A stretch of 60,000 bases of DNA from Tubulanus polymorphus (Eukaryota > Nemertea > Palaeonemertea > Tubulaniformes > Tubulanidae), in NCBI RefSeq assembly GCF_964204645.1, contig NC_134032.1, positions 11,528,275 through 11,588,274 on the forward strand. The letters are read 5' to 3'. The number at the start of each line of letters is the position of its first letter. Position 1 is the first letter of the stretch. The notes beneath the pieces were generated by a model that was not told where the DNA came from, did no database searches, and saw only the letters and a list, made by a program, of their open reading frames with translations. The position numbers were made by a program, and so were the translations under genes. This document shows, piece by piece, positions 1 through 60,000 of this stretch.

Positions 1-50
1 CTATTTGATCAGGAAAAAACTATAACTTTGCTGTAATTCGGATTTTCCAG

Positions 51-334
51 GTTTGAACTGGTCGCCGTGGCAACAGGCGCAGGACGAAAGCATTTCCGAA
101 ATGGCGCCAGCGACATCGACGAAAACGCCACGAAAAGAAGACTGGTCGCGTCAGTGTCAGATTTGTGCGAAAGTTTGTCGCAATCGCTACGACCTGAAAG
201 TTCATTTGAACGTTCACACCGGCCGGAAGCCGCACGTTTGCCCGATCTGTCGGATGGGGTTCTCGCAAAAGGGAAACTTGAATCGGCATCTGAGAAATAA
301 ACACCATATTGCGAGTTGCGTCCCGATCGATTAG
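51..334 (+). CDS. Locus A terminal exon A1, two C2H2 zinc fingers
   Basis: The exon follows a TTTTCCAG acceptor ending at base 50 and opens with GT completing a Gly codon, then LNWSPWQQAQ. It encodes about 93 residues ending in a TAG stop at 332-334. A polar linker is followed by two C2H2 fingers near the C-terminus. Finger 1 (HX3H) has Cys where the core Phe normally sits; finger 2 (HX4H) has the helix SQKGNLNRH, with Q, G, N, R at the contact positions -1, 2, 3, 6. Its role is inferred as the DNA-binding tail of one isoform of a transcription factor whose 5' exons lie outside the window. It is a close tandem duplicate of the next exon (702-955). Exon status is supported by acceptor, phase and stop; an independent gene is unlikely because there is no ATG. 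Confidence 0.85.
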
Positions 335-464
335 AATCACGATACTAGCGTTATCCCCAAAACTTGTAGGGTTCATGAGCTATGATCAACTAAGAATCTC
401 TAATACGGTTACGAACTGTGGCGCAATTGATCGAAAAACTTTTCCCGCGTATTGCTCTTTTGAA

Positions 465-470
465 AATAAA
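465..470 (+). terminator. Candidate polyadenylation signal for exon A1
   Basis: AATAAA about 130 bases after the A1 stop codon, in AT-rich DNA. Such a hexamer follows most exons of the array, as expected for alternative last exons. Confidence 0.5.
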
Positions 471-701
471 AATATTATCAAAGTCAAATTTTGGTAATAA
501 CTCGTAAGATTTCAACCAGCGCAATGGAAGTACCTTCAAGTTGAAGGCTCTTTCGTTTCAATTGTTAGGTTTTTTCTCGATTTCAGGAGTCTTGCCCAAA
601 ATGATATATCCCCGCCGTAACCCGATGGAAATAGGGAACGGAGCATGGCATGATAAGAAATTTGAATTGAGAAATAATTTTCACGTAATTCGGATTTTCA
701 G

Positions 702-955
702 GTGTTAACTGGTCCCCGCAGCAACGAGCTGGTGATAATAGCGGCGGGGCAAAGTCGGCGACGCCGCGCAAAGACGATTGGTCGCGAACTTGTCAAGTTT
801 GTTTGAAAGTTTGTAGAACTCCGTCCGCTCTGAAGACTCATTTGAACGTTCACACAGGACGGAGGCCTCACGCCTGCCCCATTTGTCGGATGCCGTTCTC
901 GCAAAAGGGTAGCTTGAATCGACATCTGAAAGCTCAACACCACATCGTCCCATGA
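702..955 (+). CDS. Locus A terminal exon A2, two C2H2 zinc fingers
   Basis: The acceptor CGGATTTTCAG ends at base 701. GT completes Gly and the frame then reads VNWSPQQRAGDNSGG through 83 codons to TGA at 953-955. There is no ATG, so an ATG-based ORF search misses it. Finger 1 is CQVC...HLNVH, again with Cys at the core Phe position; finger 2 is CPIC...HLKAQHH with helix SQKGSLNRH. Over most of its length it matches A1 (NWSP start, TPRK-DDWSR linker, TGR(R)KPH linker), so the two arose by tandem duplication. The contact residues of finger 1 differ (N,Y,D,V in A1; T,S,A,T here), which would alter DNA preference. Confidence 0.85.
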
Positions 956-2202
956 TTAGAACTCCTCTCACGTCGTACATGTAACTCCTGATCGCTGTTG
1001 TAGCCCTGCAAATATTCTAACGCTTGCGAGTCTAGCTTTCTTATCTACGGAAAATGAGAAACGGTCAATTAGATTTTTAGATTCGTCTTTTTCAATCACT
1101 TTTTCTTTAACGAGAAGATTCTTCTGTTGGAAGCATGAATTTCTTTATGACATCATAATGTCCACACGTTCTTTGCTTCATTTCAACTGTGGCCAGTTTT
1201 TATTAGTTTTTCAGGAACGCATTTATCAATACTATTTTCATATCCTGTATCTTGTGTATAACCTATTTCATACTAACTTCGCTCACTTTTAAGTTACTGT
1301 AAATTTGATATGCATGTATTCGGTTTTTGATTCACACATTTATAGTTTTTTTATGTTGAAATCTTTAAAACGTATTTGTGAATTTTTAAAATATTTTAAG
1401 AATTGTATTGGAAACTTAAAAAATGCTGGTACAAATCCACAGCCTCGACCGTGCACCCTACTCAGACAGTTGATAGCGCTATTCTTCCATGATCATCCCG
1501 ACTTCACACTACATAATTTCCAATTCTGAAGGGGCAGGGTCCTGGCTGCAGATTGTCTGAAGGGGTAGTTCCAGGCGGCAGATTGTCTGAAGGAGTAGTT
1601 CCAGGCTGCTAGTGTTTGATACCAGCATGAAATTGAGTTTTTTAATTTGAATTTGTACATATTTACCTTCGATGTTGAAGATAAAATTTAGTGAAAAATT
1701 CACCCAAAAGAATTCTACTGTGTCTATCTTAGGTGTAGGTGATTGTAATATAATCTTTTGAATCTATTTGATAATGAAATAAACTTGAGTTTGATAAGCG
1801 AAAACAATCGAGTTGATGACGTCATTTTTTTGGGAAAGGTCTCTCCATTGGAAATCATTCGCAATTGATAAAATATTGACAAAATATGTGAAGGAATCAT
1901 CCCTCAGGTCTTGGAAGGTGACAGACTGCAGGTTACAATTGTACGGTATCAGAAGTTAAAAAAATCGATGGTGGTAAGGTTTTATAATCGGATGGGCTTA
2001 TACCAACCCGATCTTGAAACTAAACCGCAGATAGGTTACTGACTAGTGTAGACGGAGCTTATAAAATGGTGAAATATCAATTTTTAGGGAGAAGGACAAT
2101 CCCCTTATTGCAGACTAATGCTCCTACCTGGAAAACTTGCGAAGGAATGCTTATTGCGCAATCTCGAGAGTTTTCAATATGGTTTTTTCGTTGATTTTTC
2201 AG
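956..2202. other. Inter-exon DNA, no gene seen
   Basis: AT-rich DNA between exons A2 and A3. It contains a short imperfect tandem repeat at about 1527-1612 (three copies of a GGGGTAGTTCCAGGCTGCAG-like unit), an AATAAA at 1778-1783, and at about 1976-2045 a dispersed repeat that recurs inverted near 9880-9990. I see no zinc-finger or other coding signature. Confidence 0.6.
1976..2045 (+). repeat. Dispersed repeat, copy 1
   Basis: The stretch TATAATCGGATGGGCTTATA followed by CGATCTTGAAACTAAACC and a GGTTACTGACTAG end is matched, inverted, around 9880-9990. Two diverged copies in opposite orientation at unrelated sites suggest an old mobile element of unknown class. Confidence 0.5.
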
Positions 2203-2567
2203 AATGGATAGCAACTGCGCATATGGGTGTTGGCGGTGGTAACAATAGTGCGATCGATACGGAATCCTACAACACTCGAGACAGTATCGGTGGTATTTTT
2301 CCGCAGATGAGATTTTTCGAAGGGAACAATGCCGCAGCAGTAACGGGTACCAAATCTCACGCCAATCACAGCGGCGCGGGTAGTAGTCTGGCGTTACCGC
2401 ACGTTTGTCAAGTTTGCGCCAAGCGGTTCATAACGCCGAGTAAACTAAAAGTGCACATGCACGTACACACCGGTTCGAAACCGTACGTCTGCCCGACCTG
2501 TAACAGACGATTCACACAGACCAGTAATCTGTACAGTCACATGAGAAAGTTTCACCAAAGAGTTTGA
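2203..2567 (+). CDS. Locus A terminal exon A3, two C2H2 zinc fingers
   Basis: The TTGATTTTTCAG acceptor ends at 2202. AA completes a Glu codon (G|AA) and the frame continues WIATAHMGVGGGNNS to TGA at 2565-2567, about 121 residues. A Gly/Ser/Asn-rich linker of about 70 residues precedes finger 1 (CQVC...HMHVH, helix ITPSKLKVH) and finger 2 (CPTC...HMRKFH, helix TQTSNLYSH), joined by TGSKPYVC. The frame is open upstream into the intron, so an apparent ATG at 2118 is probably not the start; the acceptor and the phase shared with sister exons decide this. It is inferred to be the alternative DNA-binding C-terminus of the locus A product. Confidence 0.83.
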
Positions 2568-3066
2568 TAAGACTTCACGTAATAGAGAAAACGACTGCAC
2601 TTAGCTTTATAGTATGTGGATTTTTATTCTTCGTGGTTTTTGTCTCATTTGAAAGAATGTTTTCCTGTTTCATGCATTCTCCTTTAGAAACACCTTCTTC
2701 ACAACATTTTACCGAGGGTCTAGCTTTGAAGTACATGGTTTTGAATTTTTCTGAATTTCTTTTGACGGTTTCGGTCCATAACATTTGATGGAATATCTTA
2801 TTTCGTTATAGGCTTTTCATTTTTCACACACCTCCTTCTCAGCATTTTAACGAGTGTCTAGCATTGTAGTTGGTAGAGATTTTTGTCCATTAATGGAACA
2901 TCTGTACAGTAGATTCCTGCTAACTTGAGACTGGTAGTTGAACAAAAATTGAACGCGACCGACCAATATTTTTACAAGCGAAAATAATTCGTAGTCCTTA
3001 AGATATTTGCACTTAGTAACTTTTCTAGGCTAGAATTCTAACCGTTTTTCCCGTGGATTTTTCCAG

Positions 3067-3401
3067 GTGCTGCCATCGTCACCCTTGAACACCCCCTGCA
3101 GATGTACATGCCGACTACCAGCACCACCAAGTATCAGCGACAACAACAACGATTTAATCATTCGATAACCATGCCAACAACGGCAACAACAGGAGGAGAT
3201 GTTGCCATTCCGCCGCCTCAAATTTGCTACAAGTGCGAAATTTGCTCGATGTCGTTCGATATGCCGAGTACTTATAAAGTTCACATGCGCGTTCACACAG
3301 GACTTAAACCGTTCAGTTGCCAGATTTGTCGCAAGTCGTTTTCGCAGCGAGGAAATTTAAATGTTCATTTGAAAACCGTTCATCGCATGTTACCCGGATG
3401 A
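3067..3401 (+). CDS. Locus A terminal exon A4, two C2H2 zinc fingers
   Basis: The acceptor GGATTTTTCCAG ends at 3066. GT completes Gly, then AAIVTLEHPLQMYMPTTSTT, about 110 residues to TGA at 3399-3401. A Thr/Gln-rich linker with a QQQQ-like run precedes finger 1 (CEIC...HMRVH, helix DMPSTYKVH, Tyr instead of Leu at helix position 4) and finger 2 (CQIC...HLKTVH, helix SQRGNLNVH). The linker between fingers is TGLKPFSC. An AATAAA at 3708-3713 could end this transcript. Confidence 0.83.
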
Positions 3402-3707
3402 GATACGTACCATACTTGTTTTCCGTGCCGGACTTATAAGAGGAAGATTTATGCGGGCCATGCCTCTGACCTCGCTCATCAGGATGTATATATTTTAATT
3501 TGCTTCATGGCTTCGGTCGCGAGAGCCATCGTATATCTATCTTGTTTCGCTCTCAACCTCTGTAGAACCGTGTCCTGCGAATTTTTAGCCAACTATAAAC
3601 CCTGAACTCGGCATCCAGCTCCACTGTTCTGACTTATGATTTGACTGGAATTTTGTTGATAATGTTTTTAGCGATATACTCGTAAAGAATCATGGTTTAA
3701 AAATGAC

Positions 3708-3713
3708 AATAAA
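3708..3713 (+). terminator. Candidate polyadenylation signal for exon A4
   Basis: AATAAA about 310 bases after the A4 stop and before the A5 acceptor. Confidence 0.45.
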
Positions 3714-3826
3714 GGATCGTGTTATGATTGTTTGGAAATGTGCTTGGTAAAAATGGACCCAAAAACATCCAGATCCTTTCATTTGACCGACTAATACAAT
3801 TACACAAACTATTTGGGTCTTTTCAG

Positions 3827-4257
3827 GTCGGACCCATGGAACGTTTGGATTTAGCGGCAACATGGTAGAATTTCAGAACCCGTTCGACGCGCTGTCCATC
3901 GCGAATTCTCAACGGGCGATATCGACGATGCCGAAACCTGGTGGTAAGCGAGCGAAGAAACCACCAACCGAATTCAGACGAGGATCGAATTTCCGAGGTC
4001 GCGGAGCCGCTGCCACGGTGGTGACAGGCTCGGCGTCGGGCCCGCCGCAGCCAAAACTGATTACGAAAACGTACCAGTGCCCGTATTGTAATCGGTTGGA
4101 TAGTAGTAAAGCGATGATGAATCGACACATTCGATGCCACACGGGCGAAAAACCGTTCGCGTGTCCGGACTGCAGCTCCAGATTCAGACAGTCGAGTCAT
4201 ATGTACCAGCATATGAGGCGAATTCACGGATATACGAACCAACCAAAGAATGGATAA
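3827..4257 (+). CDS. Locus A terminal exon A5, two C2H2 zinc fingers
   Basis: The acceptor GGTCTTTTCAG ends at 3826. GT completes Gly, then RTHGTFGFSGNMVEFQNPFD, about 142 residues to TAA at 4255-4257. A basic, Gly/Arg-rich linker (GGKRAKKP, RGSNFRGRGA) precedes the fingers and could act as a nuclear localisation or nucleic-acid contact segment. Finger 1 (CPYC...HIRCH) is atypical: Asp replaces the core Phe and Met the core Leu. Finger 2 (CPDC...HMRRIH) has helix RQSSHMYQH. The linker is the canonical [10 protein letters not shown] content is higher than in the flanking introns. Confidence 0.83.
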
Positions 4258-4804
4258 ACGAAACATATTTAACTTGAACTGTTATTGACTAAATCACCTT
4301 GTGAAATTCTATCCTTGATGTTATTTTCCAACCACTGAATTTGGAATCGTAGGACAATAATGAAACCGTCAAGTATTTAGATTCTACTGTTAACTCTTGT
4401 TCGAAGTTACGTAGAAGATTATGACAAAGTTATATCTTATCTTCTTGGACATTATTGTTTTAAGTAATTGTGCTACGACAGATTAGTTTCAAAAAACATA
4501 TTTTGTAATGTTTCCATGTGACGATTTTGGACAGTGGGGAGTGAGTTTCTTTGGTCCTGGATCCCCTGATGTTGAAGAGCATGCGACCGTATCTGACCTT
4601 GTATATCCTCATCAAGTTCTCCTTGTCCATGCATCCCTTCCGATCTATCTGAATCATTTCTGACCGCTAGACCTTCCACTTCTGCCTACCCTGAGATTTT
4701 CACCCTTGGCTTCTGATTTCATTCATGTTTTCAGTTGTTGTGTTGATGTTAAAGACATTACTGGCCACGGTTCAATAACTTATTTCTCTGAAATCTATTT
4801 GCAG
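4258..4804. other. Inter-exon DNA, no gene seen
   Basis: 3' flank of A5 and intron before A6. No AATAAA hexamer close to the A5 stop was noticed, and open frames on either strand here show no recognisable domain. Confidence 0.5.
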
Positions 4805-5133
4805 ATGGCGCCACGGTCGTAAACGCTGCAAATCTCGAATTGCGTCTGCTATCCGAACCTCTCGTCGACGGCACCCACCTATCCGATGTGCCTCATGCTG
4901 TCGAATGTGAGGTTTGGAAAAATACCAAACGCTGCCCTATCTGTGGAATATATCTGCAAGCTTACTGCTATTTCGTCGCCCACATGCGAACCCACACGGG
5001 CGAGAAACCATTCGCTTGCAACATTTGCTCGAAACGCTTCGCCCGCCTAAGTAATCTATATGCCCACACCCGCCGTGTTCATCATATCGAACCGTTACGC
5101 CAAAACACAGGACTCGGTGCCTATAAACCCTGA
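4805..5133 (+). CDS. Locus A terminal exon A6, two C2H2 zinc fingers
   Basis: The TCTATTTGCAG acceptor ends at 4804. AT completes Asp (G|AT), then [20 protein letters not shown], about 109 residues to TGA at 5131-5133. Finger 1 (CPIC...HMRTH) has Leu at the core Phe position and an aromatic helix QAYCYFVAH; finger 2 (CNIC...HTRRVH) has helix ARLSNLYAH. The linker is TGEKPFAC. The acceptor TATTTGCAG resembles the conserved acceptor of locus C. Confidence 0.83.
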
Positions 5134-6281
5134 AGCCCTATACCCAGTGTGTATAGAACCTTAACGATCGGACCCAGTTTTCAAACAGTAACCTCTGAAC
5201 CTAGCTTAACTCATTTGTCATTTAACAATGTAGCACCCTTCACAAAACTATTGGACCCAGTGTCAGTTTGTAGAACCTGATTGGACCGAGTTGAACCTGG
5301 AAATAAAACTATAGACTGTGATGCTTAGATTGGGCTAAGATCTTGTATTGACTGGAGTCGTTTTATTACCGAAGTGAACTCGAAAAACTGGTTTTTGGTG
5401 TAAACCAGGGTCTGGATAAAAAGTTGTATTTTCATCAAGTATATAATGTATAGTATGTTTCGATCCCAGATTCTTTGTTTCCAAGATGATTATCATCAAT
5501 ATTTCTTGGCACTGGCCAAGATAGATACGTAGAGGGATAGACTTTTGTTTCCCTGTAAATTTTTGGTTTTCTTTTTGTCGAGCATCTTTATGAGTTACGT
5601 GTAATTATGTTAGCCAGTTCAACAGTTGAGTTAAAATGAGTTCAAATATTGTTAACCTTTGACGCAAAATCGTGGAACCGGGTCCTGCGTATATAAACTG
5701 ATTTTGTGAGTTATGATAGAATTTGAAATTCAATCGAGTTATTGTTCTATTATTTGTGTTGGTCTTATGTGAAAACGTTGATGTACAGTTTGTAATTGTT
5801 CAATTCGATGCCTCTAAAAATGGCTTATCGTAAATGACACGAGCGAATGAATTGTTTCTTTGCTAAAGTTTTGAAAATAAAGAGTTTTTCATATGAAAAT
5901 CATACATTTTCTTTCTTGTTCTATTTATTTCTTGCTGCTAGAATGAGGATTATTTTCTCTCGCTGATATTGAGGCTGAGGATTGAAGGAACAATTATGTC
6001 TGACTTTTAACTAGGATTTTGTCGACTAGAGCTTCCATTAGTTCCAGAGGGTACCACCATCTTAAAGGGGTTATGCGTATGTGGCGGCCAGATGACGTGC
6101 TGTGACGTCATGTGCATATCATCCATTCCGACTGATGGATTTCCTTCGGCTTCTGAAGAAGGACCAAACGTCCCTTCGCCCGACTTCTTTGAATGTCCAA
6201 TTATCTATATTTATGTAGCATCTTGTAACAGCGTTTTCTGTTGATGAAAAAGAATTTATACATTTTTCCGCAATTTTGCAG
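5134..6281. other. 3' flank of A6 and long intron
   Basis: Polyadenylation signals AATAAA lie at 5302-5307 and 5876-5881. A short motif around YAGAACCTGATTGGACC recurs imperfectly at 5150-5290. No coding signature was seen. Confidence 0.5.
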
Positions 6282-6520
6282 GTGAAGGCTGCAGTCCAGT
6301 TGGTAGATGGAGAAATACAGTCAAACGAACGCGTCCGCCCAGACCTTACAAGTGTAGCTTATGTAACAAAGGATTCCCGTCGAGAAGCGCTTGTCAAACT
6401 CACATCCGCGTACATACTGGCGAGCGCCCGTACGCCTGTCATCTCTGCCCCAAACGATACAAACAGAAAGTCGATTTGAAAACTCACATGGCCGGAAAAC
6501 ATGATTATTTCCTTCTGTAA
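6282..6520 (+). CDS. Locus A terminal exon A7, two C2H2 zinc fingers
   Basis: The CAATTTTGCAG acceptor ends at 6281. GT completes Gly and the frame then reads EGCSPVGRWRNTVKRTRPPR for 78 codons to TAA at 6518-6520. There is no ATG, and a longer unrelated frame overlaps it, so it is easily missed. A basic leader (KRTRPPRPYKC) runs straight into finger 1 (CSLC...HIRVH, helix PSRSACQTH, Cys at helix position 4) and finger 2 (CHLC...HMAGKH, helix KQKVDLKTH), joined by TGERPYAC. It is the shortest exon of the array. Confidence 0.85.
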
Positions 6521-7090
6521 AGAGACAAGATTAGAAACTGGCGAGGGATTTATTTGGGACGTTAGTGGCCTCGTGTGAGGCCGGACTTCTTAACTTGAAC
6601 TTGAACTTGAAGATGTTTAAGGCCCTAACGGGTCTGTTCGTCATTCCGATTTTTGTAGCTTCATTGATTTTATGCGGCATGCGTGGCTCTAAATGTTTGT
6701 GGCAAACTTATATAACTAGTGCATAAGTTTAGGTCTGGCAGATTGGAACGTAGACACTTGCCAGGTCCTTCCAATGTATGTCGAATCTAGCCTTGAAGCA
6801 AAGTGTATTGCGCTTACGTGAGCTCGTGGCCTCACGCGAAGCTGGATCTAGAGCCAGTTTATTCCTTTTGTCGATTTTCATTCATTTATCTATATAAACA
6901 GTTTATGCGTCGCGAGTTTCATCAACGGACCGGTCGTGCCTCTTTCCCCTCTCTAGCTGTGAATCGTTCTCAAACGGCGGATTTTGCTGCGGACCCTGTA
7001 CTGTTTACTAGGTGGTCTCCAGTTCCATTATCACCAATACATTAACATTAAGCAATATTAACCAGTTTTTACTTTATCGTGTAATTGCAG
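6521..7090. other. Inter-exon DNA, no gene seen
   Basis: 3' flank of A7 and intron before A8. Short ACTTGA tandem repeats occur at about 6592-6612. Otherwise nothing recognisable. Confidence 0.5.
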
Positions 7091-7440
7091 ATATGTTCGG
7101 GCCGCTGCAAATCTCACCGCCGAACACCGCTCGACACTTCGACCCCGCACAGATGCTGGATCGGAGTTCATACCAACCAGGAGGACATGTAGAGCGGCGA
7201 CCCGGAGCTCGGCTCCTCGAGACCGCTCCGCAATTACCCAACGGCTATTCGTGTCAGTTCTGCTTCAAAAGTTTCCGAACTCCGTCGAAGTTGAATCGAC
7301 ATCTCGTCGTCCACACCGGAGAACGACCGTTTAGATGTGTCGTCTGTCCGAAGTCTTATAGTCAGAAGGTTCATTTAACTAATCATATCAAACGGGCGCA
7401 TCCGAACTTCGATTTGGACCGATGTCAAATCAATTTTTAA
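7091..7440 (+). CDS. Locus A terminal exon A8, two C2H2 zinc fingers
   Basis: The GTAATTGCAG acceptor ends at 7090. AT completes Asp, then MFGPLQISPPNTARHFDPAQ, about 116 residues to TAA at 7438-7440. A Pro/Arg-rich linker leads to finger 1 (CQFC...HLVVH, helix RTPSKLNRH) and finger 2 (CVVC...HIKRAH, helix SQKVHLTNH), joined by TGERPFRC. Finger 1 starts CQFC, the same knuckle that dominates the odd-numbered fingers of locus C, which supports common origin. AATAAA at 7535-7540 is about 100 bases past the stop. Confidence 0.84.
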
Positions 7441-7534
7441 CGCTTTGGACGAGTTTTTTTTCTTGAATCAGTACATGTATGTCCTTTTGTTCAATTTATA
7501 TATCATGAAGCATGTCTTAGTAATACGGCTTGAA

Positions 7535-7540
7535 AATAAA
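7535..7540 (+). terminator. Candidate polyadenylation signal for exon A8
   Basis: AATAAA about 95 bases downstream of the A8 stop. Confidence 0.5.
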
Positions 7541-7878
7541 CAGTTTTTATAATTAAATCGATCAAATGAATTTTGAATTATTTTGTGGTTTTGCACTGGC
7601 TTTAAAAAACATGCACAGGCTACCCAATCTGAGATCTGCGACCTTGTATCTGCCGAACATCCAAGAAAGGAGCCGATGAATCGTTAATACCAAGGAATTT
7701 ACCTTTTTGTGCCCAATTCTGGTATCCAGTCACGACTGCACAAGTGAGCAGTCATTACAAACAAGTTGGGGTCCGGGGTGAATCGAGATATTTTCATTCA
7801 ACAATCTTGAAACACTTCATAATTTGTAAATATCCAGTCACCCCCTAAAACCGTTAATTTCAATCGTTATCATTTCAG

Positions 7879-8192
7879 AAAATGACAGAAATATGTTCTA
7901 CCGGCACCTCAATATCTCGTCTAAACTGGAACAAAATTCGTCTACACACCTCTTAACAGGTGGTGTCGACGACAGACCGACAGGAAGTGGACCGCCTATG
8001 TATTCTTGCGCGGTGTGTGGAAAACAGTTCACCGCCCCGGCTCGAGTCAGACGACACATGGTAGTACACACGGGAGAAAGGGCATTTAAATGTTTGATTT
8101 GTCAGAAATCCTACACCCAGAAAGCAACGTTAACTAGTCATATGAGAAGAATACACCAACTTGTAAATTTCCAATTCAGTGATCAAATTTAG
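7879..8192 (+). CDS. Locus A terminal exon A9, two C2H2 zinc fingers
   Basis: The ATCATTTCAG acceptor ends at 7878. AA completes Glu, then NDRNMFYRHLNISSKLEQNS, about 104 residues to TAG at 8190-8192. Finger 1 is CAVC...HMVVH (helix TAPARVRRH, Val at position 4); finger 2 is CLIC...HMRRIH (helix TQKATLTSH); linker TGERAFKC. This is the last zinc-finger exon of locus A that I can find, followed by AATAAATAAA at 8498-8507 and then by transposon-derived DNA. Confidence 0.84.
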
Positions 8193-8249
8193 TAAATCTC
8201 TTTAATCACCTTGATCATCCATTTGATATATTTCCTCAATATTTTTCCT

Positions 8250-8410
8250 ACAGGTGTCCTACGCCATTCTCTCTAGGTTACCACCACTCTGAACGGAATT
8301 CCGTATATTATTTCTAAGCTACGTACATAGGTGTTCATTTTAATTGTTTTGAAATTCGATCCTAACGCCAAGATTCTCTCTAGGTTACCACCACTCTGGA
8401 ACAGAATTCT
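8250..8410 (+). repeat. Short direct repeat in the 3' flank of A9
   Basis: TCTCTAGGTTACCACCACTC occurs at about 8269-8290 and again at about 8379-8400, each followed by a GGAACAGAATTC-like sequence. This is a local duplication of roughly 110 bases. Confidence 0.6.
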
Positions 8411-8497
8411 AACATTTTCAGAAATCTAAAATTTTCGTAGTTGTCATTTAAACAATGTATTTGATGATGTGACGATGTTCTTGGATTTGCATGTAGA

Positions 8498-8507
8498 ATA
8501 AATAAAT
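8498..8507 (+). terminator. Candidate polyadenylation signal for exon A9
   Basis: Overlapping AATAAATAAA about 305 bases after the A9 stop; probable end of locus A. Confidence 0.5.
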
Positions 8508-8632
8508 TATAAGTTCAAGCGTTGTAACTTTTTAATTTGTTCGGTTGATGCTGAATGGAGGATGAAGTATGCCTTAGGTTCCAGCCCAGTCCCCGTGCAT
8601 GCTAAGTGGAGCGAAGGGTATTGATTCTGGGC

Positions 8633-9461
8633 CAGGGGCGGATCCAGGGGGATGGGTAGACAGTATTGGAAGGAAATTTAAGGGCACCTTTCTGATCTTA
8701 GGGCACACCCAGTATCCAGGTCAATGCGAGCGCCGAAGGTGCAAAGTCCTTAGAGGGGGTCTGGAAAATTTTTGAAAATATGGTACCATTTAAAGGCTTT
8801 TAGAGGGCTTCTAGAGGCTAACAGAGCAATCCAGAATAAACGAATTCGAGACAAGATTTCAACAGATGTAGATAAAAAATGAAGCTGGCGAACCCATGAA
8901 AGAATGGTTGTCGCCAACTTCGCCTAGTGCCCCTATAATCTTTAAAAGTGCTCCTTAACAATTATACAGAATACGGCTAAGTGCCCCTTCATTGTTAACA
9001 ATCGGCAAAAATTGCCTCGTCTTCACATTTATCTTTATGTCGTGTGCCATTTTCCAAACCAAAAGTGCCCCTAAAATTTTAAAAATTAGGCAAAAAAGTG
9101 CACTTTTCTTCAACATTTTCCGCGTATAGTGCCCTCTTCTAAAGTACGAGTGCCCCTTTAGCCCTCCCTGAAAAGGCAAGGACAAGGTGCCCTCATCTAA
9201 AGCATGAGTGCCCCTTGCAAAAGGAAAGTGCCCTTTTTAATTTATCATGATTAAAGGCTTTACAAATATGATTATCTCTCCTCACTTTCTCGGCAGCAGT
9301 ATATACCGATTAATTTTATAATTATGCCCGGATTACGGACACGGAATTAGCGGTTGCTGAAATAATGCCGTCAAAAATATTGCGGGTGAAATTTCGAAGG
9401 GCACTTAAAAATTCTAGACCGTATTGTGCAATACGGCTAATACGGTCTGGATCCGCCCCTG
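8633..9461. mobile_element. Non-autonomous DNA transposon with 15-bp terminal inverted repeats
   Basis: The left end CAGGGGCGGATCCAG and the right end CTGGATCCGCCCCTG are exact inverted complements 829 bases apart. They are flanked by TGGGC on both sides (8628-8632 and 9462-9466), a possible 5-bp target duplication. Inside, an AAGTGCCCYT-like motif recurs many times in 8930-9240. A subterminal palindrome (GACCGTATT...AATACGGTC) lies near the right end. No transposase frame is visible, so it is non-autonomous. The TIR resembles widespread hAT-like families, but the 5-bp repeat does not fit the usual 8 bp, so the superfamily is uncertain. A second copy of the end occurs at 20968. Confidence 0.75.
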
Positions 9462-9879
9462 TGGGCGGTTTTGGATGCCGATCGGTGGATAAAAAAGGAA
9501 GCACCTCAGATTCGAATGACAATGCTGAGGTAGTTATAGAAGTGGTCCGGATCCTGCCTTATACAGGCCCACAGTCATTCTGTGATGACAGTTCTGTCAC
9601 TCGCGTTGTCCTTTTTTCAAACAAACACTACCCAATGGGGATATTGTTTCCCCCATAGAAAGAGTACTTGCACCGCGATAGTACAAATTTGTTGAGACTT
9701 ATCTTCCATAGAATTGTTAACACCGGGGCTTTGATTGAATTGCGCAATCCAATCATTTTCTGCTTCATCATTATATTCCATGTACATGTACTTTGGCTGG
9801 CAAATTTTTGAAGGCTTAATGCTGGTGAATCACATTATGAAAATTGAATGCGGACCCGTTTAAATGTAGTCGGTAACCT

Positions 9880-9990
9880 GACTGTGGTTTAGTTTCACGA
9901 TCGGATATTTTCACAAACCACAAACGATTGCTATAAGCCCATCCGATTATAAAAAGCTTAAACGATTAGGTAACCAGTAACTAGTTTAAA
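9880..9990 (-). repeat. Dispersed repeat, copy 2 (inverted)
   Basis: Read on the minus strand, this segment repeats the TATAATCGGATGGGCTTATA core and the following GATCGTGAAACTAAACC segment of 1976-2045. Confidence 0.5.
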
Positions 9991-11035
9991 TGAAGCCCTC
10001 GGGCTTAGCCGACTCTGCTTAGTTTATTTCATCATTGTTTTGTTTCAACCACGAGGATTTCGTCGAATAGTGCGCTTAATAAAGCGTTTTAGTGATTAAT
10101 TTAGTACGATACGATATTCGCGGCCCTCTCCGCGACGGCCACTGATTCCCCGGCTCGTATCCTCATGGACAGACTGACCCTGTACGCATGATTTGATACC
10201 GCCATACTCTGACCAAAATCAAAAATTGGGATAAGTAAATTGGAACATCAAGAAACGAAATTCTAATATGAACTTTCCTAAATTTACATGATGATGTACC
10301 GTTTAATCTCCAGTTGAGTATCAAAATTAAAGAAAATAATTTGTTTTTTTTAAATTATGAGTGGTAAGCATGAAGTTTTTGGCAGAATTTCAGAGGATCG
10401 GTGCTCCAAGTAATTAAAAATGCCTCATATGTCTCCCCTCAATTGAATCGAGGAGTTTTTTTTAATGAAAATCTGTCTATTGACGGGATTCTGTGATAAC
10501 AGTATGAATGATGAATAATCGTGAATGCATGGTATTAGTGGGTTTTCCCCCAATGACTCAAATAGACCGCTTTCCTCGTGCATGTGAGGTAGTTATCTCG
10601 GGGTGCATGAACTGTCCGTGACTAAAAAAACTAATTTCATTAGTAAATGTTTACGCGGTTTCTATGATAGGAAGACCTGTGTTGGTGTGAATCTTTAACT
10701 GGAAGTGCTATCGGTCGGTATAATTTATAAATTATTCTAGAATTTAAGAAAAAAAACAGGCGGATGCTTATAAATTCGGAAGTAGCTGTTGGGAATCAAG
10801 TAATTTATTTCATGGCCTTATTAAAGTTCCTCCACTATATTGTTCAGCTGACTACTGGCGCGTATTCAACCCGGCGGTGGAACCTCATAATGTAAATCCA
10901 TTCAACAATAGAGACACAATTGGGGGTTTTCAGAGTTGTTGATATCATTCTGACACGCGCTATTGAATACGTCACCGGCTGACCACGGTGTACACAAGCA
11001 TAGACCATTCACCTCAGCTTACTCACACTGTGAAC
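9991..11035. other. Intergenic DNA, no gene seen
   Basis: AT-rich with no domain-bearing frame. Around 10850-10985 an imperfect inverted repeat can be read (CTGACTACTGGCGCGTATTC against GTGACGTATTCAATAGCGCG on the other strand), possibly an old mobile-element remnant. Confidence 0.4.
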
Positions 11036-11113
11036 ATGCTACCGTGGATTCTCCTCCTGGCGATTTTCGCTGCGCTCCCGCTCCTGCTCCTGTTCCTGCT
11101 TCCTGAGGAATGA
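11036..11113 (+). CDS. Possible 25-residue hydrophobic micropeptide
   Basis: ATG at 11036 opens 25 codons that end in TGA at 11111-11113. The peptide starts MLPWILLLAIF, is almost entirely Leu/Ile/Ala/Phe/Pro and ends PEE, so it would form a single membrane segment or an isolated signal-anchor. The codons are unusually GC-rich for this region. There is no homology that I recognise and no splice donor at its end. It lies just upstream of retrotransposon debris, so it may be chance. Transcription evidence would be needed to accept it. Confidence 0.2.
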   Translation: MLPWILLLAIFAALPLLLLFLLPEE

Positions 11114-11244
11114 CGTCTTTATGTTTTATGTGTTACTGTTTGTCTCTGTGCTGTCCTGTACTGTTCTGTGTTAATTAATCCGTTCTATTTTTCAGCAATT
11201 AACCCGTTTTGTTTTTCAGGGCCGATTTCTCTGTCGAATTTCAA

Positions 11245-11520
11245 CGTTTGGTGGAACAAAACTAATGTCCGAAAGCGTCAGCTCTCCTTCGCCGGTCATG
11301 TGTCGAGGATGTCAGACAAAGAGTCGGTCAGGAAATTCTGCCCTCTACACGCCCTCATACGGAACACGAAAACCAGGATGACGAGGCCTCACTGCCCCCA
11401 CCTATCTACATAGTGTGCTGAGTGATGTCAATGACGGGCATATCTGCGGGATTGCGCGGGATACAAATGGAGCGGTTATACTGGATTGTCACGCCACTAG
11501 CATTCATTGGTCCTTGTGAC
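11245..11520 (+). pseudogene. Non-LTR retrotransposon reverse-transcriptase tail fragment
   Basis: The frame reads NKTNVRKRQLSFAGHVSRMS, matching the 'RRL-F-GH--R' motif that follows the reverse transcriptase domain in many LINE-type ORF2 proteins. After a +1 shift near 11395 it continues YLHSVLSDVNDGHICGIARD, the usual 'D---I---A-D---W' continuation. The frameshift and lack of the catalytic part show a dead fragment. An inverted copy lies at about 11790-12040. Confidence 0.6.
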
Positions 11521-11770
11521 CGCCCGGATGAGGGATGATTCTACTGTCACGCCCTTTGTTTCTGGTATTCTGAGTCGGCTGAGGGATGATTCTACTGTCA
11601 CGCCCTTTGATTTCTAGTTTGAGTGCTAGTTTTCATTGTGTCCTTGTGACAACCCCGGTCAGTGGATGAAGTCTCTTGTCGGCTTGTGAGTGCTAGTTTC
11701 ATTGTGTCCTTGTGACAACCTCGGTCAGTGGATGAAGTCTCTTGTCACGCTTTTGAGTGCTAGTTGAGAT
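11500..11770 (+). repeat. Local tandem repeats with GTGTCCTTGTGAC / GATGATTCTACTGTCACGCC units
   Basis: Two interleaved units recur. GAGGGATGATTCTACTGTCA plus CGCCCTTTG appears twice near 11530-11610. TTCATTGTGTCCTTGTGACA plus a GGTCAGTGGATGAAGTCTCT segment appears twice near 11634-11745. The array separates the two inverted retrotransposon fragments. Confidence 0.7.
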
Positions 11771-11789
11771 CCTGAATCTCGCCCGGTCA

Positions 11790-12040
11790 AGCTGGTTGTA
11801 CTGCGCTATTTGTGTTTCGAGCAATTTTACAGGTGTGTCAGTTACTGACGTCGCCCAGTACATCCTGCAGTTAGATGGGGAATGTGAGGCGTTGTCATTC
11901 TGGTTTTCGCGTTCTGTGTGAGGGCGTGTAGAGGGCAGTATATTCCTGGCTGGCTCATTGTCTGGTGTTCTCGGCATTTGACCGACGACAGAGAGCTGAA
12001 AAGCTTTCAGACATTAGTTTTGTTCCGTACCAGGTTTTCA
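11790..12040 (-). pseudogene. Inverted copy of the retrotransposon tail fragment
   Basis: On the minus strand the sequence ACAAAACTAATGTCTGAAAG, then CTGCCCTCTACACGCCCTCA and the following bases repeat the + strand fragment at 11255-11410 with substitutions and small indels. Together they form an inverted pair about 300 bases apart. No intact reading frame remains. Confidence 0.55.
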
Positions 12041-12066
12041 TCGCTCTTCTCTTTTTTTCCTTTCAG

Positions 12067-12420
12067 GACTCCCAAGATGAAGAAGAAGATGCTGAAGGTG
12101 ACTACAACGAAGACGATGCCAAAAAAGAACACTGAACTCAGCAATATTGAAAGTTAAGTTGATACACATGTAAATTACGATGCGTGATACGGAAAGGATT
12201 GTGTAACTACAGAATATCGTTCTTTTACTCATTTCAGGTTAATCCGGAAAGGCCCATCTAAAGTCTGCCCACCAGAAGTGCCCACAAAAGACTCCACCTT
12301 GAAGTACCACCAAACACCGAAAGACCTGTCGCAACCAAACCTGGCAGTCTTGCATGGCTCATCCTGCATGGCAACAGGAATACATACATACATAAAGCTA
12401 AGTTGATTTTTCATATCTGG
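12067..12420 (+). pseudogene. Degenerate exon pair, copy 1 (homologous to 16255-16600)
   Basis: A TTTCAG acceptor (ending 12066), a lysine-rich open segment (frame: TPKMKKKMLKVTTTKTMPKK), a donor-like GAAA|GTTAAGT near 12152, and a second acceptor TTTCAG at 12238 followed by another short open segment. The layout and the intron sequence (TTGATACACATG, then a TACTCATTTCAG end) match 16400-16490, so this looks like a duplicated two-exon unit. Splicing in any frame meets stops early, so it is either noncoding, 5' untranslated or dead. Function unknown. Confidence 0.3.
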
Positions 12421-15400
12421 GGTAGAATGATTAGGCGCTGGTCAAGCTCATCATCTCCGCTCTACTTTATTGAGGCTCTGTGGCCGGTAGTAAATTGAAA
12501 TATAGCTAGCCAATGATTGCTTGAATATTTACAATATTAGACGAAATGATTGAGTGAGGTCCCTTAAATATTCTTTGGTCTGATAATTATAATGTAGATT
12601 GGTCAGTTATTGATTAAAAGATTTTGTAAGTACGTACAATTAAGGGAAATTCAATATCTTATGTGACATTTGAAATTATTCGAATGTACCGTAGATATTT
12701 CAGCCCTCATATGACTATTGTTTAACTGACAATCAAGATCTAGGCAGGACAATTTCTACTAAAAGATATATCAATTAAACTTTATCGTTGGTTGATAGAT
12801 TTTTCTTTACAAATAATATATTGATAAATTTATTAAGATTGAGGCCATACTTTACAATATATACTGTGTGCTGCCTCACACATAACAGTTATGAATTTCA
12901 TTAGATAGTGTCTAGGGCTCTACCGAGGTCTGGTGTCATATTGGGAAAACTATGGACTACAGGTCTTTATGAAACAGTGATTTGGTCTCAACACTTTGAT
13001 AAATCCAGAATAAACCAAAGCTTTAATTGATTTAATTCATTCCTGAAACACTGCGTCTTGTTTTGGGCGACGCATGATAATTGTTGTTTGACTGACAATT
13101 AGCATACAGCCAAGAAAAATGGCTTAGATATTCACAATTGAGATGAATTCAATATTTGATGTTAGATCAAAAACTTTTTATATCATAAATATTTATTGAA
13201 ATATAGCTGAAATATATAATATATTTGAGCACATCTATAAGTGAATCAGTCTCATTGACTGATCAGTTCTGTATCGCCAACTGCCGCGCTTACGACGACT
13301 AGCCATGCTTTTCATTATTGGCAAAATTTACTCAAACCTAACTGATTCAATTAATATCTAAAAGCCATACTGTGTGTCAAGTGACGCATATTAGATATAG
13401 TTTAATTGAAAATTAGAATCTAAGATGAATTACTCATTAACGTATTACTTAGATCGATTAAGGTTAATTCAATTGTTATGTGAAATTATTTCTAATTCCA
13501 TGGACATTTAAAATGTAGCTGATACATGTGTATCTGAGCACATTTATTTATCTGTATCTAAGTGAACCTATGGTGTCTTCACACAGCTGTATTAGTTTTG
13601 ATACATATTGCCAAAATCATTTAACGCAGATTTACTTCCGATCGAATCTGTGCACAAATACATTTCTGGATTTGGAAGGGGGAATATTTCAATTTCACTG
13701 TGTATGTCAGATTGAAAGCCTTATTCTGACAGGATATCCTAAACTTAGGTCTTATTCCTCTTGCTAATAGCTCTCTTTTACTAACCCCTCTCCTTCGAAC
13801 TATTTTGTAGCATCATGACTCGCACCGCACCAGGGTGGTCCGGTCATAACAAGGTCTTTTGGTCCTTATACACAGTGTACTATATAAGGGAAATAAAGAT
13901 TATATAGCCATTCGGCTAAGGGAATTTCTAATTTACCACTAAAAATATGCTTTTTTATCTTTAATTTCTGATGAATTCAAATAGTAACGAATTCGCCACA
14001 TCTGAAATTCTACTCATGTAGATTTTCAGGCTCCATATAAATATTGTTCAACTGACAATTAAAATATAGCTAGTATGATTACTAATTAATGGTTCGCTTA
14101 GATACCTAGAATTTAATTAAATTTAATTCAATGTAATGAATATAAGTGAAACAAAATTGCACAGTGGATGAGACGACTGTATCGCGCAATGTCATCTGCG
14201 TCTAACTGGGCCACATGTGTGTGTGTGGGATCTGTTGAATCAGTTAGGTTCTGGGGGATTCTGGGTTAGTTAAGCTAGGTATCAAAAGCTCTGATGCAAA
14301 ATTAGCAGTTCAAATAGTGATTAATTCAAATTCGTACCGGATCTGAAATTCTTCTCGTGTAGAAATTTCAAGCCCCATATAAAATATTGTCCGAGACAAT
14401 TTCAATTATAGCTAGGACATTATCAATTAACTTATAGATTAGGTATCTAATTCAGCATCTTCATATAAGGTAAAAGTGCTCAAATCTAAACCATAGGGGT
14501 TGATATGTATAATTCAATATTGGTTGATATATAAAGAATACTGGGTATGTTTTAACTCTGTCTCTTGTGCGTGGGATTTATTGAATCTTTAAGGCTTTGC
14601 AGAATTCTGGATTTGTCGAGTTGTGGGAATGATTCGAGGTTTCTTAAATCTGTAGAACCATGTTACTTATAGGATCAGTGTGCACAATGCTGGCAGCGCA
14701 CTCACTCTTCAGTTAGTTATATTATCATAATTACAAAATCATTGTATATATAAGGAGCAATATTTAGAATTAATGAAATGGATTAGAATACCATTCACTG
14801 GGTACAGATGTCGCCATCTGTGGGTAGAAAACATCTCTTAAGTTTATTAACTGACGACGAAGTAAATTTGATAATACGAACATGGTTTAGCTGACAATCG
14901 AAATATATATAGGCCAATATTACTAGCAGGTTTGCACTGTATGATGGGCCTGGGTTTCAATAAAAGACACCTCAAGAATTTCAAGAAGATAGAAGAGAAA
15001 ACAGTTCAAAAACGATTTGATAAGATTGATTATGCATTACTAAATTTGTTTTAACTCTGGTATTCCTAGAGATGACTATAGATGCTTTAGTTGAATTGTT
15101 GTTAAACTATAATAATCAACCATTGCTTAGATATTTAGAATATCGATGAATTACTATATGAGTTTCATAAATATCATTTAAGACTATTATTAAAATCTAC
15201 GTATCGATCCACGTTGCTGATCTTATATATGAATTGACATGATAATTATGATCAGTGATATTCCAAAGGATTTTCTGCTCAAAAGGTTCTGCTCTTTTCT
15301 TCAGCTTGCCGTTTCAGACTGATTGGAAGATAGTTTGAATGAACCGGAATCGAATTTCCCAATTATGTACTTCGATTTCAGACATACTCGAGAAAAACTA

Positions 15401-15475
15401 CAATAAACTTTAAAAAATTAGACAAATTTAAACGGTGAAAATGACAAAAAATTAAAGTTAGACAAAATTCTCCCT

Positions 15476-16110
15476 CCTTGTAAACTTTCGGACTAGTTAC
15501 ATGAAAAAAAGACCAAATATTGTAAAATATAGTTATTTCCAAAGTCTCGATGTATTAAATTAGGCAGAAAAAAATAGATAAAATTATTCAACCTTGTAAA
15601 CTTTCGGACTAGTTACATGAAAAAAAGACCAAATATTGTAAAATATAGTTATTTCCTAAATCTCGATGTATTAAATTAGGCAGAAAAAATAGATAAAATT
15701 ATTCAACCTTGTAAACTTTCGGACTAGTTACATGAAAAAAAGACCAAATATTGTGAAATATAGTTATTTCCAAAATCTTGATGTATTAAATAAGGCAGAA
15801 AAAAATAGATAAAATTATTCAACCTTGTAAACTTTCGGACTAGTTACATGAAAACAAGACCAAATATTGTAAAATATAGTTATTTCCAAAATCTCGATGT
15901 ATTAAATTAGGCAGAAAAAAGTTAACCCCAATCAGTCACTTAATATGTGCTTCGACTATTTAAACGGTGAAAACGACCAAAAAAATTGAAGTTAGACAAA
16001 ATTATTAAACATTGTAAACTTTCGGACTAGTTACATTAAAAAAAGACCAAATATTGTAAAATTATCTTCAACAATATAGTTATTTCCAAAATCAGAATTA
16101 GGCAGAATAA
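15476..16110 (+). repeat. Tandem repeat, about 116-bp unit, four close copies plus one diverged
   Basis: CTTGTAAACTTTCGGACTAG starts units at about 15476, 15592, 15707 and 15823, and a more diverged copy begins near 16010. Each unit continues through AAGACCAAATATTGTAAAAT and TCTCGATGTATTAAAT. Copies are nearly identical, so the expansion is recent. Confidence 0.9.
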
Positions 16111-16385
16111 AAGATTGTTTGAATGAACCGGAACCGAATTACCAATTATGTTCTTGGACTTTAAAAAAAGATCTGTAAAAACGACCGCCGATCACGCAAC
16201 TATATCTGTACTTCGATTTCCGATTTTGAAAAAAACCGCCGTATCGCTCCCGCCAGGTGTGGTAGGTTTGTAAGGGACACCAACTCGAAAAGTCAAACGA
16301 GAGCTTGAGGTCAACAACTCATCAAAAATCTGCCAATTAGAGAAAACAGTGCACAGAAACCAACCGACTTAGGAGATCCTCGTCG

Positions 16386-16410
16386 ATGATGAAACCAGCA
16401 TTCATAAAAG
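16386..16410 (+). CDS. Possible first coding exon of a small gene (ATGATG...)
   Basis: ATGATGAAACCAGCATTCAT opens a short frame that ends with AAAAG|GTAACTT, a good donor, one base into a codon. Joined to the acceptor at 16947 it would read MMKPAFIKVKLRPGNNGLKK without a break. An upstream in-frame TAG (near 16340) makes this ATG pair a plausible start. An intermediate acceptor at about 16488 complicates the model. It is supported only by splice-site and phase agreement. Confidence 0.3.
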
Positions 16411-16947
16411 GTAACTTGATATACATGGAGTTATTACGATGATTTCTAAATGTCGTGATTACAGGATATATTTATTTACTCATTGCAGCTAAGTTTCAAC
16501 TATAAGAAAGAGACCAGCTTAAAATCAACTACTCATCTGAAATCTACGGATTTGAACAACCCACAGAAGAATCAAACTCATTAGATGGAAATTACCGGTA
16601 TATAGAAATTTCAAGCCTCATATGAATATCATTTGATAAGTGATTATCATCGAAATCTATTTACCTGTCCACATGGCTGATCTTAGAACTTTTATCTTTA
16701 CTAGTCTTGCACCTTGGAGTAATAAATTTTTCAAATGATTACTCCAAGCTTAAACATAAATGAACTAGTCCTACTACTGCAATTATTTATTGGGGTTTAA
16801 ATCGGCAATTGACGTCAATGAACCTAATTCTGATTTTGAAAATAACTATATTAACTAAGTGAAAAACACGGTGGCTTGTAATTTGAAATGACATGTAAGT
16901 TATGATAAATCTGTCTAAAATGTTTTGATTTCTTCACTTTGTTTCAG

Positions 16948-17144
16948 TCAAACTACGTCCCGGAAATAATGGCCTGAAGAAGACACAAGTAGACAAATAC
17001 CCATTGACCCATTTGCTGATGAAAACTGCAGAAGCCCAGATGAGAAGTTTAGGAGCCAGCGACGGATTAATCACTCAACGATGGAATCTTCTACAATCGG
17101 TGGTTGATTTCTATAAAACATTTTATCAGGAGCAGCAGAGATGA
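16948..17144 (+). CDS. Possible terminal exon of an unrecognised gene
   Basis: TTTGTTTCAG ends at 16947 after a pyrimidine-rich tract. The frame then runs 64 codons (KLRPGNNGLKKTQVDKYPLT and so on) to TGA at 17142-17144. The composition looks like real protein: an amphipathic helical stretch THLLMKTAEAQMRSLG is followed by RWNLLQSVVDFYKTFYQEQQ. I do not recognise the family. AATAAA is present at about 17544. With the ATG at 16386 it would give a 73-residue protein. It has no zinc finger, but it enters in the same phase as the zinc-finger exons. Confidence 0.4.
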
Positions 17145-20100
17145 TAGTGTATCTTATAAACACTGATTCGCGCAGCAAAGACAATGGATTATCTTATAAA
17201 ATCTGATTCAGGATAAAAACCGAAGCAGCAAAGACAATGGTTTATCTCATGAACACTGAGATCTAGCAGCGGCAAAGACCTCTGTAGTAAAGTATTGATT
17301 TTTTTACTAATATCACCCTTTTTCAGACCAGTCTGATAGGTAACATAGTTTAAAAAATTTACCTGATTGCGTGGAATGGAGTATGAAAATAGTTGTTGAG
17401 TCGAATATTGAAAATAGTTAGATAATTAGTTAGATAATTAGGTTCCTTTGGCCTGAGAAAGTATTAAAACTATTTTATAATGAGTTTGTAAAACGATGTG
17501 TCATGTGTTTTGCAATGGGACAGAAATATCCTTCTTAGAGTCTAATAAAAGCTAAGCTCCATTAATTCACGATATTGGTCTTCGATCTTAGGTTGATAGA
17601 TAAGTCGAGTTGGTTAGTCACTAGGAGTAAATGGTCGCGTCGAGCGCCTAGTTTTGAGTCGTTGGTCTGTTGAGTTAACGCCTAAACTGAGATATAGTTT
17701 CAACATGATATTGTAAGTTTTATTGTGCTTACCATAGTTAAACAGAGTCAACACAGTGGCTTTGCCTTGTAGATATCACATGGTTAGGAAACATAGAACA
17801 TAACGTTCTATGTACAAATAAAAAGTATTTGCAGAATTGTAGATGTACTAATTTGACGGCATTGATATTTTCGAAGGCCCGGTTAACCAATTTGAGAAAT
17901 GAATCATATATGTCGATTTTCACATGGAGTTTTAATTTTGAGCCTCCATCAATCTGTTCGATGCTACGTATTTGAAAGCAAAAGCTTTATCTAAAAAGGA
18001 GACCATTATTTACATTTGAGAGGTAAAGTTAAAGTTATAGCTAGGACTAATTTTGAACGTTTTAACATTGTTTATAGCTGTTTGAACTTCTTTTATTGTA
18101 ATGGTTTATCGAACAACCTTCCCTAAGTATAGCGAAAACCCGATATCTTTTCTGTTGTTGTTTTTAGCATTCTATCAACTCAGTTATTGTAATAAACAAA
18201 ACAAATAACTATAAACCTTAACTAAATCGAATAACTGATATGATAGAATGCTTTGAATAACTGTGATGAAAGATCGACCCGTCCTTAGAACTAGCTGCGC
18301 TCAATCACTGCTGTGACTGTTTATTGTTATACTTGGGTAGACTTACCTAAAATCATGTACATACATTTGACTTTTTAGAAAGAATTTAAAACACCTATAA
18401 ACTTAAGTTATTGATGTTATCGATTACTTACCGATTGTATAATTATGTTGATGTTTTCGAAACTGGAAGAAAAAACGTCAGAATAGTTAGTATTTAATGC
18501 CAAGGTGCTTTAAAATTTTTAAGTCGGGGCAAAGTTGGCAAAATTCTAGTTTTCAAGTGAAAGTAATGTTTACGAAAAAGAAATTAAGAATGATAAATTG
18601 ATACTCCAAGATTTCTGGAGTGAATCAGTATATTTCATCTCTAGTTTTAACGCTTTATGTTATTGTAATACAGTTCACGTGTTTGTAAATTAGGAACTTA
18701 CATGATGATTCCTCGATTAAGATATTATTGTTGTGTGAATAAAACAATGTACATTTTCATCATTCATGTTGAACCTTTTCAGTTGTTAAGTTTTATAGCA
18801 ACAATTTCACTTTGGTGCTTATCAGTCGTTCATAAAATACTGATTTAATTAAGGCCCTGTTGAAAATAGAGGATAACTTGTGGATGCAGTGCTAATTGGT
18901 CAATCGTCCAAGCTTTGTTTTGATTATCGGTTTAACCGCGTCTGTGTGGGGCCTGTAATGTCTGGACAAGAAGAATTTCCTTTATAATAGTTTGCAGGGT
19001 TTGATCTAAGGAATAAATGCCATTCGACCGCAGGGCAAGCATTTGTAATATCGCTTGCCCCCTCAACGTGCCCTACATGAGCAGTCCGATTGTGACATAA
19101 TCATCCCTTGCATCGAGTGGGATAAAAGCTTTGAGATATAGAATTACACAAGCCCGGTGGATGAGCGATAATGATAACCTACTTGCCCTAATGAAAATAT
19201 ACATGTCCCGGGCAATTGAACTAGTGCTTAGATCAGACCCTGCTTTATTTCAAATGTAACATTTGTGAAATAAGCTAGTTGATAATGTTTGAAGAAATCT
19301 CTTAAAGACAAGGAAAATTTGGCAATGTTTTTAAATAACTCATTAAAAAAAACGACATACATGTTCGTCATTCATGTTAAACTTTTCAATTGTTCAGTTA
19401 CGTGTATTGCAACTTTTTCACTGTGGTGCTTTTCAGTGGTTCATAAAATACTATTTTTATTAAGGTCCTTATGGAAAATGGAGGAGCAAAATAGAGGAGC
19501 ATTCTCTTGATTAATGAGGATATATGAACAGTATTAATCAGTAAATTGTGCTAGCTATATATGGACTCTAAAACCATGGCTTAAATATGTCTATATGGGT
19601 CCTGAAATATCTGCACGAGAAGCACCTCAAAAAATTATTGAATCTAACTTAATTGTAGATATCTAAGCAATAAGTTATTACATGTAGTAATTGACCTAGC
19701 TGTGTTAAAATTGACAGTTGAACAATATTTATAAACTCGACTTATCTTGCTGAATGCATAGAAGAGAATGCCTCCAAAATACTTTGCATTAGGCCTAAAT
19801 GTAACATTTGAGAAAATAACCAATTTGATCACGTCTGAAAATCTCTTAAAGACAAGGCAAAGGTGGCAAAACTCTAGTTATCTTTTAAAATAATGTTATC
19901 GAAAATTAAACCAAAGACTGTTTAAAATCAAAAACGAAATGTTCATGTCAATTGTTCTTAAAACGCTGAATTAAGGTCGTATCGATTCTAGTTGAGCTTT
20001 TTCTTGATAATTAAATGTCATTTGAAAAGTTGACACGGTAGATTCATATTTCATGAAATATAACCAAGTGTCGGTTATATTGACCTCATGAATTGTCAAA

Positions 20101-20967
20101 TTCATAATCTTAGACTTTCAGACTAGTCCAATTTTCTGTGTTTTATGGATAAAAGTTTATAATTCTTTGTGTATTTTTGTTATTTTCCTATTGATGCAAA
20201 TTGTATAAAATCAGTAGTAGTGGAGATGTATTGTATATTAAAACTTCGGAATACTTTACATGTTACTTTTGTGGTATAGAGTTATTACAATTTCATTCAT
20301 AGTAATAGAAATAAAATTACTATTAAAATTTGAGAAAATAAGCTAAAAGTTAATAATATGATATGTGAAAATAAAATGATGTAAAAATGTAAATCAGATT
20401 GATTACTTAATCCTACGCTTTCCAGAGTATTTGGCCAGGTTTATCTCTGGTTTTAGTGCGGGGAGCCATGGACTCGAGATTCCATGGTTGTAGGCCATAG
20501 ACGTTTCTGTTTTAGAGTCTATGGTTGGACCATGGATGTATAAACTCTAGTTTATAGTTTATACATCCTTGGTTGGACTGTTTTTGAAATACAGTCCACG
20601 TGTTTGAGGAGCTTACGTTATAATTCCTCGAGCACAAACCTGGCATTTTGTATGATTGTTGTACACTGTATGAGAATAAATATGATTGAAATTCTTTATC
20701 TGTTTAGCTACTCTGTCTGAACTTTGTTAGTTCACCAGTCAGTGGTTTTTTGTTATCTTGCAATCCACCTCTTTTTTCAAACCAATATTCCCACCAACAT
20801 TGTGCGGAGACGAGGATGTCCGGAAAACATGATAATCGAATATTGGCAATACAGCTTACCACTTCAACCCGGGCACACTAACACTTGTTGACCGGTTAGA
20901 AGCGAGTGTTGAGCTGCCGAAGAGTTATTACGAAATTAGCAATCTTTTTGATTGTCACTAAAGCCAT
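17145..20967. other. Intergenic AT-rich DNA with diverged internal duplication
   Basis: No gene signature. Segments of 18490-18890 recur at about 19268-19500 and partly at 19800-19880 (for example TTCATAAAATACT, TTAAGGYCCTNTTGAAAAT and ATCTCTTAAAGACAAGG), indicating an old duplication of about 600 bases. Around 17140-17280 a GCAGCAAAGACAATGG unit is repeated two to three times. Confidence 0.5.
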
Positions 20968-21086
20968 CAGGGGCGGATCCAGACCGTATTGCCCAATACA
21001 TTGTTCGTACGGTCTAAAATTTAAGTGCCCTTCGGCAATATTTTGTGACGGCATATATATTTCACCACCCGCTAATTTGATATTTC
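20968..21086 (+). mobile_element. Fragment of the CAGGGGCGGATCCAG transposon family
   Basis: Starts with CAGGGGCGGATCCAG and continues GACCGTATTGCCCAATAC, matching the right end of the element at 8633-9461 in inverse orientation through AAGTGCCCTTCG and GACGGCAT to the CCGCTAATT segment. The other end is missing or diverged, so this is a truncated copy. Confidence 0.7.
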
Positions 21087-21289
21087 CACTGATGATCGGT
21101 TTGATTTTTATATACAGAAGCAGAGTCCTGAATAGTTAACTTTGCCTTTAAAAGTGGCACCCAGTATCCTTCTTTTGGTGTTAACATTACATGATTAATT
21201 ACATGAGATATGTGTTTCTCTTGTAATAATCATTGTTTTTATTTTCTTCATGCTTTCGGTAAATGTAGCCGATGACCTCCTGATCGCCT

Positions 21290-22030
21290 CTAAGGTTCGA
21301 ACCCAGTAATTACTGATACTGATTCAGAGTGGTCCTGATGCTGAATGGAGGATGTACATGGGTATCCCGGGTTCGAACCCAGTAATTACTGATACTGATT
21401 CAGAGTTGTCCTGATGCTGAATAAAGGATGTACAGGGTGTCCAGACCGTACAGTGCTGCCGCTATGCTCATCGTTAGCGGGATTTTCATACACTAACTAA
21501 AGTCAACTCTGGCATTCGACGTGCTGTCCAGTTATACTCCGTGACCTTAGCTTGCCAGAGTTGACTAACGTTAGTGTATAAAAATCCCGCTAACGATGAG
21601 CGTAGAGACAGCACCGTACGGTAAAATGTTGATATCTTAACAAAAGTAATTACTGATAACTGATTCAGGACACCCCTGTACATCCTCTATATATTCAGCA
21701 TCAGGACCACTCTGAATCAGCATCAGTAATTACTGGGTTCGAACCCGGGATACCCATGTACATCCTCCATTCAGCATCAGGACCACTCTGAATCAGTATC
21801 AGTAATTACTGGGTTTGAACCTGGGACACCCCTGTACATTCTCTATTCAGCATCAGGACCACTCTGAATCAGTATCAGCAATAATTACTGGGTTTGAACG
21901 AGTGGCCCTGATGCTTAATGGAGGATGTACCGGGGTGTCCCGGGTTCGAACCCAGTAATTACTGATGCTGATTCAGAGTGGTCCTGATGCTGAAATAGAG
22001 GATGTACACGGGTGTCCTGATGGCGAATCC
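21290..22030. repeat. Large fold-back repeat cluster
   Basis: A unit containing CCCAGTAATTACTGATACTG, ATTCAGAGTGGTCCTGATGC and GGATGTACANGGGTNTCC occurs at least twice on the left in + orientation, several times on the right inverted, and again in + orientation near 21935-22020. At the centre, CTCATCGTTAGCGGGATTTT and TACACTAACTAAAGTCAACT (21465-21510) are matched inverted by AGTTGACTAACGTTAGTGTA and AAAATCCCGCTAACGATGAG (21548-21600). The whole could form a long hairpin and resembles a fold-back transposon. Confidence 0.8.
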
Positions 22031-22139
22031 TTTCTAGTTTGACACCGTAACGTGGTACATGTATATCGTTCTCATATTCGAGAAGCATGAATTGGTCAGT
22101 GGTGGTCATTGATGGTCAATTTATGAATTCTCAATATTT

Positions 22140-22260
22140 ATGGCGAATCCTTTCCGAGTTTGACACCATAACGCGGTATATAGTTTTCAAATTCAAGGAG
22201 TTTGAATTTGTCAGTGGTGGTCAGTGATGGTCAGTTTAGGAATTTGCAATGATTCTTCAG
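22140..22260 (+). repeat. Short direct repeat following the fold-back
   Basis: ATGGCGAATCCTTTC, then GTTTGACACCRTAACGYGGT and GTCAGTGGTGGTCANTGATG occur at about 22020-22115 and again at 22140-22235; two diverged copies about 120 bases apart. Confidence 0.65.
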
Positions 22261-22599
22261 TAGTTTGAAAACAAACATGACTTGAAAAATTTCCGAAATT
22301 CGAAGTCAAGTGGTCAGACTCGGGGATATCTCAATTGGTCAGTTTCTGACCATCATGGTGTCACCATTGTGGTCTATAGCTCAAATGAAACATGTGGAAC
22401 CGACGAATGGGCCCAAAAGCGTAAGTCATTTCCTGAGTTATGTGATCCAAAAATGCCCTAACTGGGAAAGGCAGTCTCTCAATTGGACGAAACCAAATCG
22501 GACAGGACAAGGATTTGGATATTCTCGGAGCTACCCCTGATTGTCAATTCAATTCAATTCAGAGACTATTCCCGCTCTCGAGAACAGCTGTAGTAGAGT

Positions 22600-22750
22600 T
22601 ACAGATTTGGGCTGCCTCGTTCAAAGCCGTTTTCACGCTTATTTAAGCGTGCGAATTGATGAATTCGACTCGTAATTGGTATGTCAGTGTTTACGCTTGG
22701 AGGGAAACTCATTCAAACCGGTTGTCACTTGTAATTGTAAATTTAACGTT
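22600..22750 (+). promoter_or_regulatory. Conserved block upstream of locus B (possible promoter or 5' exon)
   Basis: GGGCTGCCTCGTTCAAAGCC, then GTTTTCACGCTTATTTAAGC and TCGTAATTGGTATGTCAGTG are matched by 33978-34125 upstream of locus C. The block contains a TTATTTAA TATA-like element. Similar retention upstream of both paralogous first coding exons, while the DNA between has been replaced, suggests it belongs to the duplicated gene unit. No transcription start can be fixed from sequence alone. Confidence 0.45.
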
Positions 22751-23350
22751 GTGTTTTATACCTACCTGATGCCTGATGATGGCTGCCAAATCTGAAATTT
22801 GTTTTCTACATGCCCTAATTGTGATTTTGTCTATAGACTATAGCTCATCAGATTGGTTCCGATATTGCGTGCTGCATTATTGCACAAACGTACTGGACAT
22901 TACATCTAGAACTAAGCTTACAATCCCTCCAGGCTCCAAACCCTCAAATTCAACTGCGGCGCTTGATCAGTTGATTGACCAACTTCCTCAGTTCCTCAAT
23001 AATGATCGTGAACACGTAAACTTCAATTAAATTCTCCCATCATGTCAAGTGATACCACATAGCCTTACCAGCTTACTGCTTTATTTTATACATTAGAAAT
23101 TATCATTAAAGGATTGAACAATATCACTACCCATGATTAATTCAGGAAATGATTGATTGTAAAGGGGTTTCGGGTTTCTAGCATTCTAGCATTATAATCT
23201 AGGTACCCGGTATAGGATGGTCTGAATACCAGATGATTGTTGGGAACAATGTCAAGGGACTAGGAATAACGCTAATAGTTAGGATTTTTGTGTACAAGGG
23301 GTTTAAGAACTTTTGAAAAGATCGAACTCAAAAATATTTTCAATTTTCAG

Positions 23351-23528
23351 AAGTTAGATTGATAGAGAAGTGACATTAAAATGTTGCTGTTGGAAGGTGT
23401 CGAGGTACACGTACGCGAGGATGCATTTAAAAGTTGTCTGCGTCGACACATGGATTGGTTAGATGAATTAGTTATTGATGCTGATGATAATACCTGGTTT
23501 AGATGGATGTCACGACGTCAAACTAAAG
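23351..23528 (+). CDS. Locus B first coding exon (49 residues)
   Basis: The acceptor CAATTTTCAG ends at 23350, so a noncoding exon lies upstream. In-frame TGA and TAG precede ATG 23381, which is therefore the likely start. It encodes MLLLEGVEVHVREDAFKSCL to RRQTK, ending one base into a codon before GTTTGT at 23529. The peptide is acidic/amphipathic (WLDELVIDADDNTWFRWMSR) and is not a BTB domain or any family I recognise. It is nearly identical to the first coding exon of locus C (35487). It splices in phase to 23841 (K-D-QRRGQ). Confidence 0.75.
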
Positions 23529-23840
23529 GTTTGTCCTTAAAAATCCTACCACAAATTCAGGAAGCAGTTTGATTTGTTAAATCTTGATAAGGTCCCTATG
23601 AATATTTGATGGAAAATTCAGATATACTACGATATTACAACATCAGGTGGCTATTCTAATTTTGAGGGAGCCCTGTCTCATCAAATTGTTGTAAAGCTTA
23701 AAATTGGATAAATCTTATATTTACTAAAGAAAAGAAACCTAAAGTGATTAAACTCACTGAAGTGACATTCATAAAAGTAAAGAGTTAAAGTTGTCTAAAT
23801 TTTTGTAAGTTCCTGTAAATATATAACTTTTAATATTCAG

Positions 23841-24587
23841 ATCAAAGAAGAGGACAAATGAATCAAATGTCCGGAGATGGAGGTGTTATGTACATCGGGA
23901 CGAGTCAATCAAAAACCGGACAAAAAAGACGATTTGAAGTTCAAAGCAGAACCAGAACCATCGCTCAGAATGTTTTAAAAGCTGTGAAACGTCGGAGAGG
24001 AAGTGCAGCTGTACAGGGGGCGCTACCGCAGCAACGAGTTCAATCACAAACTATGACAGCTGTCGGGCAGCAACCGATCGGTCTGTTACCGGAAACCATC
24101 AATTCTAGACGTAGTTCCACTGCAGTTCTAGACTCGACTGGATGTGAAATTTTATCAAGCGTAGAAATTGAATCAACTTCAGAAAGTATTAAAAAAGCTG
24201 ACGATGAATCAGATGATTCTACGAATCTCAATGATTCAAATGTTGATGCAGCATCAATGAATCAAAATGAACCTAATGTTGAACAGTCAAGTGAAAGTGG
24301 ATTATCGACGACCCCGCCCCCGGCAGTCTCCAGCTGGGATAACACGTTAGAACAATTAGAATCGATTATAGGTTCATCTCCGTCGTTCGAACAATTAGAA
24401 CTGTTTAGCGGCGCCACCAATGGAGAAAAAGTGGATCTGAAATGCATTAAGAATGAATCGATAAAAATAGAACCGGTTGAAATATTGTCAGGAAGCGACG
24501 ACGATGAAGGTGATTCTTCTCAACCGATCGTACAACGACAACAACATGAACCACAACCGGGAACGAGTAGCAGTGTTAATCATACAG
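23841..24587 (+). CDS. Locus B constant exon 2 (shortened regulatory region)
   Basis: The acceptor TTAATATTCAG ends at 23840; AT completes Asp, then QRRGQMNQMSGDGGVMYIGT. It ends one base into a codon at 24587 before GTAGGTG. It encodes about 249 residues: a basic segment (KRRFEVQSRTRT to VKRRRG, probable nuclear signal), a Gln-containing linker, an acidic Ser/Asp/Glu-rich middle, and a tail with IKIEPVEILSGSDDDEG, which combines a SUMO-attachment consensus (IKIE) with a hydrophobic-acidic SUMO-interaction-like motif. Compared with locus C exon 2 it lacks about 140 residues after QQPIGLLP (including the RGG run) and about 25 before IKNE, so this copy has been trimmed. The terminal exons of this locus follow. 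Confidence 0.75.
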
Positions 24588-25505
24588 GTAGGTGTTAACA
24601 GCCATTTTATTTATTCGATTATCTATTCGTACAGGGTCGACTTTTTAAAAACCACATTTTGGGCATTCAAAAAATATTAGTCTTGATTCATTTGCCAAAT
24701 AGTCAGTTTGAAGGTTTTAGGTATTTTAAAAGTTATGGCCGCTGAAAAATGAATGGTTAAATTCCGTTTTGATTATATCCGATGATTAGTGGATTTTGCA
24801 AGTTGTTTTTGTGGATCTGTGGTTTTTTGAAGCTCGTCGCATGCTGTGTAAACAAGGTCTATGAAATTTCGATTTAAAGCTGTCATTAAGTAAAAGTTTG
24901 CGGAGCCGAAAGGAATGAATGACTCATCAGAATTATCGCAAATAGCAAATGTTTTCGAAAATTTTATCCTTCGACTCCCAATTTAGAATAAATTGATTCG
25001 GTAGTAGTTAAAACGAGGTTCGACTGTAACTTAGTAAAGCCCTGAACACACTAACGATTTTCGCTGCAAATTTATCGCACAGCACGGACTTGACACACTA
25101 TGCGATCAGCCATTAGCGACCTCATGCAAATCAACTAAATCAAATAATCTTTATTGATCACTTGATACAAAGCTCATCATTGATTGGTTCGATTTCGAGT
25201 CCTTCGTTTCCTTCCAATCGTTAACGTCACAAACGGATCTACACACAAGTTTTTTCTGCCCTGCAGATCATACCCAGCATACGTGGTGAAAAAAACCATT
25301 CAAACGGTTTCATCTTTAAGGAAAAAACAAACAGTACATTGGCATGAAATGGGCTCCAATGGATTCATGATTTTGACCATGAGACATCGGACTCCGTAGA
25401 TTGAATATAAAAAAGGATTTTTAGTCGCATGGGTCGACATGAGTCATAACGGTTGGCTGAATTGTGTAGATGTAGCTTAAACTGGATTCCCTCGACTCTT
25501 TGTAG
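24588..25505. other. Locus B intron before first terminal exon
   Basis: Donor GTAGGTG at 24588. The first few dozen bases (TAGGTGTTAAC then CAGGGTCGA) resemble the same intron in locus C (37165). No other coding signature. Confidence 0.5.
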
Positions 25506-26168
25506 GTGTCGGATATGACGAATACAACGTGCCGTGTGAATTATTGCCGTCCGTTGAACTGAAACGTCTGCCCGCTGGAAAGGTCGATGCCCAAGGTCGA
25601 TTTAAGATAGCGACGGGATATAAAAGGGGCTAACGTGGACCCTGATGGTACTAGTGGAGCCTCCTATGGCTCTAAGTCTGACTCGTTGATGACCGCAGAT
25701 CGTACACAACATGAGCGAACACACACCAGTGAAAAACCGTTTAAATGTGTGACGTGCGAGAAACGTTTTACGCAGAAATCAAGCAAGAAGGTCAAGGCTG
25801 TTGTTTGTAAGAAGTACAAATGTCGGTTTTGTGATAAATGGTTTCCTTCTACTACTAGTTGTGATTATCACGAGCGAATTCACACCGGCGAAAAACTGTT
25901 TAAATGTCCGACGTGCGAGCAACGTTTTACTCAGAAAGCGAACTGTGAACGGCACATGAAACTGATTCATACCGACGAACGACCGTTCAAATGTCAGTTT
26001 TGGGGTAAATGTGTTCCTTATCCTGCTATTCGTGAGTATCACGAGCGAATTCACGCCGGCAAAAAACCGTTTAAATGTCGGCTGTGCGGGCGACGATTTA
26101 CGCTGAAAGCACACTGTAAAAAAAACATGAATCGCTTGCACAACGGTGACCTCGATGCATTTGATTAA
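25506..26168 (+). pseudogene. Locus B terminal exon B1, frameshifted and with damaged fingers
   Basis: The acceptor CTCTTTGTAG ends at 25505. GT completes Gly and the leader VGYDEYNVPCELLPSVELKR reads on to RFKIATGYKRG, where TAA at 25631-25633 stops it. The intact sister exon at 29581 reads straight through this point, so a small indel broke B1. The finger region continues in another frame (25635-26168) with fingers of the CXFC/CPTC type. One has Trp for its second Cys (CQFWGKC), another lacks the first His (HCKKNMNRLH), and the first two are fused or shortened. All of this fits a decaying exon. Confidence 0.75.
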
Positions 26169-26219
26169 ATTTCATGTTTTTTTGGAATGTATCATAATCG
26201 GAGTTAATTTTCCTGCAGA

Positions 26220-26383
26220 GGGATCATTCATTTATTACGTACGCATAAAATTTGAATTTTTCAACCCCCCTCCCCCTCTGTACGCAAAATGGCCATTTTT
26301 TCATATACAGTAAGCATTACTGTACGCAATTGCACTGACCCCTCCCCCCTCCCTTGATGCGTACGTAATAAATGAATGACCCC
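26220..26383. mobile_element. MITE with about 24-bp terminal inverted repeats
   Basis: The left end GGGATCATTCATTTATTACG followed by TACGC is the inverted complement (one extra base) of the right end GCGTACGTAATAAATGAATG followed by ACCC. The interior carries pyrimidine-rich CCCCCCTCCCCCTC and CCCTCCCCCCTCCC tracts and two CTGTACGCAA motifs. Length is about 164 bp with no coding capacity. It interrupts the 3' flank of B1: sequence resembling the B3 3' flank (CCTGCAGA, then GAGCACCGGTGAGAAACAAT) lies on the two sides. Confidence 0.8.
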
Positions 26384-26717
26384 AGATCATTCATTCCCCG
26401 ACACGAGCACCGGTGAGAAACAATTCAAATGGTTCTGAGAAAAGCGAACTGTAGGCCTACATGAAACGGGTTCAAATGGATTAGTGACTTTTATATAGTA
26501 GATTGAATATGGAAAATCAGTTTAATTTTTCTTTTTTGTAAAATGAAGTTAGGAGCTATGTAAAACTTCTGAAGAGGGTTTTTTTTTGTTTCGAAGGTAA
26601 TTGTGTTGACTGTTTAAGTTGGTACTAAATGCAATGTTTGAAAGTAATATTATAGATCTGACGAGTAAAAACACCATTCTCTGTGTTTGTCTATGACGGT
26701 TGGTACCGAAGAAAAAT

Positions 26718-26790
26718 TATCTTTTGTCGGAAGTGTGAGCAATGTTTTAATCAATCAGAAAGGAAAAGGTTATTGCATGTGAAACACCAT
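26718..26790 (+). pseudogene. Relic of one C2H2 finger
   Basis: The frame reads CRKCEQCFNQSERKRLLHVK and then HH, which aligns with the CPTCEQ(R/C)F...H finger type of this family but has lost spacing and linkers. No acceptor or second finger is nearby. It marks a further dead copy between B1 and B2. Confidence 0.5.
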
Positions 26791-27171
26791 AATAACTTGT
26801 TTATCTTTAAACTGAAATATAGAAACCCAAGACAAAATGGCGAACATTTTATTCAATTAGGTATCGTACGTTTGCTTATAATTTGTTCGTTGACACGAAT
26901 ATAAGCGAGTAGGCTATTCAATTCAGTTGCAATTCTGAACTAGCAAGTATGACGATACCAATGACAGGGTTCGTAGTGGGTCTTCTAAGTCGGTATTTAA
27001 GAAAAAAATCATAGCCAGTATTTTTTTTTATTTCTAGAAAAAAAGTCCGTATATGTTTGTATATTTTTGACATTTTGTGGATGGAGATATTCTGACTTGT
27101 GCAATTACGGCCAATCTAATACTGCGTCGCTAGTACATTTGTATAAACGCGCGTCAGCAGTCAGCCGGGGT

Positions 27172-27870
27172 AATCCTAAACACCGACCAAAACCGTCCAA
27201 TACCACCTAAAACCGTCCAATACCGACCAAAACCGCCTGATACCGACCAAAAGCCGTCCAATACCGACCAAAAGCTGCCAAACACCGACCAAAATCCTCC
27301 CAACCGAAGATTTTCATTCCCAAAGCCGAATAAATATCAAGAATTAAAACTCGAATCGAATTTTGAAATTTTTATTGACAGCCGATCAAAATACAATCTA
27401 CAAAATACACAATTAGACTTTATACATTAAGCACATTTGATTTTAGTCTTCTAGCGTCAGTCGATCGTTCTGCATGGGTGTTCCTAGACGGCTCTCAACG
27501 GTCCTCAACCTGCTGAAATGACATAAAATGAAACCGAGTTATTTAAGGGTTGTCAAATAATAAACACAGCATTGAATAAACCTTGAACGGTTTAACAAAG
27601 TTGTACCTATTCAAAATTGAACTGTGGTCGCTCAGTGATCGAAGTGACACGCATAGCTTTGTTTTGAGAATTATCTGTGCGATTAGTTCAAAATTCTTTT
27701 GGTCGGTATCAGACGATGTCGGGTATCATTTTACTCGTCTTAGTTTTGGTCGGTATCATATTCTACTTTTGGTGGTTGTTACAATTTTGGTCGGTACTAA
27801 TTTTACTTTTGGTCGGTGTTGGACGGCTTTTGGTCGGTATTGGACGGTTTCAGGCGGTATTGGACGGTTT
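27172..27870. mobile_element. Insertion with inverted minisatellite arms, interrupting exon B2
   Basis: The left arm (27178-27305) is made of ACCGACCAAAACCGTCCAAT units; the right arm (27700-27870) is made of the inverse (ATTGGACGGTTTTGGTCGGT-type) units. Between them lies about 390 bp with AATAAA and no clear frame. On the right the sequence passes directly into GGAAAGGTTGATGCTCAAGG, the middle of the conserved exon leader. The leader's first half and its acceptor are missing. This looks like a fold-back element that landed in, and truncated, exon B2. Confidence 0.65.
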
Positions 27871-28780
27871 TGGAAAGGTTGATGCTCAAGGTCGATTGAA
27901 AATAGCTACTGGAATGCAAAGGGGTTAACATCAAACCTGGTAGTACTATTTGCGCCACCTATGGATATAAGTCTACACAGTTGACTGCAGATTGTACACA
28001 ACACAAGCGAAAACACACCAATGAAAAACTGTTTGAATGTCTGACATGTGAGAAATGTTTCATGGTGAAGTCAAGCTTTGACCGGCATATGAAACAGGTT
28101 CATGACGTTTGCCCGAATAGCCATGTCTCTTCTGAGAAGGTCAAGGCTGGTGATATTAAAAAGTACAAATGTCAGTTTTGTGATAAAAGGTTCAGTTTTT
28201 CTGCAACTTGTAAACGTCACGAGCGAATTCACACCGGCGAAAAACCGTTTAAATGTCCGATTTGCAAGCTGCATTTTAATCAGGAATCAAACAGTAAACG
28301 GCATATAAAACGGGCCCATTATGTTGGCCCTAACAGCCATTCGTCATCCGAGGCTGGTGATATGAAGCCGTACAAATGTCAGTTTTGCAATAAAGGGTTT
28401 TATTACTATAACGATCGTGTAGGACACGAGCGAATTCACACCGGTGAAAAACCGTTTAAATGTCCGGTGTGTGAGAAATGTTTCACACAGAAATCGTACC
28501 GTAAACAGCACATGAAACTGGTTCATTTAGATAAACGTTTAGGTGTCAGTTTTGCGATAAACGGTTGAAAACTCTCTTCTGTCCGAAGAAACACGAGCGA
28601 ATTCACACAGGTGAAAAACCCTTTAAATGTGCGATATGCAATAAACGGATGAATACTCTTTACCATTGTAAACAACACGAGCGATTACACACCGGCCAAA
28701 AACCGTTTAAAAGCAGTGAATTTCTAGATTTTATGATTGTCGAAGCGGATCATCATCATCAGGAATTCATTTTTCAGTGA
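27871..28780 (+). pseudogene. Locus B terminal exon B2, 5'-truncated and frameshifted
   Basis: Homology to the intact exon at 29581 starts at GGAAAGGTNGATGCTCAAGG, without the leader start or acceptor. The leader frame hits TAA at 27926. The finger frame 27981-28568 then gives five recognisable fingers (CLTC, CQFC, CPIC, CQFC, CPVC types) before a frameshift near 28545. Two more fingers follow in another frame (28565-28780, CPKK relic and CAIC). At least three lesions show it is dead as an exon. Confidence 0.75.
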
Positions 28781-29159
28781 AAGTTTTTGTTCACCCTGCA
28801 GATGCCCCAACATGCGCGAATAAACGCCGGTGAAAAACTATTCAAAAAGGGTTTGATTGTGATGAAACTATAAACAAAAAGTACATGAAATGGGTTCAAA
28901 TGGATTCTTGATTTCGACAGGAAGACATTCGACTTTTATGTACATGTAGTAGATTGAATGCCAAGATGCGGTTTGAGTTATGAGGTTTTTTTTCATAAAA
29001 CGAAGTTAGGAGCTATGTGCTACTTCAAAAGAGGTTTTTTCTTGTCAAAGTTGATTGAGTTGGTGCTAGCCAAAATACAATTTTTGAGGGTGATATTGTA
29101 GATTTGACGGGTGAAACACTATGGTTTTCTTTCTTCAAAGTTTGAGAGTAATTTTGATG

Positions 29160-29300
29160 TTTCAGTTTTGGACTCGTAAAGTGGCTCCAAAGTATCTCTT
29201 AAAAGAAATGCTTTTCTATATGAAGTTTAGCAAAATGACCGGGCCTTTTGTTCAGAAGCTGCAATCTGTTCATATGTTACTTGAGCGCATAAAAGATGTA
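29160..29300 (+). repeat. Conserved 3'-flank block after B2
   Basis: TTTCAGTTTTGGACTCGTAA, then AATGCTTTTCTATA and TGACCGGGCNTTTTG recur after other terminal exons of loci B and C (about 31020, 31200, 45815, 47022, 48672, 51300, 56455). The block sits a few hundred bases after the stop and before the poly(A) signal, consistent with a shared 3' untranslated element or simply with shared ancestry. Confidence 0.55.
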
Positions 29301-29580
29301 AGATTTATTCAAAAAGTAAGATTGAAAACCAGGAATTTCTTTGTGTTTGTCTTCGGCAGTTAATACAAAAGAAAAAATATTTATTTTTCGATGTGTTAGA
29401 AAGATAGAAACTGTTAATTGCACATGACACACATTCGTATCTTTGAACAGAGTTTGATCTTGAAGCCAAGTCTTCAATCTTTGATACCCTCAGCTTTTTA
29501 ACCAGTTGTTCAATTCTCACTGGATTTAGAGGCTGAATTGTGTAGATGTAGCTTAAATTTGATTCTTGCAACTTTTGTAG

Positions 29581-30590
29581 GTGTCGGATTCGACGTGCCG
29601 TGTCAACTACTGCCATCTGTTGAACTGAGTCGTCTGCCCGCTGGAAAGGTCGATGCTCAAGGTCGATTGAAAAAAGCTACTGGATGTAAAGGGATTGACT
29701 TGGACCCTGGCAGTACTAGCGACGCCACCTATGGATCTAAGTCTAAACAGTTGGCTGATGGATGCACACAAAACAAGCAAAAACACACAAATGAAAAACT
29801 GTTTAAATGTCAGACTTGCGAGAAATGTTTCATGGTGAAATCTTGCTATGACCGGCATATGAAACAGGTTCATGACGTTTGCCCGAATAGCCATGTCTCC
29901 TCTGGGAAGGTCAAGGCTGGTGATAGTAAAAAGTACAAATGTCAGTTTTGCGATAAAAGGTTTAATTCTCCTGCAGTTGTTAAACAACACGAGCGAATTC
30001 ACACCGGCGAAAAACCGTTTGAATGTACGATGTGCGAGCAACGTTTTACTCAGAAATCAAACCATAAACGGCATGTAATGCGGGCCCACCATGTTGGCCT
30101 GAACAGCCATTTGTCATCCGGAAAGAACGGGGCTGGTGATATTAAGCCGTATAAATGTCAGTTTTGCAAGAAAGGGTTTTATTCTACTAATGATCGTGAT
30201 CGTCATGAGCGAATTCACACCGGTGAGAGACCGTTTAAATGTCCGACATGCGAGCAACGTTTCAAACAGAAATCACACATTAAACAGCACATGAAACAGG
30301 TTCATTCCGATGAACGACCGTTTAAATGTCAGTTTTGCGATAAACGCGCTAAAAACTCCTACAATTTGAAGCAACACGAGCGATTACACACCGGCGATAA
30401 ACCGTTTAAATGTCCGACGTGCGATAAACGGACGAATACTCTCTCCCATTTGAAGCTACACGAGCGACAGCACACAGGCGAAAAACCATTTGCATGTTCT
30501 ATGTGCAACCTACGTTTTGCACAGAAATCCAACCACGCAGCACATGTGAAACGCATGCATAACGCCGACCCAAACGCAATGAATTTCTAG
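29581..30590 (+). CDS. Locus B terminal exon B3, eight C2H2 zinc fingers (intact)
   Basis: The acceptor ACTTTTGTAG ends at 29580; GT completes Gly, then VGFDVPCQLLPSVELSRLPA, about 335 residues to TAG at 30588-30590. The leader (about 75 residues) has no known domain. Eight fingers follow, alternating HX4H or HX3H: CQTC, CQFC, CTMC, CQFC, CPTC, CQFC, CPTC, CSMC. Fingers 1-2 and 3-4 are separated by about 20-residue Ser/Gly/Lys spacers (HVSSGKVKAGDSKK type), while the rest are joined by TGEKPFKC or SDERPFKC linkers. Finger 6 has Ala and finger 7 Thr instead of the core Phe. This is the only undamaged terminal exon of locus B, so it is probably the main product. Confidence 0.85.
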
Positions 30591-32324
30591 ATTTGATGTT
30601 ATTTGAAGCGGATCATCATCAGAAATTAATTTTTCAGGGAAGGTTTTACTCACCCGGCAGATTGCTTAATACAAGCGAATATACGCCGGTGAAAGACAAT
30701 TCAAAACGGTTCTGATTGTGAGGAAACTATAAACAAACAGTACATGAAACGGGTTCAAATTGATGCTTGATATCGACATCATCAAGGAAGACATCTGACT
30801 TCTATGCAGTAGATTGAATGTTAAAATGCAGTCTTAGTTATGAGGTTTTTTCATAAAATGAAGTTAGGAGCTATGCACTACTTCAGAGGAGGTTTTTTCT
30901 TGTCAAAGTTGAGTTGATGCTAGCCTAATACAATGTTTGAGGGTAGGCCTAATATAGATTTGATGGGTAAAAACACTTTGGGTTTCTGTCTTCATAGTTA
31001 GAGAGTTATTTTAATATTTCAGTTTTGGACTCGAAAATATAGTTAAGTGGCTCGAAAGGTATTTCTAAAAAAATGCTTTGAGTGAAAAGTTGAGTGAAAA
31101 TGACTGGGCGTTTTGTTCAGAAGCTGCAATCTGTTCATAATGTTACTTGAGTGAGGATAAGATGTAAGATTTCAAAGTTTGAGAGTAATTTTGCTATTTC
31201 AGTTTTGGACTCGTAAAGTGGCTTGAAAGTGTTTTCTAAGAATAAAAATTGTTTTTCTATAAAGTTGAGCAAAAGTGACTGGGTGTTTTTTCAGAAGCTA
31301 CAATGTGTTTTTATGTTACTTGAGCGAGTATCGAAAAGGTACTTTATTGGATTTCGCGGAAGGAATTACAACTTATGGTTGCAGGGCCAATACCCCGGTA
31401 TGTAACTTTCCCTAGATTTTACAGTGAACAAATGCCAGTAAAATTTATCGTAGTTTACCATTTGTCTTCAGCAGTCTCAAACGAAGATTCCAAATTGTTT
31501 TGTTCGTATCTCTGTTGTAAAAAGTTTTTGTGCCTTATACTGGGGTACACAAATCTATCGGCTGATAACCTGTATCATTTGTTCTTTTGTCCCGATTATT
31601 TCTGATAGTGGAGATGCCTAACTTAATCAATATTTATGAGTCAATGGTAGGGTCTGAATGACCATCTTAAATTATCTGATTATCAGGTTCCAAAAAGTCT
31701 GGCATACAAGCGGTGTGGATTCTGTTTTGAATGGTGAACAGTGAGTTTTTTACTTAAGATTCTCTGCTGAAACTAATCAGTTGTCCTAGGTGGCAGTGTT
31801 TTTGTAATTTTAGTTATGTATTAATTGTATTTAGTTATGTATTATAAGAATAGATGAATTCACACATGATTCTCAACCCGAATTGTTTTGTGGTATTCCG
31901 AATTGTTTTGTGGTGTATTTACTAAGTACATGTAGTAGGTTTTCCAGCCAAAATCTGGATAGTGACAGATTTCCTTTCTGCGGTTCTTCTTTGACCTCTC
32001 TTAGCCTGGCAATTGATTTTTTCGAACCCTGACAGTGAAATAATTTCTTTGTAAAGTTTCATGAGTAGTGTTAAAATCTGGACTCATGTTGCAGGTTCCC
32101 TACTTGTGATGCTGTCTCAAATTTATCTATGGTAGCTATTTTAGCCTAGGCTCAAATTCATGGGCTCAAGAGTTCTCCACCCCAACAATTGATAATTTGA
32201 ATCTTGACAGGATTTTCTCAGAATGTCCAGACTGTAGTTCTAAAATTTTGGTTCTCATGTTGAAGTTAAAAAAGTGCTGATGCGTCGTGAATTAAAAACT
32301 GGATTCTCTAATGACTCTTTGTAG
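30591..32324. other. 3' flank of B3 and intron before B4
   Basis: Contains two tandem copies of the conserved 3'-flank block (31020-31150 and 31200-31330, each with TTTCAGTTTTGGACTCG). Relic finger linker sequence (GCGAATATACGCCGGTGAAA) lies at about 30675-30700. No intact gene. Confidence 0.5.
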
Positions 32325-32701
32325 GTGTCGGATACGACGACGTGCCGCCTGAACTGATGCCATCCGTTGAACTGAGTCGTCTGCCCTCCGGCAAGGTCGA
32401 TGGTCGAAGTCGATTTATGAAGCAACTGCCGATCGAAATACAACAGCATAAATGTCAGTTTTGCAGTAAAGGATTTTTTACCCAACGTGATCAGATGCAA
32501 CACGAGCGAATTCACACCGGCGAAAAACCGTTTAAATGTCCGATGTGCGAGTTGTGTTTCAATCAAAAAGGAAACTGTAATCGGCACATGAAACTGGTTC
32601 ATAACAATGAAAAACCGTTTAAATGTTCGACGTGTGAGCGATGTTTCAGTCGGAAACATGACTGTAAGCGGCACATGAAACAGGTTCATTCCGACGAATG
32701 A
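32325..32701 (+). CDS. Locus B terminal exon B4, three C2H2 fingers, shortened by a stop
   Basis: The acceptor CTCTTTGTAG ends at 32324. GT completes Gly, then VGYDDVPPELMPSVELSRLP, about 125 residues to TGA at 32699-32701. The leader has a deletion relative to B3 so that it reaches the first finger (CQFC...HERIH) quickly; fingers CPMC...HMKLVH and CSTC...HMKQVH follow. The stop falls exactly in the SDERP linker, where sister exons read on. It could still make a three-finger isoform. Confidence 0.65.
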
Positions 32702-32900
32702 CCACCGTTTCAATATCGGTTTTACGATAAACGGATGAAATGTCGCGAGGATTTTAAACGCCGACACGAACGAATTCACACTGGAAAAAAACGTTTGAAT
32801 ATCCGATGTAGGAATTACGTTTTAGGCAGAAATTCACGTGTAAAGAGCGCATGAAACGCACTCATAACATGGACCCTAACTCGAGCTTCGATGTAATTTG
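32702..32900 (+). pseudogene. Decayed fingers downstream of the B4 stop
   Basis: The sequence keeps the outline of two more fingers (CCACCGTTTCAATATCGGTT, GACACGAACGAATTCACACT, CGCATGAAACGCACTCATAA) but lacks Cys codons and contains frameshifts. It shows that B4 was once a five-finger exon. Confidence 0.7.
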
Positions 32901-32925
32901 ATATGGATCGTCTTTGCTTGTTGAT

Positions 32926-32954
32926 AATGATAATAATAATAATAATGATAATAA
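32926..32954 (+). repeat. ATAATA microsatellite
   Basis: Short run of imperfect TAATAATAATAATGATAATA trinucleotides. Confidence 0.8.
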
Positions 32955-33353
32955 TTCTACTCGTCGTTCGATTATCAAGTTAAAAATCGAATGTTTTCAA
33001 AGTATTTCGAATATCGAAAATTAGTTTTACACGTATCTAAAAAGTTTTCATGCCATGCCATATACCGGGGTAGTGTCATCTGGATAAATTTCCTCTTCCC
33101 ATTTTCCAACGACCGCTATGAACCCTGTACTACATCAGGCTGGTTTCTGACTTAACACATCCAACAGTTATCTGTAGAAGTCTGTATAAGTTGTATCAGT
33201 GCTGAGGAAGAGTTAAATGGCTCGACAAATCGGAGGGCGGCGCAGGGGCTGATCAAGGATTTTCGGCTCAAGTATAAAATATGGAAAAGTAGTCCAATGG
33301 CCTTTTTACGTTACGTATCAATACGCACAATGCTAAGCAAAGATCTGCCAATC

Positions 33354-33520
33354 TTAACATTCCTGACATACGACAATCCGACATACCGGCAATCTGACAC
33401 ACCGGCACTCCCGACATACCGGCAATCTGACACACTGGCACTCCCGACATTCTGACACTCCCGACACCGGCAATCCGACACTCCCGACAAAGTGGCACTC
33501 CGGCAATGCAGCAGACCTAC
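33354..33520 (+). repeat. Minisatellite of CCGACATACCGGCAATCTGACAC-like units
   Basis: Imperfect repeats built from CCGACATACCGGCAATCTGA and CACACCGGCACTCC blocks, about 20-37 bases per unit. It gives rise to repetitive open frames on the minus strand that are not genes. Confidence 0.8.
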
Positions 33521-33559
33521 ATACAGACATTCCAGTCCAGTTGTTTTGAGAATATATAT

Positions 33560-33700
33560 TTGTAAGGCTGGGGCGTTCGGTTCCTAATAGTCCCCTGTAG
33601 AGAGATGCTGGGATCACGGGGCGTTCGGTTCCAATAAATCCCCTGTGTAAAGAGATACTGGGATCGTGGGACGTTTGGTTCCTAATTGCGGTGGAATCCC
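33560..33700 (+). repeat. Tandem repeat with GGGGCGTTCGGTTCC unit
   Basis: Three imperfect units of about 48-50 bases each, built from GGGGCGTTCGGTTCCTAATA, CCCCTGT and AGAGATGCTGGGATC. Confidence 0.8.
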
Positions 33701-33977
33701 GCATCTTGAAACTCATCGAAATGTAAATCGAAGTGCCATGACATGTTCGGTCCCTGGAGGGTGAAAATATTAAGATTCAAGTACATTTATTTTCAATTCA
33801 AATCTTAAAAGGTCATAAAACATTGAATCTCAGTGACGATGTACTAGAATACCTGAAAGAATAAAGATTATTTGAGTTGAATCGACTGTGCTCTACCGGA
33901 CGTTGGCGCCATCTACAAAGACTGGTGCCCGTTCTGAGAGGCCTGCTGTGAAAGGAGCAAGCAAGGAAGCGAACGGG

Positions 33978-34125
33978 GCTGCCTCGGTTCAACGCCGTTT
34001 TCACGCTTAATTAAGCTTTTGAATTGACGAATACAGCTCGTAATCGGTACGTCAGTGTTGTCACTATAAGGGGAACTCGTTCAAACCTATTTTCTCTGCA
34101 TGATTTGTAAATGAAACGATGTTCT
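33978..34125 (+). promoter_or_regulatory. Conserved block upstream of locus C (possible promoter or 5' exon)
   Basis: GGGCTGCCTCGGTTCAACGC, then CGTTTTCACGCTTAATTAAG and CTCGTAATCGGTACGTCAGT correspond to 22600-22750 upstream of locus B. It ends near GTAAATGAAACGATGTTCTA. It lies about 1.3 kb before the first coding exon of locus C; the intervening DNA differs from locus B because of insertions. Inferred to be part of the duplicated gene unit. Confidence 0.45.
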
Positions 34126-34365
34126 ATACTTGCAATTGTTGACCCCAATGGCAATTTGTTCTCCCCGCATTACAAAGGAACAGGAAGTGACGATATCGGT
34201 CGGGGATATTTCAGATCTCTCAGCTTTACCCTTTCCGGTGATTTCTGGGCCATGTTTTCTAGCCCTTTATTGGCTTATCTAATACTACGCATGCGCACTG
34301 AGTTGTGTGACTAAGAAAATTTGAGAATTTGGTAGAAGATCGAGAGAAAATTGAGCGAATATAGA

Positions 34366-34430
34366 CCGAGATTCGAACCCGGGTTAGCAGATTGCTAGCG
34401 CAGCATCTATACCACTAGATTACCGTCCAT
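34366..34430 (-). other. tRNA-like fragment (probable pseudogene or SINE head)
   Basis: On the minus strand, GGACGGTAATCTAGTGGTAT resembles a tRNA 5' half with box A/D-arm, and ACCCGGGTTCGAATCTCGG gives a good T-arm with box B (GGTTCGAATC). The acceptor stem does not pair and the anticodon stem is poor, so a functional tRNA is unlikely. Confidence 0.4.
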
Positions 34431-34472
34431 GGACTCACAAACCCGGTGGTAAATTTAAACTACAAATATAAA

Positions 34473-34515
34473 GCTAACCCTAACCCTATATAATCCTAAT
34501 CCTAACCCTCTGCTG
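34473..34515 (+). repeat. Short interstitial telomere-like CCCTAA repeats
   Basis: CTAACCCTAACCCTATATAA then TCCTAATCCTAACCCTC; about five imperfect copies of CCCTAA, the complement of TTAGGG. Confidence 0.7.
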
Positions 34516-35456
34516 GACCCTTCTCTCACCCTCTTGAGGCATTTTCTCGCTTTTAAACGGAACATTAACCCTTGATTAGTACAGCATATCGAATATAGAG
34601 CGCAGCACAATCGATCAACGCTTGGTTATTGGAAAAATACCTAGCTCCAAAAAGGTGAAACAGAGATCTGAAATATCCTAAACCGACGATATCTTGCCAA
34701 ATTTTTTTGAATTTTACCAGTTTTTCTTCCCTCTTGTAAGTATAAAGCTGGTTGGTTTTTCGGTCTAACTGCAGCCGATGTGTCCGTAAATGTAGCTTTA
34801 GGTCGAGTTTGCGCTGATGGGAATTCACAGCGTAACGCCCCTCCAAGTGTCAATTTTAATCCTGAAATATAAGGAGCGCCCATAATTTTAATTGTAGATG
34901 TCTTTTTTGGAAACATTGACACTGTTTTAGCCCCATTAAAGATTTTAACTGGCAATAAAATTGATTTTTGAAAATTCCCGATGCCTCTTCAGGATTGCAG
35001 TGACGTCATCTGTTCCGATATTTGCGGTTAGATTTAAGCATTACGGAGATAGGAGCGTTTCCAGCCTTTCTGTATAGCATAGTTAGACGAGGGGTGCGCA
35101 TTGGATCATGGGTAAAACAGTTGCATCATGGATAATTAAGATGGCAACCCCGTTGTTGTTTTTATCGTAGATTACGATTAATTTTATCATTTTTAACACC
35201 AACAAGGTCAAAGCCCATATTCAAGTGCCTGTGAACACAATCACTATTTAAGCGCTACTTGATCTTTTAACTGTATCGCTTCCAAAAATGATTAATTTTG
35301 GAAAACGATTTTAAGTGGTCTTTGATAACAGCTACCGGAATGATGATTTTGTTGTTGTTCTAGAATTAGGGATATTAACTCTTACAGTTAGGATTTGTAT
35401 GTGCAAAAGGGATTTTTTTACTTCCAAAGACTAAACTAAATTTCTTCAATTTTCAG

Positions 35457-35634
35457 AAGTTAGATAGATAGAGAAGTGACGTTAAAATGTTGCTGTTGGA
35501 TGGTGTTGAGGTGCACGTACGCGAGGATGTATTTAAAAGTTGTCTGCGTCGACACTTGGATTGGTTAGATGAATTAGTTATTGATGCTGATGATAATACC
35601 TGGTTTAGATGGATGTCTCGACGTCGAACTAAAG
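35457..35634 (+). CDS. Locus C first coding exon (49 residues)
   Basis: The acceptor CTTCAATTTTCAG ends at 35456. In-frame TAG precedes ATG 35487, so the start is credible. It encodes MLLLDGVEVHVREDVFKSCL to RRRTK and ends one base into a codon before GTTCGT at 35635. It differs from the locus B copy at only a few residues (E/D, A/V, M/L, Q/R), showing strong conservation compared with the surrounding introns. Family unknown. The stretch HLDWLDELVIDADDNTWFRW is rich in Asp and Trp and may be an interaction motif, but that is a guess. Confidence 0.78.
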
Positions 35635-35958
35635 GTTCGTCTTTAAAAACTCTATCCTCAAATTCATCGATTTTGGGCCTTGAATACAAGTTAGATTTGC
35701 TAAATCTTAAAGAATTCCTTATGAATATTGATTTAGAAATAGAAAAATGGGGTATTGGAATATTTCATCAGGTGGCAGTAATCAATTCATGGGAAAAGAC
35801 ATGCAAAAGATTGTAGCGGTTAAAATTGGCTAAATCTTATATTTACTAAGAGAAGAGATAGTAGTTATTCAACTGAGACTTTTGGAAAAGTAATGGATTG
35901 AGGTGGGTTATCCAAATTTTTGTAAGGTCACTGTAAATATATAACTTTATGTATTCAG

Positions 35959-37164
35959 ATCAGAGAAGAGGACAAATGAATCAAATGTCCGGAGATGGAG
36001 GTGTTATGTACATCGGAACAAATCAATCAAAAACTGGACAAAAAAGACGATTTGAAGTTCAAAGCAGAACGAGAACCGTCGCTCAGAATGTTTTAAAAGC
36101 TGTGAAACGTCGGAGAGGAAGTGCAGCTGCACAGGGGACGTTACCGCAGCAACGAGTTCAACAATCGCAAACAATGACGACTGTCGGGCAGCAACCGATC
36201 GGTCTGTTACCAGCTCAACAGAGAATGACGCCCAATCGAGGAGGTCGCGGAAGAGGAAGAGGACGAGGTCTACCTCCTCGTCATGTTTCACCGGCTTTGA
36301 ACATTCCTTCTGCAAATATGGAAAGTCAATCCGGAGTCCGTCAAATATCACCAGCTAATAGTTTTCGCCATCTTGATTCTCAGTTTCAACAACAGAGGAC
36401 GCCACCACGTTCAAGTACACAGACAACACCCGTTAAACCAGCTCCACCTGGTGGTGAATCGCCAAGAATATCGTTACAATCAGGAATAGACTTGAAACCA
36501 TCAGTTACAGATGTATCGCAGCAACAATTGAATGAATCTGAGAATGTTGTGTCGTCGATGGCAACAGCTCCGGTCAGCTCGGCGTCGGCGGAAACCGTCA
36601 ATTTCTCAGTTCTAGATGCGTCTGGATGTGAAATTTTATTGAACTCCGAAATCGAATCAACTTTAGAAAGTATTAAAAATGCGGAGGAGGAATCGGACGA
36701 TTCTATGATTCCTGATGATTCAAACGTTGATGCATCATCGGCATATAAAAATGAAACTAACGTTGAACAGCCGAGTGAAAGTGGATTATCGACACCCCCG
36801 CCCCCGGCGATCTCCAGCTGCGATAACGCATTAGAACAATTAGAATCGATAGTGAGTTCGGCTCCATCCTTCGGACAATTAGAAATATCTAGTAGCGCCA
36901 TTGGTGGTGAAAACATTGAACTAAAATACAGCGACCAATTAACTGATACAAATACCGCTGATATCAATACGCTTCCGGTCCAACAATCTCATCATCACCA
37001 AGGTTACGAAGAAAACGTACGTGTTAAAAATGAACCGATAAAAATAGAACCGGTTGAAATATCCTCAGGAAGCGACGATGATGAAGATTATTCAACTCAA
37101 CAGATCATACAACAACAACAACATGATCCACAACCGGGAACAAGTGGAGCTTTTGATCAGTCAG
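35959..37164 (+). CDS. Locus C constant exon 2 (regulatory region)
   Basis: The acceptor TATGTATTCAG ends at 35958; AT completes Asp, then QRRGQMNQMSGDGG, ending one base into a codon at 37164 before GTAGGTG. With exon 1 it makes about 451 constant residues. In protein order: a basic bipartite-like segment (about 78-102), an RGG-type run GGRGRGRGRG (about 144-153), a long Ser/Pro/Gln-rich disordered stretch, acidic clusters, and a tail with VKNEPIKIEPVEISSGSDDD (about 405-424). The tail holds two SUMO-attachment consensus sites (VKNE, IKIE) next to a hydrophobic-acidic SUMO-binding-like motif. No BTB or other folded domain is visible. The product is inferred to be a nuclear DNA-binding regulator whose specificity is set by the chosen last exon. 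Confidence 0.8.
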
Positions 37165-38532
37165 GTAGGTGTTAACTGCAATTTTATCTATCCTATCTAT
37201 ACAGGGTCGAGTTTCAAACACCAGATTTTGCGCATCCAAAAAGCTAGTGTAAAAATCGTCTTGATGTCAGTTCAGTTTTGCCATGAGCATTGAATTTCGA
37301 AGGTTGTTTGGGTTTTGGACGATAAGAAAATAAGAGATTTGAATTTGCTTTTGGTTTTAGAAGTAAAAATAACTGACGAATATTAAACAGCGAGTTTTTT
37401 GATTGCGGAACTGTATTCTTGAGCTCGTCCCATGCAGCACGAATGAGGTCTACGATTCTAAACCAATCATTGATTTATGAGATCAGGAGAAAATTGGCTA
37501 ACAGTTACTCAGTTCTTTTGTTCTAATAGAAATTCCGTTGTAAACAATTGTAGTTGCCTCTTCAGACATTTTATGCATGAAATTTGCACTTCCTAATTTT
37601 GGCCCACTTTGGGCGAAGCACCAGCTGATATTTGCATTTACTTTTCATCCATGTCTCTCTAAACAGAATCGGGTTTGATTTTGAAGTTTTGAAGTTCTAC
37701 TTCGATGTATACTCTCCTCGATTGACGGTTCGTAGCCTAAAAATTGACCCGAACAGAATGGAAATGATTAACTTGTGGCCCCGTGTCGGTTGTTGCAAAA
37801 TCTGCGCTATTGCGCGTTAAAGTTTTCATGGGAAATCCTGAAGATTGCAACCCCCTTAAAATCGGATCATCCAGTTTTTCCCCACAATGAGGAGTTCAAT
37901 GTATTGTATTGAAATAGATTCAATTTGTCCCACAGTTAATTGCAAGATTGTAGCTCATGACAAATGTTTCAATTCTCCTCTGTGCTTGAAGACTTTCGCC
38001 GGGGGGGGGGGGGGGGCATTGAAATCGTCAGATTGTCCGGTATTTCACCAGGTGGCATGTTGTCCCTGGGCCCTGGCTTGGAATGGTATTGAAATTGAAG
38101 TTTGGCATTCAGTTTCAAACCATTTCCTGCATAGAAATGCTTTGTATTGTAGGATTAGATTTACAGCGAGTTGTCCGTGGTTTGATTTAACTCAATAGTT
38201 GGCGATAATTAAACCGAGCTGGTTCCACTCAATGACTCAATATCAGACGCGGCATTTTGATCATGAGTCCTGCAGTGGAACTGGGTCGGCAAATGCTTTT
38301 TTTTCAGGCGACCCTTTTACACTGTATTATAACCTCGCTATCCTGATACCTAATTGATCTGCTGCAATTTTCTGGTCTAGTTGATGGGGATATTTTCAGA
38401 GGATTCTTGTACTGATACTTCGGATTCGAGCCACATGATGAGTCACGCCACCTCTGTTCGTGACCGTTAGACATTTTTCCGCCCTCGTTATCTAAACGCA
38501 TGCATGTCATCGGTTCTCGTGGCTCTTTGCAG
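37165..38532. other. Intron between constant part and first terminal exon of locus C
   Basis: Donor GTAGGTGTTAACTG at 37165 (same as locus B). A run of 16 G lies at 38001-38016. A TTTTTTTTCAG acceptor-like site at 38308 is followed by only 16 open codons without fingers, so I do not call an exon. Nothing else recognised. Confidence 0.5.
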
Positions 38533-38915
38533 GTGGCGCTTTCTCAGATGAGCCATCATTGCCATGGGAACCGATGCCTTCGCGAACTAGGCGGCCGAAC
38601 GTCAGTCGTAAAAATACCGCATCACGACGAAAAACCAACATCAACGGATCAGGGAAATATCCCTCTGCATCCAGTATTACAACAGGAGCCCCACCTGGTG
38701 GCAAATTCATGAAATTCACATGCCAATTTTGCGGGAAACCGTTCAAAGGATTTATTGATTTAGCGCGACACGAACGCGTTCATACCGGTGAACGTCCGTT
38801 TAAATGTCCGATGTGCGATTTGAGATTCACGCAGAAATCTCATCGTAAACGTCACCTGGAACGGCTTCATAACTTCAACATGGAAACATTCGCGATTCAG
38901 GAACTCGGAAACTAG
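38533..38915 (+). CDS. Locus C terminal exon C1, two C2H2 zinc fingers
   Basis: Acceptor TTCTCGTGGCTCTTTGCAG ends at 38532, a diverged form of the locus C acceptor motif. GT completes Gly, then GAFSDEPSLPWEPMPSRTRR, about 126 residues to TAG at 38913-38915. A basic leader (RTRRPNVSRKN, ASRRKTN) and a Gly/Pro spacer precede finger 1 (CQFC...HERVH, helix KGFIDLARH) and finger 2 (CPMC...HLERLH, helix TQKSHRKRH), joined by TGERPFKC. Leader element LPWEP is shared with C2 but not with later exons, so C1-C2 form their own subgroup. The stop codon lies inside the first unit of a minisatellite. Confidence 0.88.
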
Positions 38916-39055
38916 CGGACTGATTCCATAAACTAGCTGACTGATTTTACAAACTAGCAGACTGATTCCATAAACTAGCAGACTGATTCCATAAACTAGC
39001 GGACTGATTCCATAAACTAGCAGACTGATTCCATAAACTAGCGGACTGATTCCAC
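38909..39055 (+). repeat. 21-bp minisatellite, seven units, starting at the C1 stop codon
   Basis: Seven tandem copies of AAACTAGCRGACTGATTCCA plus one base. The first unit overlaps the last codons and TAG stop of C1. The unit length is a multiple of three and each copy carries the in-frame TAG, so expansion does not extend the protein. Confidence 0.92.
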
Positions 39056-39165
39056 AATGACAAAATTATTCTCGCTGAAAGATAAAGATTGATCGTTGTG
39101 AGACTCGGACGCCATCTATTAGTCATTACTGAAATTATAACAACGGTTCTCATGGCTTTTTGCAG

Positions 39166-39551
39166 GTAGCCGAATCGCTGTGCCACCTCTATTGCCATGG
39201 GAACCGTTCGACGACGTGACAATGGCGACGGTTGCTACGACTGCGCTATGGTTACCGGTAACTCCGACGATGACTCCGCCGCGTTTTAAGGACCATGCGG
39301 CGCGTTCACGCGATTCGCGCACGGCCGGTCCGGACTATTGTTCGAAGAACCCGTTGAATAAAAATAAACATCGGTGTCGGATTTGTAATAAACGGTTTTT
39401 GAAACCGTCGGGTTTGGTTCGTCACGAGCGCGTACATACCGGTGAACGTCCGTTCGCGTGTCCCATCTGTAACAGATTGTTCTCTCATAAATTTCACCTG
39501 AAAACGCACGTCGAAAAAGTTCACGGTTTCGGTAAAATTGAACCAGATTGA
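39166..39551 (+). CDS. Locus C terminal exon C2, two C2H2 zinc fingers
   Basis: Acceptor TTCTCATGGCTTTTTGCAG ends at 39165. GT completes Gly, then SRIAVPPLLPWEPFDDVTMA, about 127 residues to TGA at 39549-39551. A hydrophobic/Thr-rich leader is followed by finger 1 (CRIC...HERVH, helix LKPSGLVRH) and finger 2 (CPIC...HVEKVH, helix SHKFHLKTH) joined by TGERPFAC. Higher GC than most locus C exons. It shares LPWEP with C1. Confidence 0.88.
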
Positions 39552-39604
39552 ATTAAAGAGACGTTCCACCCTCGTACAGCAGGAGTAAGCAACGTTAACA
39601 TTTT

Positions 39605-39610
39605 AATAAA
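39605..39610 (+). terminator. Candidate polyadenylation signal for exon C2
   Basis: AATAAA about 55 bases after the C2 stop; a second AATAAAA lies near 39888. Confidence 0.5.
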
Positions 39611-40075
39611 TTATTGATTCATGTCTTGTAGTGTGTCAAAACATGTTTATTTTTATTCTAGTTGAGTTGATTTGGAAATGAATTCTATAGAAATTTGTCT
39701 AGATGTTTGTGTATTATGTTTAATTCGCAATTCTGTTACTGTATTTGTTATGAGAATTAAGCCCGGGTAGAATCTTGAAACGTTTCGAACCGTGGAATGC
39801 ATGATTCGATGTTGCAGATTCTCCCGATTGCGAAATGTCATAACTTACAATTATGAATATTTACAATAATTAGACTTGGTATGACTAAATAAAAATATAT
39901 TTAACTGAATTGTAAGATTGTCTTGTACTTTTTCGCCGAGTCTCGCTGTCCTCAAAGCTGAATACAGGTGGTCGTAGTGACGGAGTTTATTTCTGACTAG
40001 AACGCTGCATGTAAATTGGGATAATCGATTCTGTATGAGGAAAATTAAAATGCCGATTCTGATGGCTATTTGCAG

Positions 40076-40389
40076 GTTTTATGATCGGACCGGCGTGGCA
40101 CCTCGGAATTGACGCCTACCGTCGGATCGGAAATGGGCGGGCGGCACCGAGAATGTCGATGACGGTCGCGCGCGAAATGGTTAATAACGACGTACGCCGT
40201 AGACACGAGTGCGGTTTTTGCGAAAAACGTTTTCTGTCGACCGGCGATTTGAATCGACACAAGCGAATTCACACCGGCGAAAAACCGTTTAATTGTCCGA
40301 TATGCAAGCGTCGTTTCAAGCTGAAGGGGCACCTTAAAACACACATGAAACGCGTTCATAACATTGAACAGAACAAATTGAATTTTTAA
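40076..40389 (+). CDS. Locus C terminal exon C3, two C2H2 zinc fingers
   Basis: Acceptor TTCTGATGGCTATTTGCAG ends at 40075. GT completes Gly, then the leader [20 protein letters not shown], about 103 residues to TAA at 40387-40389. This is the first exon with the common locus C leader. Finger 1 is CGFC...HKRIH (helix LSTGDLNRH); finger 2 is CPIC...HMKRVH (helix KLKGHLKTH); linker TGEKPFNC. The tail NIEQNKLNF matches the tail of C4. Confidence 0.9.
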
Positions 40390-40580
40390 GGTTTTTAATA
40401 TCCAAAAAAGTGAAGATGGTACCGAGTACTGCTTGTTGATTCGAAGTTTGCGAGAAATGTTTCCGCGTATAGACTTGTTTAGTGGTCGGGATGTCTTGTT
40501 CTTAAGAGCGCCTTTCGGTAAGGGCCGTGCATTTTGTCAGTAGCAATGTGTTTATGTGTTACCAGTAAAGCCTTGTGTTA

Positions 40581-40586
40581 AATAAA
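40581..40586 (+). terminator. Candidate polyadenylation signal for exon C3
   Basis: TTAAATAAATACG about 190 bases past the C3 stop; the same sequence recurs after C4. Confidence 0.6.
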
Positions 40587-40691
40587 TACGATTAAAACAC
40601 AAAAGATTTGCTTTGCGTTTGTTTTTGCCATTCTCCACCTGCAAGACTGTCGGGGGTTTCTTTCCGCCCTTTAGCAGGTTACACATGCATC

Positions 40692-40822
40692 TGGGGCCGG
40701 TTGCTCAAAAGTTGGTTAGAGTTAACCAGTGGATAGTTGATATGGTGACAATTGAAATTTCATTGTTACTATGGTATTTAACGACTTGTTATCATTAACC
40801 AACCTTTGAGCAACTGGCCCCT
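40692..40822. mobile_element. Small MITE-like insertion between C3 and C4
   Basis: Begins GGGGCCGGTTGCTCAAAAGT and ends AACCTTTGAGCAACTGGCCC, imperfect inverted complements. It is absent from the otherwise matching intron before C5 (which runs straight from CATCTG to CTCTTTTTTGC), so it is a post-duplication insertion of about 125 bases. Confidence 0.75.
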
Positions 40823-41003
40823 GCTCTTTTTTGCTTGTTTTTGTCGTCGTTATTAAATACTTTGCTTTGTCTTTTTATGTTGTTGTTCTGCATATGGAGT
40901 GCTGACTGGGCATGAATCGACTTTAAGGTCTCTGAATAGGTAACCCCGGCTCTAGTTTTGCAATCGTAGAAAATAAAATTCGCATTCCGATGGCTATTTG
41001 CAG

Positions 41004-41401
41004 GATTTGTGATCGGACCGCCGCGGCATATCGGAATCGACGCCTACAGTCAGATCGGAATTGGGCAGAATTTGTCGGGGAGGGCAACGCCAGTTGCCCG
41101 GGAAACTGCTGATAAGGATAAGCGTCGAAAGCACGTGTGCAGTTTTTGTGGAAAGCATTTTCGATATACCAGCAATTTGAAGCGCCACGAGCGAATTCAC
41201 ACTGGCGAAAAACCATTCGAATGTCCGACGTGCGCGAAACATTTTCTGTTGACCGGAGATTTGAATCGACACATGCGAATTCATACGGGCGAAAAACCGT
41301 TCAAGTGTCCGATATGCAAGCGACGTTTCAAGCTGAAAGGGCACCGTAAAACACACATGAAACACGTTCATAAGGTCAACCAGAATGAATTGAATATTTA
41401 G
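41004..41401 (+). CDS. Locus C terminal exon C4, three C2H2 zinc fingers
   Basis: Acceptor TTCCGATGGCTATTTGCAG ends at 41003. GA completes Gly, then FVIGPPRHIGIDAYSQIGIG, about 131 residues to TAG at 41399-41401. Fingers: CSFC...HERIH (helix RYTSNLKRH), CPTC...HMRIH (helix LLTGDLNRH), CPIC...HMKHVH (helix KLKGHRKTH). The middle finger is HX3H rather than HX4H, so this exon departs from the two-finger alternation. It looks like C3 plus one extra finger. The 3' flank is shared with C3. Confidence 0.9.
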
Positions 41402-41631
41402 ATGCTGGTTTTCGATATCGAAAAAGTTGGTAATTGAGTAAATTGTTAAAGATGGTACTGAGTACAGCTTGATGATACGAACTTTGTGAGAAATGTCTCC
41501 GCGTGTAGACTCATTAAGTGGTCTATTCTTATTTTATTCTTTATTCGGTTAAGATAAGTTTTACTGATCGTGCATTTTGTCAGTAGCAATGTGTTTGTGT
41601 TACCAGTGTATAAGATTAAAGATTTATGTTA

Positions 41632-41637
41632 AATAAA
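41632..41637 (+). terminator. Candidate polyadenylation signal for exon C4
   Basis: TTAAATAAATACG about 230 bases past the C4 stop. Confidence 0.6.
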
Positions 41638-41925
41638 TACGATTGAAAGACGAAAGATTTGCTTTGCGTTTGTTTTTGCCGTTCTCCACCTGCAAGACTG
41701 TTGGGGGGTTTCTTTCCGCCCTTTAGCAGGTAACACATACATCTGCTCTTTTTTGCTTGTTTTTGTCGTCGTTATTAAATACTTTGCTTTGTCTTTTTAT
41801 GTTGTTGTTCTGCATATGGAGTGCTGACTGGGCATGAATCGGCTTTAAGGTCTCGGAACAGGTAACCCCGGCTCTAGTTTTGCAATCGTAGAAATTAAAA
41901 TTCGCATTCCGATGGCTATTTGCAG
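41638..41925. repeat. Intron segment duplicated before C4 and C5
   Basis: The roughly 300 bases before the C4 acceptor (40600-41003) and before C5 are nearly identical: GCTTTGCGTTTGTTTTTGCC, TTTTTTGCTTGTTTTTGTCG, GGAGTGCTGACTGGGCATGA and GGTAACCCCGGCTCTAGTTT. The upstream copy has one extra insertion of about 120 bases (40690-40820) bounded by the inverted pair GGGGCCGGTTGCTCAAAAGT / CTTTGAGCAACTGGCCCC, a small mobile element. Confidence 0.75.
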
Positions 41926-42734
41926 GATTTGTGATCGGACCGGTGCGGCATATCGGAATCGACGTCTACAGTCAGATTGGAAGTGGGCAGAATTTGTCGG
42001 GGAGGGCAACTCCAGTTGCCCAGGAAACCGCTGATAAGGATAAGCGTCGAAAACACGCGTGTAGTTTTTGTGGAAAGCGTTTTTCATGGACCAGCAATTT
42101 AAATCGGCACGAGCGAATTCACACCGGCGAAAAACCGCATAAATGTCCGATATGCGAGAAACGTTTCACTGTGAAATCACACTGCAACATACACGTAAAG
42201 CAGGTTCATAACGAAAAACCGTTTGAATGTCCGTTTTGCGATAATAGGTTTGATACTCCGGCTGATCGTAAACGACACAAGATAATTCACACCGGCGAAA
42301 ATCCTTGCAAATGTTCTCCTACTTGTGAGAGATGTTTTGCTGAGACAGGACAGCATGATACGAACATGCTTGCGGATCATGGAAAACCGTTTAAATGTCG
42401 GTTTTGCGATAAAGGGTTTAATTCTGCTCATGGAGTTAAACGACACGCGCGAATTCACACCAGCGGAAAACCGTTTAAATGTTCGATGTGCGACCAACGT
42501 TTCGCACAGAGATCACATTGTAAACAGCATATCAAATATGTTCATACCGATGAACGGCCGTTTGAATGTCAGTTTTGCGATAAAAGGTTTAATACTACCG
42601 CTGATTGCGATCGACACGAGCGCGTGCACACCGGCGAAAAACCGTTTAAATGTCCGACGTGCGATCAACGTTTCAGTCAGAGTGGATCCTGTAACTTGCA
42701 CATTAAACGGGCTCATTACAATGAACGACCTTGA
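41926..42734 (+). CDS. Locus C terminal exon C5, eight-finger array, truncated tail
   Basis: Acceptor TTCCGATGGCTATTTGCAG ends at 41925. GA completes Gly, then FVIGPVRHIGIDVYSQIGSG, about 268 residues to TGA at 42732-42734. Fingers in order: CSFC, CPIC, CPFC, a damaged one (CSPTC, last His context NMLADH), CRFC, CSMC, CQFC, CPTC. Odd ones are HX3H and even ones HX4H. The stop follows YNERP, where sisters read NERPFKC; two bases appear to be lost there. One more finger-like frame (LECRFCDERMRTRVH) continues out of frame. The exon remains long and probably usable. Confidence 0.82.
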
Positions 42735-42800
42735 ATGTCGGTTTTGCGATGAACGGATGAGAACTCGTGTCCATTAGGAGGAACACGAGTGCGAATTCAC
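42735..42800 (+). pseudogene. Out-of-frame finger relic after C5
   Basis: TTGAATGTCGGTTTTGCGAT, then GAACGGATGAGAACTC and CGAGTGCGAATTCACACCGG are the start and end of another finger, split from C5 by a frameshift. Confidence 0.7.
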
Positions 42801-43195
42801 ACCGGTGTAGAATCGTTTGTGTTTGTGTTATCGGTGAAAAGGCCGGTTTCCATCGACATCTCTTGCAGCATTCTGACGATGTCCCGTGCATGTATCGACG
42901 TTCTCAAAATCGAACCAACCGCGCAATGATTTCATCCTCGACTAGCAGGATACCCGTCTCGGATTGGTCGGTTGATAGGGAGACATTAACGTATCAGCGC
43001 TACAGCAATAAGAAAAATAGGTCATGAACTTCCTTAATCATAGGATATCTACCGGTAGGCTAGTTCGCTAATTTCCTCACAGAGGGAGATATTTTCCAAA
43101 ATGGCTGATGATGATTCTCCTTTCTACAAAACATCCACTGCTTTGTTTATGAAATTGTATGAAATTTATCGTAAAAAGGAGATAATAAAAGAAAT

Positions 43196-43217
43196 ATTAT
43201 TATTATTATTATTATTG
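43196..43217 (+). repeat. ATT microsatellite
   Basis: A run of ATTATTATTATTATTATTAT trinucleotides; no gene between 42800 and 43592. Confidence 0.85.
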
Positions 43218-43592
43218 TATTAGAAGTTGAATCTTTGAATGGCATGAAGGGAGGAGTTTGAATCAGACTAGTTTAGCTTGCATAGCACAATGAACAGTTA
43301 CTGGTAGTGTCATGTACCATTTAGTGAGTGCTGGATCCAGTTCCACAGTTGTGACTATAGAGTTAACTGTGAGTTAGAATTAGTTAATTTTCAATGTTTT
43401 AACTCTGAGTAAATTCTTAACTCAGAACTCATTAATGACCGCAATATTGTCACATCAACACGAAAAACGCCGCACCCGGGAATACTGACTGAGTTTCTTC
43501 TTGCGTCATGAACAGGTCACGGCGGGTACCTGCACTATTTTGTAATCATTAAAATGAAAATCTAAAGTCCGGTTTCTGGTGGCTATTTGCAG

Positions 43593-44263
43593 GTTTTGTG
43601 ATCGGACCGGTGTGGCATATCGGAATGGACGCTTACAGTCAGATCGGAAATGAGCTGAATTTGTCGGGTACCGCAACGCCTGTTGCCAAGGAAACCGCTG
43701 ATAAGGATAAGCGTCGAAAACACGCGTGCAGTTTTTGTGGAAAGCATTTTTCTTCGACCGGAGATTTATCTCGGCACAAGCGAATTCACACCGGCGAAAA
43801 ACTGTATAAATGTCTGACGTGCGAGAAATGTTTTGCCGAGACAGGACAGCGGGATACGCACGTGCAAGAGGATCATATCAGTGAAAAACAGTTTAAATGT
43901 CAGTTTTGCAACAAAGGGTTTGATTCTTCGCAAGGAGTTAAACAACACGAGCGAACGCACACCGACGGAAAACCGTTCGAATGTCCGATGTGTGAGGAAC
44001 GTTTCACACAGATATCACACCGCAATCAGCACATGAGATGGTTTCATACCGATGAACGACCGTTTGAATGTCGGTTTTGCGATAAACGGATGAAAACCCT
44101 CCACAATTTGAAGCGACACGAGCGAATTCACACCGGCGAAAAACCGTTTAAATGTCCGATGTGCGATCTGCGTTTCAGTCAGAAAGGATCCTGTACAGTG
44201 CATGTACAACTTGTACATACCGATGAACGACCTGTGAATGTCAGTTCTGCGATAAACGAATGA
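43593..44263 (+). CDS. Locus C terminal exon C6, six C2H2 zinc fingers, frameshifted tail
   Basis: Acceptor TTCTGGTGGCTATTTGCAG ends at 43592. GT completes Gly, then FVIGPVWHIGMDAYSQIGNE, about 222 residues to TGA at 44261-44263. Fingers: CSFC (helix SSTGDLSRH), CLTC (AETGQRDTH), CQFC (DSSQGVKQH), CPMC (TQISHRNQH), CRFC (KTLHNLKRH), CPMC (SQKGSCTVH). After TDERP a one-base loss changes the frame (VNVSSAINE then stop), and a seventh finger remains as an out-of-frame relic to about 44360. Six complete fingers make it usable. Confidence 0.85.
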
Positions 44264-44620
44264 AAACTCTCTACAATTTAAAGGAACACAAGCGAATTAA
44301 AAGGGTTTATAAGTCTGATGTGCGAGAAATATTTCATGCTGATATAACACCTTAAGCGGCATGCGTTCATAACATTGACGCGTCATGAACTGTCGTATTT
44401 CTATACGACAAAAAGATGTTCATAATGCTTAACTATTAAAACGGGGTTCAATTTGCTAAAATGAAGTTTGAGAGAATATCCGACTTATTTTTCATATGCA
44501 GATAATTGAGTTTTGGTCTTTTTTGAAGTTGTTCCTTCTGGAATGATTCTACAAAGATGAGTAAAACTCACCGTGTCACTCTTCGTCGGCATCAATTTGT
44601 TCATATATTAAAACTAGTTG

Positions 44621-44626
44621 AATAAA
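44621..44626 (+). terminator. Candidate polyadenylation signal for exon C6
   Basis: GAATAAATAAG about 360 bases past the C6 stop. Confidence 0.5.
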
Positions 44627-44718
44627 TAAGACCAAAAATTCACTAAAAGACTGATAAGACTTTTGATAAGACTGATAACCAATATTTGCTTCGTGTTTGT
44701 TTATGTCGTTCTCCATCA

Positions 44719-45210
44719 AGAATAATAATAATAATAATTAATAATAATAATAATAATAATTTATTGAGCCTAAAATCCATATAAAATATGCTCATTGGCT
44801 TTACAATATAAAGACACAATTTAAACATAAAGATAGAAAAAACAATTTACATCATTAGTTAAAAGCTTTAGTGAACAAATGGGTTTTAAGTTGCGATTTA
44901 AAAACATCAGTAGAAGGACTAGATTTACTTGCATCTGGTAAGGAGTTCCAAAGTAGTGGGGCGGAGTAAGAAATGGCCCTGTGACCCGCAGAGACTAGAT
45001 TGACACGAGGGATGACTAGAAGTGATTGACTGTTTGATCTTAACACTCTAGAGGATGCCTTGTATTGCACTAATGATTTCAAATATTGTGGGGCCTGACC
45101 ATTCAAGGATTTATAAGTAAGGATCAAGATTTTAGATTGGATGCGGTATTTGATTGGAAGCCAATGCAGATCGTGTAGAATCGGTGTTATGCGACAAAAT
45201 TTTGAGTTTC
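44719..45210 (-). mobile_element. 5'-truncated LINE 3' end (reverse-transcriptase C-terminal tail)
   Basis: On the minus strand a frame from about 45205 to 44858 reads CRITPILHDLHWLPIKYRIQ, then SKILILTYKSLNGQAPQYL, ending LWNSLPDASKSSPSTDVFKS with a QLKTHLFTKAF end. This is the characteristic C-terminal tail of CR1/L2-type non-LTR retrotransposon ORF2 proteins. The element ends in a (ATT)n tail, seen on the + strand as AAT repeats at 44722-44762, typical of such LINEs. The polymerase core is absent, so the copy is 5'-truncated and dead. It sits in the intron between C6 and C7. Confidence 0.85.
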
Positions 45211-45386
45211 GAGTCCGGATCCGGGCTGCAGAATTTTAAACACGTTGTAATTTATCTAAAATGTATGAATACTGACTGACTTGAGTTCTTCCTATCCTTG
45301 AACAGGTCACACACATACCGGGTACCTGCTCTATTTTGTAATCATAAAATGAAAACTAAAATCCGGATTCTGATGGCTATTTGCAG

Positions 45387-45685
45387 GTTTTGAGATCGGA
45401 CCGGCGTGGCATCTCGGAATGGACGCTTACCGTTACTACGGAAGTGGGCAGAACTTGTCGGCGATGGCGACGTCATTTGCCCCGGAAACCGTAGATCTGG
45501 ATAAGCGTCGAAAACACGCGTGCAGTTTCTGCGGAAAGCGGTTTTCGAAAGCGGGAGATCTAAATCGCCACAAACGAATTCACACCGGTGAAAAACCGTT
45601 TAAATGTCCGATGTGCGAGCAACGTTTCAGTCGGAAATATCACTGTAAAAATCACCTGAAACGTGTTCACAACACGTTCGTCTGA
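45387..45685 (+). CDS. Locus C terminal exon C7, two C2H2 zinc fingers
   Basis: Acceptor TTCTGATGGCTATTTGCAG ends at 45386. GT completes Gly, then [20 protein letters not shown], about 98 residues to TGA at 45683-45685. Finger 1 is CSFC...HKRIH (helix SKAGDLNRH) and finger 2 CPMC...HLKRVH (helix SRKYHCKNH, Cys at position 4), joined by TGEKPFKC. The exon is intact and short, the ancestral two-finger form. Confidence 0.9.
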
Positions 45686-46108
45686 ATATAGAGAAAAAGG
45701 AGTTTCTTTTGGTGAAGGATGATTCAGTTTATTGTTTATATTGGGACTGAATACAGAATTTTAGAGTAATTATTCGTAGTTTCCTGATGAATTCGAAAGT
45801 ATTGTTGGTATTTCAGTTTTGGACCTTTTTCCTTAGAAGGCTTTTCTATAAAGACAAGTGAAATTGACGAGGCGTTTTTGACGGTAGCAATATGTGTTCA
45901 TCTGTTACTGAAGTGATGTAAAAGATATAAGACTTATGATAATATCGCGAAAAACTTGATTTTCCCTTTTAGTGTTATCTTTGTTGTTCCGTATCAGAAC
46001 TGACAGTAACTCAGTTTCGTCCTGCGTCTTGAACAGGTTACCGTTATGCATACCTGCTCTAATCATGAAATGACGAACTAAAGTCTGGATTCTGATGGCT
46101 ATTTGCAG

Positions 46109-46743
46109 GTTTTGTGATCGGACCGGCGCGGCATATCGATATGGACACTTACAGTCAAATCGGAAATGAGCAGAATTTGTCGCGGAAGGCGTCCCTTGTT
46201 GCCGTGGAAAACACAGATCGGGATAAGCGTCGAAAATACGCGTGCAGTATTTGTGGACAGCGATTTTTGAAAGCGGAATATTTAAATCGGCACGAGCGAA
46301 TTCACACCGGCGAAAAACCGTTTAAATGTCCGACGTGCGAGAAATGTTTCCTGACGGAAGTACAGTGTGATAAACACATGATACGCATTCATACCAACAA
46401 AGGACGATTCAAATGTCAGTTTTGCGATAAAAGGTTTAAATTTCGTGCAGAAGTTAAAATACACGAGCGAATTCACACCGGCGAAAAACCGTTTAAATGT
46501 CCGACGTGCGAGCTGCGTTTTGCGATGAAATCGAACTATAACCGGCACATGAAACGCGTTCATATCAATGAAAAACCGCTGAAATGTCGGTTTTGCGATA
46601 AAAGATTTAATATATCTTCAGATTGCAAACAACACGAACGAACACACGCCGGCGCAAAATCTTTCAAATGTCCGACGTGTGAGAAATGTTTCAGGCTGAA
46701 ATCTTATCTCAACAAGCACATAAACCGCGCTCATAACTATTAA
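46109..46743 (+). CDS. Locus C terminal exon C8, six C2H2 zinc fingers
   Basis: Acceptor TTCTGATGGCTATTTGCAG ends at 46108. GT completes Gly, then FVIGPARHIDMDTYSQIGNE, about 210 residues to TAA at 46741-46743. Fingers: CSIC (LKAEYLNRH), CPTC (LTEVQCDKH), CQFC (KFRAEVKIH), CPTC (AMKSNYNRH), CRFC (NISSDCKQH), CPTC (RLKSYLNKH), alternating HX3H/HX4H. Its last two fingers and 3' flank are nearly the same as those of C12 (50289), and its leader is nearly the same as C10 and C13. It ends cleanly (INRAHNY stop). Confidence 0.9.
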
Positions 46744-47021
46744 CTGAGTAAAAAGTGTTCAATCATCAGTTACGCGGTAATGATTCTAATTTCGAAGGTT
46801 GTGTGATTGGCACGAGCGAAAAAACCTTTTAAATATCCGATGTGCGAAGAGTAATTTCATAAGTACTTTTTTCTATTCAAAGATTATTTAGTTAATTGCT
46901 CATGTTGGGACTAAATACAGAATTAGTGAGTAATATGTCTATTTTCTTCAAGGTTTTGTTAAAGTTAAGTTTATTGCTCCACATTTAACTCATTGCACAG
47001 AGCATAATGTTCTCAGTTTTG

Positions 47022-47155
47022 GACTTATGGAAGTTTTTCCTTAGAATGCTTATCTATAAAGACAAGTGAAATTGACGAGGCGTTTTTGACGGTAGCAATA
47101 TGTGTTCATCTGTTACTGGAGTGATGTATAAGGTGTAAGACTTATGATAATATCT
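47022..47155 (+). repeat. Conserved 3'-flank block after C8
   Basis: CTCAGTTTTGGACTTATGGA, then CCTTAGAATGC, GACGAGGCGTTTTTGACGGT and AGCAATATGTGTTCATCTGT recur after C7 (45815-45930), C9 (48672), C12 (51300-51430) and, more diverged, C16 and C17. It ends abruptly at TATGATAATATC, where finger sequence of the following relic begins, marking a duplication breakpoint. Confidence 0.65.
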
Positions 47156-47690
47156 GGAACGCATTCATACCAACAAAGAACGATTCAAATGTCAGTTTTG
47201 CGATAAAAGGTATAAATTTCGTGCCGAAGTTAAAATACATGAGCGAATTCACACCGGCGAAAAACCGTTTAAATGTTCGATGTGCGAAGAAAACGTTTTG
47301 CGCGGACATCAAATCGTAATACGCACATGAAACGCGTTCATATCAATGAAAAAGAGTTTAAATGTCGAGTTTGTGATAAAAGGTTTAATACTCCTGCAGA
47401 TTGCAAACAACGCGAGCGAATTCACACCGGCTTAAAACCGTATAAATGTCCGACGTGCGAGAAATGTTTCACGCAGAGATGGACTCGTAAAAAGCACATG
47501 AAACGCATTCATAATAACTAACTGAGAAAAAAAGTGTTTCAGTGTCGGTTTCGCGATAATGATTTCAATTCCGAAGGGTGTGCAAATAACGCAAAAAAAG
47601 CGTTTAATCCTCGATGTGTGAGCGATGTTTCAATCGGAATTATTAACTGCAGGGCACATGAAACAACTTCATAACGCGTTTTAACTTTTA
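47156..47690 (+). pseudogene. Leaderless finger block derived from a C8-like exon
   Basis: Starts within a finger linker (ACGCATTCATACCAACAAAG) with no acceptor, leader or first finger. It runs through CQFC and CSMC fingers, with an added base near 47283 (GTGCGAAGAAAACG) that shifts frame. The frame 47273-47521 then gives CRVC and CPTC fingers ending HNN stop, and further diverged finger sequence follows to about 47690. It is a partial duplicate with no way to be spliced in unless it is read through. Confidence 0.75.
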
Positions 47691-48024
47691 ACTACTATTC
47701 GTTTGCAATATAGGAAAGGAGTTTCATTTGGTAAATTGGAAGAAAAGGAGTAATTTCATGCTTCTTTCTACTTTTCTATTGAAAGATAATTGATTATACT
47801 GTATATGTTGGTACTTTGATGCAGAATTTGAATTTGTATTTGTATTTACTTCAAGGTTTGAGAGTATTATGTTCTCGGGATTTCAGTTTTAGACTTACGA
47901 AAGTTTATCATTAGAATACCGGTACGAGTAACAATAAGCCAGTGTTTGGTTTAGAAGATGTCAATCTGTTCATATGTTGCTGGAATGATGTGATTTTTGT
48001 GTAAGATATTTTTCAACTTGTTTA

Positions 48025-48030
48025 AATAAA
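48025..48030 (+). terminator. Candidate polyadenylation signal before C9
   Basis: TTTAAATAAATAAC; the same TTTAATAAATAA form recurs at 54681 and 56573. Confidence 0.5.
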
Positions 48031-48190
48031 TAACATTTTAATAAAATTTACTTTCTTTGTGTTGGTTTTTGTCGTTCTCCATTAGGAATACTGATTGTGA
48101 CTTCCTGCATTTTGACATATAGGTACCTGCTCTAATTTTGTAATCATTAAAATAAAAATCTAAAGTCCGGATTCTGGTGGCTATTTGCAG

Positions 48191-48486
48191 GTTTCGTGAT
48201 CGGACCGGCGTGGCATCTCTGAATGGACGCCTACCGTCAGATCGGAAATGAGTTGAATTTTTCGGGGAAAGCAACGCCAGTTGCCCCGGAAGCCGTAGAT
48301 CAGGACAAGCGTCGGAAACACGCGTGCAGTTTTTGCGGAAAGCGGTTTTCGAAAGCGGGGGATTTAAATCGGCACGAGCGAATTCACACCGGCGTAAAAC
48401 CGTATAAATGTCCGCTGTGTGAGCTATGTTTCATTCGGAGAGATCGCTGTAAAGTCACCTGAAACGTGTTCATAACGCGTTCGTCT
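48191..48486 (+). pseudogene. Locus C terminal exon C9, stop codon in leader
   Basis: Acceptor TTCTGGTGGCTATTTGCAG ends at 48190. The frame reads FVIGPAWHL and then TGA at 48220-48222, where sister exons have GGA (Gly): a single G-to-T change. The frame after the stop is open from ATG 48223 and includes an intact finger 1 (CSFC, helix SKAGDLNRH). In finger 2 the frame breaks again (RDRCKVT stop; a base is lost in the consensus AAAATCACCTGAAACG). It is a close relative of C7 and is inactive as an exon. Splicing to it would yield a protein ending shortly after the junction. Confidence 0.85.
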
Positions 48487-48934
48487 GAATATATACATGT
48501 GCTAAAGGAGTTTCTTTAGGTGAAGTAATGAGTAATTTCATAGTACGTGCGCACTGCTCCTGGTCTATCCGAAGATAATTCAGTTTATTGTTCATATCGG
48601 GACTGAATACAGAACTCGACAGTCAGTATGCGTATTTTCCTCATGAATTTGAAAGTAATGTCGGTATTTCAGTTTTAGACTTTTGGAAGTTTTTCCTTCG
48701 AATGCTTTTCTACAAGGATTAGTAAAACTGACCGGGCGTTTTTGACGGTTGCAATGTGTTCATTCATGTTTTACTGGAGCGATTAGACTTGTTATGATAA
48801 TATCGCGAAAAAATGAGATTTTCGTTGTGTTGTCTTTGTCATTCCCCACCTGGAATAATGACGATAACTGAGATTCTTCCTGCTCTAATCATAAAATGAC
48901 AAACTAAAGTCTGGATTCTGATGGCTATTTGCAG

Positions 48935-49410
48935 GTTTTGTGATCGGACCGGCGCGGCATATCGATATGGACACTTACAGTCAAATCGGAAATGAGCAAT
49001 ATTCTGCGGCGAAGGCGATGTCAGAAACCATGGAAACCGTAGATCAGTTTAACCGTCGGAAAAACACGTGCAGTTTTTGTGGAAAGCAGTTTTTAAAAGC
49101 AGCACGATTAAATCAGCACAAGCGAATTCACACCGGCGAAAAACCGTTTGAATGTCCAATGTGCGAGAAACGTTTCAGTCGGAAAGGATCCTGCACAGCT
49201 CACATGAAACGTGTTCATTCCGATGAACGACCGTTTAAATGTCGGTTTTGTGATAAACGAATGAAAGGTCAGAGTGAACTGACGGTACACGAGCGAATTC
49301 ACACCGGTGAAAAACCGTTTAAATGTTCGATGTGCGAGAAACGTTTCAATCATGGATCAGACTGTAAACGGCACATGGGAGTGTTTCATACTAATGAAAC
49401 AACTTTTTAA
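48935..49410 (+). CDS. Locus C terminal exon C10, four C2H2 zinc fingers
   Basis: Acceptor TTCTGATGGCTATTTGCAG ends at 48934. GT completes Gly, then FVIGPARHIDMDTYSQIGNE, about 157 residues to TAA at 49408-49410. Fingers: CSFC (LKAARLNQH), CPMC (SRKGSCTAH), CRFC (KGQSELTVH), CSMC (NHGSDCKRH). It stops at TNETTF, where a frameshift (GAAACAACT against GAACGACCG elsewhere) puts TAA in frame. C13 (51604) carries the same lesion at the same place, so the four-finger version existed before these two exons were copied. Confidence 0.85.
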
Positions 49411-49640
49411 ATGTCCGATTTGCAAAAAAATCTTTCACTGTAAAAGCAGAATGTAATAAACACATGAAACGCATTCACGTCAATCAAAAAATGTTTACAT
49501 GCCAGTTTTATGATAAAAGGTTCATTTCTCCTGCGGATTACAAACAACACGAGCAAATTCACACCGGCGAAAAACAGTTTAAATGTCCGACGTTCGAGAA
49601 ACGTTTCACGCTGAAATAATCCTGTTTCTTCCTGTGTCCT
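49411..49640 (+). pseudogene. Out-of-frame finger relics after C10, one two-finger module deleted
   Basis: Sequence such as TTTAAATGTCCGATTTGCAA, CACATGAAACGCATTCACGT and CACGAGCAAATTCACACCGG continues the finger array out of frame. At TTCACGCTGAAA the sequence jumps to ATCCTGTTTCTTCC. In C13 the same two points are 171 bases apart, so one complete two-finger module was lost here between two TTCACGCTGAAA copies. Confidence 0.8.
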
Positions 49641-49717
49641 GAACAGGACACACATACCAGGTACCTGCGCTAATTTTGTAATCATTAAAATGTTCGGATT
49701 CTGATGGCTATTTGCAG

Positions 49718-49910
49718 GTTTCGTGATCGGATTGGCGTGGCATCTCGGAATGGATGCTTACCGTCCGATCGGAAGTGGGTAGAATTTGTCAGGGATAGTG
49801 ACATCAGTTGCCCCGGTAACCACTGTAAGGATAAGCGTCGAAAACACGCGTGCGGTTTTTGTGAAAAGCGATTTTCAAAAGTGGGGGATTCGAATCAGCA
49901 AATTGGTTGA
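49718..49910 (+). pseudogene. Locus C terminal exon C11, stop in leader and truncated finger
   Basis: Acceptor TTCTGATGGCTATTTGCAG ends at 49717. The frame reads [20 protein letters not shown] and then TAG at 49780-49782, where its duplicate C14 has CAG. The first finger is cut after KVGDSNQQIG, where unrelated AT-rich sequence begins. Dead both by stop and by loss of fingers. Confidence 0.85.
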
Positions 49911-50288
49911 AAATGATTTTAGCTCTGCATTGGTGTTGATCCCTATAATGCGCCTCTTTTAAAAGAAAAATTACCGTTTTGGGACACCTAAACAGAAAAT
50001 CAAACGATATCTACCAATCAAATAAATAACAGGGTCAATCCCTATTTTTAAGATAAAAAAAAAGCATCCTCTTTCTCGACGAGACCCCGGATCCGCCTGG
50101 TGGTGTATATAGGCTTCATCAGATTCACCTGATTCATCTAGCAGTGGACGCTCGTGTTTCAAATAGAATAGTTAGCCATTAAAGTGCTTTACTCCTCCCG
50201 TAGTTTAATTTATTCCTTTGCCTTGAACTGGTCACACAATATTGTATCAAAGGATAACTAAAGTGTAGATTCTGATGGCTATTTGCAG

Positions 50289-51064
50289 GTTTCGTGGTCG
50301 GACCGGCGCGGCGTATCGGAATCGACGCTTTCAGTCAGATCGGAGTCAATTCTGCGGAGATGGCCTCACCTGAAACCACAGATCAGGATAATTTTCAGAA
50401 AAACGAGTGTAGAATTCGTGGAGAGCACTTTGTCGAAACGGGAGATCTAAATCGGCATGAACTAAGACCGTTTAAATGTTCGACGTGTGAGCTATGTTTT
50501 GTACAGGAATCGCATTATAAACAGCACATGAAACTGGTTCATTCCGACGAACGACCGTTTAAATGTCAGTTTTGCGATAAACGATTGAAAACTAATTACC
50601 ATTTGAAACAACACGAGCGAATTCACACCGGCGAAAAACCTTTTAAATGTCCGCTGTGCCAGCTACGTTTCAAACAGAAATCACACAGTAACGTGCACAT
50701 GAAACAGGCTCATTCCGATGAACGACCGTTTAAATGTCGGTTTTGTGATAAAAGAATGAAAGCTAGTTTCCATTTGAAACAACACGAGCGAATTCACACC
50801 GGCGAAAAACCGTTTAAATGTCCGATGTGCGAGTTGCGTTTTGCGATCAAACCTCACTATAATCGGCACATGAAACGCGTTCATATCGATGAAAAACCGT
50901 TTAAATGTCAGTTTTGCGATAAAAGATTTAATATAACTTCAGATTGCAAACAACACGAGCGAATACATGCCGGGGCAAAATCGTTCAAATGTCCGACGTG
51001 TGAGAAAAATTTCACCCTGAAATCTTATCTCAACAAGCACATAAACCGCGCTCATTACTATTAA
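50289..51064 (+). CDS. Locus C terminal exon C12, seven C2H2 fingers plus a degenerate one
   Basis: Acceptor TTCTGATGGCTATTTGCAG ends at 50288. GT completes Gly, then FVVGPARRIGIDAFSQIGVN, about 257 residues to TAA at 51062-51064. The first finger is degenerate (CRIRGEHF: the second Cys is Arg, with the His-HTGEK part missing). Seven good fingers follow: CSTC (VQESHYKQH), CQFC (KTNYHLKQH), CPLC (KQKSHSNVH), CRFC (KASFHLKQH), CPMC (AIKPHYNRH), CQFC (NITSDCKQH), CPTC (TLKSYLNKH). The 5' part matches C15 and the 3' part matches C8, so the exon looks like a recombinant of two sisters. Confidence 0.88.
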
Positions 51065-51603
51065 CTGAGTAAAAAGTGTTCAATCATCAGTTTCGCGGTA
51101 ATGATTCTAATTTCGTAGGTTGTGTGATTGGCACGAGCGAAAAAACCTTTTAAATATCCGATGTGCGAAGAGTAATTTCATAAGTACTTTTTTCTATTCA
51201 AAGATAATTTAGTTAATTGCTCATGTTGGGACTAAATACGGAATTAGTGAGTAATATTTGTATTTTCTTCAAGGTTTTGAGCGTAAAGTTTTCAGTATTT
51301 CAGCATTGGACTTATGGAAGTTTTTCCTTAGAATGCTTTCCTATAAAGACAAGTGAAATTGACGAGGCGTTTTTGACAGTAGCAATATGTGTTCATCTGT
51401 TACTGGAGTGATGTATAAGGTGTAAGACTTATGATAATATTGCGAAAAACTTGATTTTCCCTTTTAGTGTTATCTTTGTTGTTCCGTATCAGAACTGACA
51501 GTAACTCAGTTTCGTCCTGCGTCTTGAACAGGTTACCGTTATGCATACCTGCTCTAATCATGAAATGACGAACTAAAGTCTGGATTCTGATGGCTATTTG
51601 CAG

Positions 51604-52079
51604 GTTTTGTGATCGGACCGGCGCGGCATATCGATATGGACACTTACAGTCAAATCGGAAATGAGCAGTATTCTGCGGCGAAGGCGATGTCAGAAACCAT
51701 GGAAACCGTAGATCAGTTTAACCGTCGGAAAAATACGTGCAGTTTTTGCGGAAAGCAGTTTTTAAAAGCAGCACGATTAAATGAGCACAAGCGAATTCAC
51801 ACCGGCGAAAAACCGTTTGAATGTCCAATGTGCGAGAAACGTTTCAGTCAGAAAGGATATTGCACAGCTCACATGAAACGTGTTCATTCCGATGAACGAC
51901 CGTTTAAATGTCGGTTTTGTGATAAACGAATGAAAACTAGTTTCCATTTAAAGGAACACGAGCGAATTCACACCGGCGAAAAACCGTTTAAATGTTCGAT
52001 GTGCGAGAAACGTTTCAATTATAGATCAGACTGTAAACGGCACATGGGAGTGTTTCATACTAATGAAACAACCGTTTAA
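51604..52079 (+). CDS. Locus C terminal exon C13, four C2H2 zinc fingers
   Basis: Acceptor TTCTGATGGCTATTTGCAG ends at 51603. GT completes Gly, then FVIGPARHIDMDTYSQIGNE, about 157 residues to TAA at 52077-52079. It is nearly identical to C10, but with changed helices in finger 2 (SQKGYCTAH) and finger 3 (KTSFHLKEH, resembling C12). The same TNETT-stop lesion ends it. Identical length with altered contact residues makes the C10/C13 pair informative about divergence after duplication. Confidence 0.86.
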
Positions 52080-52470
52080 ATGTCCGATTTGCAAAAAAAT
52101 CTTTCACTGTGAAGGCAAAATGTAATAAACGCATTCACATCAATCAAAAAATGTTTACATGCCAGTTTTATGATAAAAGGTTCATTTCTCCTGCGGATTG
52201 CAAACAACACGAGCGAAATCACACCGGCAAAAAACAGTTAAAATGTCCGACGCGCGAGAAACGTTTCACGCTGAAATCAACATGTCAAACGCACATAAAA
52301 GAAGTTCATACCGATGAAAGACCGTTTAAATGTCAATTTTGCGCTAAACGAATGAAAACTTGGAACCAATTGAAGGTACATGAGCGAATTCACACCGGCG
52401 AAAAACCGTTTAAATGTCCGATGTTCGAGAAACGTTTCACGCTGAAAGGATCCTGTTTCTTCGTGTGTCG
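52080..52470 (+). pseudogene. Out-of-frame finger relics after C13
   Basis: A second frame (52109-52504) carries damaged fingers: CQFYDKRF (second Cys to Tyr), CPTREKRF (to Arg), CQFCAKRM (good), CPMFEKRF (to Phe). The losses of zinc ligands confirm that the part after the shared stop is no longer selected. Confidence 0.82.
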
Positions 52471-52548
52471 TGAACAGGACACACATACCAGGTACCTGCG
52501 CTAATTTTGTAATCATTAAAATGTCCGGATTCTGATGGCTATTTGTAG

Positions 52549-52742
52549 GTTTCGTGATCGGATTGGCGTGGCATCTCGGAATGGATGCTTACCGTCCGAT
52601 CGGAAGTGGGCAGAATTTGTCAGGGATAGCGACATCAGTTGCCCCGGTAACCACTGTTAAGGATAAGCGTCGAAAACACGCGTGCGGTTTTTGTGAAAAG
52701 CGATTTTCAAAAGTGGGGGATTCGAATCAGCAGATTGGTTGA
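52549..52742 (+). pseudogene. Locus C terminal exon C14, truncated within the first finger
   Basis: The acceptor here is TATTTGTAG (TAG instead of CAG) and ends at 52548. The frame reads [20 protein letters not shown], through [11 protein letters not shown] to KVGDSNQQIG and a TGA stop, so only the first half of a finger remains. It is the duplicate of C11 but without the leader stop. It could be spliced, giving a protein without any complete finger from this exon. Confidence 0.7.
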
Positions 52743-53117
52743 AAATGATATTAGCTCTGCATTGGTGTTGATCCCTATAATGCGCCTATTTTTAAAAAAA
52801 AAGTACCCTTTTGGGACACCAAAACAAAATCAAACGAAATCTACCAATCAAATAAATAACAGGGTCAATCCCTATTTTAAGATAAAAAAAAGCATCCTCT
52901 TTCTCGACGAGACCCCGGATCCGCCCCGGTGGTGTACATAGGCTTCATCAGATTCACCTGACTCATCTAGCAGTGGACGCTCGTGTTTCAAATAGAATAG
53001 TTAACCGTTAAAGTGCTATACTCCTCCCGTAGTTTTATTTATTCCTTTGCCTTGAACTGGTCACACAATATTGTATCAAAGGAAAACTAAAGTGTGGATT
53101 CTGATGGCTATTTGCAG

Positions 53118-54034
53118 GTTTCGTGGTCGGACCGGCGCGGCGTATCGAAATCGACGCTTTCAGTCAGATCGGAGTCAATTCTGCGGAGATGGCCTCACCA
53201 GAAGCCACAGATCAGGATAACTTTCAGAAAAAGGAGTGTAGAATTCGTGGAGAGCATTTTGTCGAAACGGGAGATCTAAATCGGCATGAACGAAGACCGT
53301 TTAAATGTTCGACGTGTGAGCTATGTTTTGTACAGGAATCGCATTATAAACAGCACATGAAACAGGTTCATTCCGACGAACGACCGTTTAAATGTCAGTT
53401 TTGCGATAAAAGCATGCAAGCTCTCTATAATTTGAAACGACACGAGCTAATTCACACCGGCGAAAGACCGTTTGAATGTCCCATGTGCGAGAAACGTTTC
53501 GCGCTGAAATCAAATTGCAAACAACACGTGAAACAGGTTCATGCCGATAAACTACTGTTTAAATGTCCGACGTGCGAGGAATGTTTCGCGCTGAAATCAC
53601 ATTGTGACTCGCACGTGAAACGCGTTCATTTCGATAAAAAACCGTACAAATGTCAGTTTTGTGGTTACAGGTTTGATAGCCGTAAAGATTGTGAACGTCA
53701 CGAGCGAATTCACACCGGCGAAAAACCGTTTAAATGTCCCACATGCGAGAAATGTTTCGCGCTGAAATCACATTGTCAAGCGCACCTGAAACTGGTTCAT
53801 TCCGACGAACGACCGTTTAAATGTCAGTTCTGCGATAAAGGAATGAAATCTAGTTTCCATTTGAAACAACACGAGCGAATTCACACCGGCGAAAAACCGT
53901 TTAAATGTCCGATGTGCGAGCGACGTTCCATGACAAAATCGAATTATAACCGGCACATGAGACTGGTTCATAACGTTGACCCGAATAGCCTCGTGTCATC
54001 CGGGAAAGCCGGTGACTGTAAGATTTACAATTAA
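53118..54034 (+). CDS. Locus C terminal exon C15, eight C2H2 fingers plus a degenerate one
   Basis: Acceptor TTCTGATGGCTATTTGCAG ends at 53117. GT completes Gly, then FVVGPARRIEIDAFSQIGVN, about 304 residues to TAA at 54032-54034. The first finger is degenerate as in C12 (CRIRGEHF, then RRPFKC without HTGEK). Eight fingers follow: CSTC (VQESHYKQH), CQFC (QALYNLKRH), CPMC (ALKSNCKQH), CPTC (ALKSHCDSH), CQFC (DSRKDCERH), CPTC (ALKSHCQAH), CQFC (KSSFHLKQH), CPMC (MTKSNYNRH). It ends with a Ser/Gly spacer (SLVSSGKAGDCKIYN) like that in B3, then stops where a new CQFC finger should begin. It is the longest intact finger exon of locus C. Confidence 0.88.
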
Positions 54035-54396
54035 TATCAGTTTTGCGATAAAGGGTTTTAATTCTCATGCTCGTGTTAAATGACATGAGCGAACACACGC
54101 CAGTGAAAAACCGTGTGTCCACCGGCGAAAAACCGTTTAAATGTTCGATTTGCGAGAAACATTTTACGCAGACATCAAGCTGTTACCTTCACATGAAACA
54201 GGTTCATACCGATGAACGACCGTTTAAATGTCAGTTTTGCACTAAACAGATGAAAACTCGCGACCATTTGAAACAACACGAGCGAATTCACACCGGCGAA
54301 AAACCGTTTAAATGTCCGACATGCGAGAAACGTTTTATTCGGAAAGATTACTGTAAAGATCACGTGAAACGCGTTCATAACACGTTCGATTCTTAA
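54035..54396 (+). pseudogene. Finger block downstream of the C15 stop
   Basis: After the stop, the sequence ATCAGTTTTGCGATAAAGGG and CATGAGCGAACACACGCCAG is finger-like but broken. Then an open frame (54118-54396) has three perfect fingers: CSIC (TQTSSCYLH), CQFC (KTRDHLKQH), CPTC (IRKDYCKDH), ending VHNTFDS stop. All zinc ligands are kept, so the loss of connection to C15 is recent or the block is used by some other route. Confidence 0.75.
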
Positions 54397-54682
54397 ATAC
54401 TAAAGTTTGAATATAGAAATGAAAACTCATTTGGAATTCCCTAGTACTGTTTAGTTATTTTCTACTATCCAAAAAGATAATTCAGTTATTGTTTATGATG
54501 GGACCGGATATATTATATTATATTATTATATATAATCAGATGTATTTATATTTTGTCTTATTATGGTACGAGAATAATGTTCTTGGTATTTCAGTTTTGG
54601 ACTAGGCGTTTTGTTTGGAAGCAGCATATATTACGTTGCTAGAATGATGTGATTTTTGTGTAAGATATGATTATATCTGTTT

Positions 54683-54688
54683 AATAAA
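54683..54688 (+). terminator. Candidate polyadenylation signal for exon C15
   Basis: TTTAATAAATAAG about 290 bases after the last finger stop; the same form follows C16/C17. Confidence 0.55.
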
Positions 54689-54851
54689 TAAGAGTGAAAA
54701 TGATGACTTTCTTCGTGTTGGTTTTTGTCGTTTCCCGTCAGGAATACTGACAGTGACTTGAGTATCATCCTGCATTTTGAACAGGTCGCACATACCGGGT
54801 ACCTGCTCTAATTTTGTTATCATAAAATGAAAACTAAAATCCGGATTCTGA

Positions 54852-55175
<324 letters not shown>

Positions 55176-55345
55176 TTCTTCGATAAATTGAAACGACACG
55201 AGCGAATTCACACCGGCGAAATACCGTTTCAATGTCCGATGTGCGAGCAACGTTTCACGCAGATATCGAGCCGTAAAACGCACATTAAACGCTTTCACAC
55301 CAACGAAATCAGAAATCACAATGTCAACAGCACATGAAACGCGTT
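55176..55345 (+). pseudogene. Finger relics after C16
   Basis: CACGAGCGAATTCACACCGG, TTTCAATGTCCGATGTGCGA and CACATTAAACGCTTTCACAC show a third and fourth finger out of frame, followed by a fused remnant (GAAATCACAATGTCAACAGC). Confidence 0.75.
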
Positions 55346-55706
55346 CATAACAAGTTCGGTTTTAAATTCTAGTTTTGATTAAGTAAATAAGTTTCATTTG
55401 GTTTCAAATTGAACTTTAAGTGTAATCATAGTAATGTACTTCTTATTTTTCTATCCAAAGATAATTCACTGTATGGTTTATGATGGAACTGAATACAGAA
55501 TCCGAGAGTTATGTCATATTTTCCAAGTTTGGCTCGACCAAGCCCGAACCAATCTTTAGCACGGCACAAAATATTTCACAGAAAAGCGGTATCCAGTTCC
55601 ACAGTTGTGAATTAGATAGAGTTAACTTTGAGTTGAAATTAATTCATTTTCAAACTCAGATGCAAATCTTAACTCGGAACTGTGGAGCTGGAGCCTGCAC
55701 ATTAAG

Positions 55707-55910
55707 ATGACAAGAAAGTTTGAATTGCTACTGGTTCCGTGTCAGTTTTGCGACGACGCGGCGTTTATTACTGCTGCAGATTGTAAACAACCCGAGCGAA
55801 TTCACACCGACGAAAAACCGTTTAAATGTCCGACGTGCGAGTTACGTTTTGGACAGAGATCAAACTGTAACTGCCACATAAAACGCGTTTATAACAAGCT
55901 AGATGCTTAG
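55707..55910 (+). pseudogene. Leaderless two-finger relic
   Basis: The frame reads CQFCDDAAFITAADCKQPER (His to Pro) and CPTCELRFGQRSNCNCHIKR (VY in place of VH), ending NKLDA stop. There is no acceptor motif or leader, and each finger has lost a zinc-binding His. Confidence 0.8.
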
Positions 55911-55914
55911 CGCT

Positions 55915-56748
55915 GTTTTGACCTAAATTCAGCAGAGCTGATGGGTTGGGGAAACGCCCATATTTCATAAATGGCTCTAGTCCTAGTTTTTATCGGATTT
56001 ACCTAAAACTTGGTACCAATGATCTGAGGGCTAGATCTAAAATACATCTTGATGTTCTATGTTAAACTTGTTTAGATAGAAAAGAAAATTGCTAACACTG
56101 TCCATGTTGTGACGATAAAAAGAGAATCCCAAACTGATATAACGAAAGATGAAGTTCGAAAAGTTGCCTTTAAGCTAAATAATGTTTTATTAATTCGACG
56201 TTTCGACATTAACCTTCGAATCAATGAATCATTAGCTTTATAAAAACTTTTCGGACTTCAATTTTCGTTATCACTGTGGGGTTCTCTATCTATTTAAAAA
56301 AATTGCGTTTAGTATATAATGAAAGGAATGATTTCATAGTGGATGCGTTATATTACTTCTCGTGAGTCATTTGTTTATATGTGGGACTCGGATTCATGAT
56401 TCGAGAGTAAAATTGTATTTTCTTGAAAATTCACATGAGTAATGTTGCCGTATTTCAGTTTTGGACTCTCGAAAGTTTTTCCTTGTACAGCTTTTCTACG
56501 GGTAAAATTGACCGGGCGTTTCGTCGGTATCAATCTGTTCATTATCTTACTCGAGCGATGTACAAGACCTGTTTAATAAATAAGATTGAAAAAGAAGATT
56601 TTCTTTATCTGTTGTTTTTGTCGTTCCCCATCAGGAATACTGACGGTAACTGAATTTCTTCCTTTTTTGAACAGATCACGCATACCCGCTCTAATTTTGT
56701 AATCATTAAAATGAAAACTAAAATTCGGATTCTGATGGCTATTTGCAG
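55915..56748. other. Inter-exon DNA before C17
   Basis: Contains an unrelated insertion (about 55920-56330, AT-rich with GTTCGAAAAGTTGCCTTTAA and an inverse-like AAACTTTTCGGACTTCAATT), then a copy of the 3'-flank block (56455-56570), AATAAA at 56575-56580, and the conserved intron end. Confidence 0.5.
56671..56748 (+). promoter_or_regulatory. Conserved intron end before C17 (type example)
   Basis: Reads GAACAGATCACGCATACCCG, CTCTAATTTTGTAATCATTA, AAATGAAAACTAAAATTCGG and ATTCTGATGGCTATTTGCAG directly before the exon. The same blocks in the same order precede C6, C7, C8, C9, C10, C11, C13, C14 and C16. The last 19 bases, at most a few changes, precede every exon from C3 to C18. A branch-point-like TTCTGAT lies about 15 bases from the exon. 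This element probably directs 3' splice-site use. Confidence 0.65.
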
Positions 56749-57422
56749 GTTTTGTGATCGGACCGGTGTGGCATCTCGGAATGGACGCGTACAGTCAGAT
56801 CGGAATCGAGCAGAATTTATCGGCGATGGCGATGGCGACGGCGGTTTCCCTGGAAACATTCGGCGAACAGGATAAACATCGTAAACAGTGCAGTTTTTGT
56901 GGCAAGCAATTTATGAAAGTGGGAGATTTAAATCGGCACCGACGAATTCACACCGGCGAAAAACCGTTTAAATGCCCGATGTGCGAGCGGTGTTTTACGC
57001 TGAAAGCGCAGTGTAACATGCACATGAAACGCGTTCACATCAACGAAAAACCGTTTAAATGTCAGTTTTGCGACGAAGGTTTCGATTCCCCCGCGGATCT
57101 TACGCAACACGAGCGAATTCACACGGGCGAAAAACCGTTCAAATGCCCGATGTGCGATCTGCGTTTCATGCAGATATCGACGCGCAATCGGCACATGAAA
57201 AGCGTCCATACCGACGCGAAACCGTTCAAGTGTCCGTTTTGCGAGGAAGGGTTCGCTTCCCCTGCGGATTGTAAACAACACGAACACGTACACACGGGCG
57301 AAAAACCGTTTAAATGTCCGATATGCGGGCAACGTTTCAATCGGAAGTATCACTGTCAAAAGCACATGAAACGCGTTCATGACGTGTTCGATTCTAGTTT
57401 CGATGTTCAAAAGGATCATTAG
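56749..57422 (+). CDS. Locus C terminal exon C17, six C2H2 zinc fingers
   Basis: Acceptor ends at 56748. GT completes Gly, then [20 protein letters not shown], about 223 residues to TAG at 57420-57422. Fingers: CSFC (MKVGDLNRH), CPMC (TLKAQCNMH), CQFC (DSPADLTQH), CPMC (MQISTRNRH), CPFC (ASPADCKQH), CPIC (NRKYHCQKH). HX3H/HX4H alternation and linkers are perfect ([24 protein letters not shown]). The exon is somewhat more GC-rich than its sisters and has no lesion. Confidence 0.92.
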
Positions 57423-58623
57423 GCAAAAATGATACCTTGTTTCTCCGTCTGCTTGCCTTTAAGTTGACCCGGCTGGCTGCACATCTACCCACTGTACATA
57501 CTTTTTTTAAACTTTTTTAAAATCATGATCAATCTGACCATAACAGGTCTTGCAGCTATAAAAATTAACAGATTACAAATTTTTCGGAGTTTACATAATG
57601 CCCAGGGTGCTGCGTTGAAAATAAGGTATCCACCTTGTCATACTTTTTTTCAACATTAGTTTATTGTTTGCTTAGAAGTTTAAGAATCTCTTGTAGTACT
57701 GTACTTATTGCTGAAAATATTGAATACAGTGAACCGCCCCTAACTCGGACGAACTGGGACTGGTAAAGTTATTCCGGATTAACTGAAAAATTTGATAGAT
57801 ATCAAATCAGAAAATGGTTTAATTTTTGTCTCTAGTCAGACGAAAGCCTTGAGTTGCCAACCATGTTCGAGTAAGGTGAGGTTTACCTGGCAAGGTTTGG
57901 GAGTGACACACGTTTTTGTACCTCAATGAGTTATACTGACCTGACCGATGCCACGATGTGTTCAGATGTGTTCATTTCATTTAAAAGAAAGTATTGATGT
58001 TTAGCTAGAGTAGATGAAGAATAAATATGATATCTCAATATCAAGATTGTTTTTGTGGTGTTTTAATTAATTCTCCAGCTCGCGATACTGACTGAGCGTC
58101 TTTCTGGGCATGAATAGCATTTTTCGTAGTTGTAAGGAGAATGCCTAGCTCAATGGCAATTAACAAACGGACAACGATGCAGAATATTGAATAACGGCTT
58201 TATTCTTAGTCCAAAGTCAGATATCCAAACTCGGTCGCCAATTTCTGTCCGTTCAGAATTACGATACAGATCACACGTACTACACAAGAGCGGATCCAAG
58301 GTTCTTTGAAGGGGTGTGACTGGAAATTGAAAAGGAAGATTTGGCAATGCGATGGCCGCCAGCAACGCATCGAAAATCGAAGAACAAAAAATGATTTTTT
58401 GGCCATTTGGATTTTGTTCTTTAATGTCTATCAAAAATTTTCTTTACGAAACAAATTTTTCAGACTTTTTTTGGAAGCCACATGATATAATTAATCATTA
58501 ATGTTTCGATATCTTTGTCTAGTTAGATCCGTCATTCCTATAGTTTTCATTATACTCGATAACGCATGTAATCATAGAATTAAATTTGAATTTAAAATCT
58601 GCATTTCTGATGGCTATTTGCAG
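57423..58623. other. Inter-exon DNA before C18
   Basis: AATAAA at 58020-58025 could end the C17 transcript. The segment lacks the duplicated intron blocks except for the last 20 bases before C18. Minus-strand open frames at 58150-58434 show no recognisable domain. Confidence 0.5.
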
Positions 58624-58928
58624 GTGTTGTGTCCGGACTGACGCGGAATCCTGAATTCGGCGCTTACAACGCAGTCCGTAAGTTATCGGTTCCTAGAGCG
58701 AAGAAACCCGTAGATCGCGAAAGGCGTCGGAAACATCTGTGCAGTTATTGCGATAAACGGTTTTTGTCGTGCAGAGATTTAAACCGCCACGAACTGATTC
58801 ACACCGGCGAAAAACCGTTTAAATGTCCGATGTGCGAGAAACATTTCAATCAGAAATCAAATCGGAAACTACATTTACAGCGCATTCACAATATCAACAT
58901 GGACATGTTTACGTTAAAAGATTCGTAG
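58624..58928 (+). CDS. Locus C terminal exon C18, two C2H2 zinc fingers
   Basis: Acceptor TTCTGATGGCTATTTGCAG ends at 58623. GT completes Gly, then VVSGLTRNPEFGAYNAVRKL, about 101 residues to TAG at 58926-58928. The leader keeps only the outline of the family pattern (V-SG---N---GAY). Finger 1 is CSYC...HELIH (helix LSCRDLNRH) and finger 2 CPMC...HLQRIH (helix NQKSNRKLH), linker TGEKPFKC. The tail NINMDMFTLKDS resembles the C1 tail (NFNMETFAIQE). An old member that retains the invariant acceptor. Confidence 0.9.
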
Positions 58929-58944
58929 ACGGTTCTAAATTCTG

Positions 58945-59130
58945 CTATTTGCATGATCTCTGGCGAGACTGGTGTGGAAGAATCATGAATTCGACATATG
59001 GCAGAATTCGTCGTTAGCGCCGGCGACGTCAGTTCGAACCGTAACTCGTGAACACCGGTCCGGTGCGATGAAGACTCGTTCGATTGTGGCAATCGAGGAT
59101 TTCACTTGTGGCAAGCGAGGATTCACCAGG
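58945..59130 (+). pseudogene. Decayed exon leader after C18
   Basis: CATGATCTCTGGCGAGACTG, then GAATCATGAATTCGACATAT and GGCAGAATTCGTCG look like a degraded locus C leader (GTGATCGGACC...GGAATGGACGCTTAC...GGGCAGAATTTGTCG). No acceptor motif precedes it and no fingers follow directly. Confidence 0.4.
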
Positions 59131-59399
59131 TTCGCTAGTGTGACAACAACTCCCGGATTTCTTCTCATATTCAATTTAAGTCTATCCATAATTTCTCGAA
59201 TTCTTTATATGGTGATCAGTAAAAACCACCTTAAATATGCACCTTAAGATCATCTGAGTTTATCAAGAGGAGTGATTTGCCTAATTTCTGATAAGGGAAG
59301 CTAAAAATCTAGATGAAAGTTCATTGAAAATGAACTAGATTTTGACGGGGTTGTCGCACTGTTACGCACGCCATCTAGCGGGATAGCTCGAAGTCCTCA

Positions 59400-59735
59400 T
59401 AACTGCGAAAAACGCTTTTTACGAGCGATTCGATGCAACACGAGCGAATTCACACCAGCGAAAAACCGTTTAAATGTCAGTTTTGCGATGGAAGGTTTTA
59501 TTCTATCGGAGATTGTAAGCAGCACGAACGAACGCGCATCGTTGTAGAAATACCGTTTAAGTATCCGATGTGCGAGCAACGTTTCACACTGATATCAAAC
59601 TGTAACCGGCACGTTAACATGTTTCATGACAAACCGTTTAAATGTTCGATGTGCGAGGAATTAACGTTTTACGCAGAAATCTCACCGTAATCAGCAAATG
59701 AAACTTGTTCATCGCGTCAATGAAAAACCATCTAA
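59400..59735 (+). pseudogene. Decayed finger block
   Basis: The frame from 59433 reads MQHERIHTSEKPFKCQFCDG, then two more broken fingers (YPMCEQRF with Cys lost; HDKPFKCSMCEEL cut). The beginning (AACTGCGAAAAACGCTTTTT) is the middle of a first finger. No leader or acceptor; ligands and linkers are damaged. Confidence 0.7.
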
Positions 59736-59960
59736 ATGACTCGGATTGTGATGTAAACAGCGCGCGAATACATCACTGAGACGCATCGAAATGCCATTTT
59801 GCGATAGAATTTCGCAGATTTTTGCGCCCAATTTACGCGACATGAACGAATATACTGTGGCGAAAAACCGTTCCCCCAAATATCTGATGTGCGAAGTTTC
59901 AATCAGAAATCCTACCCGAAACATCATTTACATTCGCATTCGCAATATTAACATGGAAAT
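59736..59960 (+). pseudogene. Strongly decayed finger remnants at the right edge
   Basis: Fragments such as CATTTTGCGATAGAATTTCG, CATGAACGAATATACTGTGG and ATTCGCAATATTAACATGGA correspond to finger and C18-like tail sequence (NINME). Whether locus C continues to the right cannot be judged. Confidence 0.5.
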
Positions 59961-60000
59961 GTTAATCTTTTGGTGAACCCCACCAGGTACATTAAGAGTG

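Follow-up and report, generated by a model that had tools for sequence, protein, structure and literature searches.

How are the long rows of C2H2 zinc-finger exons at three neighboring loci of Tubulanus polymorphus turned into proteins? The window analyzed here is a 60,000-nucleotide stretch of the genome of this nemertean, whose annotated protein LOC141909538 is identical to the spliced constant part of locus B plus exon B1. The sequence-only reading had described three loci with at least 25 finger exons, each ending in its own stop. We recovered the 3' part of locus A (51–8192) and, together with their constant parts, loci B (23381–32701) and C (35487–58928), and counted 26 intact C2H2 exons, 9 of them in A, 2 in B, and 15 in C, all on the same strand, each with a stop and together encoding 92 fingers (Table 1). 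As in lola of Drosophila, these exons terminate the protein. Exons C3–C16 resemble a single duplicated family, so the 26 are not all independent; we judge the independent groups to number about 12. The expectation of much larger finger arrays than in the insect systems held for B and part of C, with 2–8 fingers per exon, but not for A, where the number is always 2. Pfam scans of 6 of the 26 exon open reading frames (for one, the best 25 of 30 matches) returned C2H2 families throughout and no FLYWCH among the families shown, and the other 20 fit the C2H2 pattern. Rfam and tRNA scans returned nothing.

Table 1. Coordinates of constant exons, finger exons, and broken or repeated elements in the window.
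Feature	Position	Strand	Remarks
A1 finger exon, 2 fingers	51..334	+	phase-1 acceptor, own stop; A constant part outside window
A2 finger exon, 2 fingers without preceding Met	702..955	+	phase-1 acceptor, own stop
A3 finger exon, 2 fingers	2203..2567	+	phase-1 acceptor, own stop
A4 finger exon, 2 fingers	3067..3401	+	phase-1 acceptor, own stop
A5 finger exon, 2 fingers	3827..4257	+	phase-1 acceptor, own stop
A6 finger exon, 2 fingers without preceding Met	4805..5133	+	phase-1 acceptor, own stop
A7 finger exon, 2 fingers without preceding Met	6282..6520	+	phase-1 acceptor, own stop
A8 finger exon, 2 fingers	7091..7440	+	phase-1 acceptor, own stop; 76% identity with last 96 residues of paralogue LOC141910362 (P0009)
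A9 finger exon, 2 fingers	7879..8192	+	phase-1 acceptor, own stop; second phase-1 acceptor 7960
B constant exon 1, coding part	23381..23528	+	conserved N-terminal domain of 49 aa; phase-1 donor; matches residues 1-49 of LOC141909538 exactly
B constant exon 2	23841..24587	+	phase 1-1; donor CAG/GTAGGT; identical to LOC141909538
B1 leader exon, used by annotated model LOC141909538	25506..25633	+	stop precedes fingers; fingers go on out of frame (25821-25970)
B2 relic	27906..28780	+	fingers in two frames; no B-type acceptor found
B3 finger exon, 8 fingers without preceding Met	29581..30590	+	phase-1 acceptor, own stop
B4 finger exon, 3 fingers	32325..32701	+	phase-1 acceptor, own stop
C constant exon 1, coding part	35487..35634	+	49 aa; 92% identity with B exon
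C constant exon 2	35959..37164	+	phase 1-1; donor CAG/GTAGGT
C1 finger exon, 2 fingers	38533..38915	+	phase-1 acceptor, own stop
C2 finger exon, 2 fingers	39166..39551	+	phase-1 acceptor, own stop; 92% identity with segment of LOC141910365
C3 finger exon, 2 fingers	40076..40389	+	phase-1 acceptor, own stop
C4 finger exon, 3 fingers without preceding Met	41004..41401	+	phase-1 acceptor, own stop
C5 finger exon, 7 fingers without preceding Met	41926..42734	+	phase-1 acceptor, own stop
C6 finger exon, 6 fingers	43593..44263	+	phase-1 acceptor, own stop
C7 finger exon, 2 fingers	45387..45685	+	phase-1 acceptor, own stop
C8 finger exon, 6 fingers	46109..46743	+	phase-1 acceptor, own stop
C9 broken exon	48191..48480 (end approximate)	+	acceptor present; stop follows 9 leader residues
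C10 finger exon, 4 fingers, duplicate of C12	48935..49410	+	phase-1 acceptor, own stop
Broken leader exon	49718..49905 (end approximate)	+	stop after 20 residues
C11 finger exon, 7 fingers	50289..51064	+	phase-1 acceptor, own stop
C12 finger exon, 4 fingers	51604..52079	+	phase-1 acceptor, own stop
Broken leader exon	52549..52743	+	63 residues open; no complete finger
C13 finger exon, 8 fingers	53118..54034	+	phase-1 acceptor, own stop
C14 finger exon, 2 fingers	54865..55175	+	phase-1 acceptor, own stop
3' module with GTTTAATAAATAAGATTGAAA and intron sequence before C15	56441..56735	+	partial homologous copies in B and C arrays
C15 finger exon, 6 fingers	56749..57422	+	phase-1 acceptor, own stop
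C16 finger exon, 2 fingers without preceding Met	58624..58928	+	phase-1 acceptor, own stop

For each exon, all AGs in the open stretch upstream of the first finger were scored regardless of frame, with consensus weights for acceptors and donors that were not trained on T. polymorphus. The top-scoring acceptor was phase 1 in 26 of 26 exons, compared with 87 of all 227 AGs in these stretches, which bears out the proposal that all finger exons enter in the same phase. These acceptors match in frame the donors at 24587 and 37164, both of which do end one base into a codon, as had been claimed; the phase match was tested at B and C, the A constant part lying beyond the window. When all 3069 AGs were scanned, 31 acceptor and frame readings in the top 5% reached a finger before a stop, and 25 of them were phase 1, covering 24 exons (A2 and A8 fell below the cut). 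The six others comprised one just upstream of A3, one inside A3, and four within finger sequence, and the phase-1 acceptor of A3 outscored both of its rivals.

This uniformity bears on the possibility that the finger exons, singly or in groups, form separate genes, each having a promoter and 5' exons to itself. The spacing of the exons is like that of small genes, 19 of the 26 have a methionine before the fingers, and 3' modules recur in the B and C arrays, but the seven exons that lack such a methionine need an upstream coding exon, and the 15 ATG-initiated reading frames of more than 50 aa listed between C exons appear by eye to be finger or leader relics or unrelated short peptides. All retrieved finger-bearing proteins begin with the constant part, a weak argument because they were retrieved by that very part. 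The phase-1 acceptors of all 26 exons and the survey of reading frames between C exons led us to reject independent genes, which we regard as extremely unlikely.

The annotated models also bear on splicing from the constant donor. LOC141909538 joins donor 24587 exactly to acceptor 25506, the only annotated junction in the window, although its product is fingerless. At the paralogous locus LOC141909516, the annotated isoforms X1 and X2 are the same over 552 residues and at the junction codon, and they diverge exactly at the constant donor, which is joined to different acceptors in the two models. Of the 13 retrieved models, 11 contain the motif that closes the constant part, 15 copies in all, each followed by a residue (G, D, or A) whose codon starts with G.

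Several of these models also raise the alternative that finger exons are internal to giant polydactyl proteins, joined serially through donors near exon ends. A single finger segment is present in 7 of the 13 models, and four (P0001, P0007, P0008, and P0009) chain two or more; the introns seen, including the first intron of the B and C constant parts, are phase 1, so serial joining would keep the frame wherever a phase-1 donor exists. Against this, by our own reading of the four models, 5 of their 12 segment joins cut a finger before its last histidine, and one join in P0008 translates FSWLFAG, which in the window is the end of the intron before C2. Past the last finger, 17 of the 26 exons have no phase-1 GT, and none of the other nine has a strong one (best score, 1.8, compared with 6.1 for the constant donors). 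A low score does not rule out use, since the donors of the first introns score merely 1.9 and 1.4, which counts against reading the finger exons as terminal, as do the better phase-1 donors before or between fingers in a few exons (B3, 4.3; A5, 4.1; A6 and C10, 3.1). The sequence-only reading had named serial inclusion of several finger exons in one mRNA as an outcome that would refute it; such inclusion is indeed seen in some annotated paralogue models, but most of these joins are, in our judgement, probably gene-prediction artefacts. The weakness of post-finger donors and the implausible joins led us to reject serial inclusion as the main mode, and we consider it unlikely.

The polyadenylation argument did not hold. 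Many exons were said to be followed by AATAAA, and 16 of 26 have it within 700 nt, but so do 48.8% of random positions in this AT-rich DNA (p = 0.13), and we dropped the signal as evidence. The B and C units do carry homologous 3' blocks, a duplicated 3' module present in both arrays.

Searches with the constant part, which the sequence-only reading had suggested, found relatives in T. polymorphus only, at 11 annotated loci including B, in three protein searches, one of which scored the 8000 candidates richest in shared words and the others 88 and 90; because all three require shared 5-residue words, distant relatives in other animals could escape them. An annotated protein with the C constant part was not found in the length ranges 248–789 aa and 687–2185 aa. 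Duplication has also acted on whole loci, of which there are at least 12 copies.

The constant parts consist of a conserved N-terminal domain of 49 residues (dN/dS between B and C for exon 1, 0.33) followed, by eye, by a basic patch and a long tail in which acidic and polar residues abound. In agreement with the claim that they lack a BTB domain, Pfam gave no BTB match with E ≤ 1, whether in the two constant parts or in paralogues P0004, P0005, and P0010, and KRAB, SCAN, and ZAD were likewise absent among matches up to E 1 in these five sequences. No Pfam domain was assigned to the B and C constant parts, whose matches lay far below curated cut-offs, and a PDB profile search with the 49-residue domain gave two matches, the better with E 0.54. 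AlphaFold models predict two helices in this domain (13–31 and 36–53 in the model of LOC141909538, 13–32 and 36–48 in that of the domain alone) at low confidence; with mean pLDDT values of 47 for LOC141909538 and 65 for the domain, both models are too weak for a fold search.

Divergence among the exons was compared between the finger contact positions, taken as −1, 2, 3, and 6, and the remaining sequence. In the duplicate pair C10/C12, 11.0 of 35.3 nonsynonymous sites have changed in the contact codons, compared with 5.7 of 338 elsewhere (Fisher 8e-9 on rounded counts), and the leader has zero nonsynonymous changes. Contact dN/dS exceeded that of the scaffold in 8 of 10 compared pairs (the exceptions being C11/C13 and C7/C14) but was above 1 in just four of the 10, and the pooled contact values were equal (pN = pS = 0.36). 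Leaders and finger scaffolds changed mainly at synonymous sites (pooled pN 0.14 and 0.17 versus pS 0.22 and 0.32, from pairs that are not independent).

That conservation, and the 26 intact exons with nine divergent A exons among them, weigh against a graveyard reading, under which most copies would be in decay, retained through recent duplication, with use confined to one exon or a few at each locus. Decay is present: at least four leader exons are broken (B1 and those at 48191, 49718, and 52549, all of which stop before any finger), further relics lie at B2, 47151–47521, 55176–55337, and 55707–55910, and the sole annotated B protein found uses just the broken exon B1. We nevertheless hold this explanation to be very unlikely.

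We propose instead, with a probability of roughly 0.8, that these loci carry alternative terminal finger exons on a common 5' part, a lola-like arrangement with an unrelated front end. The uniform phase, the lack of strong post-finger donors, the B junction, and the X1/X2 pair all support such a system, as the sequence-only reading had put forward. Counting against it are the four models with chained finger segments, AATAAA showing no enrichment, the broken exons, a C constant part that turned up in no annotated protein of the lengths searched, the uneven contact-residue divergence, and the fingerless product of the one annotated junction. Each locus would be one transcription unit in which a constant 5' part is followed by a row of alternative terminal exons, each with a leader, 2–8 C2H2 fingers, and a stop; those of B, and many of those in C, would probably also have their own 3' ends. 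In each mRNA from A, B, or C, the sole strong phase-1 constant donor would be spliced to a single finger exon, so that one locus would give rise to many proteins sharing a front end but differing in their predicted DNA-binding surfaces. If the exons are each used in mRNA and their choice is regulated, the proteins may bind different DNA targets and specificity may switch between tissues. New exons would be born by tandem duplication of whole units with gain or exchange of fingers, and lost by frameshift. Dscam-type docking was dropped as a candidate basis of choice: in a weak test, pairing between the 1218-base C donor intron and the 150 nt before 15 C exons was not above that of 60 shuffles (shuffles reaching the observed value: 9-mers, 59/60; 11-mers, 33/60; 13-mers, 9/60).

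Clustered polydactyl C2H2 families such as the KRAB-ZNFs arise by tandem duplication and combine a shared effector with varied arrays in which change focuses on DNA-contact residues, each array being a separate gene with its own effector. T. polymorphus instead places many arrays downstream of one constant part with no KRAB, SCAN, ZAD, or BTB match. Drosophila lola is described as having a common region with a BTB domain followed by many unique 3' exons, mostly zinc-finger, that give ~20 isoforms, three of them fingerless and most with one or more fingers, with trans-splicing reported (PMC1947980). The likeness lies in a common donor that is frame-compatible with a row of alternative 3' C2H2 exons (shown at B and C), and the differences in the BTB front of lola, in its mostly one or more fingers per isoform compared with 2–8 per exon here, and in the at least 12 paralogous loci of T. 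polymorphus. The account of mod(mdg4) in insects gives a common 5' exon with a BTB front, FLYWCH ends, at least 31 isoforms, a repertoire widened by 3'-unit duplication, and some 3' units on the opposite strand (PMC4667647). It shares with our loci the common 5' part and the enlargement by 3'-unit duplication, whereas the 26 intact exons here are all C2H2 and on one strand. TTK-type BTB domains are described as specific to Arthropoda (PMC11426971), a distribution outside which a nemertean falls, and the T. polymorphus loci are not members of the BTB family. Among the literature matches listed, titles and the beginnings of abstracts describe no such loci in nemerteans or other spiralians.

A broader interpretation is possible, though we hold it tentatively and think it somewhat doubtful: that T. 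polymorphus has evolved its own large generator of DNA-binding diversity, BTB-free and separate in origin from that of arthropods. The related loci, at least 12 and probably sharing a chromosome, would have a new N-terminal domain; one of them would offer 15 intact alternatives, and contact residues would have been driven apart after duplication. The turnover of such a system would fit a role in genome defence or an arms race, as for KRAB-ZNFs, but via splicing rather than separate genes. Our findings also suggest that automatic annotation can miss such loci, since no C protein appeared in the ranges searched, the B protein is fingerless, and some paralogues are annotated as improbable chained proteins. 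The design of one front and many finger ends is documented for insect BTB loci (PMC1947980, PMC4667647), and the T. polymorphus case looks like an independent reinvention of the lola version. If true, it would be a second case, in a distant phylum and with an unrelated front and many paralogous loci, indicating that the design can evolve more than once and providing a natural comparison for the selection of a single exon from many alternatives.

Within the window we counted 26 intact C2H2 finger exons, in agreement with the at least 25 claimed by the sequence-only reading, carrying 92 fingers with 78 distinct quartets of contact residues. Locus A has nine such exons of two fingers each, locus B two exons of eight and three fingers, and locus C fifteen exons of two to eight. 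The top-scoring acceptor, scored with frame ignored, was phase 1 (one base into a codon) in 26/26 finger exons, and all four donors of the B and C constant exons exit one base into a codon, upholding the earlier claim of a uniform entry phase that matches the constant donors. A scan independent of the exon list gave 31 readings, 25 of them phase 1 and covering 24 exons; the remaining six comprised one just 5′ of A3 and one within it, both scoring lower than A3's own phase-1 acceptor, and four in finger sequence. With the duplicates in C pooled, and A1 likewise pooled with A2, we judged the finger exons to form ~12 independent groups, so that at an acceptor phase background of 87/227 chance is still a remote cause of the uniformity (0.38 to the 12th power, ~1e-5).

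Each intact finger exon is closed by a stop of its own, which lies 2 to 20 codons past the last finger. No phase-1 GT at all follows the last finger in 17/26 exons, and the best phase-1 donor there in the other nine scores 1.8 vs 6.1 for the constant donors; the donors joining constant exon 1 to exon 2 score just 1.9 and 1.4, and stronger phase-1 donors lie before or between fingers in B3 (4.3), A5 (4.1), A6 (3.1) and C10 (3.1). The AATAAA hexamer, earlier thought to follow many exons, occurs within 700 nt of 16/26 (p = 0.13), and its counts lend no support to 3′ ends. A 295-base block 5′ of C15 contains GTTTAATAAATAAGATTGAAA, and pieces of it are repeated across the C array and also in the B array. 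AATAAATA occurs 12 times on the plus strand and seven on the minus strand of the window, including nine plus-strand copies and one minus-strand copy in the C region; seven of those nine come after C3, C4, C6, C8, C13, C14 and C15, and two sit in another duplicated segment. From these recurrences, the duplicating unit seems to take in acceptor, leader (the stretch from acceptor to first finger), fingers, stop and 3′ end.

Coordinates of features in the window
Feature	Positions	Strand	Description
B constant part	23381-23528 + 23841-24587	+	298 codons + one base
C constant part	35487-35634 + 35959-37164	+	451 codons + one base
LOC141909538 model	23381-23527, 23840-24589, 25505-25630		340 aa, 100% match
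Periodic finger array, B3	30317-30491		period 84 bases
Periodic finger arrays, C	42386-42750, 46291-46692		period 171 bases
Periodic finger arrays, C	50467-51000, 53557-53910, 56942-57339		period 171 bases
Pieces of pre-C15 block in B array	29232-29342, 31094-31212		
Leaders that stop early	48191, 49718, 52549		
A-B spacer repeat	15476-15920		~3.8 copies of 116 bases, 96% matches
Repeats	21294-22244		76-base repeats in both orientations and 115-base repeat; possibly a mobile element
ACCGACCAAA-type tandem repeats	27182-27294, 27807-27874	opposite orientations	directly 5′ of relic B2
21-base tandem repeat	38909-39054		7 copies, last C1 codons through C1 3′ flank

The annotated locus B model, LOC141909538 (P0002), itself splices donor 24587 onto acceptor 25506 as a phase-1 junction, and its exact matches assign the window to T. 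polymorphus, a palaeonemertean. B and C are duplicates of each other: their exon 1 proteins are 92% identical, and between the constant parts dN/dS is 0.33 for exon 1, 0.23 for residues 50-110 and 0.47 for the remainder, which points to constraint. A Pfam scan found no domain near cut-off in either constant part, which bears out the earlier statement that they lack a BTB domain. The 49-residue N-terminal domain, with 21 positions invariant across eight aligned family members, is predicted as two helices (a low-confidence model, mean pLDDT 65) and, as far as so weak a model goes, is unlike the BTB fold in size and content.

Queried with the 451-residue C constant part, as the sequence-only reading proposed, the database gave five proteins among the 8000 scored candidates with the most shared words, all of them uncharacterised T. 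polymorphus proteins and one of them LOC141909538. Three protein searches extended the family to 13 proteins from 11 loci, B included (LOC141909516, 519, 522, 526, 538 and 708; LOC141910263, 362, 365, 368 and 369), all assigned to a 16,677,571-base contig that we take as one chromosome; these searches, which need shared 5-residue words, found no member outside T. polymorphus. None of the retrieved proteins carries the C constant part, so the family numbers at least 12 loci. Because the window leaders GVGYD, GFEIGP and GSRIAVPP recur in other family loci, and LOC141910362 joins a family constant part to a piece with 76% identity to A8, we place array A in the same family, its putative constant part falling outside the window.

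A constant-end motif occurs 15 times in 11/13 annotated models, P0004 and P0005 being the two that lack it; in 15/15 the next residue is G, D or A, always a G-started codon. The annotated isoforms X1 and X2 of LOC141909516 share 553 identical residues and diverge exactly at this motif. X2 passes to a finger exon, and X1 to a repeated constant exon 2 followed by a different finger exon (403 aligned residues, 327 of them identical). Seven models have one finger segment, four have several and two have none. Serial inclusion of finger exons would account for the four, but five of their 12 joins cut a finger before its last His, and one join in LOC141910365 translates FSWLFAG, the stretch that closes the intron ahead of C2 in the window; we take these joins, with some doubt, as prediction artefacts. 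Constant exon 2 is repeated serially in the annotated models P0006, P0011 and P0012 (LOC141909516, LOC141909519), as though splicing could skip between loci or constant copies, and the model P0010 (LOC141909522) has a constant part followed by a long C-terminal part with neither a C2H2 finger nor a Pfam match.

Between the recent duplicates C10 and C12, nonsynonymous differences number 11.0 over 35.3 sites in contact codons, 4.7/171.9 in scaffold, 0/103.3 in the leader and 1.0/63.2 elsewhere. Contact dN/dS exceeds scaffold in eight of ten pairs (exceptions C11/C13 and C7/C14) and exceeds 1 in four (C10/C12, C8/C11, C6/C15 and C7/C15), the pairs being chosen, sharing exons and hence not independent; pooled, contact pN = pS = 0.36, and scaffold values are 0.17 vs 0.32. 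Synonymous change at contacts is high as well in C11/C13, which points to whole-finger exchange rather than point changes. The 171-base period in C arrays equals two fingers of alternating types, the first marked by a run of 13 protein letters (not shown) and the second by HMKRVHSDERPFKC. B1 reaches a stop after 42 residues, junction codon included, with its fingers out of frame, and in B2 no acceptor was recognised, nor a leader start beside the adjacent ACCGACCAAA-type repeats. Birth and death of finger exons are clear.

Beyond this anatomy, phase, duplication, paralogues and one exact annotated window junction, we propose that each mRNA would pair a constant donor with a single finger exon, that the products would bind different DNA sites, and that the choice of finger exon would be regulated. 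In the simplest mode acceptors and 3′ ends would compete, like ordinary alternative last exons. Trans-splicing, or readthrough that carries B transcripts into C exons, may also occur, given that the observed introns are phase 1. A weak test lent no support to Dscam-like docking.

Lola is described as having at least 20 isoforms, in which a common region with a BTB domain is joined by cis- or trans-splicing to unique C-terminal exons, the majority of them bearing Zn fingers (PMC1947980). For Mod(mdg4) the number is at least 31, and most of these end in FLYWCH (PMC4667647); TTK-type BTB proteins are described as a group specific to arthropods (PMC11426971). Among the titles and abstract openings listed, with most subscription papers and all bioRxiv preprints outside the scope, loci of this sort were not described for nemerteans or for any other spiralian. 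The proposed analogy with lola holds in the way of working but not in the defining domain: because no BTB domain was found in the nemertean loci, we do not count them as family members, and they would stand outside the lola family, though of lola's kind.
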